Positions 1 through 64,000 of a stretch of DNA of 64,000 nt are shown here, piece by piece. This stretch comes from Owenia fusiformis (lineage: Eukaryota > Annelida > Polychaeta > Sabellida > Oweniidae): positions 14,404,150-14,468,149 of the forward strand of contig CAIIXF020000002.1 of assembly GCA_903813345.2 (NCBI GenBank), read 5' to 3'. The translations under genes and the position numbers were made by a program. Numbering within the stretch: the stretch's first letter is position 1; the number at the start of each line of letters is the position of its first letter. The notes below the pieces were generated by a model. That model worked only from the letters and a program-made list of their open reading frames with translations. It was not told the origin of the DNA and ran no database searches.

Positions 1-110
1 TGAACAAAATTATTTATCTCGGTACAGTCTTTTCCAGGAAACAAAGAGATTTGTATTTGTATAGTCATTTCCATGAACAAAGATATTTGTATGTGTACAG
101 TAATTTTAAC
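1..110. repeat. 36-bp minisatellite, left remnant
   Basis: Two to three diverged copies of the same 36-bp unit (core acaaagagatttgtat) that forms the large array at 1447-2380. The array is interrupted from 111 to 1445 by an unrelated sequence, so this is its left edge. Confidence 0.8.
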
Positions 111-1445
111 TAGACTTTGGAAATTGAACGAAGTTCAATTTCAGACTCCAGATTTAGACCTTTTTTAGCCGAGTCATCCAGAATAAGCCGAGTCATCCAG
201 AAAAAGATGGATGGATAAAATAGGAAGGTAGGATAGGATAGAATAGGAAGGAACGATAGGATAGAATAAGAAAGAAGGATAGGATAGAACAGAATAGTTA
301 GAAAGGATATGATAAGAGAGGATAGGAAGGATAGGAAGGAAAAGATACAAAGGAAGGATAGATAGGAAGGATAGGATAGGATAGGATAAGATCAGATAGG
401 AAGGATGGATGGATGAATTTTTCAATATTTCCTTCTCTACTCTTGATTTTCTATCAGGATACCATCAGATCGATTTTCAGAAATTTCAAAACGCCATAAC
501 TTCCGAACCAGAAGTCGGATCGAAATTTGATTTAAAGATTCGGATTCCTGACAAAATTCTACTCCTAATTCATAACTCATACGTTAAATTTGGCGAATTT
601 TAATTTTGACCTACTTTCCGGACACCATATCTCAAAAGTGGGTCAAAATACTCTCTGACGGCAAAAGGCTAACACTATTAGCACACTCTTGGCTACATGT
701 ATACACAATTTCAAAGAATATAATTAAAGTGTAGTGTCAGAATCGCAAAAATAAGGAAAACCTTTGGATTTGACCTAGATTTTGACCTAGGTATTTTGGT
801 GTCAAAATTTTGAAGCTAGATGGCTTTTGAGGTCCCCTTCTTTTAAAAGCTTTCATTAAATTAAGCTGAACTCAGTCTATATTTCGTATTTCTCACTTCA
901 AAAAATCTTTTTTCCCATTGACTTAACATGGGCACCAAATTTAGCGATTTTTGAGCTTTCAAAACGCCATAACTTCCGAACCGGAAGTCTGACCTAAATT
1001 TGGTTTGCAGATTCGGATTCCTGAGATCATTCTGCACTTATTTGATAACTCGCATGTTGAATTTGGAGAACTTTTTGTTCTGATCTACTTTCCGGACGCC
1101 ATATCTCAAAATCGGTAACAGTAATCAAAAATCTGATGGCACACTTATGAAAGGGCTGTCTCTAAGCTACATGATGAAAAAAAGACAAAGTTGTTTCGAT
1201 AAATAACGACGAAGATAATAGACGGAAGGTTGAAAATGTAAGATTTGACCTAGTTCTTGACCTTTGACCTAGATAAAAAATTGACCCAATTTCCGAGAAA
1301 CTAGATACTGGACCTAAATTGACCATACACAGGTCTTGACTCAATGTCTTCTGACTACTGAGAAAACGTGTAGAGAATAATAATAAAGAAGAAGAAGAAG
1401 AATACTGACAAAAGCTATAGACTCCAGATTTACATCTGGAGTCTA
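111..1445. mobile_element. 1.3-kb insertion splitting the minisatellite, ends TAGACT/AGTCTA
   Basis: The sequence between the two halves of the 36-bp array begins TAGACTTTGG and ends in a perfect 12-bp hairpin (arms 1418-1429 and 1434-1445, core AGACTCCAGAT). Near the left end is a 9-bp hairpin (121-129 with 133-141). It holds two diverged copies of a roughly 165-bp segment (about 480-650 and 953-1115, both with cgccataacttccgaacc) and a purine-rich simple repeat. No credible protein is encoded. The class is unknown; a non-autonomous DNA element is the simplest reading. I could not settle a target-site duplication. Confidence 0.55.
186..418. repeat. degenerate GGATA/GGAAG simple repeat
   Basis: About 230 bp made of ggata, gaata and ggaag pentamers with drift. 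The open reading frame through it on the minus strand follows from the absence of stops in the simple repeat and is not a gene. Confidence 0.9.
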
Positions 1446-1446
1446 A

Positions 1447-2380
1447 TAAACAAAGAGATTTGTATGGGTACAGTCATTTCAACGACTAAAGAGATTTGAA
1501 TTGTTACAGTCATTTCCATGAAACAGAGAGGTTTATATCGGTACAGTCATTTCCCTAAACATCAAGATTTGTATGGATACAGTCATTTCCATGAACAAAG
1601 AGATTTGTATTGGTACAGTCATTTCCATAAACAAAGAGATTTGTATCGGTACAGGCATTTCCATAAACAAAGAGATTTGTATCAGTACAGTCACAAACAA
1701 AGAGATATGTATGACTACAGTCATTTCCATGAACAAAGAGATTTGTATTGGAACAATCATTTCCATGAACAAAGAGATTTGTATCGATACAGTCATTTAC
1801 ATGAACAAAGAGATTTGTATCGTTACAGTCATTTACATGAACAAAGAGATTTGTATCGTTACAGTCATTTACATGAACAAAGAGATTTGTATCGTTACAG
1901 TCATTTACATGAACAAAGAGATTTGTATTGGAACAGTCATTTCCATGAACAAAGAGATTTGTATTGGTACAGTCATTTCCATGAACAAAGATATTTGTAT
2001 TGGAACAGTCATTTCCATGAACAAAGAGATTTGTATTGGAACAGTCATTTCCATGAACAAAGAGATTTGTATTGGAACAGTCATTTCCATGAACAAAGAG
2101 ATTTGTATTGGAACAGTCATTTTCATGAACAAAGAGATTTGTATTGGAACAGTCATTTCCATGAACAAAGAGATTTGTATTGGAACAGTCATTTCCATGA
2201 ACAAAGAGATTTGTATTGGAACAGTCATTTCCATGAACAAAGAGATTTGTATTGGAACAGTCATTTCCATGAACAAAGAGATTTGTATTGGAACAGTCAT
2301 TTCCATGAACAAAGAGATTTGTATTGGAACAGTCATTTCCATGAACAAAGAGATTTGTATTGGAACAGTCATTTCCATGA
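1447..2380. repeat. 36-bp minisatellite array, about 26 copies
   Basis: Unit of 36 bp (core acaaagagatttgtattgg followed by aacagtcatttccatga). The first copies are diverged, four nearly identical variants (core tatcgttacagtcattta) lie at about 1795-1927, and the last dozen are almost uniform, so homogenisation is local. One unit near 1690 lacks 6 bp. Because the unit and the deletion are multiples of three, several frames on both strands stay open for 270-300 codons. There is no signal peptide, splice site or codon bias to favour a real protein. Confidence 0.92.
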
Positions 2381-4229
2381 GATGTGCATGAAAGGGAAGC
2401 TATGCCACAGATATAACAAGACAATCCAGTGAAAATTTCATTGCATGAGAAAATACAAAGACTGAATAATTTGTGGAGAAACTCACAGATCCGAGAATTA
2501 CATGTCTACGTAACGCGTTCTAATTATGCATAATTCTGAATTTCCTAAAGTGCTGCATAATTCATCAGTGCATACCTTTTGCATAATTTACATTTTTCTC
2601 AAAGAATATCTCACCTGATATTTTACTGCTTCATCATTTTCATAGTTTATTAGGTAAATAACATCTAAACTTAACAAAAACTCTATGGTGCTTATGACCA
2701 CAAAATTTAAGAAGGCTTTCATTTATTTGAAATATGGATTTTCAGGAGTTTTTGCAATGTTGCGGTTGCATGATTTGCTGCATAGTTTGCATTTTCCCCC
2801 CATAATTTAGAGTTTTGAGCTGCATAATTTCAATTTCTTTGCCTGCATAATTCTGGGATCTTCTGTTTATAAAACATCACAGAGAAAAACAATATATGCA
2901 GCTACACGCTTGATTTGTTGTTGGTTAAAGGATTTAAGCCCAGGACTGAATTGCAGGATGATTTAACAATGAATATATTGAGCTTCAATTCTTTTCACAC
3001 ATTGCAGTTTAATGTTCAGTATTGCTTAAAATAATGAATTTGTTTGCAAGGAAACTATTTTGTAACTGTTTTTAAGGGTCCAATAGTAAAAATAGATCAA
3101 CACTAACCAACTGACATTTGTCCTACATAAGCCTAGCTATTATACATATTCTAGTATTTATAGCAAAATTGAAATTATGAAATTAAAAAAGGCAATCAAT
3201 CTCACTGATTCTAAAAATATCCATGCTTGGTTGAAATTCAAGAATGCAGATTATCTGAAATACTGTGTTCCGATTGGCTGATTGATGTCACAGATTAATT
3301 TCAAATCAATAGTGACATTAAGATTATTTGTTTAGGTGCTGATAGGGGCAATGTGTGACTGATGTCATGGGTGATACGATGAACATCATTACACTTTGAA
3401 ATCAAATCACAATCGCATCATATGATACCCTGCATGCAGAGTCTAATTATAAACTACATTCTTGCCTAGTATAGACTGTATTACAGCTTAGCAGCTCCGC
3501 CCCCATGACCTATGGCGGTGACAGCCCAGGACCTAGATCAATACAACCGATTGCGCTAATTTTTCAAAACCAATCAGCGAGTTGAAAGGAACACATGTTA
3601 AATGCATACTCATTAACTATGCAATAACGTCAGAGGAAATGACCATATAGAAAGTCATCCGTATTTCTAGGACAACTCTGAATGGCTCGGTGAGTTCAGA
3701 GATTTATTGTAACTTGAAAGAGTGCAGACGAAGCTCTCTTCTAGAAGCCAAGTCAAACGAATGCAAAGGGTAATCATATGATGCTTTGATGACGGACAGC
3801 CATTGTTGAATTTTCCAGGGCCCTAATCAGAAAAATACAATAATGCCTTTCATTTGAACAATACTTCAGCATGATCGCACAATTAACAAAAAACTTCGTT
3901 CATTGGGATAATCAAGTGAACAACACATGAACACTTCTCAAGTTTCATTACAGGGAGAGGGGGAGGGGATTAAACCATAGCTTCATTTTTCCATGACTGT
4001 TGACAATGGAAATCAGTCCTTACAGAAAAATTGTCACCACCTAGATTCAAGCACAAAAGTGTACCAGTTACAGAAGCTGAGTCTCAAAAATGGTGGCTGA
4101 AATAGTTTATCACTGCTATTTGTTCTTGACTTTACAAATAATGTTTGAATATCAACTCCACAGATAAACAATGCAATATGCGCAGCATCAAATGAATGTG
4201 ACTTAAAATTAATATACATGTATGTATAT
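2381..4229. other. no gene seen; AT-rich non-coding
   Basis: I see no supported exon here. Short repeated words such as 'cataatt' recur at about 2525-2850. The only longer open frames are chance ones. Confidence 0.6.
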
Positions 4230-5689
4230 TATATATACTCAGTCCGATACTTAACACTTTTTGGCAAAGTTACAGTGATTAAATCACTGGCAATTCCAAA
4301 ATTAATTTATGCAGCATCAGTATTATCTGTGCCACATGAGATTAAAAAAAAGTAAACAATCTTGTATTTAAATTTCTATGGGATGGAAAAAAGGACAAAA
4401 TAAGAAGATCTATAATCATAAATAATATTAATAAGGGCGGAATAAATATGATTGACTTAGAGTCTCAAATACATGCACTTAAAGCAGCATGGATCCCCCG
4501 TTTGCATAATCAAAACATGTACAATAAAATCCCCTACTTCTATTTCAATAAATTTCTTCCAAATATAGATGTATTATTCAAGATAGATGACACTAGATTC
4601 AAAGAATTTGAAAATGTTCCACTTTTTTATCAACAAGTGCTGGAAGCACATTGTTTATGTAAATGCATCAAAAATATAAGAGATATGAAGCAACATGAAC
4701 TCTTGCAAGAGGTTATATGGGGAAACAAATTGTTCACCGTCAAAAATAAACCAATTTTCTTTGAATCATGGATCAAAAGTGGAATTATATACATAAAAGA
4801 CTTGATAATTCAGAATAGGTTCCTTGATGTTAATATGTTATATCAAAAACTTGTAAATAAACAAAATTGGATATCTGAATATTACAGAGTTTTATCAGCC
4901 ACGTGCACACTGAAAGAAAGATTCAATTTAGAATCTGTCAAGTATACAAATATTCATAATACTTTTAAATTTAATATAAATAATGTAATTATCACTGTGA
5001 ATAATCAGAAATCCAAATTCTTTTATGAAATATTAAAAAACAAATGATCGGAAAAATGGTTTATGAAAAGGAAATGGGAACAAGAGTTTTGCTATGAAGC
5101 CAATGATGAAATAAATTGGCAAAACTTTTTCTCTACAAAAATAAGTTGTAAAGAAAAGAAAATAGGTAATTTCAACTTTAAAATAATCAACAATATTCTT
5201 CCTAGCCTTAGTGATTTATATATATTTGGTAAAAGTGAAACCTACAAATGTAGTTTATGTAATGAATTATGTACCTTGAAACATTTGTTATTTTCATGCT
5301 CATATTCTCAAAACATTTGGAAACATATTTATAATATCTCAGGGTTAAGAGTAACTTACAGAAAATTGATAATTGGTTACGATGGAAATGACAATCATAC
5401 TGAATTTTTAAACTATTTTATAAGTATTGTGTCATTTGTTATATATAAAACATATATTCAAGAACTGAATAATGGTATTAAGCGTAATTTTGAAGGCACT
5501 ATTAAAACTTTAAATTTTGAAATCTATACTCGTAAAAATGTATTTTTTAAAAACAAATGGAAAATGATTAAAACATAACTCATTATACATTATTGTAATT
5601 AATTGTATCATTGTATTTCTGTATCGTAAAAACCTAAATTGGAATAAACTATATTTGAAAAAGAAAAAATATATATATATACTCAGTCC
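4230..5689 (+). mobile_element. 5'-truncated LINE (Tx1/L1-like) with 16-bp target duplications
   Basis: The insertion body (4246-5673) is bounded by the same 16 bases, TATATATACTCAGTCC, at 4230-4245 and 5674-5689, the target-site duplication of a retrotransposed copy. Inside is the C-terminal part of a LINE ORF2: residues PIFFESWIKSGIIYIKDL, then near 5247-5320 a zinc-knuckle-like CSLC...HLLFSC followed by W, as in zf-RVT tails. The 3' end has AATAAA at 5643-5648 and an A/AT-rich tail. The copy is dead: a frameshift in an A-run near 4350 and an in-frame TGA at 5045-5047. The reverse transcriptase core and ORF1 are absent through 5' truncation. Confidence 0.88.
4448..5578 (+). pseudogene. LINE ORF2 C-terminal remnant
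   Basis: Two collinear frames (4448-5047 and 5063-5578) in the same phase, separated only by one TGA, encode the region after the reverse transcriptase of a Tx1/L1-type LINE and its terminal zinc-knuckle (C-x2-C, then H and C about 15-20 residues on, then IW). The frame can be followed upstream to about 4250 after one frameshift (residues LFGKVTVIKSLAIPKLIYA). No start or catalytic domain remains, so no activity is expected. Family assignment rests on residue pattern only. Confidence 0.85.
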
Positions 5690-6296
5690 TATTTTGAATA
5701 TATATTTACTAGTATTTCAATTCAACTTACAATTATTGGTACATGTTTATTTTTTCATCATAAAATATTCAGTATATTTTTTAAAAGACCAAAGATCATC
5801 AGATCAAATTTTCAATCATCTTGCAAACAAGGGGAAAAACAAACACACAATCTAAGAGTTGGTAAACATTCTTTAAATCATTGAAGTTCATGAAAATTTT
5901 CAAAAGAAAATCAAAACTGTCTCTTTCAAGTATTCATCATCGGCTATATTTTGGTGTTTGTTAATATCTATATCTTAATTAATGATACCATATATGGTCA
6001 CACTTTTCTATGTGGAAAGCCAGGAAAATGTACTTACTTTTAACTTTATGAAAGAAAGTTTCTAAAACGAATTGTTTATGCTAACCAATAGAGAAGCAGG
6101 CATTTAAAATGATGCAACAATGAATTGCCCATTCTGATGACATTTTCAATATGATGTCAAGAAGAATGACAGAGATTTCCCGTCTAATCGCCTGATTGTT
6201 TTGACAAAAAATGAGGAGATTCAATTTAAGTATTACCTTTCAAATACCAGTACCTGGTAAGATACATGTGCAGTTATTGTGTGTTCCATGTATATA
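5690..6296. other. no gene seen; downstream of zinc-finger exon 3b
   Basis: AT-rich sequence lying 3' of the minus-strand zinc-finger stop codon; the 3' untranslated region of that exon should lie here. No confident poly(A) site was picked. Confidence 0.5.
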
Positions 6297-6673
6297 CTAC
6301 TTATTTATCCTGTTGTGGACACTTTTCATATGTTGTCTCATATTGCTAATTACAGAAAATCTTTTGAGGCAGAGTTCACATTGGAAAGGTTTCTCTCCTG
6401 TATGGATTCGCATATGTACATGTAAGTTTGATTTCCTCTTGAACAATTTACCACAAAAGCTACATTTGTTGGTTTCAGGAAGAATAGACCTCACATTGTT
6501 GACAAGGTGACTGTTTTGATTTCCAATAGTGTCTCTATGGAAACTGTCACTGTGGATACTGTTGCTATATAAATTATCTCTTTGGATGATTCTGTCACTC
6601 TGGGTACTATCGTTATGATATTTACTGCTGAAGTAGCCATAATAAAGTTGTTCATCAGTTACTCCAAAGGCCT
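6297..6673 (-). CDS. locus A terminal exon 3b: two C2H2 zinc fingers
   Basis: Read on the minus strand, a polypyrimidine/AG acceptor (ttgtaatttcag) precedes base 6673, and 377 nt run open to TAG at 6299-6297. The exon begins with two bases of a split codon (phase 1), matching the phase-1 donors of exons 1 and 2 at 21.2-22.2 kb. About 70 residues of polar linker rich in S, D, H and N precede two classical fingers: CSFC-x12-H-x3-H, a TGEKP linker, then CELC-x12-H-x4-H. It ends five residues later. Finger 2 (QCELCLKRF) closely matches that of exon 3a, so the two exons are paralogous alternatives. Expected role: sequence-specific DNA binding in the nucleus. The exact target is unknown. Confidence 0.82.
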
Positions 6674-6974
6674 CTGAAATTACAACAAAAATGTCTAAAA
6701 TGTCTATCTTATCATATCTTATTTTATAGTGCTAAGTTATATATTTTATAATCGTAAGTAACTAGTTTGTTTATACATTTTTTAAGAGTCCTGCATCTGG
6801 GGTTAAAATTTTCCGGTTTTGCGCAAAAACATTCTTATGTGCCGTTCTTATATAACCTACTGTTCCCGTGCAGTCCTCGTGGATTATACTGTCTTACATG
6901 TTCTAATCATGTCAATATGCTCTCATTTCTTTTGACTTTTTCCTCATGTATAACACCATGTGCAGTTCTCATGT

Positions 6975-7567
6975 ACCACACAATTCTTATATAATGCTCC
7001 TTTCATGTACCACACTATTCTTATATAATGCTCCTTTCATGTACCACACTATTCTTATATAATGCTCTCATCTCATGTACCATGCTAGTCTTGAATTCTC
7101 TTCTCATGTACCATGCTAGTCTTGAATGCTTTTCTCATGTACCACACTTTTCTTGAATGCTCTTCTCATGTACCATGCTAGTCTTGAATGCTTTTCTCAT
7201 GTACCACACTATTCTTGAATGCTCTTCTCATGTACCATGCTAGTCTTGAATGCTTTTCTCATGTACCACACTATTCTTGAATGCTCTTCTCATGTTCCAT
7301 GCTAGTCTTGAATGCTTTTCTCATGTACCACACTATTCTTGAATGCTCTTCTCATGTACCACACTATTCTTGAATGCTCTTCTCATGTACCACACTATTC
7401 TTGAATGCTATTCTCATGTACCACATTATTCTTGAATGCTTTTCTCATGTACCACATTATTCTTGAATGCTCTTCTCATGTACCACACTATTCTTGAATG
7501 CTCTTCTCATGTACCACACTATTCTTGAATGCTCTTCTCATGTACCACACTATTCTTGAATGCTCTT
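6975..7567. repeat. 31-bp minisatellite, left block
   Basis: Tandem units of about 31 bp (plus-strand core catgtaccacactattcttg followed by aatgctcttct), with alternating variants 'accatgctagtc' and 'accacactattc'. Less regular copies extend a little to the left. The same array continues at 8547 after a LINE insertion. Confidence 0.9.
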
Positions 7568-8546
7568 GGGACTATCATACTAAAACAATGTTGTCAAACA
7601 ATGGTATTCCACTGATAATAATATTTCCTTACATGTAAAAACAACAATAAAACTTTTAAAGGACTGTTTCAATTCGAAAGATCCTTTCTTGAAAAACATC
7701 TGGGACGATAAAAATAATGTGCAAAATGGAAATAAGCTTCGAACTTATAGAATGTTCAAATATGGAGTTGTAACTGAATCTTATGTATCTAATAACTATA
7801 TTCCAAGACATCATAGAAGTATGCTTGCCAAACTGAGAACAGGTAGTCTCCTACTTAACATTGAGACTGGTAGATGGTCAAACATAGCATTGCAAGATCG
7901 AACTTGTAAATTATGTGATAGTAACACTATTGAAGATGAATTGCACTTTGCCATTCAATGTAAACATTACTCCAGCCTCAGATCACACTTTTACGAAACT
8001 GTTACAAACATTTTGACGCCACATATAAAAACAAATACCGACAATGATTTACTTCAATTTATTAGTCTCATGCATTCAAAATCAATTCAAAGGCAATGGG
8101 CTGCTCTCTTGCATAACATGTTTGTAAAGAGACAATTTGACCTTGAAAGGCTGACTGAAACATAATTATTTGTAATGTCCTAATGTAATGAATGTTTTAC
8201 CATATTCATTCGATTGAGTGCCTCATTACTTTTATACTATAATTTAACTCTAGTCAATTTAAAGAGGCAATATGTTACATGTTAACTCTTTCTATTTATT
8301 ATGTATATGAATTTATAATTATCAAACTTGTGCAATACTTGGGATAAATTGTTTTATTATACATTACTGATACGCATTGTCTACAGTCTGACAGTATATG
8401 CTTAATTTTCTTGCGATAATAATTCTATTTGGAAGTTAGTGACCAGTGTCTCATAAACCGACATCGGCTGGTGGTATCTTAACTATGTTCTTATATATGT
8501 ATTAATTGTATCATACCAGTGACACTTAGATAAAATATTTTAAACT
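7568..8546 (+). mobile_element. 5'-truncated LINE inserted in the minisatellite
   Basis: A 979-bp foreign block interrupts the 31-bp array, which resumes in the same register. The 9 bases AATGCTCTT occur on both sides (7559-7567 and 8547-8555), consistent with a target duplication, though they also belong to the repeat unit. The open frame 7600-8165 encodes a non-LTR reverse-transcriptase C-terminus with the zinc-knuckle CKLC...ELHFAIQCKHY. The fragment has no reverse transcriptase core. The 3' part (8166-8546) is non-coding and AT-rich. Confidence 0.8.
7689..8165 (+). pseudogene. LINE reverse transcriptase C-terminal fragment
   Basis: The frame is open upstream of this point to about 7600, so the apparent start is not a true one. 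Residues LRTGSLLLNIETGRW, then CKLC and ELHFAIQC, fit the tail of a CR1/L2/Rex-like LINE ORF2 rather than the Tx1-like copy at 4.2-5.7 kb. The catalytic FxDD region is missing. It is the only coding trace left by the insertion. Confidence 0.78.
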
Positions 8547-9755
8547 AATGCTCTTCTCATATATCACACTATTCTTGAATGCTCTTCTCATGAACCACAC
8601 TATTCTTGAATGCTCTTCTCATGTACCACATTATTCTTGAATGCTCTTTTCATGTACCACACTATTCTTGAATGCTCTTCTGATGTACCGTATGTTGTTC
8701 TTGTACTACACTTTACTAATTGATGTTCTGATATACCACACTATACTTGCACTGTCTCCTCCTAATGTCACCTCATCTATTACATTCTTATATGCTACAG
8801 TTTAATAAATTGTATAATTAATCTTTCCTCATGTTAATATGCCATTTATTTGTTTGAGCTTTCCTCATGCACCATTCTATTGTTATCTATCATTTTCATG
8901 TACCACACTTTTTCTATGAACTGTCCTCATGCACCACATTACTCTTATCCTGTTTTCATACCAAACTATTGCTATGCCCTCATATACCACACTATTTTTT
9001 AAATGTTGTTCTCATTTGTACCACACATTTTTCGCTGGTCCTCATCTAACACATTATTCATAAATGATGTTCTCAATTTGCCACACTACATCTGAGTGTA
9101 GCACACTTTTCATAAGTGATGATCTCATATATCACAATATTCATTCTTGCTCATGTGCCACACTTTTCCTAACTGGTGATCTCATGTACAATACTGTTCC
9201 CATCTGCCTAAAGGCTGTTCCTATATGCCACAATATAATGTTATCATGTACCACAATATGTATACATGCTGTTCTGTTATCCCACACTATTCTTATATGT
9301 TTATGCAATGCTGTTCTTATGTGCCAGATCATTTCTCAAGTGCCAATCCATTTCTAAATGCTGTTATCATGTACCACAATATGCTAAAGCACTGTTCCCA
9401 TGTTCCATTATATATGTCTAGATGCTGTTTTCATGTACAATAATAGATCTAAATGCTATTCTTATGTGCCACACTATTTCTCACGTGCTAAACAATTTCT
9501 AAATGCCTTTATCACACAATATGTCTAGGTACTGGTTTCATTTACCACAATACACATTTGACTAGGTGCACAGGTCTCATATACCACAATATGTCTTAAG
9601 TGCTCAGGTCTCATATACCACATAATGTCTAAGTGCTGGGACTCATGTCCCACAATATGTCAAAGTGTTGGTCTCGTGGACCACAATATCTCTAGATGCT
9701 GGTCTCATGGACCACAATATCTCTAGATACTGGTCTCAGATGCACCACAATATGT
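8547..9755. repeat. 31-bp minisatellite, right block decaying towards exon 3a
   Basis: After the LINE the array continues with clean units to about 8690, then as increasingly diverged copies (words 'ccacaatatgtct', 'tgctggtctcatg') right up to the stop codon of zinc-finger exon 3a. The last coding codons of that exon fit the repeat unit. Confidence 0.8.
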
Positions 9756-10033
9756 CTAAGTGCTGGTCTCATGTGTCACACTATTCTTATGTACTTTTTT
9801 CAGATGTGTCTTCATATTGCACTCAACAGTGAACCTCTTCAGACAGAGTCCACACTGGAAAGGTTTTTCACCAGTATGTACCCTCATGTGATTCTCAAGA
9901 TGTGCTGGTCGTTTGAATTGTTTGCTACACTTTGTACAATGATAGGGTCTGGGGTTGTTGTCTGGAATGTTAGCCAGGGACCATGAAGGTGTGGCATTGC
10001 TATGTGACCATGTGTCTCTGAAGTGATCCAGGT
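9756..10033 (-). CDS. locus A terminal exon 3a: two C2H2 zinc fingers
   Basis: On the minus strand the acceptor tttcattttcag precedes base 10033. The exon opens with two bases of a split codon (phase 1) and runs 92 codons to TAG at 9758-9756. A linker of about 35 residues leads to fingers CTKC-x12-H-x3-H, TGEKP, and CGLC-x12-H-x4-H. The core FKR...[23 protein letters not shown] is shared with exon 3b. The last residues ([10 protein letters not shown]) are translated from a unit of the minisatellite that continues downstream, so the C-terminus may have shifted through repeat growth. It is the terminal exon nearest to exons 1-2, with an 11.2-kb intron between. Predicted nuclear DNA-binding end of the locus A protein. 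Confidence 0.85.
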
Positions 10034-10165
10034 CTGAAAATGAAACAACTTGTGATCAGTCACAAAAATTCTGAAAATACTGATGAAATGTTGGATTATA
10101 CTCAAACAAATGTTGGATTATACTCAAACAAAAATAACTAGACAAACAGCAACTCCACAGAGTAG

Positions 10166-11594
10166 CAAATCCCACCGAACAAAACATGTTTTGATAAATA
10201 GCGGCCATATAGAATTTGAGCCAAATCCAATTATCAAAGATTATGTTTTTATGAAACATGGTTGCCATTTTGAAATTCATCTGTCATCTTATAGATTTCT
10301 TCTTTAGCATCTCCCAAGGCATCAGCATATAGAAATTAATCCAAATCTGTCAACTGGTACTTGAGTTATCAAGGATTACATGTTTAATGAAAAATGGTGG
10401 AGATTTCGATTTCTGCTTGAAAATTTCTTCTCAAGCAGAGCTCCTTTATCTCTAGGCATCAGTATATAAAATTTGAAGTAAATCCTTCCAATGGTATTTG
10501 AGTTACCAAATATTACCTTTTTTATGAAAATGGTAGCAATTTTGAAATTCAGCTGCCACTGGTATTGAGTTATCAATGATTACAGTTTTTTTTACAAAAA
10601 TGGTGGCCATTTTGAAAATCAGTGGCCATCTTGAAAATGTCTTCTTGAGCAGAACTTCTTTGTCTCTAGGCATCAGCATATAGAATTTGAACCAAATCCA
10701 TCAACTGGTATTTGAGTTATCAAAGGTTACATTCTTTTATGAAAAATGGCGGCCATTTTGAAATTAGCTCCCATCTTGAAAATCTCTTCTCAAGCAGAGC
10801 TCCTATGTACATAGGCATCAGCATGTAAAATTTGAACCAAATCTATTCAATGGTATTTAAGTTATCAAAGATAACGTTTTTTAACGAAAAATGGCCGCGA
10901 TTTTGAAATATGGCGGCCATCTTAAATAAGCCACACGGTGAACAGAATCGCACCCTTGAACAGAATACACTTTTCGGGATGGAAAATCCAAAATGGCCAC
11001 CTTAACATTTACCCAGAATGCCGAAAAAGTAATCATTTCTAAACTTTCATAGTTAGAAACATCCCTGCGAATTTCAAATGAATCCCTCAAACGGTTTGGC
11101 TGGAAACCTGTAGACAAGCCTTGACAGACAAGATTTTAGGACGGAAAATCCAAAATGGCCGCCTTAACATTTACCCAGAATTCCGAAAAACTAATAAGTT
11201 CTAAACTTTCATAGGTAAAAACATCCCTGAGAATTTCAAATGAATCCCTCAAACGGTTTGGCTGGAAACCTGTAGACAAGATTATTCGGGACGCCCGCCT
11301 GCCCAACCGCCCGCCAAACCGCCCGCCAAACCGCCCGCCCGCCAAACTGATTACAATATAGCACCTAAGGGTGCGATAAAAAGACTTCTTGAGCAAGGCT
11401 CTCTTGTACCCAGGCAACAGCATATAAAATTTGAACCAAATCCATCCACTAGTATTTGAGTTATCAAAGATTATATTTTTTCCGAAAAATGGTCGCCATT
11501 TTGAATTTAGGGCCATATTGAAAATTCCTTCTCGAGCAGACGGACGAACAGCTTTTCTATATCCCCCTCACAGTCAAACTTCGTTCGGTGGGAT
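10166..11594. mobile_element. repeat element with TCCCACCGAACGAAGTT-type ends
   Basis: The left end reads aatcccaccgaac and the right end ttcgttcggtgggat, an inverted pair. The inside is a tandem series of diverged roughly 135-150 bp units, each with 'catcagcatataaaatttga', 'gagttatcaaagatta' and 'atggcggccattttgaaa'. Within it lies a duplicated stretch of about 140 bp (10975-11115 and 11140-11280, 'ccctcaaacggtttggctgg') and a short ccgcccgccaaa repeat (11291-11345). The same end motif recurs at about 36000-36025 and related units at 14930-15130. Class unknown; no protein. Confidence 0.6.
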
Positions 11595-11717
11595 AAAAAG
11601 CTGTAAAAATGTTGCATTATAGTCTTGTATCAAGTCCTGGTATGGCTCCACTCTCCTTCACAAAAACACAATACTGTCTGTATAGGGAGGAAAGTAAAAA
11701 ACATAATAGGCATTATG

Positions 11718-11991
11718 TACGAGGGGTGATTCAAAAGTAATAGACAAAATTTTATAGGCATACTACGTATTAAACATTACCAAATCAGTCTAATTTTTGA
11801 CAGACATTAGATCATTCAGTGATCTACAATATGTAAGTGTCAAATTTTTATTTAACTGCATTTAATATTGTTTCAGCTATGCAAAACCATGGTAACTAGG
11901 GTAAGCATGGGCAGAATCTAGAGCTGGCATTGAATAGAATTTTCATGTGGACATGTCAGAGCTCTCGATCGACTATGACATCACCATGTTG
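11718..11991 (+). mobile_element. mariner-like left end, truncated
   Basis: Begins tacgaggggtgattcaaaag, which has the look of a mariner terminal repeat, and continues for about 270 bp with no partner end. It is cut off at 11992 where another repeat begins. Confidence 0.45.
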
Positions 11992-12268
11992 CAGGCCTGT
12001 CAACTGTCCCGCAATTTGCGTATTTGTCACGCATTTGCTGAAGAATTTGAAGTCACGCCAGTTATTTTTGCGTGACAGAAAATGTCACGCAAATACGCAT
12101 TTCACCTGGTTATTGTCAAGCAAAAATATTTCTGTAGAAAAATTTCTAAAAAAGATCGTCTACACAGCAAAAATACGAACGCCGGAAAAAAATGTACGCA
12201 TTTTGTTCGGACTTTTCACGCGAATTCCGTATATGTCACGCATTCCGTTCGAAATTTTTCTACCTACC
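11992..12268 (+). mobile_element. 'CAGGCCTGTCAACTG' element, copy 1, truncated at the right
   Basis: Starts with caggcctgtcaactgtcccg and carries the same interior as the copies at 15567, 25567 and 33104 (tgcgtatttgtcacgcattt, then gcgtgacagaaaatgtcacg). The right end diverges at about 12268, before the usual gttgacagccctg terminus. No coding capacity. Confidence 0.75.
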
Positions 12269-13121
12269 TGATTGTGTCATCATAGATGGCGTTACTGTAC
12301 AGCCTCGTTCTGAGTTATAAATAAAAGATGAAACAACATTTAAATTATTCTCTATTGTTTATTCCTCATTTCCACATAATTAGGGTAGTTTAGAAAATAC
12401 AACACCAAGAAAATGCATTTTCTTTGATTTTTGGGCTCCCAGAGGGTATACACATTTTTCACCAAGTGGCAGGATATACACATACCCTATCAATTTCCAC
12501 ATACTCAAATTGCCTTACTAAAGAAAACCTACTAAAAGTTTAGTGGTCAATAAATATCCGATCTGTTATTCCAAAATCAGAAGCGAATTGAATAATATAG
12601 ATTAGAATGCACAAATATATTATTGGCCAATGATTCAGGGGTTTCATCAGCAACAGGCAATTTTTACAAGTTGTTTTTAAAAAATTGCCTGTTGTTTTCA
12701 ATATAAAAAAAATCAAATTTTCTCTTAATTTTGAGAGTATGCAATGGCGTTTTTGCGTATACAATGCTACGCTATTGGCTGCACCGCCTTGTCATTTGCT
12801 AGCTTTGCCCCTACATAACCATATATTTGAGTCTACAGAATAGAAATAAGAGGATGGTTATTCAGTTGACTTTTGAAAAGGGTTAATTTTATTCTGTCTG
12901 CCTCATTGCAAAACAGGAATATCCCAGAATTCATACAGTCATACTTCACTTATGTAAACTATATCTTTGATTGGCCAAGGGTTCATCTATAATCCTGGGA
13001 AATGACCTCTTCTGAACGTAAAGCGTGGGAACATCTGATTTGACCAGTTCCCAGTGTGTCACCTGTCATTTCTCTGGAATTATGTACACTTTCATCCAAA
13101 AGATTGGAAACAATTGTAGTA
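12269..13121. other. no gene; contains the left arm of an inverted repeat pair
   Basis: 12384-12470 (agaaaatacaacaccaagaa, then 'gggctcccagagggtata') is the reverse complement of 15160-15256. The rest of this interval and 14835-14915 share segments with 31506-31745, so these belong to a dispersed, rearranged repeat family. Confidence 0.6.
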
Positions 13122-13321
13122 CAGTAAAACCTGTATATCTGAACACTTGGCTAATCTGAACACCTCCCAATTTGAACCTTTTTTTGTCCCGTTTTCCTCC
13201 CATTGACTCAAATGTTAAAAAACCTTGAAATGTGAACACCTCCCAATTTGAACAGTGAACAGTCATGTTTGAAAAGTTAACCTATCTAATCTGAAAATTT
13301 TTCATATAATATCACATGTTA

Positions 13322-14385
13322 CAGGGTGTTCAATAAGTATTGCTAATTTTGCTATAACTTTTGTTCTGTTTGTTTTTTCTTCATGAAACCTCCACAACAT
13401 AAGGTACATATATCTGACTTTATTCTTTGAAAGTTTCAAGACAATCGAATCAGTATTAACAAAGTTATGGTTACTAAGGTAACCAATATCATGGATATGC
13501 GGGGCAAATTTCTGACGTCACTTTGGACGACATTTTGAGTGTTGAAAGCAGTATCATTTCATGCCATTTAACTATTGGGATATGCAGTGCAGTTATAAAG
13601 AATCCATTCCAGAGTCACTTCGAAATTCATGATCCATATTAACTTCATGAGGTGCTCAAAATAGGCAGGCACCCTTAGCGTCAATGCACACTTGCTATCT
13701 GGCGACCCACTCGTGGTACACATTTTTGAAGCCACCCTTAAAGTGTGTGGCTCGGGAGGTGTTCACTGCAGACATCAGCTGATTGAGATTCTGGTGCGAT
13801 ATTCCTCTCAGGTCCCTTTTCACTGGGGCGAATACAACAAAATCAAGTGGGGCCTTATCTGGGAAATATGCTGAGTGGGGCAATGCTTCCATGCCAAGCT
13901 CTGTTATTGTATTTAGGAGAATAGAGGATCTGTGAGCAGGGGTGTTATCCTGGTGGACCGTATGGGTCGATATTGCTCTTTGAGAACGTTGAAGTGTGTG
14001 GCTAGGGATGCGCAGTGTTCACTGCAGACATTCGCTGATTGAGATTCTGGTGCGATATTCCTCTCAGATCTCTTCACCGCTGTTAGATAATACATATAAA
14101 TCAAACTGACAACATCAAGATTTGACCATATGAACAGTTTTTATTCATCAAAGTTTTTATTTGAGGTATAACAATAATTCATCATGTAAACCCTTAAGGT
14201 TGCCCCGCGTATCTGTGACAATGGTTACCATAGTAACCATAACTTTGTCAATACTAAGTCGCTTGTCCAGAAATTTGGAAAGGATAAGGTCAGTCATGTG
14301 TTGCTTATGTTTTTAAAGTTTCATGAAGAAATATGCAAGATAACAAAAGTTATAACAAAATTAGCAATACTTATTGAACGCCCTG
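13322..14385 (-). mobile_element. mariner element (DD34D type), degenerate
   Basis: Inverted repeats of about 190 bp (left cagggtgttcaataagtatt, right mirrored), with TA at 13320-13321 and 14386-14387. The minus strand encodes the catalytic half of a mariner transposase: HQDN with the second aspartate, exactly 34 residues, then the third aspartate in PDKAPLDF, so DD34D. The N-terminal half is missing and part of the C-terminal coding (about 13740-13812) is duplicated at 13985-14070. Inactive. Confidence 0.88.
13692..14104 (-). pseudogene. mariner transposase catalytic fragment
   Basis: On the minus strand the frame from about 13965 reads through HQDNTPAHRS to LPHSAYFPDKAPLDF, then VKRDLRG and HQNL. 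This is the C-terminal part of the DDE/D domain that cuts and pastes DNA. The first aspartate block and the DNA-binding domain are absent. The piece at 13985-14070 repeats the RDLRG...HQNL coding segment with frame damage. The one visible triad segment has the canonical spacing. Confidence 0.8.
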
Positions 14386-14651
14386 TACATACAAAATTGA
14401 TCAAATATTTGAAAAAACGTGAATGATCTCACTCATGGTGATGCTTTCTAGGATGAATAAATTCATTTGAATCAGATTTTCATGTCACTGTAATGCCAAA
14501 AAGCTATGTAGTCAACAGAACTATAAATATTTATTGAATTTGTTCCTATTTCTTCAAAATCCAAAATCTTGCAAATGCAAAACCTCAAAATGTGAATACC
14601 TCCTAATCCGAACGCTTTTAGCTGGTCCCTCGGATTAGATAGGTTTTACTG

Positions 14652-15256
14652 TAGGTACAATCCCCTCTAAAAGTTACTGAGATCACTGGCTGGGAATTGG
14701 TGTTTGCCTACACACAGGTGTTCAATAGAGTAGACTTGTGTGTTCATTGGGCACAGATCTTCACTAAAGAGGTGTTCAATATGACAGTTTTACTGTACTG
14801 AAATCAATCCTGGGAATTTACTATATACAAAATTGAAATGTGTGTATCATGCCATCCCTGCAAAGTAATTGACTCGCCCACTTGGTCTCTTGGATCCACT
14901 TGCAAAATATATATAACCATTTTTAAGAAACACATGGCAGCCATCTTGAAAAATGGCGGCTTTTACCCACGATTTTACAATTTTTGCTATAACTTGAAAA
15001 GTAGTGGAGCGATTTTGTTCATATTTGATATGAGACTAATTATTGGCATGGCACACTGTTTAATGACATTTTGGCTAGAAGGCGACCATTTTGAAAATCG
15101 GCTATCGAGCAGAACTTCTACTCCCATAGGGTATATGTGTCTACATGCATAAACTACGAAAAAAGCACTCAGTGAAAAATGTATATACCCTCTGGGAGCC
15201 CCAAAATCAAAGAAAATGCATTTTCTTGGTGTTGTATTTTCTAAACTATCCCAGCC
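14652..15256. other. no gene; repeat fragments
   Basis: Contains a segment shared with 31665-31745 (words cttggtctcttggatcca), pieces related to the 10.2-11.6 kb element (atggcggc...gaccattttgaaaatcgg), and the right arm of the inverted pair with 12384-12470. Confidence 0.6.
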
Positions 15257-15566
15257 CATTGCCAGGTATGGTCAGTATATACTGACAGGTATACTTTCAG
15301 TCTATACTGACAGGTCAACTTTTAGTCTAGTTTCAGTATACCTTCAGTATATGTCCCATGTTAAAATTCCATTGACAGGTATTTTTCAATTATGGTAATT
15401 AGACTTACCAGTATGGTTTCAGTATACTTTCAGTATAAACCAATGGGTATACATTCAGTATACTTTCAGTATATACATACCAGTATGGTTTCAGTATAAT
15501 TTCAGTATATACCAATGGGTATGCATTCAGTATATACGTATAGGTATACTTTCAGTATGGTATCAG

Positions 15567-15928
15567 CAGGGCTGTCAACTTGGGACCACCTAATATGAGT
15601 GACTTACAAATGTTGGACACCTAAGTCCAAATCTGAACACTTTTGTCCAAATTTTGAACACCTTTGGCCAACTTTTAAACACCTTTGGCCAAAGTTTGAG
15701 CACCTTTGCCAAACTTTGATCACCTCGAATTTTTCCGACGTTCGTATTTTTACCGTATCACGAACATATTTTGAAAAATTTTCTACAGAAATATTTTTGC
15801 TTGACAATAACCAGGTAAAATGCGTATTTGCGTGACATTTTCTGTCACGCAAAAAAAACTGGCGTGACTTCAAATTCTTCAGCAAATGCTTGACAAATAC
15901 GCAAATTGCGGGACAGTTGACAGGCCTG
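15567..15928 (-). mobile_element. 'CAGGCCTGTCAACTG' element, copy 2
   Basis: Complete 362-bp copy in reverse orientation: starts cagggctgtcaacttgggac, ends cagttgacaggcctg. It is flanked by the 6-bp duplication TATCAG at 15561-15566 and 15929-15934. Internal units 'aacacctttggccaa' repeat four to five times. Confidence 0.82.
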
Positions 15929-16977
15929 TATCAGTATACTGACAGTCTTAACATGTCAGTCTGTAGACTGATATGGATGAATATGACTCTACCAATGAGA
16001 TACCTTAAATTTTATATCATTCTGCAGATGAGAAAAAATAGTACATGTAATTTGGATAGCAGTCTTATTTTCTAGCATTACATTATCTAATTAATTAGAT
16101 GCAGGATTATGAAGACTTTTAAAAGACATACCACAAATAAATTAATATTCTTATATTAAAGGCAGAATCGGATCTATAGGGGGTGACAAAATTGCAAGCA
16201 ACGTGCATAATTGACCTACCAATCTATCTCAAATACAATACCTCCAAAAAGATTCACAATGTATTATAAATTGGTGAAGTTATCAAAGATTCAAAGTGCA
16301 AAAATGGGTGAAAAATGTTTAAATTCTCCCAAATAATAAGAATGGTGACCATTCTTATAGAAAAATAATACATTATTGTAAAAGTCTTTTGTTTTTCTTA
16401 AATAAAGTATGCACTTTTGTGATTTTTAGAAAATAGACATGACAAGGAATGACATGAGCCAAAAATATTCCAAAATTGAAACAATTTTTTGTTTAGCCTG
16501 CTCGCTATCTCTGATTCTCTCTTTAACTATATTCAAGTTTTATTCATGATGTATTTTTGATGCAAAGTTTTAATTTTCAAATTTTAACTGTATTTCTTTT
16601 TTAAATTTTACTATGACTGTATCTTTCATATCTTTCTCTCATTTTTTGTGTTTTCAATGTATAAAACATTCAATGTAATTATGAGCAGGAATGCTCCCCT
16701 GCCACCTAGTCTGGTAGGACAGGTTGTGGAAACAAATGGTCATAAAATAGAACTTACATATGAATAATTGTTGACTTATAGTTTTATCATGAATTTTGCA
16801 TTTGCCGTTTATATTATAAAATGATAAAATAAAACTGGTATACGTTCAGTCTAATCATTATTTATCAGAGTTTGTTTGGTATGCTTTCAGTTTACTATTG
16901 AAAATCATAAGTAAAACAGGTATACTTTCAGTATATTCATTATCTTCATACCTATTTACAGATCTATATTCAGTATA

Positions 16978-17965
16978 CAGGGTGTCCCAAAAAAAAGGAA
17001 ACCAGCAATCGATTGCTTATTTCTCAAATATGAATAATGATAGGAAAATTTCTTAGCTACCATCTGATAGATTATGATGTCCTCTTTCTTATGATACCAA
17101 AGTTGTCTATTTTTCTTCACGGATGACTGAGTTATAAGGGATTCTAGTGACCATGTCAGAAATGAGTTTGTACCACTTTCAGCCAAGTCAATTTCACCAT
17201 CATAACAAAGTGCTAAGTAACAACAAACATCAGGATATCACTCTTTTACTAATTTATTCCAATTGAAATTACACATATCATATTTAACACCCCTTTTAAA
17301 TCCCAATGTCCATTCAAAGTTGTTTTAACCCCAGTGTCCTTCAACATGACCCCCATTCCTTTCAATGCAAATGTCTTCCCTTGATCTCATCGCACGTACT
17401 GCATCCCTGATGATGTCTCTCTGTCCCCTTAGATCATCCACTGCTGAGACAATCCTGGCCCTTAGATCATCAACGTCTCTTGGTGGTGTTGTGAAGACTT
17501 TACCCTTGAGATAACCCCTAATGAAGAAGTCGCAGGGTGTCAGGTCTGGGGATCTCGGTGGCCACTCAATCTCGTGGTTCAAGGCAATCACTCTTCTGAA
17601 GGCTCCCACTTCTGAGCCACTCACTTACTACGAATACTCTTTGAGTTTGGGTCAGCTGCATGACTTGCTATGTTGAATGCTTGTTCAGAAATGTGTATTT
17701 CGAATGGGACATGGTCTTGCATAGCCATTTTAATCCCTCATTGTTCAGCTATTCATGACAGAAAAAGTGGCACAAACCAATTTCTGATATGGTCACTTAA
17801 ATCTCTTAGAACTCAGTCATCCATGAAGAAAAATAGACAACTTTGGTATCATAAGATAAAGGACATCATAACCTATCAGACGGTAGCTGTGAAAATTTCT
17901 TTTTATTATTCATATTTTAGAAATAAGCAATCTATTGCCGGTTTCCTTTTTTTTGGGACACACTG
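16978..17965 (-). mobile_element. Tc1/mariner-type element with 220-bp inverted repeats
   Basis: Ends cagggtgtcccaaaaaaaag and its mirror ttttttttgggacacactg, TA on both sides (16976-16977 and 17966-17967), and inverted repeats of about 200-220 bp. In the centre the minus strand encodes a transposase C-terminal piece. It was inserted inside the tatactttcag-rich element. Confidence 0.86.
17325..17624 (-). pseudogene. mariner-family transposase C-terminal fragment
   Basis: Residues EWPPRSPDLTPCDFF, then RGYLKGKVF, are the signature around the third catalytic acidic residue of IS630/Tc1/mariner transposases. They differ from the SPDLAPLDF type of the two DD34D mariners in this window. The second aspartate block cannot be found upstream, so catalytic spacing cannot be read. 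Truncated and inactive. Confidence 0.82.
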
Positions 17966-18090
17966 TATATACCTATTAATTGGTATGGTATCAGTCTGGT
18001 ATCAGTATAGACCTATCAACAAGGTATACTTTTAGTATACTTTTGGTATAGAGTGACTATACCTGGCAATAGGCTGGGATATTTGAGAAA

Positions 18091-19373
18091 ATGCATGGGG
18101 GAAGATTCAATCCTTATAGACACAGGTCCTTTTAGCAAAATTCAGGAAATTTGATTTTGAGATTTCTTGAAATTTATTTGGGGTAGGGGTACACCTTACA
18201 GTTTGCATCACAGATTGAGTACACCCAACTGAGGTGAACATGGCCATATGGGGTATCATTGGAAAGCGATTTCTACTATCTTTCGAGTGATATCCATGTC
18301 AAGGTGTTCAATTGCATATTATGACGTCATAACGGTAGGGAGAAACAAAGGTTCATTCAAAACTGCCCAGAAGACAATTGAATGGCACCGGAGAATGGAC
18401 TTCGGGGTACTAGGCACAATGGCCTCGCCCCGAAAACACCAAAGTTTCTTCAAAATGTCACGATTTTGGTACCATTGTTCAGCTAAGATACTGTCCTTTA
18501 ATATGATATGCGCTATTAGGCTTCTTAATGAACTTAAAAATCTCAAAAGGGGACAAAACCTACAAAATACCCCAAAAATGCCCATCTATCGTCAGATTTC
18601 TCAGAGAATTCTGGTAAAATTACCAAGGTCAAAATCACTCCGCCGCCAGCTTAAAATGAGATTTCCCACTGAACTTCGACATGTTTTCAGATAAATCAGG
18701 ACCTACCTTATAAATATTTAGTCCCAATTCACTTCCCAAACGCCAGATGGCGCTCCAATAGGTAGGAAAGGAGAAAAATTACTTTTTATACAGAAAACCA
18801 AATCACTAATGGTAACCGCTAGTGTCCTTACTCAGGACTATATCCTGTTATTAATACAGCTGTTAAAGAGGCTCTATGCCATAGGATAGCACAATCAAGA
18901 CCCCTCTGGACTTTTTTGCATATTGAGTTTCACCACATATATACCCATCTACTTACCAAAGAAGAAGTCCCAATTTCCCCTCTGTCAGTGTTAATTTTGC
19001 GATTGTGCTGGCCGATCTAATTATTTTCGAAGAAATTAATTCAATCTAAAGTTTGAATATTCCAGTAAAGTCCTCCTAGCTGTTATTTAATTGGTCTTTG
19101 AATTTGTTTATCATAAACCTGATTGGCTGCCTGGTTCAAGGCGCTTGTGGGCGCTTGTGTGACTCAATGGGGATTCCCCTCGCTAGCCGAGGAATCGATT
19201 GTGTTTAATTCTGGAGTTTGGTTGTTCTGTTGACTATTTCCCATATTTCGGCAATAATATACCCCAAAGTTATTCTCAAGATACGATATCCATAGTATGT
19301 GAGATATTGTATGAGCAATAACAATAGGACATCATTGATTGTCTGGGGGAGAAACCTATGGCATAATGCATCT
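18091..19373. other. no gene seen
   Basis: Open frames of 88-148 codons occur here on both strands but have no recognisable domain and overlap each other. The 'gcgcttgtgggcgcttgtg' duplicate at about 19140 is a short local repeat. Confidence 0.5.
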
Positions 19374-19738
19374 TTAAAATTTCTAAACTTAACTTAAAGA
19401 GACCATTAGAAATCAAACTTAATAGAATGAGGTGTAACCTATCATTAAGGTCAGATTTCTACAGACACAATTTCGAAAACGTTTCAGATCCACACTGTCA
19501 GTGTGGATTTAATAATCAGACAAAGGTCCATTTCCTCTTGCATTGCCCTCTTACACTTGAAGCAAGGCAACATTACATCGAAAGTTTATCTATTGCTGAC
19601 CGAAACTCCTTTCACTTTTCAGGTAAAAGAAGTTTTGACAAACTCAATATGATTTTATTTGGTGATACAAACCTTACAAGAGATCAAAATTCTATTATTA
19701 TGAAGCTAACTGCAACATTTATTGATAAAATAATTTAG
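19374..19738 (+). pseudogene. LINE reverse transcriptase C-terminal fragment
   Basis: Open frame ending in a TAG just before 19740. Residues RMRCNLSLRSDFYRHNF, then CQCG and KVHFLLHCPL, fit the zinc-knuckle tail of a non-LTR retrotransposon, distinct from the other LINE fragments here. Only the last 120 codons survive. No target duplication was resolved. Confidence 0.75.
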
Positions 19739-20028
19739 GAATTGAATTTTTTATGTACATGTACTACTTGAATCTGATCATTATTCATCATCTCATCTCA
19801 TTCTCTTCATCTGTCTTCCATCATAACTGGGAGCATGGGCTTTCAATAGAAGGCCTTCTACTGAAAGCACATGTTGAGAGTAACTTATTTTCTTTTTCTG
19901 TTTCAGTAACACAAGCCAAAAATGTCATCAGACCTCGGCTTGCATTTCATACACATGGTATTTTTTTTTTTGTACCTATGACTATTGTATTATAAATGTG
20001 TTAAAATGAGATAAATTAACCTTAAAAA

Positions 20029-20350
20029 AAGACTACAATGAATGTAGCTTGTTTGAATCCTGAATGATCTTCTTGGGGGATGCTTTGAACATACAATCAC
20101 TCTGTGTCATAAAGACAAGTGAGACTACAATATGAATGCAGCTTGTTTGAATCCAGAATGATCTTCTTGGGAGATGCTTTGAACATATAATCACTCTGTG
20201 TCATAAAGACAAGTGAGACTACAATATGAATGCAGCTTGTTTGAATCCAGAATGATCTTCTTGGGAGATGCTTTGAACATACAATCACTCTGTGTCATAA
20301 AGACAAGTGAGACTACAATATGAATGCAGCTTGTTTGAATCCTGAATGAC
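20029..20350. repeat. 94-bp tandem repeat, 3.4 copies
   Basis: The unit starts gactacaatatgaatgcagc and recurs at about 20029, 20123, 20217 and 20311 with few differences. It lies in the locus A intron, 870 bp downstream of the exon 2 donor. Confidence 0.9.
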
Positions 20351-21215
20351 AAGACCTTGACAAGACCTTGATGATCGCTACTTAGAAAAAATGTCGAAAC
20401 AAAACTCTGAAACATGAACAATTCCTTCATTCATTATGGACTATTTTGAGATACTTTGTAATATTAATTTAGTATGATGTGAGAAGCACCAACTGATAGA
20501 TATTTATTTGGAGGATGCATCGAATTACAAAATGGGTCACATTTTCTGCATTTTAGTGTAAGTACTCTCGTTAATACTTGGTTATTCCTTGATATTTCCT
20601 GAGCTCTGTGAAGCGGGATGGGAGCTTATTAGAGGTTGGCCCTTAATATGGTGATTACGGTAGTCATATTTATTTGGCGACTTAAATCTATTTTGGCAGA
20701 TTACAAACATTGGCCAATTCATGTCTGTGCAATTATTTAGAAATCCCAAGAAATTTTTTCGCCCAGTGTAAAATGTTTAATTTTCAAGATCAGTCTGAAT
20801 CCAATAAATTGGACTATTTTGATGTTAGAAAGTCACAATAAGCATCAAATTGGTAAGTAGAGCTAATTCATTCATTTGCCTGGATTAATTTTGAATTAAT
20901 TTCACAGATATTATATTTATCTTTAGGATACTAAATTCGCCAAATTAAATCTTAGCCAATTTGCAAATTTTGCCTAATTCTCCAAATTAAATCGCATCAA
21001 GTTAAGTTGACTAACAGTATGTAATTGAACATCATTCTGGAAACTTATCTTTGATGAACTGATGAAAGGTAAGCAAAACAAATTGCCAAACATACTTTAT
21101 TTGGGAAAAATATTAAAAAAATAAAGCAAAATGAGAAAAGAGAGTATTTTGGTGACATACACCATGCCTGGAAGACCATATTTCAAGTTGGTTTGAGCAA
21201 GAGAAGGATTCTCAC

Positions 21216-21527
21216 CTTGGTTTTGATCTGGCATGTCATCTATTGAGCTGTCTCCCTGCATCCAACTTGCACCTTCAGTAGACTCCTCATCATATCCCCC
21301 TTCCTTCTCTCCCTCATCTAGCTCTATGGTTATAGGCTCTTCTTGTTTAATATTGACAGTGTCCAAAATTGCACTTTCATCATGAGGACCTATATGTTGA
21401 TTATCAATGCCAGTAGTGTTAGTGTCGAGTCTGGCATGTTTATGAATTGGTTTACATGTAGGAGTATCTTGTGTTATATAATCTGATAGAGACCGCTTAA
21501 TGGCTCCAGGAGAAAGTGATGATTCCT
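21216..21527 (-). CDS. locus A exon 2: acidic, SUMO-motif linker exon
   Basis: 312 nt on the minus strand between acceptor ttgattattttcag (ending at 21528) and donor AAG|GTGAGA (after 21216). Both borders are phase 1, so the exon can be included or skipped without changing frame. It encodes 104 residues without cysteines in finger spacing: a polar start (SSLSPGAIKRSLSDY), then VNIKQEEPITIELDEGEKEGG, where IKQE fits the psi-K-x-E sumoylation consensus, then an acidic/serine stretch. Such acidic linkers between an N-terminal domain and fingers are common in transcription factors. Function is inferred from composition only. Confidence 0.75.
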
Positions 21528-21709
21528 CTGAAAATAATCAATGGATAGTTTGAGTATTTTGCATTATACATGTATATCTATTGCAAGTACTTGTGCAATT
21601 AGCATGAATCTCAGATGATAAAATGGAATATGTATGTTTGTCAGAGTTTATTGGGCTCTGTGGCATAAACTTAGAATCTTGACATCATTTCAAAGAACCT
21701 TGAACTTAC

Positions 21710-22181
21710 CTTTTATTGTTAACCCTCCTATAGCTTCAATCCTTCCTCCTGGTGTAACTTGTGTGGCAGTAGGCAAAGGAGAGTTAACAGGTGTCTGAGA
21801 ATTGTAGAGATATTGATTAGGAGTTTGAGCTGTTGATACTATAGCTACAAGTCTATTTTCTCTGTTAGTAAACTCTCTGTTCCTCTGTGCAGGGTCATGA
21901 GAGGGTTTATATGGCAACTTTCTGGAGCTTTGATTACTACAATAATCAGAAGATGCTTCAATGTCTACTTGAGGTGACCAACTTTGTTGAATACCTTGAG
22001 ATTCAGCTGGTTTCATAATGGTTCTGTGCATTTTTACAACAATTTCCCGCTCTTTCTCTCCTGGAGAAACACATATAATGCCATCTATCTCTAGTGAGGT
22101 GTTGAAGACAATGTTCTGCGTACAAAGTTTGAGAACTGCATCCTGTATCAGTTGTGTTAATACATCAGTTGAGGAAACCAT
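21710..22181 (-). CDS. locus A exon 1: shared N-terminal domain of a zinc-finger protein
   Basis: Minus-strand ATG at 22181-22179, with an in-frame TGA ten codons upstream and no intervening acceptor, so this start is favoured. 157 codons plus one base run to the donor AAAAG|GTAAGT at 21710/21709 (phase 1). Residues 1-55 (MVSSTDVLTQLIQDAVLKLC, later LEIDGIICVSPGEKE and IVVKMHRTI) look like a compact alpha/beta domain. I do not recognise it as BTB, KRAB or SCAN. The rest is low-complexity Q/S/P/N sequence. The phase-1 donor fits exon 2 and exons 3a/3b, making a predicted protein of about 350-390 residues. Confidence 0.78.
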
Positions 22182-22681
22182 TTTTAAGTCGTCAGGTAAC
22201 AGCTTTCACTTGGCTTTTATCACCTGTAAATGATGCAGGAACACTTTAAACTATACATTTAGATGGAGCTGCAATCTTTGAATGAATCTTTTTTATTTGC
22301 GCATGTGCAAAAAACAAATCAGAAAAAAAAGCTTCCATAGTTTGCTTCTATTTAAAAAATGGAAAATTGAATAAGATTTACATTTATTTCATTCAGATAC
22401 TGTGCTTTGCTTCATAATCGACAACATAAAGCTGATAGATTCATTCCTGAATGTTTACTAAAAGTAAGTGACAGTCTTCACTCTTGAGCTACGGTAGGTC
22501 TTATTTTTAATTCTAGCAAACTGCAGCCAGGCCTTGAAATGGGCACAAGTCTTGAGCCTATGGAAAGGGGGTTTACCACTTAATTTCATCAGGAGGCAAT
22601 TTGTTTTCACTTTGCATGTTACTAATCAGAGTTATTTTCATGTTTCACATCCTTGATAATCTTAATATAACATTTATGTTT
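22182..22681. other. upstream region of locus A exon 1
   Basis: A possible non-coding first exon or a promoter could lie here. 'catcatttacag|gtgata' on the minus strand near 22224 could be an acceptor (5' UTR) or a donor. No TATA or initiator can be called with confidence. Confidence 0.35.
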
Positions 22682-23813
22682 CCAGACTTGCCAACCTCCT
22701 GTTTTTTAAGGGAACCTGTAAATTTTTTGCTTTTCCGTAAAAAACTCCCATACCGTTTTCTCCCATGGTTCACTATCGATACTTTTATAAATAACTTAAA
22801 AGTACTTCATTCCCATGATTCAAATTGCTTTTCTGCGATCAGTTCGGTATAAGTTTGCACACCAAATGTCCACAAACGGGGGCCAGTTCATATTCTGTCA
22901 TACTTCTGTCGGGAGAATACATTTTGTTTTTATATGGCGCTAAACAAAATATTCCCGCAATATAAGGCGCATTATGGGTAGGGACTGCTGTAAAATAATG
23001 AATGTAATTGACATCTATCTTAGATTATAAGTTCTAATTAATTTATTAACTGCACATGCGTCATTATAATTTCAACCAATTAAATCGCTGGATTTAATGC
23101 TCATGCGCGAAAAACCGAACCTGAAAATAGAACCTCACACAGATTGAAAAAGTAGAAGCAAAGTAAAAACTCCAGTTTTTTCATAAATCTACTGTAAAAA
23201 CTCCCATTTTTTCAAAATCTACTGTAAAAACTCCAGTTTTTTCAGAAATCTACCGTAAAAACTCACGTTTTTTTTCAAAATCTACCGTAAAAACACCTGT
23301 TTTTTCAGAAACCTACCGTAAAAACTCCTGTTCTTTCAAAATCTACCGTAAAAACTCCCATTTTTTTAAAATCTAAAGTAAAAACTCTCATTTTTTTCAG
23401 AAATCTACCGCAAAAACTCCCGTTTTTTCAAAACCTACCTATAAAACTCCTATTTTTCAGAACCTACTGCAAAAACTCCAGTTTTTTCAAAACCTACCTA
23501 TAAAACTCCCATTTTTTCAGAACCTACCGCAAAAACTCCCATTTTTTCTGAAATAAAAAAGTCACGTTTTTTAAAATATACCGCGAAACATACCTTTTTT
23601 AAAAAATCTCCCGTAAAAACTCCCCTTTTTTCAAAATTTACCGCAAAAACTCCAGTTTTTTTAAATCTCCCATAAAAACTACCGTTTTTTTCCACAAATA
23701 TCAAGTAAAAACTCCCGGAAAAACTACTGGATTTTGAAAAAAACTCCCGTAAAAGTACCGCAATTTTTTTTTAAATCTCCCGAACATTTTTCATTTTAGG
23801 TTGGCAAGTCTGG
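22682..23813. mobile_element. inverted-repeat element with CCAGACTTGCCAACCT ends
   Basis: The perfect 16-bp inverted ends ccagacttgccaacct (22682-22697) and its complement (23798-23813) enclose 1.13 kb. From about 23150 to 23790 the interior is a degenerate tandem array of roughly 28-34 bp units (ccgtaaaaactcccgttttt). The ends and the 'taccgtaaaa' words relate it to the elements at 28355 and 55390. No protein. Confidence 0.75.
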
Positions 23814-25419
23814 TTTCATCAAAATCAAATATCAAAAAATGGCCTTATAATACACCTTACATACCCCTGGGAATTCTGATGTCCGATATAAATTCATCGG
23901 AAATCAGGGATATTTTACGAAGAAATCAAAGCGAAACACACAAGCTTGCAGAAGTTTACAGACACAATTTTGCAATGAAGACCACATCCCAGTTTGCAAA
24001 TATCTTTTGGGAATTTACGGGTGCACAGAATCTCATGGCAAAAATGATCAACTGATATGAAGTATTCTCGGACGATCATATTATTAGCTTGCTGTTCTAT
24101 GTAATCTATTTACTCCCAAGGAATAATATACAAACCCAAGCACCAGTATAAATGCATCGGGTTTTACATAAGACCTGACCGCCGACCAACAACCAGTCAA
24201 TCTCCACATTTGGGTTGGCTGTGTTCTACCATAACAAAAATAATGACACATGGATATGCTGAAGTGAGGATTTCCCATGTTAAAAATAAGAGAATTTTCA
24301 AGTGGTCATACATCAGTGGATGACAGTATACAAAATGTAAAATATACAAATTTTAAGGGATATGTATCAAGACAATATTTGAGACAATATGGCTTTCAAA
24401 ACATCATGGTTTGGATATGGTGATAGAAAATTCGCCTGTCATTTATTTTGTTCCAAACTGTATTCAAACATTCTGAAGAATTGTCAACCCTCAGGGGCTA
24501 TTCAGCCATTTTTTCTCTCGTTTTACAGACATGAGACGCTTTTTAATCAATGTATATAGAAAATATAGTATCCAAGGATTCTTCTGATATGCAACTTAAG
24601 TAGTGCCAAATTGTGTCAAATGTGCTTTGAACATGTCAGATGAGAATTAAGACAACGATTTGGCATATAAGGTCACGTGACCAACTTACGTGACCAACTT
24701 ACGTGACCAACTCTTTATAGACAGGCATCCGCTGCCGTTTATTTCTTAATATTCTCCTAAAGTTTGGTTTCCGTAACTTAAATAGTTTTACCGTAGTTTA
24801 CATTTGATGATGTTGGAAATGTAACTGCCATTTCCTGCTCATGTGATTACATGTGCTTGTGAATAATCACATGAACATATCCTGCTATTTGATTGGACAT
24901 CCTGAAGACTGCATGTTCATAATTCTGTTTACGTAGTCCATCTGGCGGGACTCCGACTTTAACGATACCAGTCAACAAAAAATTGTTAAATGAGGCTAAT
25001 GGGATACTATGAGACTCTGGTATTTTTGTCCCCCACTTCATCATAGCCTTTCCCAATGGCCATGATGATATCATGGCCATTACGCATACCTATATTTATA
25101 ATGACGCAGCAGCAAACTGCGATAAACTATGCACCTACCCTATCTTTTGAATGCTCCGAAATCACTCTGCTACGTTTTTAGTGAAGTAATTTGGTATTTC
25201 ATGAGTAATTAGGAGATTTTTGTCAAAAATTTGGAACTAATTTTGAAAATTAAAATCCTCTTTATGCACATGCGTGGGATGCGCGTGTCAAACTTATCGC
25301 ATGTTCAACTAATCGAAATCATTATTTCAATACTAGTTTAATAACTTAAACGGACAATTACTTGAATATATATAAATTATATGAATATATATGAATATAT
25401 GAAAAGAATATGATATCTC
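23814..25419. other. no gene; duplicated 130-bp segment and a 13-bp tandem repeat
   Basis: About 24250-24390 (gctgaagtgaggatttccca, then ttttaagggatatgtatc) is repeated in the same orientation at 26459-26595. At 24675-24713 the unit acgtgaccaactt occurs three times. No supported exon. Confidence 0.6.
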
Positions 25420-25423
25420 TTAA

Positions 25424-25763
25424 GGTACAGCTGGAAAGTAACATTTTGGTAAAAAATTGCTATACCAGCACATGTTATTTTCTGGTACAAAATAAAGTAT
25501 GAAGACATGTGTCAATTGCCTTGCTTTTTTCAGGAAAGTATCATTACACTGTCTTCTTTAAGAATACAGGGCTGTCAACTTGGGACCACCTAATATGAGT
25601 GACTTACAAATGTTGGACACCGAAGTCCAAATCTGAACACTTTTGTCCAAATTTTGAACACCTTTGGCCAACTTTTAAACACCTTTGGCCAAAGTTTGAG
25701 CACCTTTGCTAAACTTTTATAACCTCAAATTTTTCGCGCTCGATACGCTCGCGATGTCGTCAA

Positions 25764-25805
<42 letters not shown>

Positions 25806-26348
25806 AGGCACGAACATTTCCAATGAACATGCGTGACATATACGGGATTCGCGTGACAAATCCTAACAAATTGCGTTCGTTTTTTTCCGACGTTCGTATT
25901 TTTACCGTATCATAAACATATTTTGAAAAAAATTTTACAGAAACATATTTGCGTGACAATTACCAGGTAAAATGCGTATTTGCGTGACATTTTGTGTCAC
26001 GCAAATAAAACTGGCGTGACTTCAAATTCTTCAGCAAATGCGTGACAAATACGCAAATTGCGGGACAGTTGACAGGCCTGAAGAATATCTAGTAGGAAAT
26101 CAATGGGAACTCCAGGAAATTCTGATATTTCACAATTTCTTTTTTTCCAAATTTTCTTTCAAAGTTTCCAGACAACACAGGAGCTACCATTGACCTGTTT
26201 CCAGGTTTACTAAAAGTAGACAGTGTAATGATACTTTCCTGAAAAAAGCAAGGAAAAACACACATGCCTTCATACTTAATTTTGTACCAGAAAATAACAT
26301 GTGCAGGTATAGCAATTTTTTACCAAAATGTTACTTTCCAGCTGAACC
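25424..26348. mobile_element. TTAA-flanked inverted-repeat element, interrupted
   Basis: TTAA at 25420-25423 and 26349-26352 bounds an element whose ends are inverted repeats of about 140 bp (left ggtacagctggaaagtaaca). TTAA targets are typical of piggyBac and Kolobok-type elements. The copy-3 element 25567-26080 is inserted inside, so the original was about 410 bp. A related copy is at 40546-40943. Confidence 0.8.
25567..26080 (-). mobile_element. 'CAGGCCTGTCAACTG' element, copy 3, with a poly-G tract
   Basis: Complete copy flanked by the 7-bp duplication AAGAATA (25560-25566 and 26081-26087). It differs from copy 2 by a roughly 150-bp additional middle that includes an uninterrupted run of 40 G (25765-25804). 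Nested in the TTAA element above. Confidence 0.82.
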
Positions 26349-26352
26349 TTAA

Positions 26353-26424
26353 AGAGGTTAACTCAATAACGGCCCCAAGAAAATTCCTAATAGTAAAGAA
26401 CGCCGTTATTGAGTTTAACGACGT
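26353..26424. repeat. 17-bp imperfect inverted repeat
   Basis: gttaactcaataacggc at 26357-26373 pairs with 26402-26419 with one extra base, a hairpin with a roughly 28-nt loop immediately beside the TTAA element's right end. Confidence 0.7.
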
Positions 26425-27162
26425 TGAACTAGATATACAGTTGGGGACATAAATAAATGACAGGTGGATTTGCTGAAGTGAGGATTTCCCATGTTAAAAA
26501 TAAGAGAATTTACAAGAGGCCATAAATCAGTGGATGAGATTATACAAAATGTAAAATATACAAATTTTAAGGGATATGTATCTAGACAATATTGGAAATT
26601 ATGGGCTTTCAGACAAAGTCAGCACTATCAATGGTATACTCTACCTTTAGATATAATCCTAAAAGTTCAAAAGCTTTTTGCCATTTTGTTTCACAACTGC
26701 GGTATGGTATAACTCCACTTTTTTTTTTTTTTTTAACTTTATACCAGCATGTATTTATTAAAAGTTTGTGATTATTATACAATTCTCTCTTTGTATTGCA
26801 TTCCTTTTTTTATATTTAAAATTTTTTTTTATTTCAGATAATTCAAAAAAGATTACATGAATTTTAAAATTTGTTTACATAAGTTACCTGTTGCATTACA
26901 TGATAATATTTCTCTTGGAGAGCTCTAATTTAAAATTATAGTACAAGACTCCACCATTGTTTTGCCGTTTCACTACTTGCCACAATCAGCCTCACTGCCA
27001 GCATATCAAACCAGGCCCATTTTCCATCAAACCTGGCCCAACTACTATCAGGTGGATGTCCTTCAAAAATCAAGTTGGCATGGTTACCAAAGCCTAATAG
27101 TTGCCATGGCAACCGTAGAAATGGGGTAAAAAATGGGAGCAAAAAAGCACCCAAACCCACCA
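26425..27162. other. no gene; includes one arm of an inverted repeat
   Basis: 27098-27162 is the reverse complement of 28295-28352 (ggttgccatggcaac, then cccattttttacccc). The second copy of the 130-bp direct repeat lies at 26459-26595. Confidence 0.55.
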
Positions 27163-27950
27163 TTTTTTTATTAAAAAACTATATTTCAAATCAAAAACAT
27201 ATATACAGTACAATTAATACATTTACATATAAAGGTTACATGTTGTAAAATGATTTTTCCCTATTATCTATCATTTTCAAAGTTTCCTGCTCATTCAGCA
27301 GATCACATTTAAACATATGGATAGCTTTTTTTATAATCACACTTTTAAAATATTTTTCTTGTGCGAAATTTTCAATACCAAGTTTTTGTTTATCACTGAG
27401 ACAATTACAATCACAGGTGTTCCAAATATTTAAAACTTCTTTACACTTCACAAAATACATGAAATAGTGCATGTCATCATCAATTTCATTATCACAATAT
27501 TTACATTTATCTGAATCTTGTATTTTACACTGTTTTAGATATTTGCCACTTGGATAAATTTTATGGATAATCTTCCATTGGAAAATTTTGAGCTTATTAT
27601 CTTTTGTACAATTAAAAAGTGTGTTCCACACATCCTTACTTATCAATGTATTATCATATTTAATATCACATTTTCTTGCCAAGACTAACTCTGATCGTAT
27701 ATACTTTGAATCTGATTTACATAATTCTCTATTTACAAATCTCAAGTTGTTATTATTCTCTTCATCTCCATACTTTGTAATTAACTCTTGTTTAACACAT
27801 GCTTTTAAAATATTATACTGCAGCATGGTTTGTCAATTGCGCTGTACTTTTTGAACTATGAAATTATATGAACATAACATTCCATCTTTAACAATATCAT
27901 TTATATAAATTACATCATTTTCAATCCAATGTTTAAAAAATAATGGTCCC
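27163..27950 (-). mobile_element. 5'-truncated LINE (Tx1/L1-like)
   Basis: Minus-strand fragment. After the stop at about 27238 there is a short 3' region ending in AATAAA (27172-27167) and an A-run. The coding part resembles the 4.2-5.7 kb LINE (GPLFFKHWIENDVIYINDIV against its PIFFESWIKSGIIYIKDL), so both belong to one clade. The 5' end fades at about 27950. Target duplication unclear. Confidence 0.8.
27236..27948 (-). pseudogene. LINE ORF2 C-terminal remnant
   Basis: The frame runs from about 27948 through an in-frame TGA (27835-27833) to the stop at 27236. Residues KIFQWKIIHKIYPSGKYL, then CKYC and MHYFMYFVKC and NIW, form the terminal zinc-knuckle region. No reverse transcriptase core. 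Confidence 0.82.
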
Positions 27951-28354
27951 AAACCATGGTGGGTCACGTGCATTATCTCATGGAAATGGGCATACCAGTG
28001 CAAAGATCTTTGTTCCGTGATAAAGGAAAGCTATCTAACATTGTCTGAAGAGCATTCTAATTCTACTTTTAACATGGCGACCTGGACAACATATAGCCAT
28101 TTGGGCGATAATAGGTGATTCTAAAGTGAAAATGAGTGCTTTTTTCGTAGCTTTACTTTGACCAAGGCTTGCAAAAAATTGAAGTGATAAACCTTCCCCC
28201 AATTTTTGATATTTTTGTTGTCTAGAAGTGTTCTAGATGATATCAAAGTTTAAGAAAATTTGTATGTCTCGAAATATTTTGAAAATAAGTGCCATTATGG
28301 CGGGTCTGGGTGTTTTTTGCTCTCATTTTTACCCATTTCCACGGTTGCCATGGT

Positions 28355-28840
28355 AACTCATACCTGCCAACCTACCATATTTTTACCGGCATCTACCATA
28401 AAATATTCGTTTTTCGGTAAATAAACACAAATACCGTAAAAATTACTGTTTTTTCCTGTAAAAACGACCGGAAAAAATCTACTGTAATTTTACCAAAATC
28501 TACCGTAAAATATTTTATTATAATTCGATTTTTTCTATAAGAACAGCCTAAAAATATACCGTAAATATTTGAAAACTACAATATTTCTGCTGGAATTTAA
28601 AGTATTCTTGTTCAAACTACCGTAAAATCTACCGTAATTATCATGAAATTCTGAAAAATTGAATTCTTCTCGTATTGCCCTTGTAAAATTCCATTACCAA
28701 CCCAAAAATAAATAGGTGCCGGCAGGTCTTTGATGGTGGTTATTGCGTACTTAGTAAGTAACTAAGTAAGCTGGCGTGTAATCAGTCAACACACTGGGGA
28801 ATATCACGATGCAAAAACAGTGTTCAACTGTGTATCACAG
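28355..28840. mobile_element. MITE with ACCTGCCAACCTACCAT ends, copy 1
   Basis: Starts tacctgccaacctaccat and contains many 'taccgtaaaat' words; a mirrored end gtgccggcaggtc lies at about 28735. The flank to 28840 (tacttagtaagtaactaagt) is also shared with the inverted copy at 55390-55880, so the repeat unit is about 480 bp. No protein. Confidence 0.72.
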
Positions 28841-29410
28841 GAAGAGTAATCATGATTAATTTGTAAAATGCTACATTGTAGCAATGGTATGAGTATGATG
28901 TCACAATACACTGGGGCCTAACTGGCGTAAAGGGGAGAAAAAGGGCAGATTTTCCACATGGGGACCACATTTGACTCAAAATATTTGCATTTAGCAACAT
29001 ACATTTCAGTACATTCTGTGTAATACTTGAAAGGCATTGCTATAATGATTTACAAAATGAGATAATCTCGGGGATTTTGCATCTAAATTTTTTGCATGAG
29101 ATGTCTGAAGTTGATGACCCAATTTTAGGTCATTTTGGCCAGTTTTTAGAGACTCAGCCCTCACCTATTTCCCCAAATATGACTAGATTTTGTAGAAAAT
29201 GTGTTAAAAGTTTGAAAATCCAGCTGTTTTGAGCATGAAATAACTCAATTGTTTGAAAAAAATGCTGAATGAGCATAAATTATCATGGTAAAATTTTTCC
29301 ATTTTTGGATATTAAGGTGTTACTACAGTAAATACCACTTCCGGGTAGGACAGTGTTTTTTAATACTTAAAAACGAAGCCATGCCAACTTCAATGGTGTG
29401 CATAGTAGGT
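28841..29410. other. no gene seen
   Basis: AT-rich; an outer inverted pair 'aaggtgttactacagtaaat' (29323) and its near complement at about 30522-30543 surrounds the next element. Confidence 0.5.
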
Positions 29411-29414
29411 TTAA

Positions 29415-30169
29415 GGTGCCATGGAAGTTAACAGGAAATGACGAAACAGGAAGTGAAATTTTTTTTGCATTTTTAGACATTTTTTGAACAAAGATAACAG
29501 AGTTCTGGTTTGACCTCCAGTCAATTTAACTATTTCCACATATCATTTACATGACCAGGATCACAATGTGCATGGTCAGAATGACCCTAAACATGATGAA
29601 ATAACCTTTTTAGCCCTTTGAAAGTGTGACTGAAAAAAAGCTAAAAGTACGAGCTAGGGAAGGTCACTGAACAGAATCTTTTGAATTTTTCAGAAAACGT
29701 GCCCAATATAATGCTCTAACTGATACAATCTTTGAAATTTTAGAAAATTTTCTTAAACAAAAATGGCGGTCATAAAAAGGAAAATAGATTGCTTTTCAAA
29801 TCAGTTTTTTTCAATTTTTTTCTTTTTCTATGAATGATATCAAATTTTCAAAGATTGTATCATTAGAGCAATACATTGGACACATTTACTGGAAAAATCA
29901 CAAGATTCTGTTCATTGACCTTTCCTGAGCACCTACTTTTAGCTATTTTTCAGTCACATTTTCATAGGGCGGAAAAGGTTACTTCATCATGTTTAGGGTC
30001 ATTCTGACCATGAACATTGTGATCCTGGACCTGTAAATGGTATTTGGAACTAGTTGAATTGACTGGAGGTCAAAACAGAACTCTGTTATCTTTGTTCAAA
30101 AAATGTCTAAAAATACAAAAAAAATTGTCAATTCCTGTTTTGTCATTTCCTGTTAACTTCCATGGCACC
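29415..30169. mobile_element. TTAA-flanked giant hairpin element
   Basis: TTAA at 29411-29414 and 30170-30173 bounds 755 bp that are almost entirely two inverted arms of about 350 bp (left start ggtgccatggaagttaacag) around a short centre near 29780. A transcript would fold into one long duplex. Termini and target suggest a non-autonomous piggyBac/Kolobok-type element. Confidence 0.85.
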
Positions 30170-30173
30170 TTAA

Positions 30174-31772
30174 GTATATGCATTGTGGCCATTTGAGGTA
30201 TGTATGTAAAGCTGAGGCCAATTACTTTCTAAATGTGCCATTTTAGAAAGAAATCGCCAAAATATAGTGCCATAAACTGGAACTACTTTATTCATTAATT
30301 TTCATCGGTGAAGCAGGGATTTTACCTAAAAATGAGTCCCTATGTTGGCGTAGTGATATTTAAAACTCGAGACGCAAACCCTATGTTAAATGTATGGTCA
30401 AGATGAAGGTTATGTATAGGGGAACGCAGAAATATAGTTATTGTATGGGCTAATTCGTTCGAAAATGGCGATATGTATCCCAAACTTGAATTTTGTGATT
30501 TTTTCAATATTTTTCAATGATTTACCGTAGTGACACCTAAATGGAAATATAAACACTTCCGGTAAATATTCGGTTCAAGTGCGAATTTGGACAAACTTTT
30601 GCAAGTTTGACCAGGAAATCACCTTTCATTTGGTATGTTAGTAACGTTTTTGATCGTATTGGGTATGTAAGAATCATATACATGTCGAGTTATTAGCATA
30701 AATGTCACAGTTTGAAGGATAAATGGAAATATAACACTTCCGGGAAATATTGTCACAAAAGCCTTTTGGACTTTTAGTCTTTATATACTATTCCCTATAT
30801 TTTTAGAATATACCATTGATAGTGCTGACTGTGCTTTCAGACCACCATAATTAGGAAATGGTGATCGAAAATCGACCTGTCATTTATTTTTGTCCCCAAC
30901 TAGAGAGAAGCTATAGTATTTCGAAGGATATAACTAGACGTACCACTAGAGTCTTCTGTTCCACCACCAGATAACCGTATGACAGTTAGTGTTTTTGCTG
31001 CAATGATATTATGAACACGAAAAGATCAGTTTTCTTTACTTTTCAGCTTGTTTTCCAGCTATCAACCACTGGATTGTATATTCATGACACGCCACGAATT
31101 TGTGTTTCGTTAAAACTACGAACGTTCGCATAATTCAATTTGTTCCAATGAGGTTTGGATAGATGTTTAATTTCATTCCGAACATATGATGCCAAGAACA
31201 AAATAAGTGTCTAATGTGTTTTCCAAATCAATAAATAGAAAAGTTTATTTTTTTTTCAAATCATATTGTTACCGTAAAATTTTCAGATTTTTTTGATGAC
31301 TGGTTTAAGAATGTGTTCAAAAAGTTCACCAAATCGATACCAATCCTTTGCAGAATAATTCTTTTTTTGTAGGTGGGTGAGATCAGCCAACTTGCCGCGA
31401 GTCCACCAATGTTATGAGTTATTTTTACATATAATGCATGTTAATGCTAAACATTAGAAAAAATACAACTTTTCCAGAGCAAGAAACAAGATCAATTATT
31501 AATCTGTGATCAGGTATTTGTCCATTCTAATCTGGTTTTTATTGCATTCGCCTCTGATTTCTGAATTTACAGATCTGATATTTATTGACGATGAACTCGT
31601 AGTAGGTAGTAGTAGGAAACGTAGTAGGAAACGTGAATATGTGGAAATTGATATGTGTATGATCCTGCCACCCCTGCAAAATAATGGACTTGCCCACTTG
31701 GTCTCTTGGATCCATTTTTGTCACAGTAAAATATATATAACCACATAAAATAGATTCATCATTAAGCCTATA
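30174..31772. other. no gene; includes a rearranged dispersed repeat
   Basis: 31506-31745 shares pieces with 12541-12606 (reverse) and 14845-14915 (forward), for example ttggtctcttggatcca. The rest shows nothing I can support. Confidence 0.5.
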
Positions 31773-31802
31773 CAGGGTGGGCCAAAAGAAACGACACTTT
31801 TT
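31773..31802 (+). mobile_element. solitary Tc1/mariner-type end
   Basis: tacagggtgggccaaaagaa has the form of the cagggtg... ends of the mariner-type elements in this window, but no mirrored partner was found within 2 kb. Confidence 0.4.
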
Positions 31803-32798
31803 TGTCAAGACATTATGACTTTTTTATTTTCCATACCTATATACCCACGTTTTGCAGCTATATAGTGCCAAGGGTCCTTAATAATAATGTAATGAAACAA
31901 GTCCTTCACTGACTTGGATTATACACAGCGAACTCGTTTTTCCACGTATACTTAGGGATACGACTAATATATGGTTCGGGTACTCACAAATACGGCTGAA
32001 TATTCAACCATTTTCCGGATATTTAGGAATATATACTTTCTGAATATTTTCGGGATATTTATTAATACGGTCGGGATTTTTTGCAAATACAGATATTTTC
32101 GTTCACATTACCTCACAAACTAAACACGAAAAGAGGCATTTAATTATGTACAGTTCATTATTTTATTAATGCAAATGAGATGTACAATACATGTAAGATT
32201 AATCTGATCATAAGGACGTATAACCATGAACTTGGGATGTTGTTCTACTTTGACCTTCCTCGTTTTAGGTTACTTCGGTCCAAAGCCTTCTCTATATTCC
32301 GGCTTTGAGGAGGAAGATTGAGCTGCCTTAGTATTATAAATATTGTAAATCATTGTGTCACACGCACAGTAAATATGGCATAATAATATGAAATATACCT
32401 TTATGTATAGATTTGAAGAACATCAGCTCACATCCCAGTCTGAATCTATTGTTATATTTGATTTCTTTAAGCGAGAATAATTTCAAATGTTATTCACGTC
32501 CAGAACCGGAAGCCATTTTTAGCTGCAGCGAGAAAATTTCACCTTGTGCCAAACTCCGAAATGAAATTTTGAAATATCTAAATCCAGACAAGCAACGCTT
32601 CATCCTAAATATGATAAATATTCTTAAAAATATTTATAAAATTTATTAAAAATGAGTTCTAGGTGCGTGTAGGTGCGTGTAGCACAGTACATACGAAATC
32701 AATGAAGTTTCGTCTAGCTGTAAGCTAGAGACTCGAGTAAGTTTTAGGTACTGCTGTGGCTGCCATATTATTGTGTGATCAATGTGTGTGGTTATTCT
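31803..32798. other. no gene seen
   Basis: AT-rich. Local 'ggatattt' words at 32030-32100. No exon can be supported. Confidence 0.5.
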
Positions 32799-33103
32799 CA
32801 CTGTTCCACAACTGGATGACTCTAACTGCAGTTAGCTTCATTCAAGATGGTGGACAAAATTCGTTCGTTTTCGATAAATCTCCAATTACAGCCAAACCAA
32901 GCTGAATCTTGATCCCAAAAGTTTCGCCATGCAAACTAATAAAGATATAATTGTAAACAACCACAAATAAAGGCTCAAGCACCCGCGATATTAGAGAAAT
33001 TGAAAGAAAACGTCTTCACTTAGAATGACTCTAACTGAGGTTGATAATGAAGCTAACTCCAACACAGATTTCACCATTGATGACTCTAACTGAATGGAGA
33101 TTT
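32799..33103 (+). repeat. 300-bp repeat with 'gactctaactgcagttagct', copy 1
   Basis: Matches 38345-38660 in inverse orientation over about 290 bp (shared words tttcgataaatctccaatta and gcacccgcgatattagagaa). It is interrupted at its right end by the insertion at 33104. Likely a dispersed non-autonomous element. Confidence 0.78.
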
Positions 33104-33420
33104 CAGGCCTGTCAACTGTCCCGCAATTTGCGTATTTGTCACGCATTTGCTGAAGAATTTGAAGTCACGCCAGTTTTTTTTGCGTGACAGAAAATGTCAC
33201 GCAAATACGCATTTTACCTGGTAATTGTCACGCAAAAATATTTCTGTAGAATTTTTTTCGAAATATGTTTATGATACGGTAAAAATACGAACGTCGGAAA
33301 AAAACCGAACGCAATTTGTTCGGATTTATCACGCGAATCCCACATATGTCACGCATGTTCATTGGAAATTTTCGTACCTTGAAGTCACTCATATTAGGTG
33401 GTCCCAAGTTGACAGCCCTG
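33104..33420 (+). mobile_element. 'CAGGCCTGTCAACTG' element, copy 4
   Basis: Complete 317-bp copy from caggcctgtcaactgtcccg to ttgacagccctg, flanked by the 6-bp duplication AGATTT (33098-33103 and 33421-33426). Inserted in the 32.8-33.1 kb repeat. Confidence 0.85.
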
Positions 33421-33589
33421 AGATTTATAATGGGCTATACAAATTACCAATAAGCAGTTCCGTAACCAGGGGAAGCTGGAGGTTCGGTAGTTTCCCCCTC
33501 CCTGGCCAGAAATTATTTCAAATTCCCGTAGGTTTTCACCACTCTGAGCACTTTTCGCACGATTTTCCAAATAAAACTATCAAAAAGCA

Positions 33590-33609
33590 CCCCCCCCCCC
33601 CCCCCCCCC
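33590..33609. repeat. poly-C tract (20 C)
   Basis: Uninterrupted run of 20 C. Shorter runs are at about 37450, 42257 and 53976. Lengths of such runs are often uncertain in assemblies. Confidence 0.9.
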
Positions 33610-34102
33610 GATTCGAATAGCACCAGAGAATATTATCATTCTAAATTGTAAGCGAATGATGGATAAAAAGGGTTTCTTTTATCGTGAAGCAACAATATTG
33701 TATACAATAATGTAACAACCTGAATATTGAAGACATGCAGTTAAAGGCAATGTTCATTTTTATTTGTTCAGTGCATTATCAAAATAATAAAAGTGTATAC
33801 GGTTTACTAAATTATTGCCTATGACAGAATTCACCTTCTTATTCTCCTTTTTTTAAACTTCGAACACATTTCCTTAATTAATGAGATTATTTGTGAGAGA
33901 CTGTGTTTTGTCATACGCACTGGGCTTTGTCTTGTTATGTAACCACGTGACCACAGATGATGCCTTCCCATGATACTGGTGGTTAATTGTTCTGTGTAAA
34001 TATACTGGCAATGGATCACACAATGGATAATACGAGATAAACAGCTACTTATAAGTTAAGTCACGGATATATCCTAGGATGTAAATCTAACTGGACCACT
34101 AC
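33610..34102. other. no gene seen
   Basis: No supported feature. Confidence 0.45.
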
Positions 34103-34176
34103 ATTGCCCCGAACCGGTCCGTGTTCTCGCTGCAAGCAGATTGCCCCGAACCGGTCCGTCTTCTCGCTGCAAGCAG
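34103..34176. repeat. 37-bp tandem duplication
   Basis: Two copies of 37 bp (attgccccgaaccggtccgt...), differing at one base. Confidence 0.95.
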
Positions 34177-34278
34177 GATGAAATTCTTTGTCACAAAGTT
34201 TGGCATTTTTGATAAAATCAAACGCACGTCATTGAAACTCACAAGATGTAAATAGCATGTCATTTACATCATACCTTG

Positions 34279-34535
34279 ATGGGGAAAAATAGATCTTATA
34301 TGTTAGAAGTACTAAATAAAAGTTATCGTGAAAATGAGACAGTCGTTCTCGAGAGAAAAGAGCATAAATGCGTATTTAGAGAGTTTTGGTTCGTTAAAAA
34401 TCTGTAAAAAATTGGGGTACTTAAAAGCATCGGGAGGAATCATATATTTCAAATTAGACACGAGGAAGTCAATATTGAGCAAGTTATGGCTATTTTAAAT
34501 TCAAATAAAACCGTTAACCCGTACCGGTCCAGCTT
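34279..34535 (+). pseudogene. possible broken exon upstream of the plus-strand gene
   Basis: The frame from ATG at about 34279 runs for some 86 codons with one TAA near 34405 (residues MGKNRSYMLEVLNKSYRE before it and IGRNHIFQIRHEEVNIEQV after it). Amino-acid composition looks coding, but there is no recognised domain and splice borders are unclear. It could be an exon of the gene at 34.5-36.9 kb with an intron around the stop, a retrocopy, or chance. Confidence 0.3.
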
Positions 34536-34710
34536 TTGACCCGTACCGGTCAATTTTCGTTAGCTGCGTATACCAAGGGTGAATACGCATCAAGACATTT
34601 CAATGTATCGTTAGTGAAAGTAAAAGAACTACAAGCAAAGGGAAACAAAGTAATCGCTGACCCGACTTCTATGAAACTGCGACTTAAAAGACAAGCACAT
34701 GGTATTCAAG
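34515..34710 (+). CDS. plus-strand gene, exon a
   Basis: Open to the donor ATTCAAG|GTAAGC after 34710 (phase 1). Upstream the frame stays open to a TAA near 34512, and an acceptor may be ttttcgttag at about 34562, so the left border is uncertain. Residues KGEYASRHFNVSLVKVKELQ, then ADPTSMKLRLKRQAHGIQ: basic and helical, no domain recognised. The donor phase matches the downstream exons at 35464, 35875, 36183 and 36786. Confidence 0.5.
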
Positions 34711-34829
34711 GTAAGCTATATAGATGTTTTAATAACTCCAGTGAAACCTCTCCATTGAAACATCTCATAAAATATGAAAATTTGTCAAACTTGAATACTA
34801 CAAGTCCCTATTAACCATGGAGCTATAGT

Positions 34830-35235
34830 GAATTGCTTCTTTCACAAGAATACGTCTCGTGTTCTGTTGTGTTCTATAGAACATAGGTAATCAAGTCTAC
34901 TTCTATCACTAGAACACGCCTCGTGGTTGTCCATAGTGCTCCATAGATCATTGCATCTTCTTTCACTAGAACACATCCATTTGTGGCCCTTAGGGCTATA
35001 TACGAAATTGAGGTTGTTCTTTCACTAGAACACGTCTCGTGATGGCCCTAAAGGTACTAAATGGGGTTCTTCTTTCACTAGAACACGTCGTCTCCATTTG
35101 CAAGTAATTGTGGGTCGAAATAGTCAAATGTAAACCCCTTGGAGTAAAGTAAAAGACGACTATGACTCTGTATCGTGGTGGGTCATTGAACAAAATATAG
35201 AATGCTTCTTCTTTCACTAAAACACGTCTCATAGT
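34830..35235. repeat. degenerate ~75-bp repeat in the first intron
   Basis: The word ttctttcactagaacacgtc recurs five to six times at irregular 60-80 bp spacing, with drift. Confidence 0.75.
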
Positions 35236-35463
35236 ATGTCAAATGGCTTATTTTACTTTGATTGTGAAACAGCAACTTCGAAAAGCCTACAGTATACCCC
35301 GGGATATATAATGTGTATCATGTGTGTGCAAAATAAAAATAATGTCAAAAATGTGGTTTATCATACGTCATTTTACAGAGACTCTGAATAAGAGATATAC
35401 GCATTCATTCATGTCATTTTATACTCGCAATTGACATACTTATTTTATTTATATTTTACATAG

Positions 35464-35535
35464 TTGAAGAACAGGCACAATCTCCCATGGAGCGAGCAGA
35501 TAAACAGATTGCTTTGGATCTGGATGAGACAGAAG
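35464..35535 (+). CDS. plus-strand gene, exon b (first of a duplicate pair)
   Basis: 72 nt between acceptor tatattttacatag and donor GACAGAAG|GTGAGT, phase 1 at both ends. It encodes 24 residues, VEEQAQSPMERADKQIALDL then DETE, acidic and hydrophilic. Exon b' at 35875 is nearly identical, and 85 bp of upstream intron are duplicated with it. Confidence 0.65.
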
Positions 35536-35874
35536 GTGAGTTGTCTTTAAATAATTTGACTGAATGGGCTAAATGTTCAAGATTATGTGAGGCAATGGTC
35601 TAACTACTGGATACCTGGATACCTGTATATCCCCGTCACGAGTGACAATGGGGACCTTTTAGCAGTTCTCTGGTGACGGCGTTCTCGTCGGACCCTTAGC
35701 TTTCAATTTTAACTTATTCTATTTTTCAAATTCAAAAGACATTGTTTTTAACTCCAAGGTGAATAACTAAAATGTGTTTTGTTTGCAATAGACTCTGAAT
35801 AAGAGATATACGTATTCATTTATGTCATTTTATACTCGTAATTGACATACTTATTTTATTTATATTTTACATAG

Positions 35875-35946
35875 TGGAAGAACAGGCACAATCTCCCATC
35901 GAGCGAGCAGATAAACAGATTGCTTTGGATCTGGATGAGACAGAAG
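35875..35946 (+). CDS. plus-strand gene, exon b' (duplicate)
   Basis: Same 72-nt exon 411 bp downstream of exon b, with identical splice borders. One residue differs visibly (SPI for SPM). Being phase 1-1 it can be included together with, or instead of, exon b. Few substitutions suggest a recent tandem duplication or gene conversion. Confidence 0.65.
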
Positions 35947-35999
35947 GTGAGTTGTCTTTAAATAATTTGACGCCGTAACTACACTTAATGATTTTTTTA

Positions 36000-36180
36000 T
36001 CCCACCGAACGAAGTTCTTAGGGAAATAGAGAAGCCGTCCGTCCGTCTGTGTGTAAGGGCGAAAACTAATTAAAATGCCCGTTTCATTCAAAATGGTCAC
36101 CACTCCATAAAAATGTAATATCTGATAACTCAAATAATAATTTGGTTCAAATTTTATACGTATAAATTCACTTATCTTAC
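36000..36180. repeat. fragment of the CCCACCGAACGAAGTT repeat family
   Basis: atcccaccgaacgaagttct near 36000 and the following 'aaaatggtcaccact...taactcaaata' are the reverse complement of units in the 10.2-11.6 kb element. It lies in the intron before exon c. Confidence 0.65.
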
Positions 36181-36182
36181 AG

Positions 36183-36227
36183 GAACTGACGAAGAGAGAA
36201 TCGAAGATGTCAAAAGTGATATTACAG
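36183..36227 (+). CDS. plus-strand gene, exon c
   Basis: 45 nt between acceptor tcacttatcttacag and donor ATTACAG|GTAATG, phase 1-1. Fifteen residues, GTDEERIEDVKSDIT, acidic. Confidence 0.5.
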
Positions 36228-36785
36228 GTAATGAGAGACACTTGATAAAAATAGGGTAATTGGGAAGCACCCTTCAAACAAAATATCATTTGGCCAACAC
36301 CCTCTGCTTTCACATTTCGTTAACATACGTATGCCTCATCCCCCAAGTCTGCCAATGGGAATTGTGAAATTCGATTAATTAAGACATGTTGGTTGTTTGA
36401 GTACTCTTAAACAATTTTAATTTAATCAGTCTTTAACAAAATTATTATCTACAGGTAAAAATGGAAATGCTGTCGCTATTTTCCTCTTTTTTATTTTAAG
36501 AAATTACTCACTGATATTTGGCACATTTGTCCATCATTCAATTTTCTATCACATTTGATAACCATCGGACTGATAGTCACAATGTTAATGTTCATCCTCC
36601 TGTGGTACACGCCAAAAGATATGAGTAAAATGCATGGGTTCGAATTACGTTTTTACCACCCTGTAGTACAAATAGCTGTTTGCGAATGGTCCAATAACAT
36701 TTAATACAATTGATCAAGATATAATAATGAATTATTTGAAGCACAATCGTGTAAATCATTGGTAATTTAATTTGATTTATTGCAG

Positions 36786-36886
36786 AAACTGAACTTGAAG
36801 GGGTAATGAAAAGAGTGCTGGAAATAATGAAGAAGATGGATACAGTAGATGTGACGATTTTGTCAGTGTCCTTCAGGCCATTGTAG
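36786..36886 (+). CDS. plus-strand gene, terminal exon d
   Basis: Acceptor ttgatttattgcag, phase-1 entry, then 32 codons and TAG at 36884-36886. Residues ETELEGVMKRVLEIMKKMD could form a short amphipathic helix; the tail is VTILSVSFRPL. The chain a-b-b'-c-d would give at least about 150 residues of mostly charged, helix-prone protein. No family is recognised. A transcript would settle whether the chain is real. Confidence 0.5.
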
Positions 36887-38167
36887 CTGGGAAACTAGAT
36901 ACGAATATATGTCTTCATTTGCTACTTTATCTTAACGAAGTCACTCAAGTCTTGAAGTATCATGCAGCCTACCCCTTTTGTTGAATTATTTGTATGCTGG
37001 TATGCATGTTATCAGTACATGTATACGCCTAGCCTGGTACCGCCAAGAAGGGGACGGGTGAATTAATGGAGGGACATGTTCAGTAACTGACTAATGTCTA
37101 ATAGTCCCAGGGGGAACATGACCCTGTATATATTGTCGTACAGTCGATTGGAACGCAGTCGGTTTTCCCACTTCATTTAGACTACTTGAAAAAATGTGAC
37201 GATTATCTGTGATGGATAAGTCATTTATTTATTGAGCATCGGGGAGCATTTATGTATATCAGACATGATAAGAGATGTTTCTAGACTTGAAGTCCTATAA
37301 CTTAAAATTCCCCATTTTTCATTCTTCAGAGCTGTAAAATCCAGCTTCATATTACATTGTACGTCCCATGAGTTCATTTTTGAAATACAAGAATTTTCGT
37401 GAAGTTGTAATAGAAATAAAAATAGTAATAGAAGAATAATAGAAATATTGCCCCCCCCCCTCCGCCCCTTCAATTATTTTTTATATTACGTATGGGAACT
37501 TAATTACTCAGCAGTGACATTAATTTTGTGACGATAATGTCACTTACACGTTTTTTAATTACAGGTCGTGTAGATCATTCTTGCTTGACTAGCAAAACAT
37601 TGACTTTCGGACGTTTGCGGCATTTCGCCTTTTACATCATATACTTTAATCCTAGAATACTTACAATATTTTACCATACCGTAAGCCTATTCATTTGGCC
37701 ATTCAATCGTAAACTAAATTTTGTCTTGAAAAAGTAAATTTTCCAGATTTGTTGAAATTTCTACCAGAATTTGTCTGCTCCCCCTCCGTCCAATTTCTAC
37801 GATCACCGGCCATGGGATTGAATAGAAACTCACTCCATGTCAAAATACAAATGGCTACAACCAATAACAACAGTCATTATTATATCACTATCTAGCTAGC
37901 GACAGTATGATTGGTCAAAACCGTGTCACATGTCGTGGGATATCTGGTGATATTCAATGGCAATGCTAATCAGATAAGACAACCGTGAGATATCTAGCGA
38001 TATCCCACGCTCCCGGGAATTTTCAAAGAATTTGTTTTCGTTCAGTGTAAATAATTTAGTTCAGTGTAAGTCAAAATGGCAGACGAACCGAGTAGATTCA
38101 ATGTATTTCAATGTTAACCTATGCTTTAATAATATTAGGGATGTTTAGCTAGACAGTGATATAATAA
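36887..38167. other. no gene seen
   Basis: Presumed 3' untranslated and intergenic sequence of the plus-strand gene; a C10 run is at about 37450. Short palindromic words such as 'gatatctagcgatatc' lie near 37990. Confidence 0.45.
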
Positions 38168-38305
38168 AACAAATATTTCACTCTATTTTCGGTGAATACC
38201 TGTAGCACTTTCACAAGGTGATATTCCACTTGCCCTTCGGGCTTCGTGGAATATCACTTGTGAAAGATGTACAGGTATTCACCTCAATAGAGTGAAATAT
38301 TTGTT
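38168..38305. mobile_element. 138-bp foldback MITE
   Basis: Arms of about 60 bp (left aacaaatatttcactctatt) pair almost perfectly around the loop 'ttgcccttcgggctt'. No clear target duplication. Confidence 0.78.
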
Positions 38306-38344
38306 CAATAACATTTAGATATCTTATAACAACAGACAGGGCCG

Positions 38345-38660
38345 TCCATATATTCATCCCATTGAGTTAGCTTCATTCCCCGTTTCAGTTAGCTTCATTC
38401 CTACGTCATCACTAACTTCAGTTAGAGTCATTCTAAGTGAAGCTGTTTTCTTTCAATTTCTCTAATATCGCGGGTGCTTGGGCCTTTATTTGTGGTTGTT
38501 TACAATTATATCTTTATTAGTTTGCATGGCGAAACTTTTGGGATCAAGATTCAGCTTGGTTTGGCTGTAATTGGAGATTTATCGAAAACGAACGAATTTT
38601 GTCCACCATCTTGAATGAAGCTAACTGCAGTTAGAGTCATCCAGTTGTGGAACAGTGATT
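38345..38660 (-). repeat. 300-bp repeat with 'gactctaactgcagttagct', copy 2
   Basis: Inverted copy of 32799-33103. Together the two form a 5.2-kb-spaced inverted repeat around the plus-strand gene. Confidence 0.78.
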
Positions 38661-38946
38661 CTGGGGGATGTGTAATTTTAAATCTTCACACCTGACACAA
38701 GAATATAGTTGTGTGTACTGTAATATGTGCGTGGCTATTCTTGGAGATGTGTGATTAAAACAAATCTTCCCCCTGATACCGGTGTGTGGCTATTCTTGGA
38801 GATGTATGATTTTATACCTTCACACCTGACACAAGGACAGAGTTGTATGTAATACGTGTGTGTGGATATTCTTGGAGATGTATGATTTTATACCTTCACA
38901 TCTGACACAAGGACAGAGTTGTATGTAATACGTGTGTGTGGATATT
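38661..38946. repeat. satellite of ~80-bp units, left part
   Basis: Units with 'ggctattcttggagatgtgt', then 'ttcacacctgacacaagaac', repeated three to four times. The array resumes at 42228 after an insertion. Confidence 0.85.
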
Positions 38947-41900
38947 CAGTCATTCCAGATAGTAATGCCCCAATCGGTTTTCAGAAAATGATAAAAATAA
39001 AGTTTCTCCGTTTCACGTCATACCTTGTTATTTTATGAGATTATATGTCGACAGCATAATACTAAAAAATTGGCTTTTAGACTCTTTTGGTTTCGTAGTA
39101 ATTTTGATTTGAAATATGTGGTCCAAATCGAAAGTTTTTGTGCCATTTTAAATTACGTTATAGGTACCATCTTAATTGATTTGAATACTTCTTAATTTAT
39201 GACAGTGCTACCAAATAAAATGTTTTTCTACCTTAAAGTACAGACATTAGGGCACTGATACTTATCAGGAGGATTAATGATTGTTGGCTTTTGAACTTTT
39301 TTTGCTCAATTACAAATATTTTATATGTTTGTCCCTAAAATTGTTATTTCCATAATGTTTGTCAGTCATTCAATCATTAAGTGTAAATCTTTTGTGACCA
39401 TTGCCTCGGTTTAATACTTTTTAGCAGAGCAAAGGAGTATATCTCTGCATTGTTAAACACTAATATTGGATACTGTCATGGTTATCCATTTGTAAAAAAA
39501 AACTCAAGCATTGAACATGCCTATATTGTAACGTAGATTAATTGCTGGGATCTGACATTTTCAATTCAATCAGTTGCACAATATAGTGATTTCCAAAGAA
39601 TTAGCTTGGTCCGTTTTAAATATAAGAGAAACTCATTTTATGAAAACACACTATGTTCATGTAAAATATAGCATTTGCGTACTATATTTAAACGAATGGT
39701 AACGTAGACTAACATTTTAAAACATCAGCTCCATGTGTCATTAAATCTGATCAAGAAGACATTTCAATGAAAAAACCAAACCAATCATTACATATTGTGA
39801 ATAACAATGGTGCTAAATGTACTTTGTATATAGACCCCTCATCCTAGTACTGAATCAGCAAATTTTGGTAACGCTTGTTAAGAAACGGTACAGTCGTCAT
39901 TAGATAACGAGAGCAAATATATTGTTCAAAGTCTATGCAAAATGTAAACTTCTTATAACAACTTTATCACTCAATTCAACATCTCTAGAAACGTCGCTAA
40001 AACAATACTGTCAACGTGAACTAGTAAATGTTTACAATGAAACATATTTTCAAATCATACCTGTCCAAAATCACACATCAGACGTCATTGTCTCTTGATT
40101 CAATTTTTGGAGGCAAATAGTTCATCATCAGTTCAGGTAATCTTTCAGGTAACTTTAACTTTAGCATTCTCCCACTTGGGAATCAAAGCCACTATTTGGC
40201 AAAGAACGTAGTTTGCATGTTCTACCCAGAGTACATGTTCTGGCTACCCAGAGTACATCTGGTGAAGGCCACTAAAAATACTCCCGTCTGTTAATCAAAA
40301 ATGATGTTTCGTAGCACGCCATCCACATTAAGTACTTTTCCAATGTACCAACCACCATCATAGACTGAAGCAGTATAATTTTCAATCATGTATATACATA
40401 ACAGCTGCTTCATTATCATAGGGTTCGTCTGCGTCACTGCGTCAGGGGTTCATTTTTGCACTTTATGAGGCAAAGCAAGAAACAAACTTTTTTTAAGGGG
40501 CGGTGGTGTGGTATACCCTGGGTATGTGGTACCACTTAATGTAATGGTGTAACGAAACATTTTTGATATATTGATTGATAATATCTGCACATGTTATTTT
40601 CTGTTGAAAATAAAGTATGATGGCATTTGTGCATTTCCTTGTTTTTCAGGAAAACATTATCATATTATCTTCTTTTGATAAACTTTGTAAAAGGTCCATG
40701 GTAACTCAAGTTACTACAGAAACTTTGAGAAAACATTGGAAAATAAAAAAGACGTCCATTTTGAATGTTTTTCATGATATTTCAGCATTCCCTGGAGTTA
40801 AGATTTACCTCTTACCCGACTCAATAAAAGAAGACACTGTGACGATACTTTCCTGAAAATTCTACATGCCTTCATACTTTATTTTGTACAAGAAAATAAA
40901 ATGAGCAGGTATTGCAATTTTTTCAAAAATGTTTCTGTTCCACCATTTCCTTTACACGCGCCCTTTCTTTCTGTACTTTTCCCCATCTTTTCTCCTTTCC
41001 ATTCAATATAGGCTTTTTGAATCACTGCTTTTGATTTACCCATTTTCTGAAAGAATGTTCCCCTATTTGAAACTCTAAATCAAGTCAGAAAAGGATTGAC
41101 AATCGTTTTAAGTAACGTTACCGAACATAACGTAATTTATCCAACATTTAAAATTGAATTTCACCAAATATATTTCAAATTGAAAATTTTGTTCTTGCAC
41201 CACAAATACCATGTTTCCAATGAATGATTTGCTTCAAAATTATTATCCAAAAATCATTTAAATGTTCTGAGATTGTAAATGGAGTTGGGTATTTACTTAC
41301 ATATTTTCAACTATTTTGATGCAATTTAGTCGATTGTCAGAGATAATACACAGCTTTGAGTCAACATGGCGCCATAGCGCACCAAAACTAACCATGTGAC
41401 CCATTGTCATTGTGCTTGTAGTTATATAACAAGTCAAACAGGATTGTTTCGTAAAAAAAGACTCACGTACAGTTTAAGGTAACGTTATTTAATATTTGTG
41501 ACATTTTAATGCGAATCAATTATTAATTCACTACTAACTGACACAGTAGGGTCTCATATCAAGTCATCAAAGGCTGTAGTACAACATATGTGGAAAACGG
41601 TGCCTTCGTTCTTTGATTATGTTGGATATCTGGTAACGTAGTTTAAAGTCCTTATCCATACGTTTCAAAAAATATTTTTTGACGAGTCACAAATGAAATA
41701 TCTGGGTCAATACATTGAAATTCTGTATATTTCATGAATATTTTATATGTTTACTAGAATAGTATTTGATGTGTGTTTGAAGGTAAACGTCACATTGGTA
41801 TAAGCTCCATATCAGGTATACATGCAACAGGCAGTAACTTTCACAAATCTGGCGACATTATTATAACGTGAAAAAGAAGAGGTCATTGTTAGTATTTGGA

Positions 41901-42227
41901 TTTGAAACTTTGCATGAATATTTCTTACACATCATTGTTACGCATGGAAATATATAATACGGATTGTGATAAATAAACTTAGTCTGTTTTCTTCCATATA
42001 CCTAAAAATGCTTCTTGGCGACAATAACGTAATTTAAGAATTTCTGACTATAACTGATTGTGACAACACATATGTGGACAAATGGAGCCAAACTTTTAGT
42101 TACAATATTAGGCACTGAACCATTCTATACAACCATAATGGTTAACACTACAGGCACAGTGTTATTTAAGAGAAAATACACGGCGACAGAAAAATTGCGA
42201 TTGGGGCATTACTATCTGGAATGACTG
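38947..42227. mobile_element. 3.28-kb element with perfect 30-bp inverted ends
   Basis: Perfect 30-bp inverted ends at 38947-38976 (starts cagtcattccagatagtaat) and 42198-42227, flanked by ATT on both sides (38944-38946 and 42228-42230), inserted in the ~80-bp satellite. No transposase is recognisable. Words of the type 'taacgtagttta' or 'taacgtaattta' recur at about 39529, 39700, 41132, 41632 and 42020. A related TTAA-type repeat lies inside at 40546-40943. A 3-bp duplication fits PIF/Harbinger or CACTA-type elements; the class is undecided. Confidence 0.82.
40546..40943. mobile_element. second copy of the 25.4-26.3 kb TTAA-type element
   Basis: Shares cacatgttattttctg, 'aaataaagtatga' and ttcaggaaa segments in mirrored arms at both ends with that element. 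More diverged; TTAA flanks are not preserved. Confidence 0.7.
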
Positions 42228-42650
42228 ATTCTTGGAGATGTATGATTTTAATAAGCCCCCCCCCCCCCGATTCTAGAAAGAGTTGTGTGTAATATGTATG
42301 TGGGTGGCTATTCTTGGAGATGTGTGATCATTATAAATCTTCACACCTGACACAAGAACAGAGTTACGTGTAATATGTATGTGGCTATTCCGGCTTGGAG
42401 ATGTATGATTTTAATAAATCCCCCTGATAGTAGAACAGAGTTGTGTGTAATATGTGTGTAGCTATTCTTAGAGATGTGTGATTTTAATAAATCTCTCCCT
42501 CCCCGAAACTAGAACAGAGATGCGTGTAATGTGTGTGGTTATATTCTTGGAGAAGTATGATTTTAATTAATCTGCCCCTTGACAAGTGTGTAATATGTGT
42601 GTGTCTTTCTTTGAAGATGAATATAACTACTGTATCCATGAACGACTGAA
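42228..42650. repeat. satellite of ~80-bp units, right part
   Basis: Continuation of the array at 38661 (words 'cttggagatgtatgatttta', 'cagagttgtgtgtaatatg'), about five diverged units, including a run of 13 C near 42257. Confidence 0.85.
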
Positions 42651-42705
42651 TGTCTTCACAAGTGTGAAATCAACATCCTATCCGCATTCTCTCCTCACAA
42701 ATATT

Positions 42706-43261
42706 CACCCTATGATTAGTGAGCGGAGCTAATTTCATGGGTGATGGTAAAGACGAGGCATGGCGCCCAAACCTGGCCTGTAACTAGGTGCACTGATGCT
42801 TTCTTCGCAAATTACATCGCCATTGCTCGTCATCGAAATATCGCCGAATAGTAAACATTCATTTTGTATTTGATGTACATAACTAGAGACCGCCTTATTT
42901 CGCATATATGAAAATATAAAACATATCTACATGTAGGTACATATATCTTTATATGTGACATAGATCAGGAATTATTGACATATTGACAAAATTAGGTTGT
43001 AATTCCTTGCGGTAAATTCAAATTATAGCTTTAAACGACTGTTTCATCTTAACTATTCGTTTTATTGGATGTAAAACAAACGGTATGCATAGTTTAACAT
43101 CTTTCACTTTTAAAACAGCATAAAATATAACAATATCATCACCTTATGCTGCAATAATACGACTTAAAAGATTATGGTACTAATATTCTTTGGTTTTTGG
43201 GCGCCATGCCTCGTCTTTACCATCACCCTTGAAATTAGCTCCGCTCACTAATCATAGGGTG
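42706..43261. mobile_element. 556-bp deletion derivative, CACCCTATG ends, 5-bp duplication
   Basis: About 66-bp inverted ends starting caccctatgattagtgagcg, flanked by ATATT at 42701-42705 and 43262-43266. The interior matches the two flanks of the element at 43301-45071 in inverse orientation but lacks its middle (about 1.1 kb, junction near 42810) and about 65 bp next to one end. It is therefore an internally deleted relative. Confidence 0.88.
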
Positions 43262-43300
43262 ATATTGTTCAAATATAAACTTTGCTCTGTTCTACAATTT

Positions 43301-45071
43301 CACCCTATGCTTAGTGAGCGGACCTAATTTCAAGGGTGATGGTAAAGACGAGGCATGGCGCCCAAAAACCAAAGAATATCAGTACCATAACATTTTAAGT
43401 CGTATTATTGCAGCATTAGGTGATGGTATTGTGATATTTAATGCTGTTTTAGAAGTGAAAGATGTTTAACTATGCATACCGTTTGTTTTACATCCAATAA
43501 AACGAATAGTTAAGATGAAACGGTCGTTTAAAGATACAATTTGAATTTACCGCAAGAAATTACAACCTAATATTGTCAATACGTCAATAATTCCTGATCG
43601 ATGTCACATATAAAGATACATGTACCTAGATATGTTTTATTTTTTCATATATGCGAAATAAGGCGGTCTCTAGTTATGTATATCCAATACAAAATGAATG
43701 TTTACTATTCGGCGATCAGAATTTCGATGACGAGCAATGGCGATGTAATTTGCGAAGAGGAGTGGCTATGGGCAAGCACTTAGCTGCTACGTGTACTGCT
43801 AAATTCAGCTAAAATGTACACTGTCAATTAATAAATTAATAAATTTGGGCAAGGATGTCATAGGCTTCAATCAATGGTAAAAACTTGCAAAACATGTAGT
43901 CACTTGATTTTATGATTTATCAAAAAGTGTTGGTTGTTGAACGAATAAATAGAATAACTTAAAAGAATTTTAAAATTGTATAAATGGTAACTGGCCCACA
44001 CTTTTTAACAAATGTTGACAAAGTCATAAAAATCAGACGCATGACAGATGTAGTCAGAGATTGTTGATGTCAAAGGTTGTTAACATGGCAGGTGTATTCA
44101 GAAATTGTTAACATAATAAATGAAGTCAGACTTTATTTACATGACAAGTGTAGTCAGAGGCTGTTAACATGGCAGATAGAGTCAGAGATTGTTAACATGA
44201 CAGATGTAGTCAGAGGTTGTTAATATGACAGATGTAGTCAGAGATTGTTAACATGACAGATGTAGTCAGAGGTTGTTAATATGACAGATGTAGTCAGAGA
44301 TTGTTAACATGACAGATGAAGTCAGAGGTTGTTAATATGACAGATGAAGTGAGAGGTTGTTAACATGGCAGATGTAATCAGAGGTTGTTAACATGACAGA
44401 TGTAGTCACAAGTTTCTGCACTGTGGGATAAACTTTTGTCAGATTAATTTTTTCTGAAACAACATAATCACTGTTAACACATTGTGTGAATTGTTTATTG
44501 ATCAGGTGGTGTATTATTTCATCAAAGTCTTTTGATTTTCCGTGACAGTAGTAACACTGGAATCCCACATATCTGAAAATAAACAGGATAAATGTAATCC
44601 CTATTCCACGGCTCGTCCAAACATGCTTTTATTACCATAACCATTGCTCTTCCTTTCGAGGAATCAAAATCTCCTGATTTGACTGCAATTACGGCTCAAA
44701 TTGGGAAATGGATGGGTTTACGATATAAATACATTCATCAACAATAATTACATGCAATATCAAGGAATTCTATGCAGGAGAAGTATCATTATTTTGAAAA
44801 TAATCGAAAAAAAAATATGCAGGAAATTAATTTTTCTTTTCACATCAGTTCGTATCCGTTTCACATATAAGTATGAATCTTTCTTACATTACAAATCTTA
44901 TTATGGGCATCTGAAGCATCAGTGCACCTAGTTACAGGCCAGCACAAGGCCAATAAAGAGTAGAACTTAGAGAAATAAACTTACTGCTGGTCCGCCATAG
45001 TTAGGTTTGGGCGCCCTGTCTCGTCTTTACCATCGCCCTTGAAATTAGGTCCGCTCACTAAGCATAGGGTG
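43301..45071. mobile_element. 1.77-kb element, CACCCTATG ends, 5-bp duplication
   Basis: 66-bp inverted ends (43301-43366 and 45006-45071) flanked by AATTT at 43296-43300 and 45072-45076. It sits 39 bp from the 556-bp relative, in opposite orientation. The interior has a 28-bp minisatellite and minus-strand exon-like pieces: 44556-44410 with FQCYYC, H and H, and 45142-45079 with ICREC. These might be transposase remnants. CAC ends plus a 5-bp target duplication are features of the Transib/RAG-like superfamily, but the terminal heptamer differs from its CACWATG/CACAGTG forms, so the class stays open. Confidence 0.85.
44040..44405. repeat. 28-bp minisatellite
   Basis: Unit gttgttaacatgacagatgt plus agtcagag, about 13 copies, inside the 1.77-kb element and directly downstream (minus strand) of the small cysteine-containing frame. 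Confidence 0.9.
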
Positions 45072-45076
45072 AATTT

Positions 45077-45717
45077 ACATGAACTGCACTCTCTGCAAAT
45101 TGTCTTTTTCTCCCTGGGTAATGGGTAGTGTGCATAGTGTCCTGAAATAGAAAGAGTTTATTGTACATTCTTTTTTTTATTGTAACAAGAAAATAAAAAT
45201 GTACATTTTCTGTTATGTAGTCAAACGTATAAATACACACTTAATACTGTACTCATGGTAATTTTTGCATGCTTCTAGTTTTGGAAACACCTCCACCCCC
45301 CAGTGGATAGTGGCTAATATGTCTCAATATCCTAATTTAACTAAAAAATTAATATCGCTGAATGACATCTTGACTTGTTGGGAGTGTAGTGATGTATAAT
45401 TTGATATTTATCTCCTTTATAATATGAGATAATCAGTGCTAATTATACATGATGGTTATAACAAAATATGGAAAATCATTTATTTTATTTACACTTATCT
45501 GGGTTTGTAGAAAAAAACGGGTACCGGGCACCGGGTAGTAAATCCTCCATGCTGGGTTCAAAATTGGTACACGGTCGAAAAAAACGGGTACCCAAAAAAC
45601 GAAAAATACGAATATATAACATATATCATTAGAAAACGTGTAAGATTTGTTTTGAATTTACAAAAATTTATGTAACTTCCTTCAAAATTGAGCTAGAAGC
45701 TTCAAATAAAAAGCATT
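45077..45717. other. no gene seen
   Basis: AT-rich; 'aaaaaacgggtaccgggcac' and a diverged repeat of it at 45515-45600. Confidence 0.45.
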
Positions 45718-47050
45718 TTAACAACCATCGACAACGTACGACAAGATACACCGTCGTACACTTTAGGTGTACGGTGTCACTATTAACTGATTTGAAGCGA
45801 AAACTATGATGTAGGTTTGATTGTGGTTTTCAAAAATTAATTTGATTTCGTGTGTATTCGATTTGGAAGACATTTACCTTTTAATTTAGTTAAAAGATTT
45901 TCGAGTAGTGCTCGTTTTTTTCGTTGTCAATCTACCCATGCAATTGTGTTTTTTACACATTTCCTTTGATAATTTTCTCCCCTGTCGTCTAAGAGTGCCG
46001 AATATTTTTATGAGAATATGTCTCTCTAAACTACACAATTTAACACGGTTGAAGGTTTGATAAACATTCATGTATTTTGTATAATTTAAAAAATCAAAAA
46101 TGTACGTTGTCATCTCCAATGTACGTTGTCCCTGTAATTGAAATGTAAACAATGCAATGATTTAATTTCAAAACGCATTTAGGGTTTTATGAGAAACAAG
46201 TGATACTCAACGAACATGTTCATGTATCCCTGGTACAGATAAACTGGTAAAAGTGATTTTTACCTCTTGTTGAATGCTATTTTATTTTATGAAAGTGTTG
46301 ATATGGTAATTAATATTTGACCATGGGGTGTTATCTTCCAACCTCTTTAACCATTCGGCGTCGGTACGTTACGTTATGTTGCAGTTTTATGAATTTTAAG
46401 AATCTTAAGGAGTTCATGTAGAGATCTATACTAGCTAATCGAAGAAGACTTTCGAAATCCCGTTTATGCTATATCTGGAAAGTGCAGAGGTTGAAGATAG
46501 TTCAATGAAGTTGAATTAGTAATACTGAATTGTTCCGTTTCAGTTTTAAATGAATCTGATCCCCTGCCCCTTAGTGTTATGAAAAATACGTTGTCTACAT
46601 AAGGGTTAACTTTGAATTCAGATATATAAGTTCAATGGGACAACGTACATCGAGATGACAACGTACACGCAAAAACGTAAATATTTATTAAATTTTCAAC
46701 CGACCTTTAATTATTTAACTCTGGGAATATATTCTCAAAATCGACACTCTTAGGCGACAGGGGAAACAATGACCAACGGAAATGTGAAAAAACAACATTT
46801 TCCAACCGATCGCTGTTGGTGGGTATATTTACTATGAAAAAACTCGAGCATTTCCCGAAAATCTTTTCACGGTATTAGAGAGGTAAATGGCTTCCAAATC
46901 GAATACACACGAAATTAAACATAAAATCCCTAAAACTATTCCTTAGATTAATTTTTAAAACCTACACCACACCCACATCATTGTTTTTGCTTCATATCAG
47001 TTAGAATACGACGGTATATTTTGTCGCTGTACGTTGTCGATGGTTAGGCA
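45718..47050. mobile_element. foldback element with 'accatcgacaacgtac' arms
   Basis: The left arm (about 45718-46170) and right arm (about 46600-47050) are inverted copies, e.g. 'ttcgtgtgtattcgatttgg' near 45850 and its complement near 46900. The word 'gtacgttgtc' recurs several times. No protein. Confidence 0.75.
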
Positions 47051-47184
47051 TGTTTAAGGCTCTTTTCTTCCTCGAATGAGAAAAACTAATCGAAAACCAT
47101 CGTTTTACTCATCTCTTAATTTGGACATAAAAAGTATATTTCAACTAAAATTCTGGGCCAATTCCGCCTGCTAGAACATCTTAG

Positions 47185-48378
47185 TAAAGCTACGTTCACA
47201 CCAACGGCGAATGCCACGCTTTAAATCGGCGAGCAAAGCGGCCCCAAAGCATGGCGCTTTAAAGGGACTTGTAAAGCGGCACCAAAGCGTAACAAAGTTT
47301 GATTAAAGCGTCGGGGTCGTAAAAGGTCGTAGAAAGGCCCGAAGTAAAGCGGGATGTTCGGCAAGAGCGCCAAAATCTTTTAAACTGTTTAAAAATTTTG
47401 GGCGCTCCGTTACGAATTGATTAAAGCGCCGAGAGCGTATCAAAGCTTAACAAACCGTAACAAAGCTCAGCAAAGCTTGACCCAAAGCGTAGGAAAGCTT
47501 AACAGAGCTTTGTTCAGGGTCTCTTCACGACGGTCTGTTACCACTTGACACGCTTCGTTTAGATGTCTCAAGCTTTGCTACGATCTGGCATGAAGATCTT
47601 ACACGAGGTCAGACGCTTTCATCAATATCTGACACTCTTTGTTACGCTTTCTTGAAGGACTCTCAAGCTTTTTAACGAATTGAGACGCTTTAATCAAGGA
47701 TTGAAAATCTTTGTTAAGCTTTGTTACGCTTGACAAGCTTCCTCACGCTCTTTCACGCCGTGCGACAAACATCATGTCCATGATCAGGTCCATCTGGAAA
47801 TTCTGGATCTTGTTGTTCTGCCATCGTCTTTTCGAGTCACAGATGCAATGGTTTTATGAATCTACTGCATCTTTATACAGCCATTTGATCAAAAGCGTGA
47901 TGATAAAGGCGATCTCGAAAATGCATAACAGAGCTTGGTAATCGTATCAGAGCCTGATTAAAGCGTCATAATCGCATCAAAGCGTAATAATGCTTACCAA
48001 AGCTTATCAAAGCGTGATTTTAAGCGTAACAAAGCCTGGTCGAAGCGGGATCATAGCGTGAGGAACCGTGACAAGTCGGGAAATCAGAGCGTATCAGAGC
48101 TTATCAGAGCGTTACATTACTTAGGAGATCGTGATATTTTTGGAAAAGTAAACATAAATGACAGCGTTCTGCTCGCCGATTTAAAGCGTGGCATTCGCCG
48201 TTGGTGTGAAAGTAGCTTTAAAAATGTTGGCGCTCTTGCCGAATATCCCGCTTTACTCCGAGCTTTTCTACGACCTATTACGACCCCGACGCTATAATCA
48301 AGCTTTGTTACGCTTTGGTGCCGCTTTACAAGCAACTTTAAAGCGCCATCAAAGCGCCGTTGGTGTGAACGTAGCTTA
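47185..48378. mobile_element. inverted-repeat element built of AAAGCG words
   Basis: Ends 'agctacgttcacaccaacgg' (47188) and its complement (48357-48376). A third inverted copy of the end lies internally at about 48170-48222. The interior is almost wholly variants of 'caaagcgtaac' in the left half and of its complement in the middle. No coding potential. Class unknown. Confidence 0.75.
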
Positions 48379-48499
48379 ACGATTTCAACCATCCAAGGGA
48401 ATTGATAGTGGCCTAATGTTACCTTGATTGCCGATTTTCCTATGAGATGTAGGTTTACCAAACATTGGATTGGCGGTTTAAGCGTGTTTTACTCGGCAG

Positions 48500-48748
48500 T
48501 ATGGTTAGCCTATTAGTATAAAGAATGCATGCGTTGTTTACGGGTGTGTAGGCGTTAATTACGCCCGTGCTGACGAAAAATTAGGCCTGTGTAGGCGTAA
48601 ATTACGCCCGTGAAGAAGTAAATTCTACGGGCGTTCAGAATACATTTACAGGCGTGAACTTACGGCGTTAAAATTATTAATTACGGGCGTTAAGACTGTT
48701 ATTTTACACGCGCTGAGAAACATCTTTATACGAATAGGCCAACCATAC
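48500..48748. mobile_element. 250-bp element with palindromic acgggcgtaaattacgccc words
   Basis: Imperfect inverted ends 'atggttagcctattag' (48502) and 'cgaataggccaaccat' (48732). Between them are five to six variants of a self-complementary word around 'ggcgtaaattacgccc'. Confidence 0.65.
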
Positions 48749-48764
48749 GGCGGTAGGTTGTATA

Positions 48765-49681
48765 CAGGGCGTATAAAAAACGCAACAAACAGTTATCTCG
48801 TAAAACCACAAAACCAGTGATGACTACATCAATTTCATTCAAAGTACCCTAAAGCCACATCCCTCCTCTTTGAAATGGTATGTCATTCATTCACATGTGG
48901 CCATGGTTGGGCGAAAAATCATTCCTTTTTCAGAATTGGCCAAAGTCGGCTGTGGGCCAAGTTTCTGTGAATTTTTCTTTTGGAGCTATCTCAGGACCAG
49001 AGTGTTAACCATTCCTCACCCAGATATTGCAAATTTTTTAAAAAGAATTGCTAATGCAGGGCTGCTTTGCTCCGCCTTATCTCACAGATGACTCAGAGCT
49101 GAATGACATTGAGAGATGTGCGCATCTTTGCATGCTAAGAAGTGGTTGCATTTCGGAGGGTTATATTTGTAAGAGTATGAGTATGAACACTTTTCTGTCT
49201 ATGCCACACCTGTCACGCATTTTTCCAATAGCCCTTATGCCCCTTGCATTGACTTTTGTAATGTTTTAAACTTGGTTCTAAGCTTGTTTTACCCCACTTT
49301 GCGGGATCAATGATTATTTGGCCAAACATGAATCCCTGAGAATGAATGACATAACATTGCAAAGAGAAGAAATGTGGCTTTGTGGTTCATTGAATGAAAA
49401 GGATGCAGTAATCTCTGGTTTTTCTGTATTCTTCCAATAACACCTGGCCCCGTGCACTGACTTTCGCAGTGTTCATAACTTGGTCCAAAGCTACATGTAA
49501 TTTTAGCTAACTTTGCAAAAGGAATGATTACTCGCCCAACCATGACCCGATATCAACGAATGATATACCATTGGAAAGAGGAGACACATGGCTTTATGGT
49601 ACATCGAATGAAATCAATGCTGTTATCACTGTTTTTTTGCTTTTTCGAGTTAACAATTGTTGCGTTTTTTGATACGCACTG
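48765..49681. mobile_element. Tc1/mariner-type MITE
   Basis: Ends cagggcgtataaaaaacgca and the mirrored tgcgttttttgatacgcactg with TA on both sides (48763-48764 and 49682-49683). Inverted arms of about 170-180 bp. No transposase fragment recognised. Confidence 0.82.
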
Positions 49682-49889
49682 TATAGGCGGGTAGACTTTT
49701 CCCCTCGTGGATGTTGCAAATGCATGACATATCCCAGTATAGACTAGATAATTACATAAGTCGATTGGCGTTTAGAATGAAACTTCACATTTGTAGTTAT
49801 AAACTCGATGGGGCGTATCCTACCCTTTGCATTCGTTCGACTTCGCTTCTTTAAAGAGAGCTTTGTCTTCGTCTAACGAGACTGCGTAC

Positions 49890-50094
49890 TTATCGCATCC
49901 TACGACCCCTTTAGATTGTGGTCGTAGGCCCGATTCATTAGTAAGCCTGTCTTTCTACAATGTCGGAGAATGAACTATGCATTGCACACATAAATGACCT
50001 ACCTCGATACATTCCTGAGTATTTTAGAATTCTTTTCATATAGTTGAATCGCAAATTGTATGGGTTTATCTAAAGGGGTCGTAGGATGCGATAA
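49890..50094. mobile_element. 205-bp MITE, 27-bp perfect TIRs, 9-bp duplication
   Basis: Perfect 27-bp inverted ends at 49890-49916 (starts ttatcgcatcctacgacccc) and 50068-50094. The nine bases ACTGCGTAC lie on each side (49881-49889 and 50095-50103). Nine-base duplications are known for Mutator-like elements, also Merlin (8-9). Intact ends imply recent activity. Confidence 0.92.
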
Positions 50095-50103
50095 ACTGCG
50101 TAC

Positions 50104-50454
50104 AGGGTAAGTGGAATACGACGGGACACGACGAATTGATCACTTTTGAACATATATGTGCGGATGATTTCGAAACTGCTGCATTAAATACCCAAAAATT
50201 AACACGCAGCGATGAAGGGTTGTAATGGACGTCCATTCGGAAAGTATGGACAAAAATTAGGAAAGAACTGGCGAGATAACGACTTATAGTTGAAATCTAT
50301 GAAAATTCTTAAAACAGTCATAAAAAAAATCTAAAAATTTAACACATCATCAATTTAATGGTTATCTTTTGAATGGTAACAATATAATTTGAAAAATATA
50401 TATATACTTTCATCTATATTGTTTTAGAAAACACATCAAACACTTGTTTTGTTC
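50104..50454. other. no gene seen
   Basis: No supported feature. Confidence 0.45.
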
Positions 50455-51627
50455 TCGGTATCATGTTTCCAGAGTGAAATGGAACATCTTTCCGAACCTC
50501 ATTGGAACAAAACGACATAAACACAACATGTTTAGGTCTCCCAATATTGTAATTGTACAAAGGAAATTTTGGTTGATCTTAAAAAAGTATCTTGTAAATG
50601 AAATAAAAGGTTTATCTTGATTTTTATCTATTTTGGGGAGACTTTGTTTTAATTTTTTGAATACTTTTTTAAAGTCAACTCCTCTCCATAAGTTTGGCAA
50701 CCTTAATTGAACTACGTGTTAAAGCCTGTTTACGTTTGAATTTTAATTTACTTAAACGGTGATGAAATAACCTATAATATTGATGGAAACGTAGCTTGAC
50801 TTTATTTCCAATACCTCCAAATTTTCTCAATTTTTTTCCTCAATTACGAATAGGTCGAAAATTGATGATAAATTTGATGAACTTTTGAAAATCGTCATTC
50901 CCATGTAATCAGATGGGAAATGGAGGGTTCGGGGCAAATCAGAAATCAGGATATCTTTTCAGTAAAAGATTCATGTATTTCTATGTAGAAAATTGAATTG
51001 TCTAACTTTTTTGTACACTAAGTGTTTAGTTTATTTGATGAATAATAAAGTTACAGTGCTTCAAAGTCATTTTTGAAAATAATTTTTCGCCTCCTGTGTT
51101 AATTCAATGGGAGAGGTTCTTTGAAAAACAATTTTGACTTTAAAGCCCTATAACTTTGTTTAACCTGAAGAAAGGTATCAATTTTTTGTTCAATAAAGTT
51201 AGCAAATTCAATTGCCTACCTAACTCGTATTTTTTGCAAGCACTCAGATGGATGGATATTCTGTCATATGACTTGCGGCACACCTACCATTTCCCATTGG
51301 TTAACATTGGAATGTCGATTTTCAAAAATTCATCAAATTTATCATCAATTTTTCGTCTTATTGTAATTGAACTGAAAATTAAAAAAATTTGGAGGTTTTG
51401 GAAATAACGTCAAATTACGTTTTCATTAGTAGTATTAGTATTTTCATCGTAGATTAAGTAAATAAAAATTCAAAGTTAAAGGGGCTTTAACACGTAGTTC
51501 AATGGGGGAGCTAAGGTTGCCAAACTTATTGAGGGAAGTGTATGCTATTTTGTTCCAACAAGGTTTGGAAAGACATTTCATTTCATTCTAAAGAATTGGT
51601 AGAAAGGAGCAAAAACAATTGCACTAA
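50455..51627. mobile_element. foldback element, copy 1
   Basis: Arms of roughly 350-450 bp in inverse orientation (left 'aacatctttccgaacctcat' near 50480, right 'aaggtttggaaagacattt' near 51560). The left arm matches the repeat at 63837-64000. No protein. Confidence 0.75.
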
Positions 51628-51636
51628 AAAACATGG

Positions 51637-52403
51637 AGCCCCACTTCTTATGGTATTTCATATGCAGCCTTGCTTAAGATTGTATTTCATATGTAGTCTT
51701 ACTTAAAATGGTATTTCATATGTAGTCTCACTTGACGTGACATTTCATACATATTGTATCACATGAGATGGTATTTCAAATCTCATTTTAGATGCATATG
51801 TAGCCTCTCTTGAAACAGTATACATGTACAATATGCAGTTTAACTTTAGATGCATATGTAGTCTCACTTTAGACATAGTATTTCATATCTAATCTCACTT
51901 TAGATGCATATGCAGTCTCACTTTAGACATAGTGTTTCATATCTAATCTCACTTTAGATGCATATGTAGTCTCACTTTAGACATAGTATTTCATATCTAA
52001 TCTCACTTTAGATGCATATGCAGTCTCACTTTAGACATAGTATTTCATATCTAATCTCACTTTAGATGCATATGCAGTCTCACTTTAGACATAGTATTTC
52101 ATATCTAATCTCACTTTAGATGCATATGTAGTCTCACTTTAGACATAGTATTTCATATCTAATCTCACTTTAGATGCATATGCAGTCTCACTTTAGACAT
52201 AGTATTTCATATCTAATCTCACTTTAGATGCATATGCAGTCTCACTTTAGACATAGTATTTCATATCTAATCTCACTTTAGATGCATATGTAGTCTCACT
52301 TTAGACATAGTATTTCATATCTAATCTCACTTTAGATGCATATGAAGTCTCACTTTAGACATAGTATTTCATATCTAATCTCACTTTAGATGCATATGCA
52401 GTC
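51637..52403. repeat. 54-bp minisatellite abutting a zinc-finger exon
   Basis: Unit of 54 bp (ctcactttagatgcatatgc, then agtctcactttagacatag and tatttcatatctaat). About ten near-identical copies lie at 51853-52400, with irregular units before. The last unit runs into the stop codon and final codons of the exon at 52404. Confidence 0.93.
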
Positions 52404-52813
52404 TCACTTGAGATGGTACTTCATATGTAGAGTTTTATTCTGCCTAGGGAATATCTTGCCACACAAGAGACACTTGAGGTCTCTACTGAGATGCAATTTA
52501 TATGTTGACTTCCCAGAGAACAATTTGAGGCAGTATTCACACTGTTGTGGCTTCTCTCCTGTGTGCTTCTTCCCATGGTTCAGCCGCTCTGCCTCATCCT
52601 CATTATCAAGGCGTCCCTGGCAGACATCACAATAGCCATTATGCACTACAATCACATGGTAATCTATGCATCTCTGAGAGGGGAATGCCATGCTACAAGT
52701 TGGACAGTGAAATGTCTCCTCATCAACTTCAACACAAACATCACCATGGATTTGGTTGACTGTAGATATCTTTGGGATGTGGGAGTGTTCAGTGATATGC
52801 TGCTCAGAGTATC
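52404..52813 (-). CDS. locus B terminal exon 5: four-module zinc-finger block
   Basis: The acceptor ccatgtacttgcag precedes 52813. Two bases of a split codon (phase 1), then 136 codons to the stop. Modules in order: CPTC-x12-H-x4-H (FPSQRCIDYHVIVVH), CDVC-x14-H-x3-H, CEYC-x12-H with no second His at finger spacing, then CLLC-x11-H-x3-H. The THTGEKP-like linker GKKHTGEKPQQC separates modules 2 and 3. The final residues HMKYHLK correspond to the minisatellite that follows. It is the member farthest from the presumed 5' exons, after a 1.5-kb mariner-type element in its upstream intron. Predicted nucleic-acid-binding end of a nuclear protein. Confidence 0.82.
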
Positions 52814-52938
52814 CTGCAAGTACATGGAAAACACACTTAAAACCAAAGTCGGATGACTGGCGTACATATTTGCAGGATGTGGTGTACAGTGTGACACAAA
52901 TAAGTGCCACTCACACATGTCACATACATCCATATATA

Positions 52939-54452
52939 CAGGGTGGTCCAAAAAAATGGGACACTCATATTTCAAAAATAAATATTGATTTTCTTGAGGA
53001 AAACATGACAAACATTGAGTGGATAGGGAATTTACTTATCTTTCATTTGGTATTCCATGAGTTCAAATGTATTATAATGTCTGTCAACCAACATCGATAA
53101 TATAGATGACATCATTTTCATTTCGAAACAGGTTTTCCGAAACTTGCAAAAACCATGTTTTTTGTCAACTTGATTTACATAAACAGACTCTCAATATGTC
53201 CACCATTTTGATCAGTTAAATAGCCCTCAATTTTGACCTAAACTGGTCAAATGCATCATTGACATGCTGTTGAGACAGTAAATTCGACTTCTTAATAATT
53301 CTGTCCTTAAGGGACTGTCCGACTAAGTAGATGTAAGGGGTTCATGATAAACCAATATCCCAGATGCATGTAGAAATAATCTTGATTTACGTCATTAAAA
53401 ATTCACAATTCAGTCAAACTGATGTCATATTTGGAATCTACATGTAAAATTACATTTAGAAATGTGGTTTTGAAAAGAGTTTATCAACTTTGAAAATTTA
53501 ATTTTCTTTGAAAATGTGACTTCTAGGTCGGGGAGATTCCCTTAGACCCCATGTTGTAAAACCACAAAAAGTGAAATATCTTTTCTTGTGTTGGGCAGAT
53601 AATATTTTCTTTTACTGGACATGTTTTAATTTGTATAAGTCTCAGATGCATAAGGGTAATATGAAAAGTGAACCACTCGAACTGATGCATATTCAAGTTT
53701 AAGGGAATATTGTAATACCCTGCCATGTTAATTCCCCTGAATCAGCCACCTGGTGGCGAAACTGATAACTTCCTACTCGCATCTGAGTAATTCTGTTAGT
53801 TCTCCAAATATGCGGTAGTCGCAGATGTTGACTTCGGATGATCCAATTATGTTGTTTTAGACCATCCTGATATGAGCTCATTTTCGAATCATTACATTTT
53901 CTAACAAGATGGGGCTCCAAGCAATAGAGAGTGTCAAGAGTGTCAAATGTTTAAACGAAAATGTGCCTAGATTCACCCCCCCCCCCCTTAATCACTGCCT
54001 CGCCCAGATCACCCGATTACGGGATCACCTGACCACGTATGGGGAGGACTGACAGAATCGGTTTACCATAAATCCTTAAGATCTATTCAGCCCCTTAAGG
54101 ACAGGATTATTGAGAAGTGAAATTTATTGTCTCAATAGCATATCAATCAAGGCTAAAATTGAGGGCAACAATTGATCAAAATGGTGGACATATTGAAAAT
54201 CTCTTTATGTAAATAAAGTTGATAATAAAACTTGGTTTTTGCTAGTTTTGGAAAACCCGTTTTGAAACGAAAATGACATCATTTATATTATGGACGCTGG
54301 TTGACAGACATTATAATAAATTTGATCTTATGATATACCAAATTAAAGATGAGTAAATTCCCTATACACTGATATATAGTATGACATGTTTTCATCAAGA
54401 AAATCAACATCTATTTTCGAAATACGAGTGTCCCATTTTTTGGACCACCCTG
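52939..54452. mobile_element. Tc1/mariner-type element with ~330-bp inverted repeats
   Basis: Ends cagggtggtccaaaaaaatg and the mirrored ttttggaccaccctg, TA on both sides (52937-52938 and 54453-54454). The arms extend to 'ccaccattttgatcagtt' on the left and its complement near 54180. No transposase recognised in the centre. Lies in a locus B intron. Confidence 0.85.
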
Positions 54453-54454
54453 TA

Positions 54455-55389
54455 CATATGGCTGCATCCAGTTGAGCTAGTCATCTGAAACTTCTTGTGG
54501 AGTTGCTCCATGGTTTTATCCATTTGATGGGGAAAAGTAAAAAGTAATATTGTAAAATTTGTTGAAAAAACATAACAAACATAGTTTGAATTGCTTAGAA
54601 TGCACCATATACAATATAAATATTTTTAAATTCACGGGGATGAAACCCCCAGGCTCGCTACACTCCAAGTGATGCAAACCAAAAATTCCCGCCCCCTGAC
54701 ATTTGCTGGATACGCCCATGTAATTTTTATTAAACAAACATAAAAGTTGATCGTTAATAATTTTTGAGTTAACAATGCACTTGCAAGGTTAAATAATCTA
54801 TGTTTTATATATATTGATGGGAAATAGCAGCTTTACAGGTGAACACTTCATGATGCAGTACGTAAAGCATACTATTTATAATTTAAAACGTCTTTGGTGG
54901 AGAAATAAATTCATGCTTATCAAATCACTTAATCATACTTCAGGAAGAAACATTAGTTTATGTTGAAATGCCCATTGAAAGTCAAATGTGGTTTAAAAGG
55001 ATCACCCATTGCATTAATATGAATTCTGCTTCAATGAATATTTAACAAAGGAAATAAAGGGAATAGAGGAATTGAAAAATTGAAACCATTTTACAATATT
55101 TTCCATGTACGTGTACTTTTCTAAAACATCTGACAGTATTGTCTCTAATTTTTGACTAAAAGGCTGATCTGCATGATGAGAATTTTTTTCAATTTTGAAA
55201 AATGCGGTAGTTTTATGGTAGATTTAAATAAAATGCGGTAGTTTTTACAGTAGATTTAAAAAACTGATTTTGCATAGATTTTGACACACTTCAATGAATA
55301 AATAATAAAGTATGTTTTTCTTACACACTATTCATGATCTTTCATAAACGGACTAACAATTTGAACACATCAGTTTTTTTATAACTACA
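54455..55389. other. no gene seen; intronic
   Basis: AT-rich sequence between locus B exons; nothing supported. Confidence 0.5.
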
Positions 55390-55880
55390 GTAGAACCTGT
55401 GGTAGTTGAACACTGTGTTTTTGCATCATGATACTCTCCAGTGTGTTGACTGATTACACACCAGCTTACTTAGTTACTTACTAAGTACGCAATAACCACT
55501 GTCACAGACATGCCGACACATATTTATTTTTGGGTTGGTAATGGAATATTACAAAGGCAATACAGGATCTGGGAAGACTTCAATTTTACAGAATTTCCAA
55601 ATAATAATGGTAGATTTTACGGTAGTTTGAACAAGAATACTGTTAATTTCAGCAGAAATATGGTAGATTTTCAAATATTTACGGTTTATTTTACAGCTGT
55701 TCTTATAGAAAAAATCGAATTATAATAAAATATCTTACGGTAGATTTCGCTAAAATTACTGTAGATTTTTTACGGTCGTTTTTATGAGAAAATATGGTAA
55801 TTTGTCTTTTTTTACGGAAAAACAAAAATTTTACGGTAGATTCCCGTAAAATTATGGTAGGTTGGCAGGTATGATCTATA
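55390..55880 (-). mobile_element. MITE with ACCTGCCAACCTACCAT ends, copy 2
   Basis: Inverse copy of 28355-28840: 'cttacttagttacttactaa' on one side, 'taggttggcaggtat' on the other, and 'tacggtagattt' words between. Confidence 0.75.
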
Positions 55881-56373
55881 TATTCTAAAGAAAATTTATC
55901 ACTATAGCACCTTTTGTGCAAAAATGAAAGATATAGACCGTGAAACTTGAATAAGGTAGGAATCTATTGTAATTAGGATCCAAGTATGTAATATCACAAC
56001 ACATAAACATAAAATAAATGGGAGTTGACCACTGACGTATAAGACTAAGAAAAATTTAGAGTTGGGTGGGAAATAAGTGTTACTGAAGAAGTAAGCAAAT
56101 TGTGAATGAAAAATTATCAAAGTAATTTATTCCAAGTAGTGTTACAAATACACAGTAATAGTGTTTAGTACCAGAAAACTTATATTTGTGTAATTTATAA
56201 TAATGTCATCAATATTACTTTGTGAATGTTCATTGTCCAATAATTTGAGTCTGATGTTTGAAATGTCTAAATAATATTATTTCTGTTCAATAATAAATGT
56301 TGCTTTGTATGATTTGATCATTAAACTGTTTAGCTTGACTAATCTGTGTATGTGCAAGTACAGAGTTAAGTGT
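55881..56373. other. 3' side of locus B exon 4
   Basis: AT-rich, presumed 3' untranslated region of the exon ending at 56374. Confidence 0.45.
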
Positions 56374-56804
56374 TCATTGTGTATAGTGGTATGTGTTCAT
56401 ATGATGCTGCCTGGCACCTTGCTGCAATCTCTTGCCACATATTTTACATACAAAATTTTTAGAGAGGTGTATCTTCAATCCAGTCTTAGATTGGAAAACT
56501 TTATAGCATTTCGTACACTGGTGTGGCTTCACACCCTTATGTTGTCTCCCATGTTCTAGGAGCTCACTGTGCTCTAGGTGGTCAAGTCGATTATTGCAGA
56601 TATCACAGAATTTGTTGTGTACTACGGCAAGATGGTAATCCAAGCATTGCTTAGTAGGAAATGGGCCACACTGGGGACATGTGTTGTCACTTTGTTCCTC
56701 CTCTGGCTCTGGGAGCTCTCCTGTTGGTGCACTGGTCTCTATGTAAACACTTTGTTGGCTTTGATTGACAGGCTTCCCATACTGGGCAGCATTGAATTCC
56801 ATCT
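56374..56804 (-). CDS. locus B terminal exon 4: four-module zinc-finger block
   Basis: Acceptor ctcaattaatttcag, phase-1 entry, 143 codons to the stop. About 40 residues of acidic/polar linker (ELPEPEEEQSDNT) precede CPQC with x12-H-x4-H (one residue shorter before FPTKQCLDYH), CDIC-x14-H-x3-H, CTKC-x12-H without the expected second His, and CKIC-x11/12-H-x4-H at the end (HHMNTYH). The DYHxxVVHNKFCDIC core is shared with the other four exons. The linker is KGVKPHQC rather than TGEKP. Most diverged in the last module (CKICGKRL against CLLCG). An in-frame ATG sits two bases inside the exon, but the conserved phase-1 border argues for splicing. Confidence 0.82.
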
Positions 56805-58988
56805 CTGAAATTAATTGAGAAATTTTAGGAAAAGTATTTTATTTAGTGAATAAAAGATGGTGTGAATCCAAAGAAGCGGGTGCATAATATTGCATCAAGG
56901 TAAGTCGGGAGCGCATTGTGTTTTTTAAAGAGAAAAGGTAGATTATTTCTTATGTTGTAAATCTGAGTCTTTATAATGAACAATGCTTATTATAAAGCAG
57001 ATGTATCAAACTATATGAATTATATTTTATGTTGTATATACTTTTGTTTGTATATGCATTTTGTTGATCTTGTAAGATGAATTTTAATGCTCTATATTAA
57101 AAAATGAGGGTTATGCATGTATGTACTGGGAGGTTTTGGATATGGGGTTTACCAGAGGGAGATCGCATATCTACCTGTGAGACCGAAGGTAGATGTGCAT
57201 ATCTCACGAGGGATAAAATTCTTTATCCCATGGTTGCATGGATATAGATCGAATATCACATGAAGATATATTTAATATGTGGATCTAGATATCATATTTT
57301 AGCAAAAAATTCACAAACCATCAAATATCACTTTTAAACTTTCGTATATCATGTCTTAAAAAGTGATATTCGATGGTTTGAAAAGTGATATTCGATGATT
57401 TCGAATTTTTTCAAAAAAAATTATTTTCAAAAATATTTTTAAAAATTTTTCAACATTTTTTCACAATTGTTTCAGTTATTTTTCAAATTTTTTCTCAAAT
57501 TATATTTTTCAACTTTTTTTCGCTGATGATGATTTCTCATGGGATAAACAGACAATCCTATGGTTTTTCAAAAATATCAATTACATCCACTCATGGATAC
57601 AAATATCTTCACTCATTCGCTGCGCTCAATCTTGAAGATATCAATATCCACTCTTGGATATAAATGATATTTTTTCAAAACCATAGGATATTGCTATAGT
57701 TTCGAAAATTTTCAAATTTTTTTCAACTTTTATTCAAAATTCTTTTTCAATTTTTTTTCAAAGCGGGAAGATATGCCCAGGAGCGGGAGATATGGTGGGA
57801 GATATGGAGGTTCTGGATATGGAAACCTCAAAATCAGAATATGCGACATATCCTACCAACTTATCTCCCTAAAACTCTACTGGGCATAGGATAAATGTTA
57901 TTATATGCTGTATATTAGTTGGGGAATGTCTCTAGTATGCTATAAAATGAACGTTTAGGATGTATGTCTGAATAGCTTATATTTAATACTGTATTTTTAT
58001 ATTTTATGCTGTACATGGTGTTTCATATTGCTGAAGATGTACTTTGCTGCAAAACTGAAACATATGGATGATGTACTGTATTTCCATATTTTATACTGTG
58101 CATGCCATTTACTCTGAAGGTAGAACTTCACTGTCCATTGCGCAGTTAGTTCGCGCATCTCTAATGCCAAAAACTAAAACTAAATAAAACATTGATACTT
58201 GTTTATATGAAAAATTTCATTTGATTGATCAAATGCCGTGTGGCGCAATCTGATGGTGTTATTGTTTTATTTAGCCTGCGGGTGAAAAAACAAAATTGCA
58301 TAATTGGTTTGATTTAGAACTTTCGGGTCACCCAAATAGCTACGCGAAATGTATCATTGGAAAGTATTGACCAATCAAATTTTGTCCTTTTTGAGGGTTT
58401 TTTAAGTTGATAATTCCGTACCTTCTCAATTCAAGAGCGAACCACGAAAAGCTTAATTTGGGCATGATAATGAGAGCCTGGAATAGGCTTTTTGAAAAAA
58501 TAAATGTGGAGTTTGCTGTATAGTTTTGTTGAATATAATAGAAAAAGTCCCATGCTGTTCAGAATTAAAAAATGTATAACATGTTTTTGTATGATAAATG
58601 CATTATAACATGATGTAGAGTGTGATATATTAAATTAATCACCACTCAGAAAAATATATATATTTTATCCCTCGAGGTGATATTTCAATATATCACCCCC
58701 TCCACCATGCAATAATGCTATGATATCTTTCACATAGAAAATCTAAATTGAAGAAAAAAAGTCAATCGACAGTGAAGTTCATCTTAAAAATACAATTAGC
58801 TAAAAATGCATCTCATGTTTTTATCCCTATTAGCCTGAAAATGTATTCTTAAATAAGGTATTTATTTGTTAACTATTTAAATGTCAATGTTTGAGAAACA
58901 ATATGATTATCCATTAATGGTACAGGTAACTGATTGTTACAATTTTACTGATTGTTACAATTTAAAAAAAAAAATTCTGGGACTCATT
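56805..58988. other. intron of locus B; palindromic repeat region
   Basis: No exon seen. 57110-57860 is rich in inverted words (ggagatcgcatatc, gtgatattcgatggtttg and mirrored forms, 'cccatggttgcatggatat') and may be a foldback element with 'tgggaggttttggatatgg'-like ends. 57400-57500 is T-rich. Confidence 0.5.
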
Positions 58989-59458
58989 TCACTTTTGTTT
59001 ATGCTGCTTCATGTGACCCCATTTTCCAGTTTTTATAAAGCGAGCCCCACATAATAAACACTGCAAGTCATTAGCCAGATGAACACTCAAGCCATTCTTA
59101 GTCTGAAAGAGTTTATAGCAATGTTGGCACTGGTGAGACTTCATTCCAGTATGTGATTGGCCATGTGTCAATAGCTGCTCTTCTCCAAGGTGATCAAGTC
59201 TCATATTACAAACATCACAGTATTTATTATGCACAACCGTTGAGTGATAATCCAGACACCGTTGAGTAGGGTACTCAATGCTGCATTTCACACATGCATA
59301 TATATCCTCCACTTCAACAGGGTCAGGGAGATTTTCTAGTGAGTATTGAATATCAGATGTTTCCAGTGTTGATCCACATTGTTTCCCCATTGTGGAACCT
59401 TTTTGTTTCATCCATTTATCACCAGTGTTTTGTGGATATCTGTTGGTCCAATCCAAGT
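58989..59458 (-). CDS. locus B terminal exon 3: four-module zinc-finger block
   Basis: Acceptor tgtttgtatctgcag, phase-1 entry, 156 codons to the stop, the longest of the five. A 55-residue linker including ENLPDPVEVEDIYACVKC leads to module 1 (C-x2-C-x12-H-x4-H with YPTQRCLDYHSTVVH), module 2 CDVC-x14-H-x3-H, linker HTGMKSHQC, module 3 CQHC-x12-H lacking its second His, module 4 CLLC-x11-H-x3-H. It is the copy closest to the family consensus in module 3 (CYKLFQTKNGLSVHLANDLQC). 'LPDPVEVE' echoes LPDPIELE in exon 2 of the array, so the linker is also paralogous. Confidence 0.84.
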
Positions 59459-59616
59459 CTGCAGATACAAACATTGCAATTGTAGTTATTGAGTTTTCTC
59501 ATTTGAATATTTACTAATCAACATCAGTTTAACAGAACATTATACAACAAATCCGTTTCAATTTTATTGATTGTGATAACACATATTTTCATGTCACAGA
59601 TAAGCATTCAAATTTT

Positions 59617-59790
59617 AAATGAGTATGATAGTCATCTGGTATATCATTCATAGAGTATGATAGTCATCTGGTATATCATTCATAGAGTATGATAGTCATT
59701 GATATTTTATAGTCATCCAGTATACCATAGAGTATAATAGTCATATATTATATCATAATTGATAGTTATCGAGCGTATGATAGAGTATAA
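59617..59790. repeat. ~33-bp tandem repeat
   Basis: Unit 'agagtatgatagtcatctgg' plus tatatcattcat, two perfect copies and about three diverged ones, in the intron between two locus B exons. Confidence 0.85.
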
Positions 59791-60115
59791 TAATGGTTTA
59801 TCACAGAAGACATATCATATACACAGTCTATGAAAAAAACAGTAAGTAAAGTTATAGATATACATGTATACAAGATTATTGAGGACATATTTCTTGTTTT
59901 ATGATCATACATAGAAATGTTTGTTAGCTACAGAGTGACTCCTTTTGTTTATACATTAATTGACAAATTGCATGGTTTATATTGTTGAATTATAAATGTC
60001 TATAATTAATAATTTTCTTGGTTTTCTATTTTTATGATTTCAGATGCACAGTACATTCTGAGAATAACAAAGAAGCTTTCCTTTAGAGAGAAATCAGGCA
60101 AAACTGGTGGTCGGG

Positions 60116-60528
60116 TTACATGTTTTTCATATGAGCTCTCATATGTTTGCTCTTTTCATTCCTTCGTAACGTTTTACTGCAAATAAGACATTTGTAGTCC
60201 TTCCACAAGTGAGATTTCAGGCTAGTTTCTGCATTAAACAGCTTATAACAGGCATTACACTGTGCTGCTTTCTGGCCAGTATGCTGAAGGGGATGTTGTT
60301 CCGGATCAGCCTCTTTGTCAATTCTGCCATTACACATATCACAGAACCTGTTATGTACAATCTGCTGGTGATAATCTACACAACGGGGGCTTGGGAATAC
60401 CTTCCCACACACCGAGCAATTGTAATCTTGCTCCAATTCTATTGGGTCAGGTAGGCCAGCACTGTTACATTGTGGGTAATCCTGTGCTACAGGAACTCCT
60501 GATTGCGACTCATAGTTGGCCAATATGT
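60116..60528 (-). CDS. locus B terminal exon 2: four-module zinc-finger block
   Basis: Acceptor cactttctacttctag, phase-1 entry (AC ATA TTG), 137 codons to the stop. Linker with GLPDPIELEQDYNC, then CSVC-x12-H-x4-H (FPSPRCVDYHQQIVH), CDMC-x12-H-x3-H (two residues shorter than most), linker HTGQKAAQC, CNAC-x12-H without second His (HLWKDYKC), and CLIC-x11-H-x3-H. The KP of the usual linker is KA here. No ATG is needed at the start because the exon is joined by splicing. Confidence 0.82.
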
Positions 60529-61289
60529 CTAGAAGTAGAAAGTGGAATTTATTTATCTAGTGTATCATAAGTGGCAGTTACTGTAACATTTAGACTAGAA
60601 TATCCATCTAGGTAGTATTTGGTGCACAGAAGCAATTCAGGTGAGATTAATAATGCTTTAGAGATGCATGTATACTATGTTTGGCCCACTCTGTGTTATG
60701 TACATGTATTTTAAGGCCTGCACTAATGCATGGTTTTGGTGTGATCCCTGGAAGGAAGGAAGGGACCAATTGAAAAGTTCAATGAAGGAGAGGTAACTAT
60801 ATTTTAATAGTTAACTGACTCAAATACCCCCCCTAGACACTCTGCATTTTTGAGACAGACAATATATTCTGCCCACTCCCATCAGATATGATATATTCCC
60901 GAGTGTCATCTTACCCAAACCCATATAAGTATGAGATATCACAACTTGAATGTCATCCCATTATGCCAATGGTTGCCTTTAGTTGTAATCTGTAAAGTAG
61001 CCCTATTACATAAAAATATGTTGGTGGGTATATTGCTTATAGGAATGTAACTAACTCAACATGAATCTGGTGTTTGTTTTTAAACGTTCAGTTCTTTGTT
61101 CAACTTTATTAGTTTTAAACATCTGACCCACATCTGTCTAACAATATCTGCAAATTAATTTGTGATCTATCAGCTCAGTGCATTTCAGTACATTTCTTTC
61201 ACACCTCACTGTCTATTCATTTTCCAGAATGTGTATTATCCATTCATTGTTTTGCACTACATGTACCATTCAAATAATGTAGCAAAGTC
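60529..61289. other. intron/3' region between locus B exons
   Basis: No further exon recognised; includes presumed 3' untranslated sequence of the exon ending at 61290. Confidence 0.45.
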
Positions 61290-61675
61290 TTAGCGATGAT
61301 AATGCTTAAAATGTTGGTTCTTTTGACCTCTCTGGAACTGTCGTCCACAGAGCAGACATTTTAAGTCCTTGGCAACATGTGCACTTATGCCACTAACCCC
61401 TGCAAACAATTTGTAGCATATATAACACTGATAGGGCTTCAGTCCAGTATGTTGCTGTCCATGATGCGTGACATCTAGATCATCATCAATTCTATGGCCA
61501 CAGACATCACAGAATTTGTTGTGGACCACCATTTTGTGGTAATCTAGGCAACGTGGGCTTGGGAACAGATTGGAGCATTGTGGGCAAGGGTAGTCATCTG
61601 TAAGTTCTTTAGTGGCTTCATCTGTTGACTTTAGGCCCAAAGTGACATTGTGTCGCGTATTAATCGTGTATCCTC
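61290..61675 (-). CDS. locus B terminal exon 1: four-module zinc-finger block
   Basis: Acceptor gtattttctaatgcag, phase-1 entry (GA GGA TAC), 128 codons to the stop. After about 30 linker residues: CPQC-x12-H-x4-H (FPSPRCLDYHKMVVH), CDVC-x12-H-x3-H, linker HTGLKPYQC, CYIC-x12-H with K-D-L where a second His should be, CLLC-x11-H followed by HxxxxH-like HFKHYH. Nearest the presumed upstream exons beyond 64 kb. Each exon in the array ends in its own stop, so only one can be used per mRNA. Binding target unknown. Confidence 0.84.
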
Positions 61676-61733
61676 CTGCATTAGAAAATACTTATTGATT
61701 ATCTAAATTATAAAACCCTTTTTAGTGACATAC

Positions 61734-61915
61734 AGTAGAAACTGTATATCTGAACACATGGCTCATCCGAACACCTTCCAATTTGAACACTTTTTTTCGG
61801 TCCCATTTTTCCTCCCATTGACTCCCATGTTAAAAAAACCTTGAAATCTGAACACCTCCTAATCTGAACAGTGAACAACCAGAATTGAAAAAGTGACCTG
61901 TCTAATCTGAACATT
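61734..61915 (-). mobile_element. pogo/Tigger-like MITE, one end
   Basis: cagtagaaactgtatatctg and the following 170 bp match the left part of the element at 13122 (gaacacctcctaatctgaac). No right end nearby. Confidence 0.7.
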
Positions 61916-62173
61916 TTTATCAGAAATCAAATGTCTGGACAATAATTTTCTCTCTACAGTCCTTGTTGCTCCTTTAATCATTCAAATATTACTTGTTGTG
62001 CATCTTATAATTTAAAATATTTAAAGGATTGGTATCAATATGGAGAACTGAATTCAACAATGCTTTTCTCTTAAACCAATCACTGAAAACATTCTGTAAA
62101 AAACATGGTATTTTATGTAATGTTGACTGATTGACAAAAATTTAATGCGAAAATTATCTAGAAATATTTTATA

Positions 62174-63223
62174 CAAGGGTCGATCCAGATATTCTGATAA
62201 AAATGCTCTCATTTCTTTATTTTTGGAAGTAATTACTTGTAATCTGGGCAGACAAAAGATAATTTATTTTGGCAAAAGATATAAAAATATAAATTTTATT
62301 CCTTCATAACTCTGCTCACGGGAGAACTTATTCGTTGCCATGGTAACGGCACCTGGGACAACAAAACTAGAATAAAAGTTTCACTACAAAATCAAGAGTC
62401 TCACAGACTGATTAAATCAACTATTATGTCCTTTATGTCTGCATGCGCTCAAAATAATGTCCTTGTGCAGCCACACATCGTCTATGTCTATCAACCCAGC
62501 AAGTATATACATCATTGCAGTGGTGTGCAGGGAACGCATAACTGCCTGTTTCATCCCATTGACATCATGAAAACGCCTGCCTTTGAGGTCACTCTTCAGT
62601 TTCCCAAAAATCGCAAAATCCAATGGCGCTAAATCAGGGGAATATGGTCATCCCTGGTACTGATATTGCATCATCTCTATAAACCCTTTTATGGCATTGA
62701 TCGTCTCTCCTCTGCTTTTTCCATCTTTTACAAGAAACCTGATGGCACTCCGCACTTGAGTTTGTACTTCGCGTTTAGCCTCCTTTGCACTTATGCAGTC
62801 TGACATTTTGATTTTCACTTTTGCACACTTTGATAAAACTTGCTCAAGTGATTTGAATTTGGAGCCAGCTTCTATTTGCTCACAATGGACAATTGTCTGT
62901 TGTGATGTCATTAAACACTTAATTGATTGTAGGTGCACCTGCTAAAATGCTAATTGAAGAATATTTTACTCTAAAATGGGTCATAATGGATATAAAAGTA
63001 TGTAAAGACAAAATATGAATAGACAAAAAAGCTACTTGTCCCAGGTCCCGTTTCCATGGTTACCAATTTTTTACCCTAGCAACGCATTAGCGCCCGTATG
63101 TTGACTAAACTTACATATTTTATGAGCAATTAAATCATCCTCATTTTGTGCAAGTTTGATGTTATAACTCCCAAAAATAAAAAAATGAGAGCATTTTTAT
63201 CAGAATATCTGGATCGACCCTTG
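62174..63223 (-). mobile_element. mariner element (DD34D type) with internal deletion
   Basis: Inverted ends of about 45 bp (caagggtcgatccagatatt) with TA at 62172-62173 and 63224-63225. The minus strand keeps an N-terminal helix-turn-helix part (62938 to 62648) and, only a few bases on, the catalytic end with PYSPDLAPLDF (about 62640 to 62417). The middle of the transposase is gone. Lies in locus B, upstream of its first visible terminal exon. Confidence 0.87.
62417..62938 (-). pseudogene. mariner transposase, N- and C-terminal pieces
   Basis: N-terminal piece: residues MSDCISAKEAKREVQTQVRS, then IRFLVKDGKSRGETINAI, the helix-turn-helix recognising the inverted repeats. It hits a stop at 62648. 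C-terminal piece: SPDLAPLDF with the third catalytic aspartate, then KLKSDLKGRRF. The first two aspartates are missing, so the enzyme is dead. Confidence 0.82.
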
Positions 63224-63225
63224 TA

Positions 63226-63836
63226 TAACTGTTTTTGTTAAAGGGTTCCGATTAGCATCCCGTATAAAAACAATATGGCGGCTCCAGGCGAATCAACTGG
63301 ATCAGTCCATTTTTAAGAAATAAGGGGAGTTCTGTAAAATCCAGTTTATTGAAATTGTCTTTGAGATAAAGTAATCCGTTTATAATGATTTTGAAAACGT
63401 TATCCAAAGAGTGATTGCGTTCAAAGAATACATGTACAACAGCCAATATAAATCCTTGTATTAGAAACCGGTTTGTCTTGCTTTGTTTCATTTGTAGGAT
63501 ATTTCATATGCCAAGCTGTGTGCTATTACGTTATGGGGAAATTTAGATGCCAATTTTTCCTTATTATACACAAATAGAAGATCCTGAAACTTCACCCATA
63601 AATGTGGAATTGATTTGTCAAAATAAAAATCACCCTTTTATAAATGTGTGACGATCTATAATATACTTATGCTATATAACAGTTAGAGGTGTTGACACAA
63701 CGAACTCGAACCTGTGACCCCTTGAGTATTATTCCGGGATCGGGCCTTTTATACTAAACAGTGAGCAACACCAGAAACGAGCATTCGATTTGCTTAAACG
63801 ATATGCGTCACCCTTTAACATTTTTTGGTTTTTTTT
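63226..63836. other. no gene seen
   Basis: Intronic or upstream sequence of locus B. A B-box-like word (minus strand ggttcgagttc near 63700) occurs without a tRNA fold. Confidence 0.45.
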
Positions 63837-64000
63837 ATGCAATTGTTTTTGCTCCTTTCTACCAGTTCTTGAGCATGAAATAAAATGTCTTTCCGAACCT
63901 TGTTCAGTTGTTGGAACAAAATAGCATATACATGTACAACATGTTTTTAGATCTCTCAATATTATAGTTATACAAAGGAATTTTTGGTTGATTTTAAAAA
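63837..64000. mobile_element. foldback element, copy 2, cut by the window end
   Basis: Matches 50455-50590 and the mirrored right arm at 51500-51627 (words ctttccgaacc, ggaacaaaat, acaaaggaa, ttggttgat). It continues beyond the window. Confidence 0.75.

What the first reader, a model, noticed from the sequence alone, without database searches (positions are those of the whole stretch)
6297..61675. Seven zinc-finger terminal exons that all share one splice phase: a lola-like exon-choice locus pair
Each of the seven minus-strand zinc-finger exons (6673, 10033, 52813, 56804, 59458, 60528, 61675) starts after an AG acceptor with exactly two bases of a split codon and ends in its own stop. Both upstream exons of locus A end in phase-1 donors. 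Known precedents are lola and mod(mdg4) in insects, where common 5' exons are joined to one of many zinc-finger 3' exons. Here the shared N-terminal exon is not a recognisable BTB domain, so this may be an independent and undescribed version.
Basis: partly seen in the sequence, partly recalled or inferred. Interest (0 to 1): 0.88.

Follow-up and report, generated by a model that had tools for sequence, protein, structure and literature searches.

The report
Zinc-finger exon arrays, annelid chromosome
In what is probably an annelid worm's genome, one shared first exon appears to be spliced to one of many zinc-finger last exons, and this layout recurs along one chromosome, so a few genes could make many different DNA-binding proteins; no RNA was seen.

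Summary
All seven zinc-finger (ZF) exons begin with two bases of a split codon and end in their own stop. Locus B's predicted N-exon exists 12.9 kb beyond the window: homologous to locus A's, phase-1 donor, two more ZF exons in between. Locus A continues left with three more ZF exons.

The N-domain occurs at 51 places (E<1e-3), 45 on this chromosome. Nine loci were read, some arrays not to their far ends. Each has one N-exon and 5-22 ZF terminal ORFs (84 in all); 76 of 84 best acceptors are phase 1, against 81 of 248 for control ORFs. At least 18 of the 45 places head two or more ZF exons. Measurable close exon pairs show purifying selection.

The ~58-residue N-domain has no Pfam match, BTB included. 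Best reading: a lola-like constant-exon/variable-terminal-exon system with an unnamed N-domain, multiplied along one chromosome. Splicing itself was not observed. One antisense sub-array is probably a scaffolding error.

The parts
21710..22181 (-). Locus A exon 1, coding part (N-domain, ATG at 22181), phase-1 donor after 21710
21216..21527 (-). Locus A exon 2, 312 bp, symmetric 1-1, acidic, NIKQEEPITIEL motif
9756..10033 (-). Locus A ZF terminal exon (2 fingers, A-type), to stop
6297..6673 (-). Locus A ZF terminal exon (2 fingers, A-type), to stop
61290..61675 (-). Locus B ZF terminal exon (B-type), to stop
60116..60528 (-). Locus B ZF terminal exon (B-type), to stop
58989..59458 (-). Locus B ZF terminal exon (B-type), to stop
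56374..56804 (-). Locus B ZF terminal exon (B-type), to stop
52404..52813 (-). Locus B ZF terminal exon (B-type), to stop. Locus B's N-exon (C2:14480864-about 14481421) and two further ZF exons lie beyond base 64000

Best explanation
Each locus is one transcription unit with a constant 5' part: exon 1 carrying a conserved ~58-aa N-domain, plus in A-type loci an acidic exon 2. An array of alternative terminal exons follows, each encoding a different C2H2 zinc-finger module with its own stop. The constant part ends after one base (G) of a split codon and the terminal exons mostly begin with the other two bases, so they can be joined in frame one at a time; a mature mRNA can hold only one, because each ends in a stop. 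The product is a transcription factor with one constant N-terminal domain (probably for protein-protein interaction) and one of many DNA-binding ends. SHOWN: anatomy, phase, homology, one N-exon per locus read, recurrence on the chromosome, purifying selection on close pairs, tandem exon duplication within loci. INFERRED: that splicing joins them, that the choice is regulated, that it occurs in cis, that the N-domain is an interaction domain.
For: Phase-1 acceptors in 76 of 84 ZF ORFs against 81 of 248 controls; phase-1 majority in 9 of 9 loci. The top-scoring N-exon donor is phase 1 in 8 of 9 loci. One strong N-exon hit per locus, upstream of and on the strand of its array, apart from the 35.35 Mb sub-array. 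Of 166 merged C2 ZF places, 127 have a same-strand N-exon upstream within 60 kb and 18 have one downstream; random placement gives mean 6.3, maximum 17. No in-frame ATG before the first finger in 22 of 76 phase-1 exons, 5 of 7 in the window. dN/dS 0.16-0.55 in the 23 measurable of 30 close pairs, all 30 within one locus. ZF exons cluster by locus on a tree of 54 B-type exons: 16 changes against at least 26 in 500 shuffles.
Against: No RNA evidence. Eight of 84 best acceptors are not phase 1: five have a phase-1 site within about 3.3 bits; 1361723, 5359429 and 35318443 have none that is usable; and 5356122, counted as phase 1, has a very poor site (-3.6). At 19.8 Mb the top donor is phase 0 and phase 1 comes second; at 0.87 Mb the top phase-1 donor lies inside the N-domain and only a weaker phase-1 site lies after it. 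My weights favour G at both sides of the junction, so the G-start of the split codon is partly built in. Poly(A) signals after the stops are hardly enriched, 0.73 against 0.62 of random stretches within 500 bp. 54 of 76 phase-1 exons do have an in-frame ATG before the fingers. 22 of 45 C2 N-domain places had no listed ZF exon within 100 kb; the ZF searches scored only 150 candidates each, so some arrays may be unseen, but some copies may have none.
Confidence: 0.8

Rival explanations
1. mod(mdg4)-like trans-splicing: ZF exons are transcribed from their own promoters and joined to a separately transcribed constant RNA, possibly also across loci, since the junctions share one phase.
For: The same prevailing phase in nine loci; mod(mdg4) and lola precedents (PMC12692577 and PMC11426971, passages seen). 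An apparent opposite-strand sub-array of 12 ZF ORFs lies at C2:35.35-35.37 Mb.
Against: Apart from that sub-array, the arrays read lie on the strand of their N-exon. The sub-array sits in a block of exactly 25,000 bp between runs of exactly 5,000 and 500 N, which fits a contig placed in the wrong orientation.
Confidence: 0.12
2. Each ZF exon is an independent small gene with a private 5' exon, and the shared phase is only inherited from tandem duplication.
For: B-type exons are homologous, so phase could be inherited; 54 of 76 have an in-frame ATG before the first finger.
Against: 22 of 76 have none; no second strong N-exon hit in any array read; A-type, B-type and most odd exons share the phase although their finger modules differ (1361723 is an exception).
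Confidence: 0.08
3. Most ZF exons are decaying duplicates; only one or two per locus are used.
For: One truncated frame at 35318443 and some weak acceptors; a related copy elsewhere on C2 (7681627) with a stop inside.
Against: 61 of 61 B-type matches at E<1e-14 have no internal stop; dN/dS below 0.6 in 23 of 23 measurable pairs; in 33 B-type exons picked by a motif, ligand positions not required by the motif are also invariant.
Confidence: 0.07

Closest known systems
lola (longitudinals lacking), Drosophila
   Same: Constant 5' exons joined to one of many 3' exons; 17 of 20 isoforms carry different C2H2 ends (PMC11426971, passages).
   Different: BTB transcription factor locus; that paper reports TTK-type BTB domains only from Arthropoda. 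Here the N-domain has no BTB match. lola is one locus; here at least 18 arrays lie on one chromosome.
mod(mdg4), Drosophila
   Same: Constant exons plus alternative 3' exons, over 30 isoforms (PMC12692577, passages).
   Different: Most of its isoforms carry FLYWCH domains (PMC11426971), not C2H2; it uses trans-splicing with exons on both strands. The only opposite-strand sub-array seen here is best explained as a scaffolding error.
Clustered protocadherins (mammals)
   Same: Tandem variable exons and shared constant exons (recalled; only listings seen).
   Different: Reverse order: variable exons first, constant exons last; adhesion proteins, not transcription factors (recalled).
KRAB-, ZAD- and SCAN-type zinc-finger gene clusters
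   Same: Lineage-specific expansion of clustered zinc-finger genes with an N-terminal effector domain (recalled).
   Different: Those clusters repeat whole genes (recalled); here one N-exon precedes 5-22 ZF exons. No KRAB, ZAD or SCAN match in Pfam.

Membership tests
lola / mod(mdg4) BTB loci | N-terminal BTB domain in the constant part | tested here: not met
   Pfam scan at E<=1: no BTB match for N-exon A or for any of 12 N-domain sequences; PF00651 finds 146 places elsewhere in this genome. By sequence only; no usable structure model
lola / mod(mdg4) BTB loci | One constant 5' exon set upstream of many terminal exons | tested here: met
   9 of 9 loci read, anatomy only
lola / mod(mdg4) BTB loci | Junctions in one phase | tested here: met
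   76 of 84 best acceptors phase 1, top donor phase 1 in 8 of 9 loci
lola / mod(mdg4) BTB loci | Variable exons encode different zinc-binding modules with own stops | tested here: met
   C2H2-type Pfam matches for the six window exons scanned, some below the curated cut-off; motif and stop for 84 ORFs
lola / mod(mdg4) BTB loci | Transcripts joining one constant part to each variable exon | not testable with these tools
   no RNA data held
mod(mdg4)-type trans-splicing locus | Variable exons on both strands | tested here: inconclusive
   Only the 35.35 Mb sub-array, inside an N-bounded 25,000-bp block
KRAB/ZAD/SCAN zinc-finger gene clusters | KRAB, ZAD or SCAN domain at the N-terminus | tested here: not met
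   no such Pfam match at E<=1

The most novel reading that the evidence does not exclude
The chromosome carries a combinatorial transcription-factor system: dozens of constant exons with one new interaction domain, some 150 or more interchangeable zinc-finger terminal exons, and one prevailing splice phase, so that constant and variable exons could be mixed by trans-splicing even between loci, giving a repertoire far larger than the gene count.
Probability: 0.12. Interest if true: 0.92.

Novelty: new variant of a known kind. Interest (0 to 1): 0.7.

Why it matters
lola and mod(mdg4) are called exceptional loci among Drosophila BTB genes, and their BTB type is reported as arthropod-specific (PMC11426971, passages). 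An unrelated N-domain with the same exon-choice layout, repeated along one chromosome of a probable annelid, would be an independent origin of the strategy in another phylum, and would turn 'why is lola unique?' into a comparison with many replicates. It also bears on how zinc-finger repertoires grow: here by duplicating terminal exons rather than only whole genes. If annotation keeps one isoform per gene, most of these exons would be missed (inference).

Tried and rejected
Trans-splicing with antisense exons, suggested by the 35.35 Mb sub-array: set aside as evidence, because the block is exactly 25,000 bp between runs of exactly 5,000 and 500 N. Structure prediction of the N-domain (one sequence) and of a B-type ZF module (five window sequences) gave mean pLDDT 59 and 53; I drew nothing from them and ran no fold search. 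PDB searches with the N-domain: no match, one chance-level match at E 0.78. NCBIfam gave nothing relevant. Poly(A) signals did not discriminate. Diversifying selection at DNA-contact positions: in 33 aligned B-type exons, fingers 1-2 are conserved and fingers 3-4 vary at some helix positions, but position 3 of finger 3 is nearly fixed Gly; no clear signature, so not claimed. Finger numbering and contact positions are recalled, and the 33 were picked by a motif that itself fixes some ligands.

Literature: ten searches. Searches found no paper. The rows listed in the others (12 of 8,404; 10 of 749; 4 of 4; 12 of 57; 1 of 1; 6 of 4,092; 4 of 4; 12 of 21) show no such system outside insects by title and start of abstract. 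Passages were seen in four papers. Most subscription papers and all preprints are outside the library.

Rows dropped: one chance plus-strand frame (19783849) was left out of the ZF set, and frames under 45 codons were not considered. For one search I left out C2 ZF hits in long frames or conventional multi-finger clusters (0.725-0.735, 23.8-24.3, 28.6-28.9 Mb and singles), all hits off C2, and N-domain hits with E>1e-3. One search repeats the strand control with the left-out C2 rows added back (25 merged places, 8 with an upstream N-exon within 60 kb). One search tested only pairs sharing at least 22 four-residue words (30 pairs); 7 of them gave no dS.
Full report
WHAT WAS CHECKED. The window is C2:14404150-14468149 of a 498-Mb genome. 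All seven ZF exons start after an AG with exactly two bases of a split codon and run in frame to their own stop. In locus A, exon 1 (ATG at 22181) has a phase-1 donor after 21710, and exon 2 (21527-21216, 312 bp) is symmetric 1-1.

LOCUS B'S MISSING EXON. A search with N-exon A found it at C2:14481024-14481371, minus strand, 12.9 kb past the window edge, 59% identical over 104 aa, in a 216-codon frame with a phase-1 donor scoring 9.7 bits. Two more ZF exons of the same type lie between it and the window, so locus B has one N-exon and seven ZF exons. Locus A continues to the left with three more two-finger exons (C2:14402386, 14400966, 14394975), so at least five; I did not read further left.

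A FAMILY ON ONE CHROMOSOME. The N-domain was found at 51 places with E<1e-3 (of 61 listed); 45 are on C2, which is 7% of the genome. One of the six others (contig C483) has the same score as a C2 copy and may be a haplotype copy. The B-type ZF module gave 61 matches at E<1e-14, all on C2, in clusters, none with an internal stop; the next match has E 1.5e-7. I read nine loci: 0.87, 1.37, 5.39, 7.51, 14.42 (A), 14.48 (B), 14.49 (C), 19.8 and 35.37 Mb. The far ends were set by the hits, so arrays may run on; at 19.8 Mb two listed hits lie outside the stretch read. Each locus gave one strong N-exon hit; one further hit in all (E 0.026) looks like chance. ZF ORFs number 6, 7, 16, 6, 5, 7, 7, 8 and 22. 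From the hit lists, 18 of 45 C2 N-domain places have two or more ZF exons downstream on the same strand within 100 kb, and 23 have at least one. These are lower bounds, because each ZF search scores 150 candidates. Control: of 166 merged C2 ZF places, 127 have a same-strand N-exon upstream within 60 kb and 18 have one downstream; random placement gives mean 6.3, maximum 17.

PHASE. A position-weight scorer, blind to phase, chose the best acceptor of each of the 84 ZF ORFs: 76 are phase 1, 7 phase 0, 1 phase 2. The same procedure on 248 other ORFs gave 71/81/96 for phases 0/1/2 and weaker sites (median 5.7 against 9.1). With scores of 7 or more the count is 66 of 73. The top N-exon donor is phase 1 in eight of nine loci and second in the ninth; at 0.87 Mb the top site falls inside the N-domain, so the true donor there is probably the weaker phase-1 site after it. 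The split codon would be Gly in 55 of 76 exons if the donor base is G; my weights favour G there, so this is partly built in. Exon 2 has homologues at 1.374 Mb (E 4e-10) and 19.797 Mb (E 5e-5), and a doubtful one at 9.70 Mb (E 0.08). The first two and exon 2 of locus A share NIKQEEPITIEL. By eye, both homologues keep a phase-1 donor, and the 1.374 Mb one a phase-1 acceptor. The motif fits a SUMO-acceptor consensus by recall; untested.

SELECTION AND HISTORY. Of 30 close ZF-exon pairs, all within one locus, 23 gave a measurable dN/dS, between 0.16 and 0.55: tandem exon duplication under purifying selection. On a tree of 54 B-type exons, locus labels change 16 times against at least 26 in 500 shuffles. 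Loci 5.39 and 35.37, and B and C, nevertheless share some exon lineages, so arrays were also copied as wholes (branch supports not examined). N-exons B and C (head to head, about 10 kb apart) are 92% identical over 495 bp, whereas the ZF exons of locus C are 43-50% identical to the one locus-B exon used as query. The constant exon was either recently copied or homogenised by gene conversion while the variable exons diverged; which of the two is not settled.

WHY PRIVATE GENES ARE UNLIKELY. No second strong N-exon hit occurs within any array read. In 22 of 76 phase-1 exons, and 5 of 7 in the window, no in-frame ATG lies between acceptor and first finger, so they need an upstream coding exon or a non-ATG start. 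For the other 54 a private start remains possible.

WHAT THE N-DOMAIN IS NOT. No Pfam family reaches a meaningful score for N-exon A or for any of 12 N-domain sequences, BTB included; PDB and NCBIfam give nothing convincing. Outside C2, a C1 copy is followed by two ZF exons and a C7 copy by one seven-finger exon within 10 kb; C10 and C11 copies sit in frames without fingers in the 1.6-2 kb read. A conventional one-N-one-ZF form therefore seems to exist, perhaps the ancestral state (inference).

AN ARTEFACT EXPOSED. At 35.35-35.37 Mb 12 ZF ORFs lie on the strand opposite to the N-exon, which would recall mod(mdg4). They sit in a block of exactly 25,000 bp bounded by runs of exactly 5,000 N and 500 N. 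A misplaced scaffold block is the simplest reading; I do not count it as evidence for trans-splicing, and it remains untested.

ORGANISM. Probably the annelid Owenia fusiformis. Histone matches form two large clusters and one small one (C8, C11, C10), as reported for that species (35, 29 and 4 canonical genes; PMC12153100, passages), though the chromosome numbers there are 5, 8 and 7. This is inference, not identification.

COMPARISON AND VERDICT. It works like lola: constant exons, many C2H2 terminal exons, one prevailing phase. It is not a member of the lola/mod(mdg4) family, since the BTB domain was tested by sequence and not found. It differs in N-domain, in phylum (if the organism is right) and in number of loci. 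Novelty: new variant of a known kind.

Noticed in passing
C2:35348609-35373608 (outside the window): Block of exactly 25,000 bp between runs of exactly 5,000 and 500 N, holding 12 ZF ORFs in the opposite orientation: likely scaffolding misorientation.
   Followed up: partly
C2:14480887-14481381 and 14491743-14492237 (outside the window): Head-to-head N-exons of loci B and C are 92% identical over 495 bp although their ZF exons are strongly diverged: recent copy or gene conversion of the constant exon.
   Followed up: partly
51843-52413, 9573-9773, 6966-7567, 8547-8689: Minisatellites lie at or downstream of the 3' ends of ZF exons; the 54-bp unit at 51843-52413 abuts the stop of the last locus-B exon and resembles its final codons.
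   Followed up: partly
1449-2380: 36-bp minisatellite, 26 copies, open in several frames; probably not a gene.
   Followed up: no
4346-5578, 7584-8165, 27236-27832: ORFs that look like C-terminal remnants of non-LTR retrotransposon proteins (recalled resemblance, no search run).
   Followed up: no
contig C483:69390-69665: N-domain match with the same score as C2:17912994-17913269, perhaps an unmerged haplotype copy.
   Followed up: no
C2:33050546-33051481 and C11:12129468-12131000: Frames with two tandem copies of the N-domain and no zinc finger in the stretch read.
   Followed up: partly
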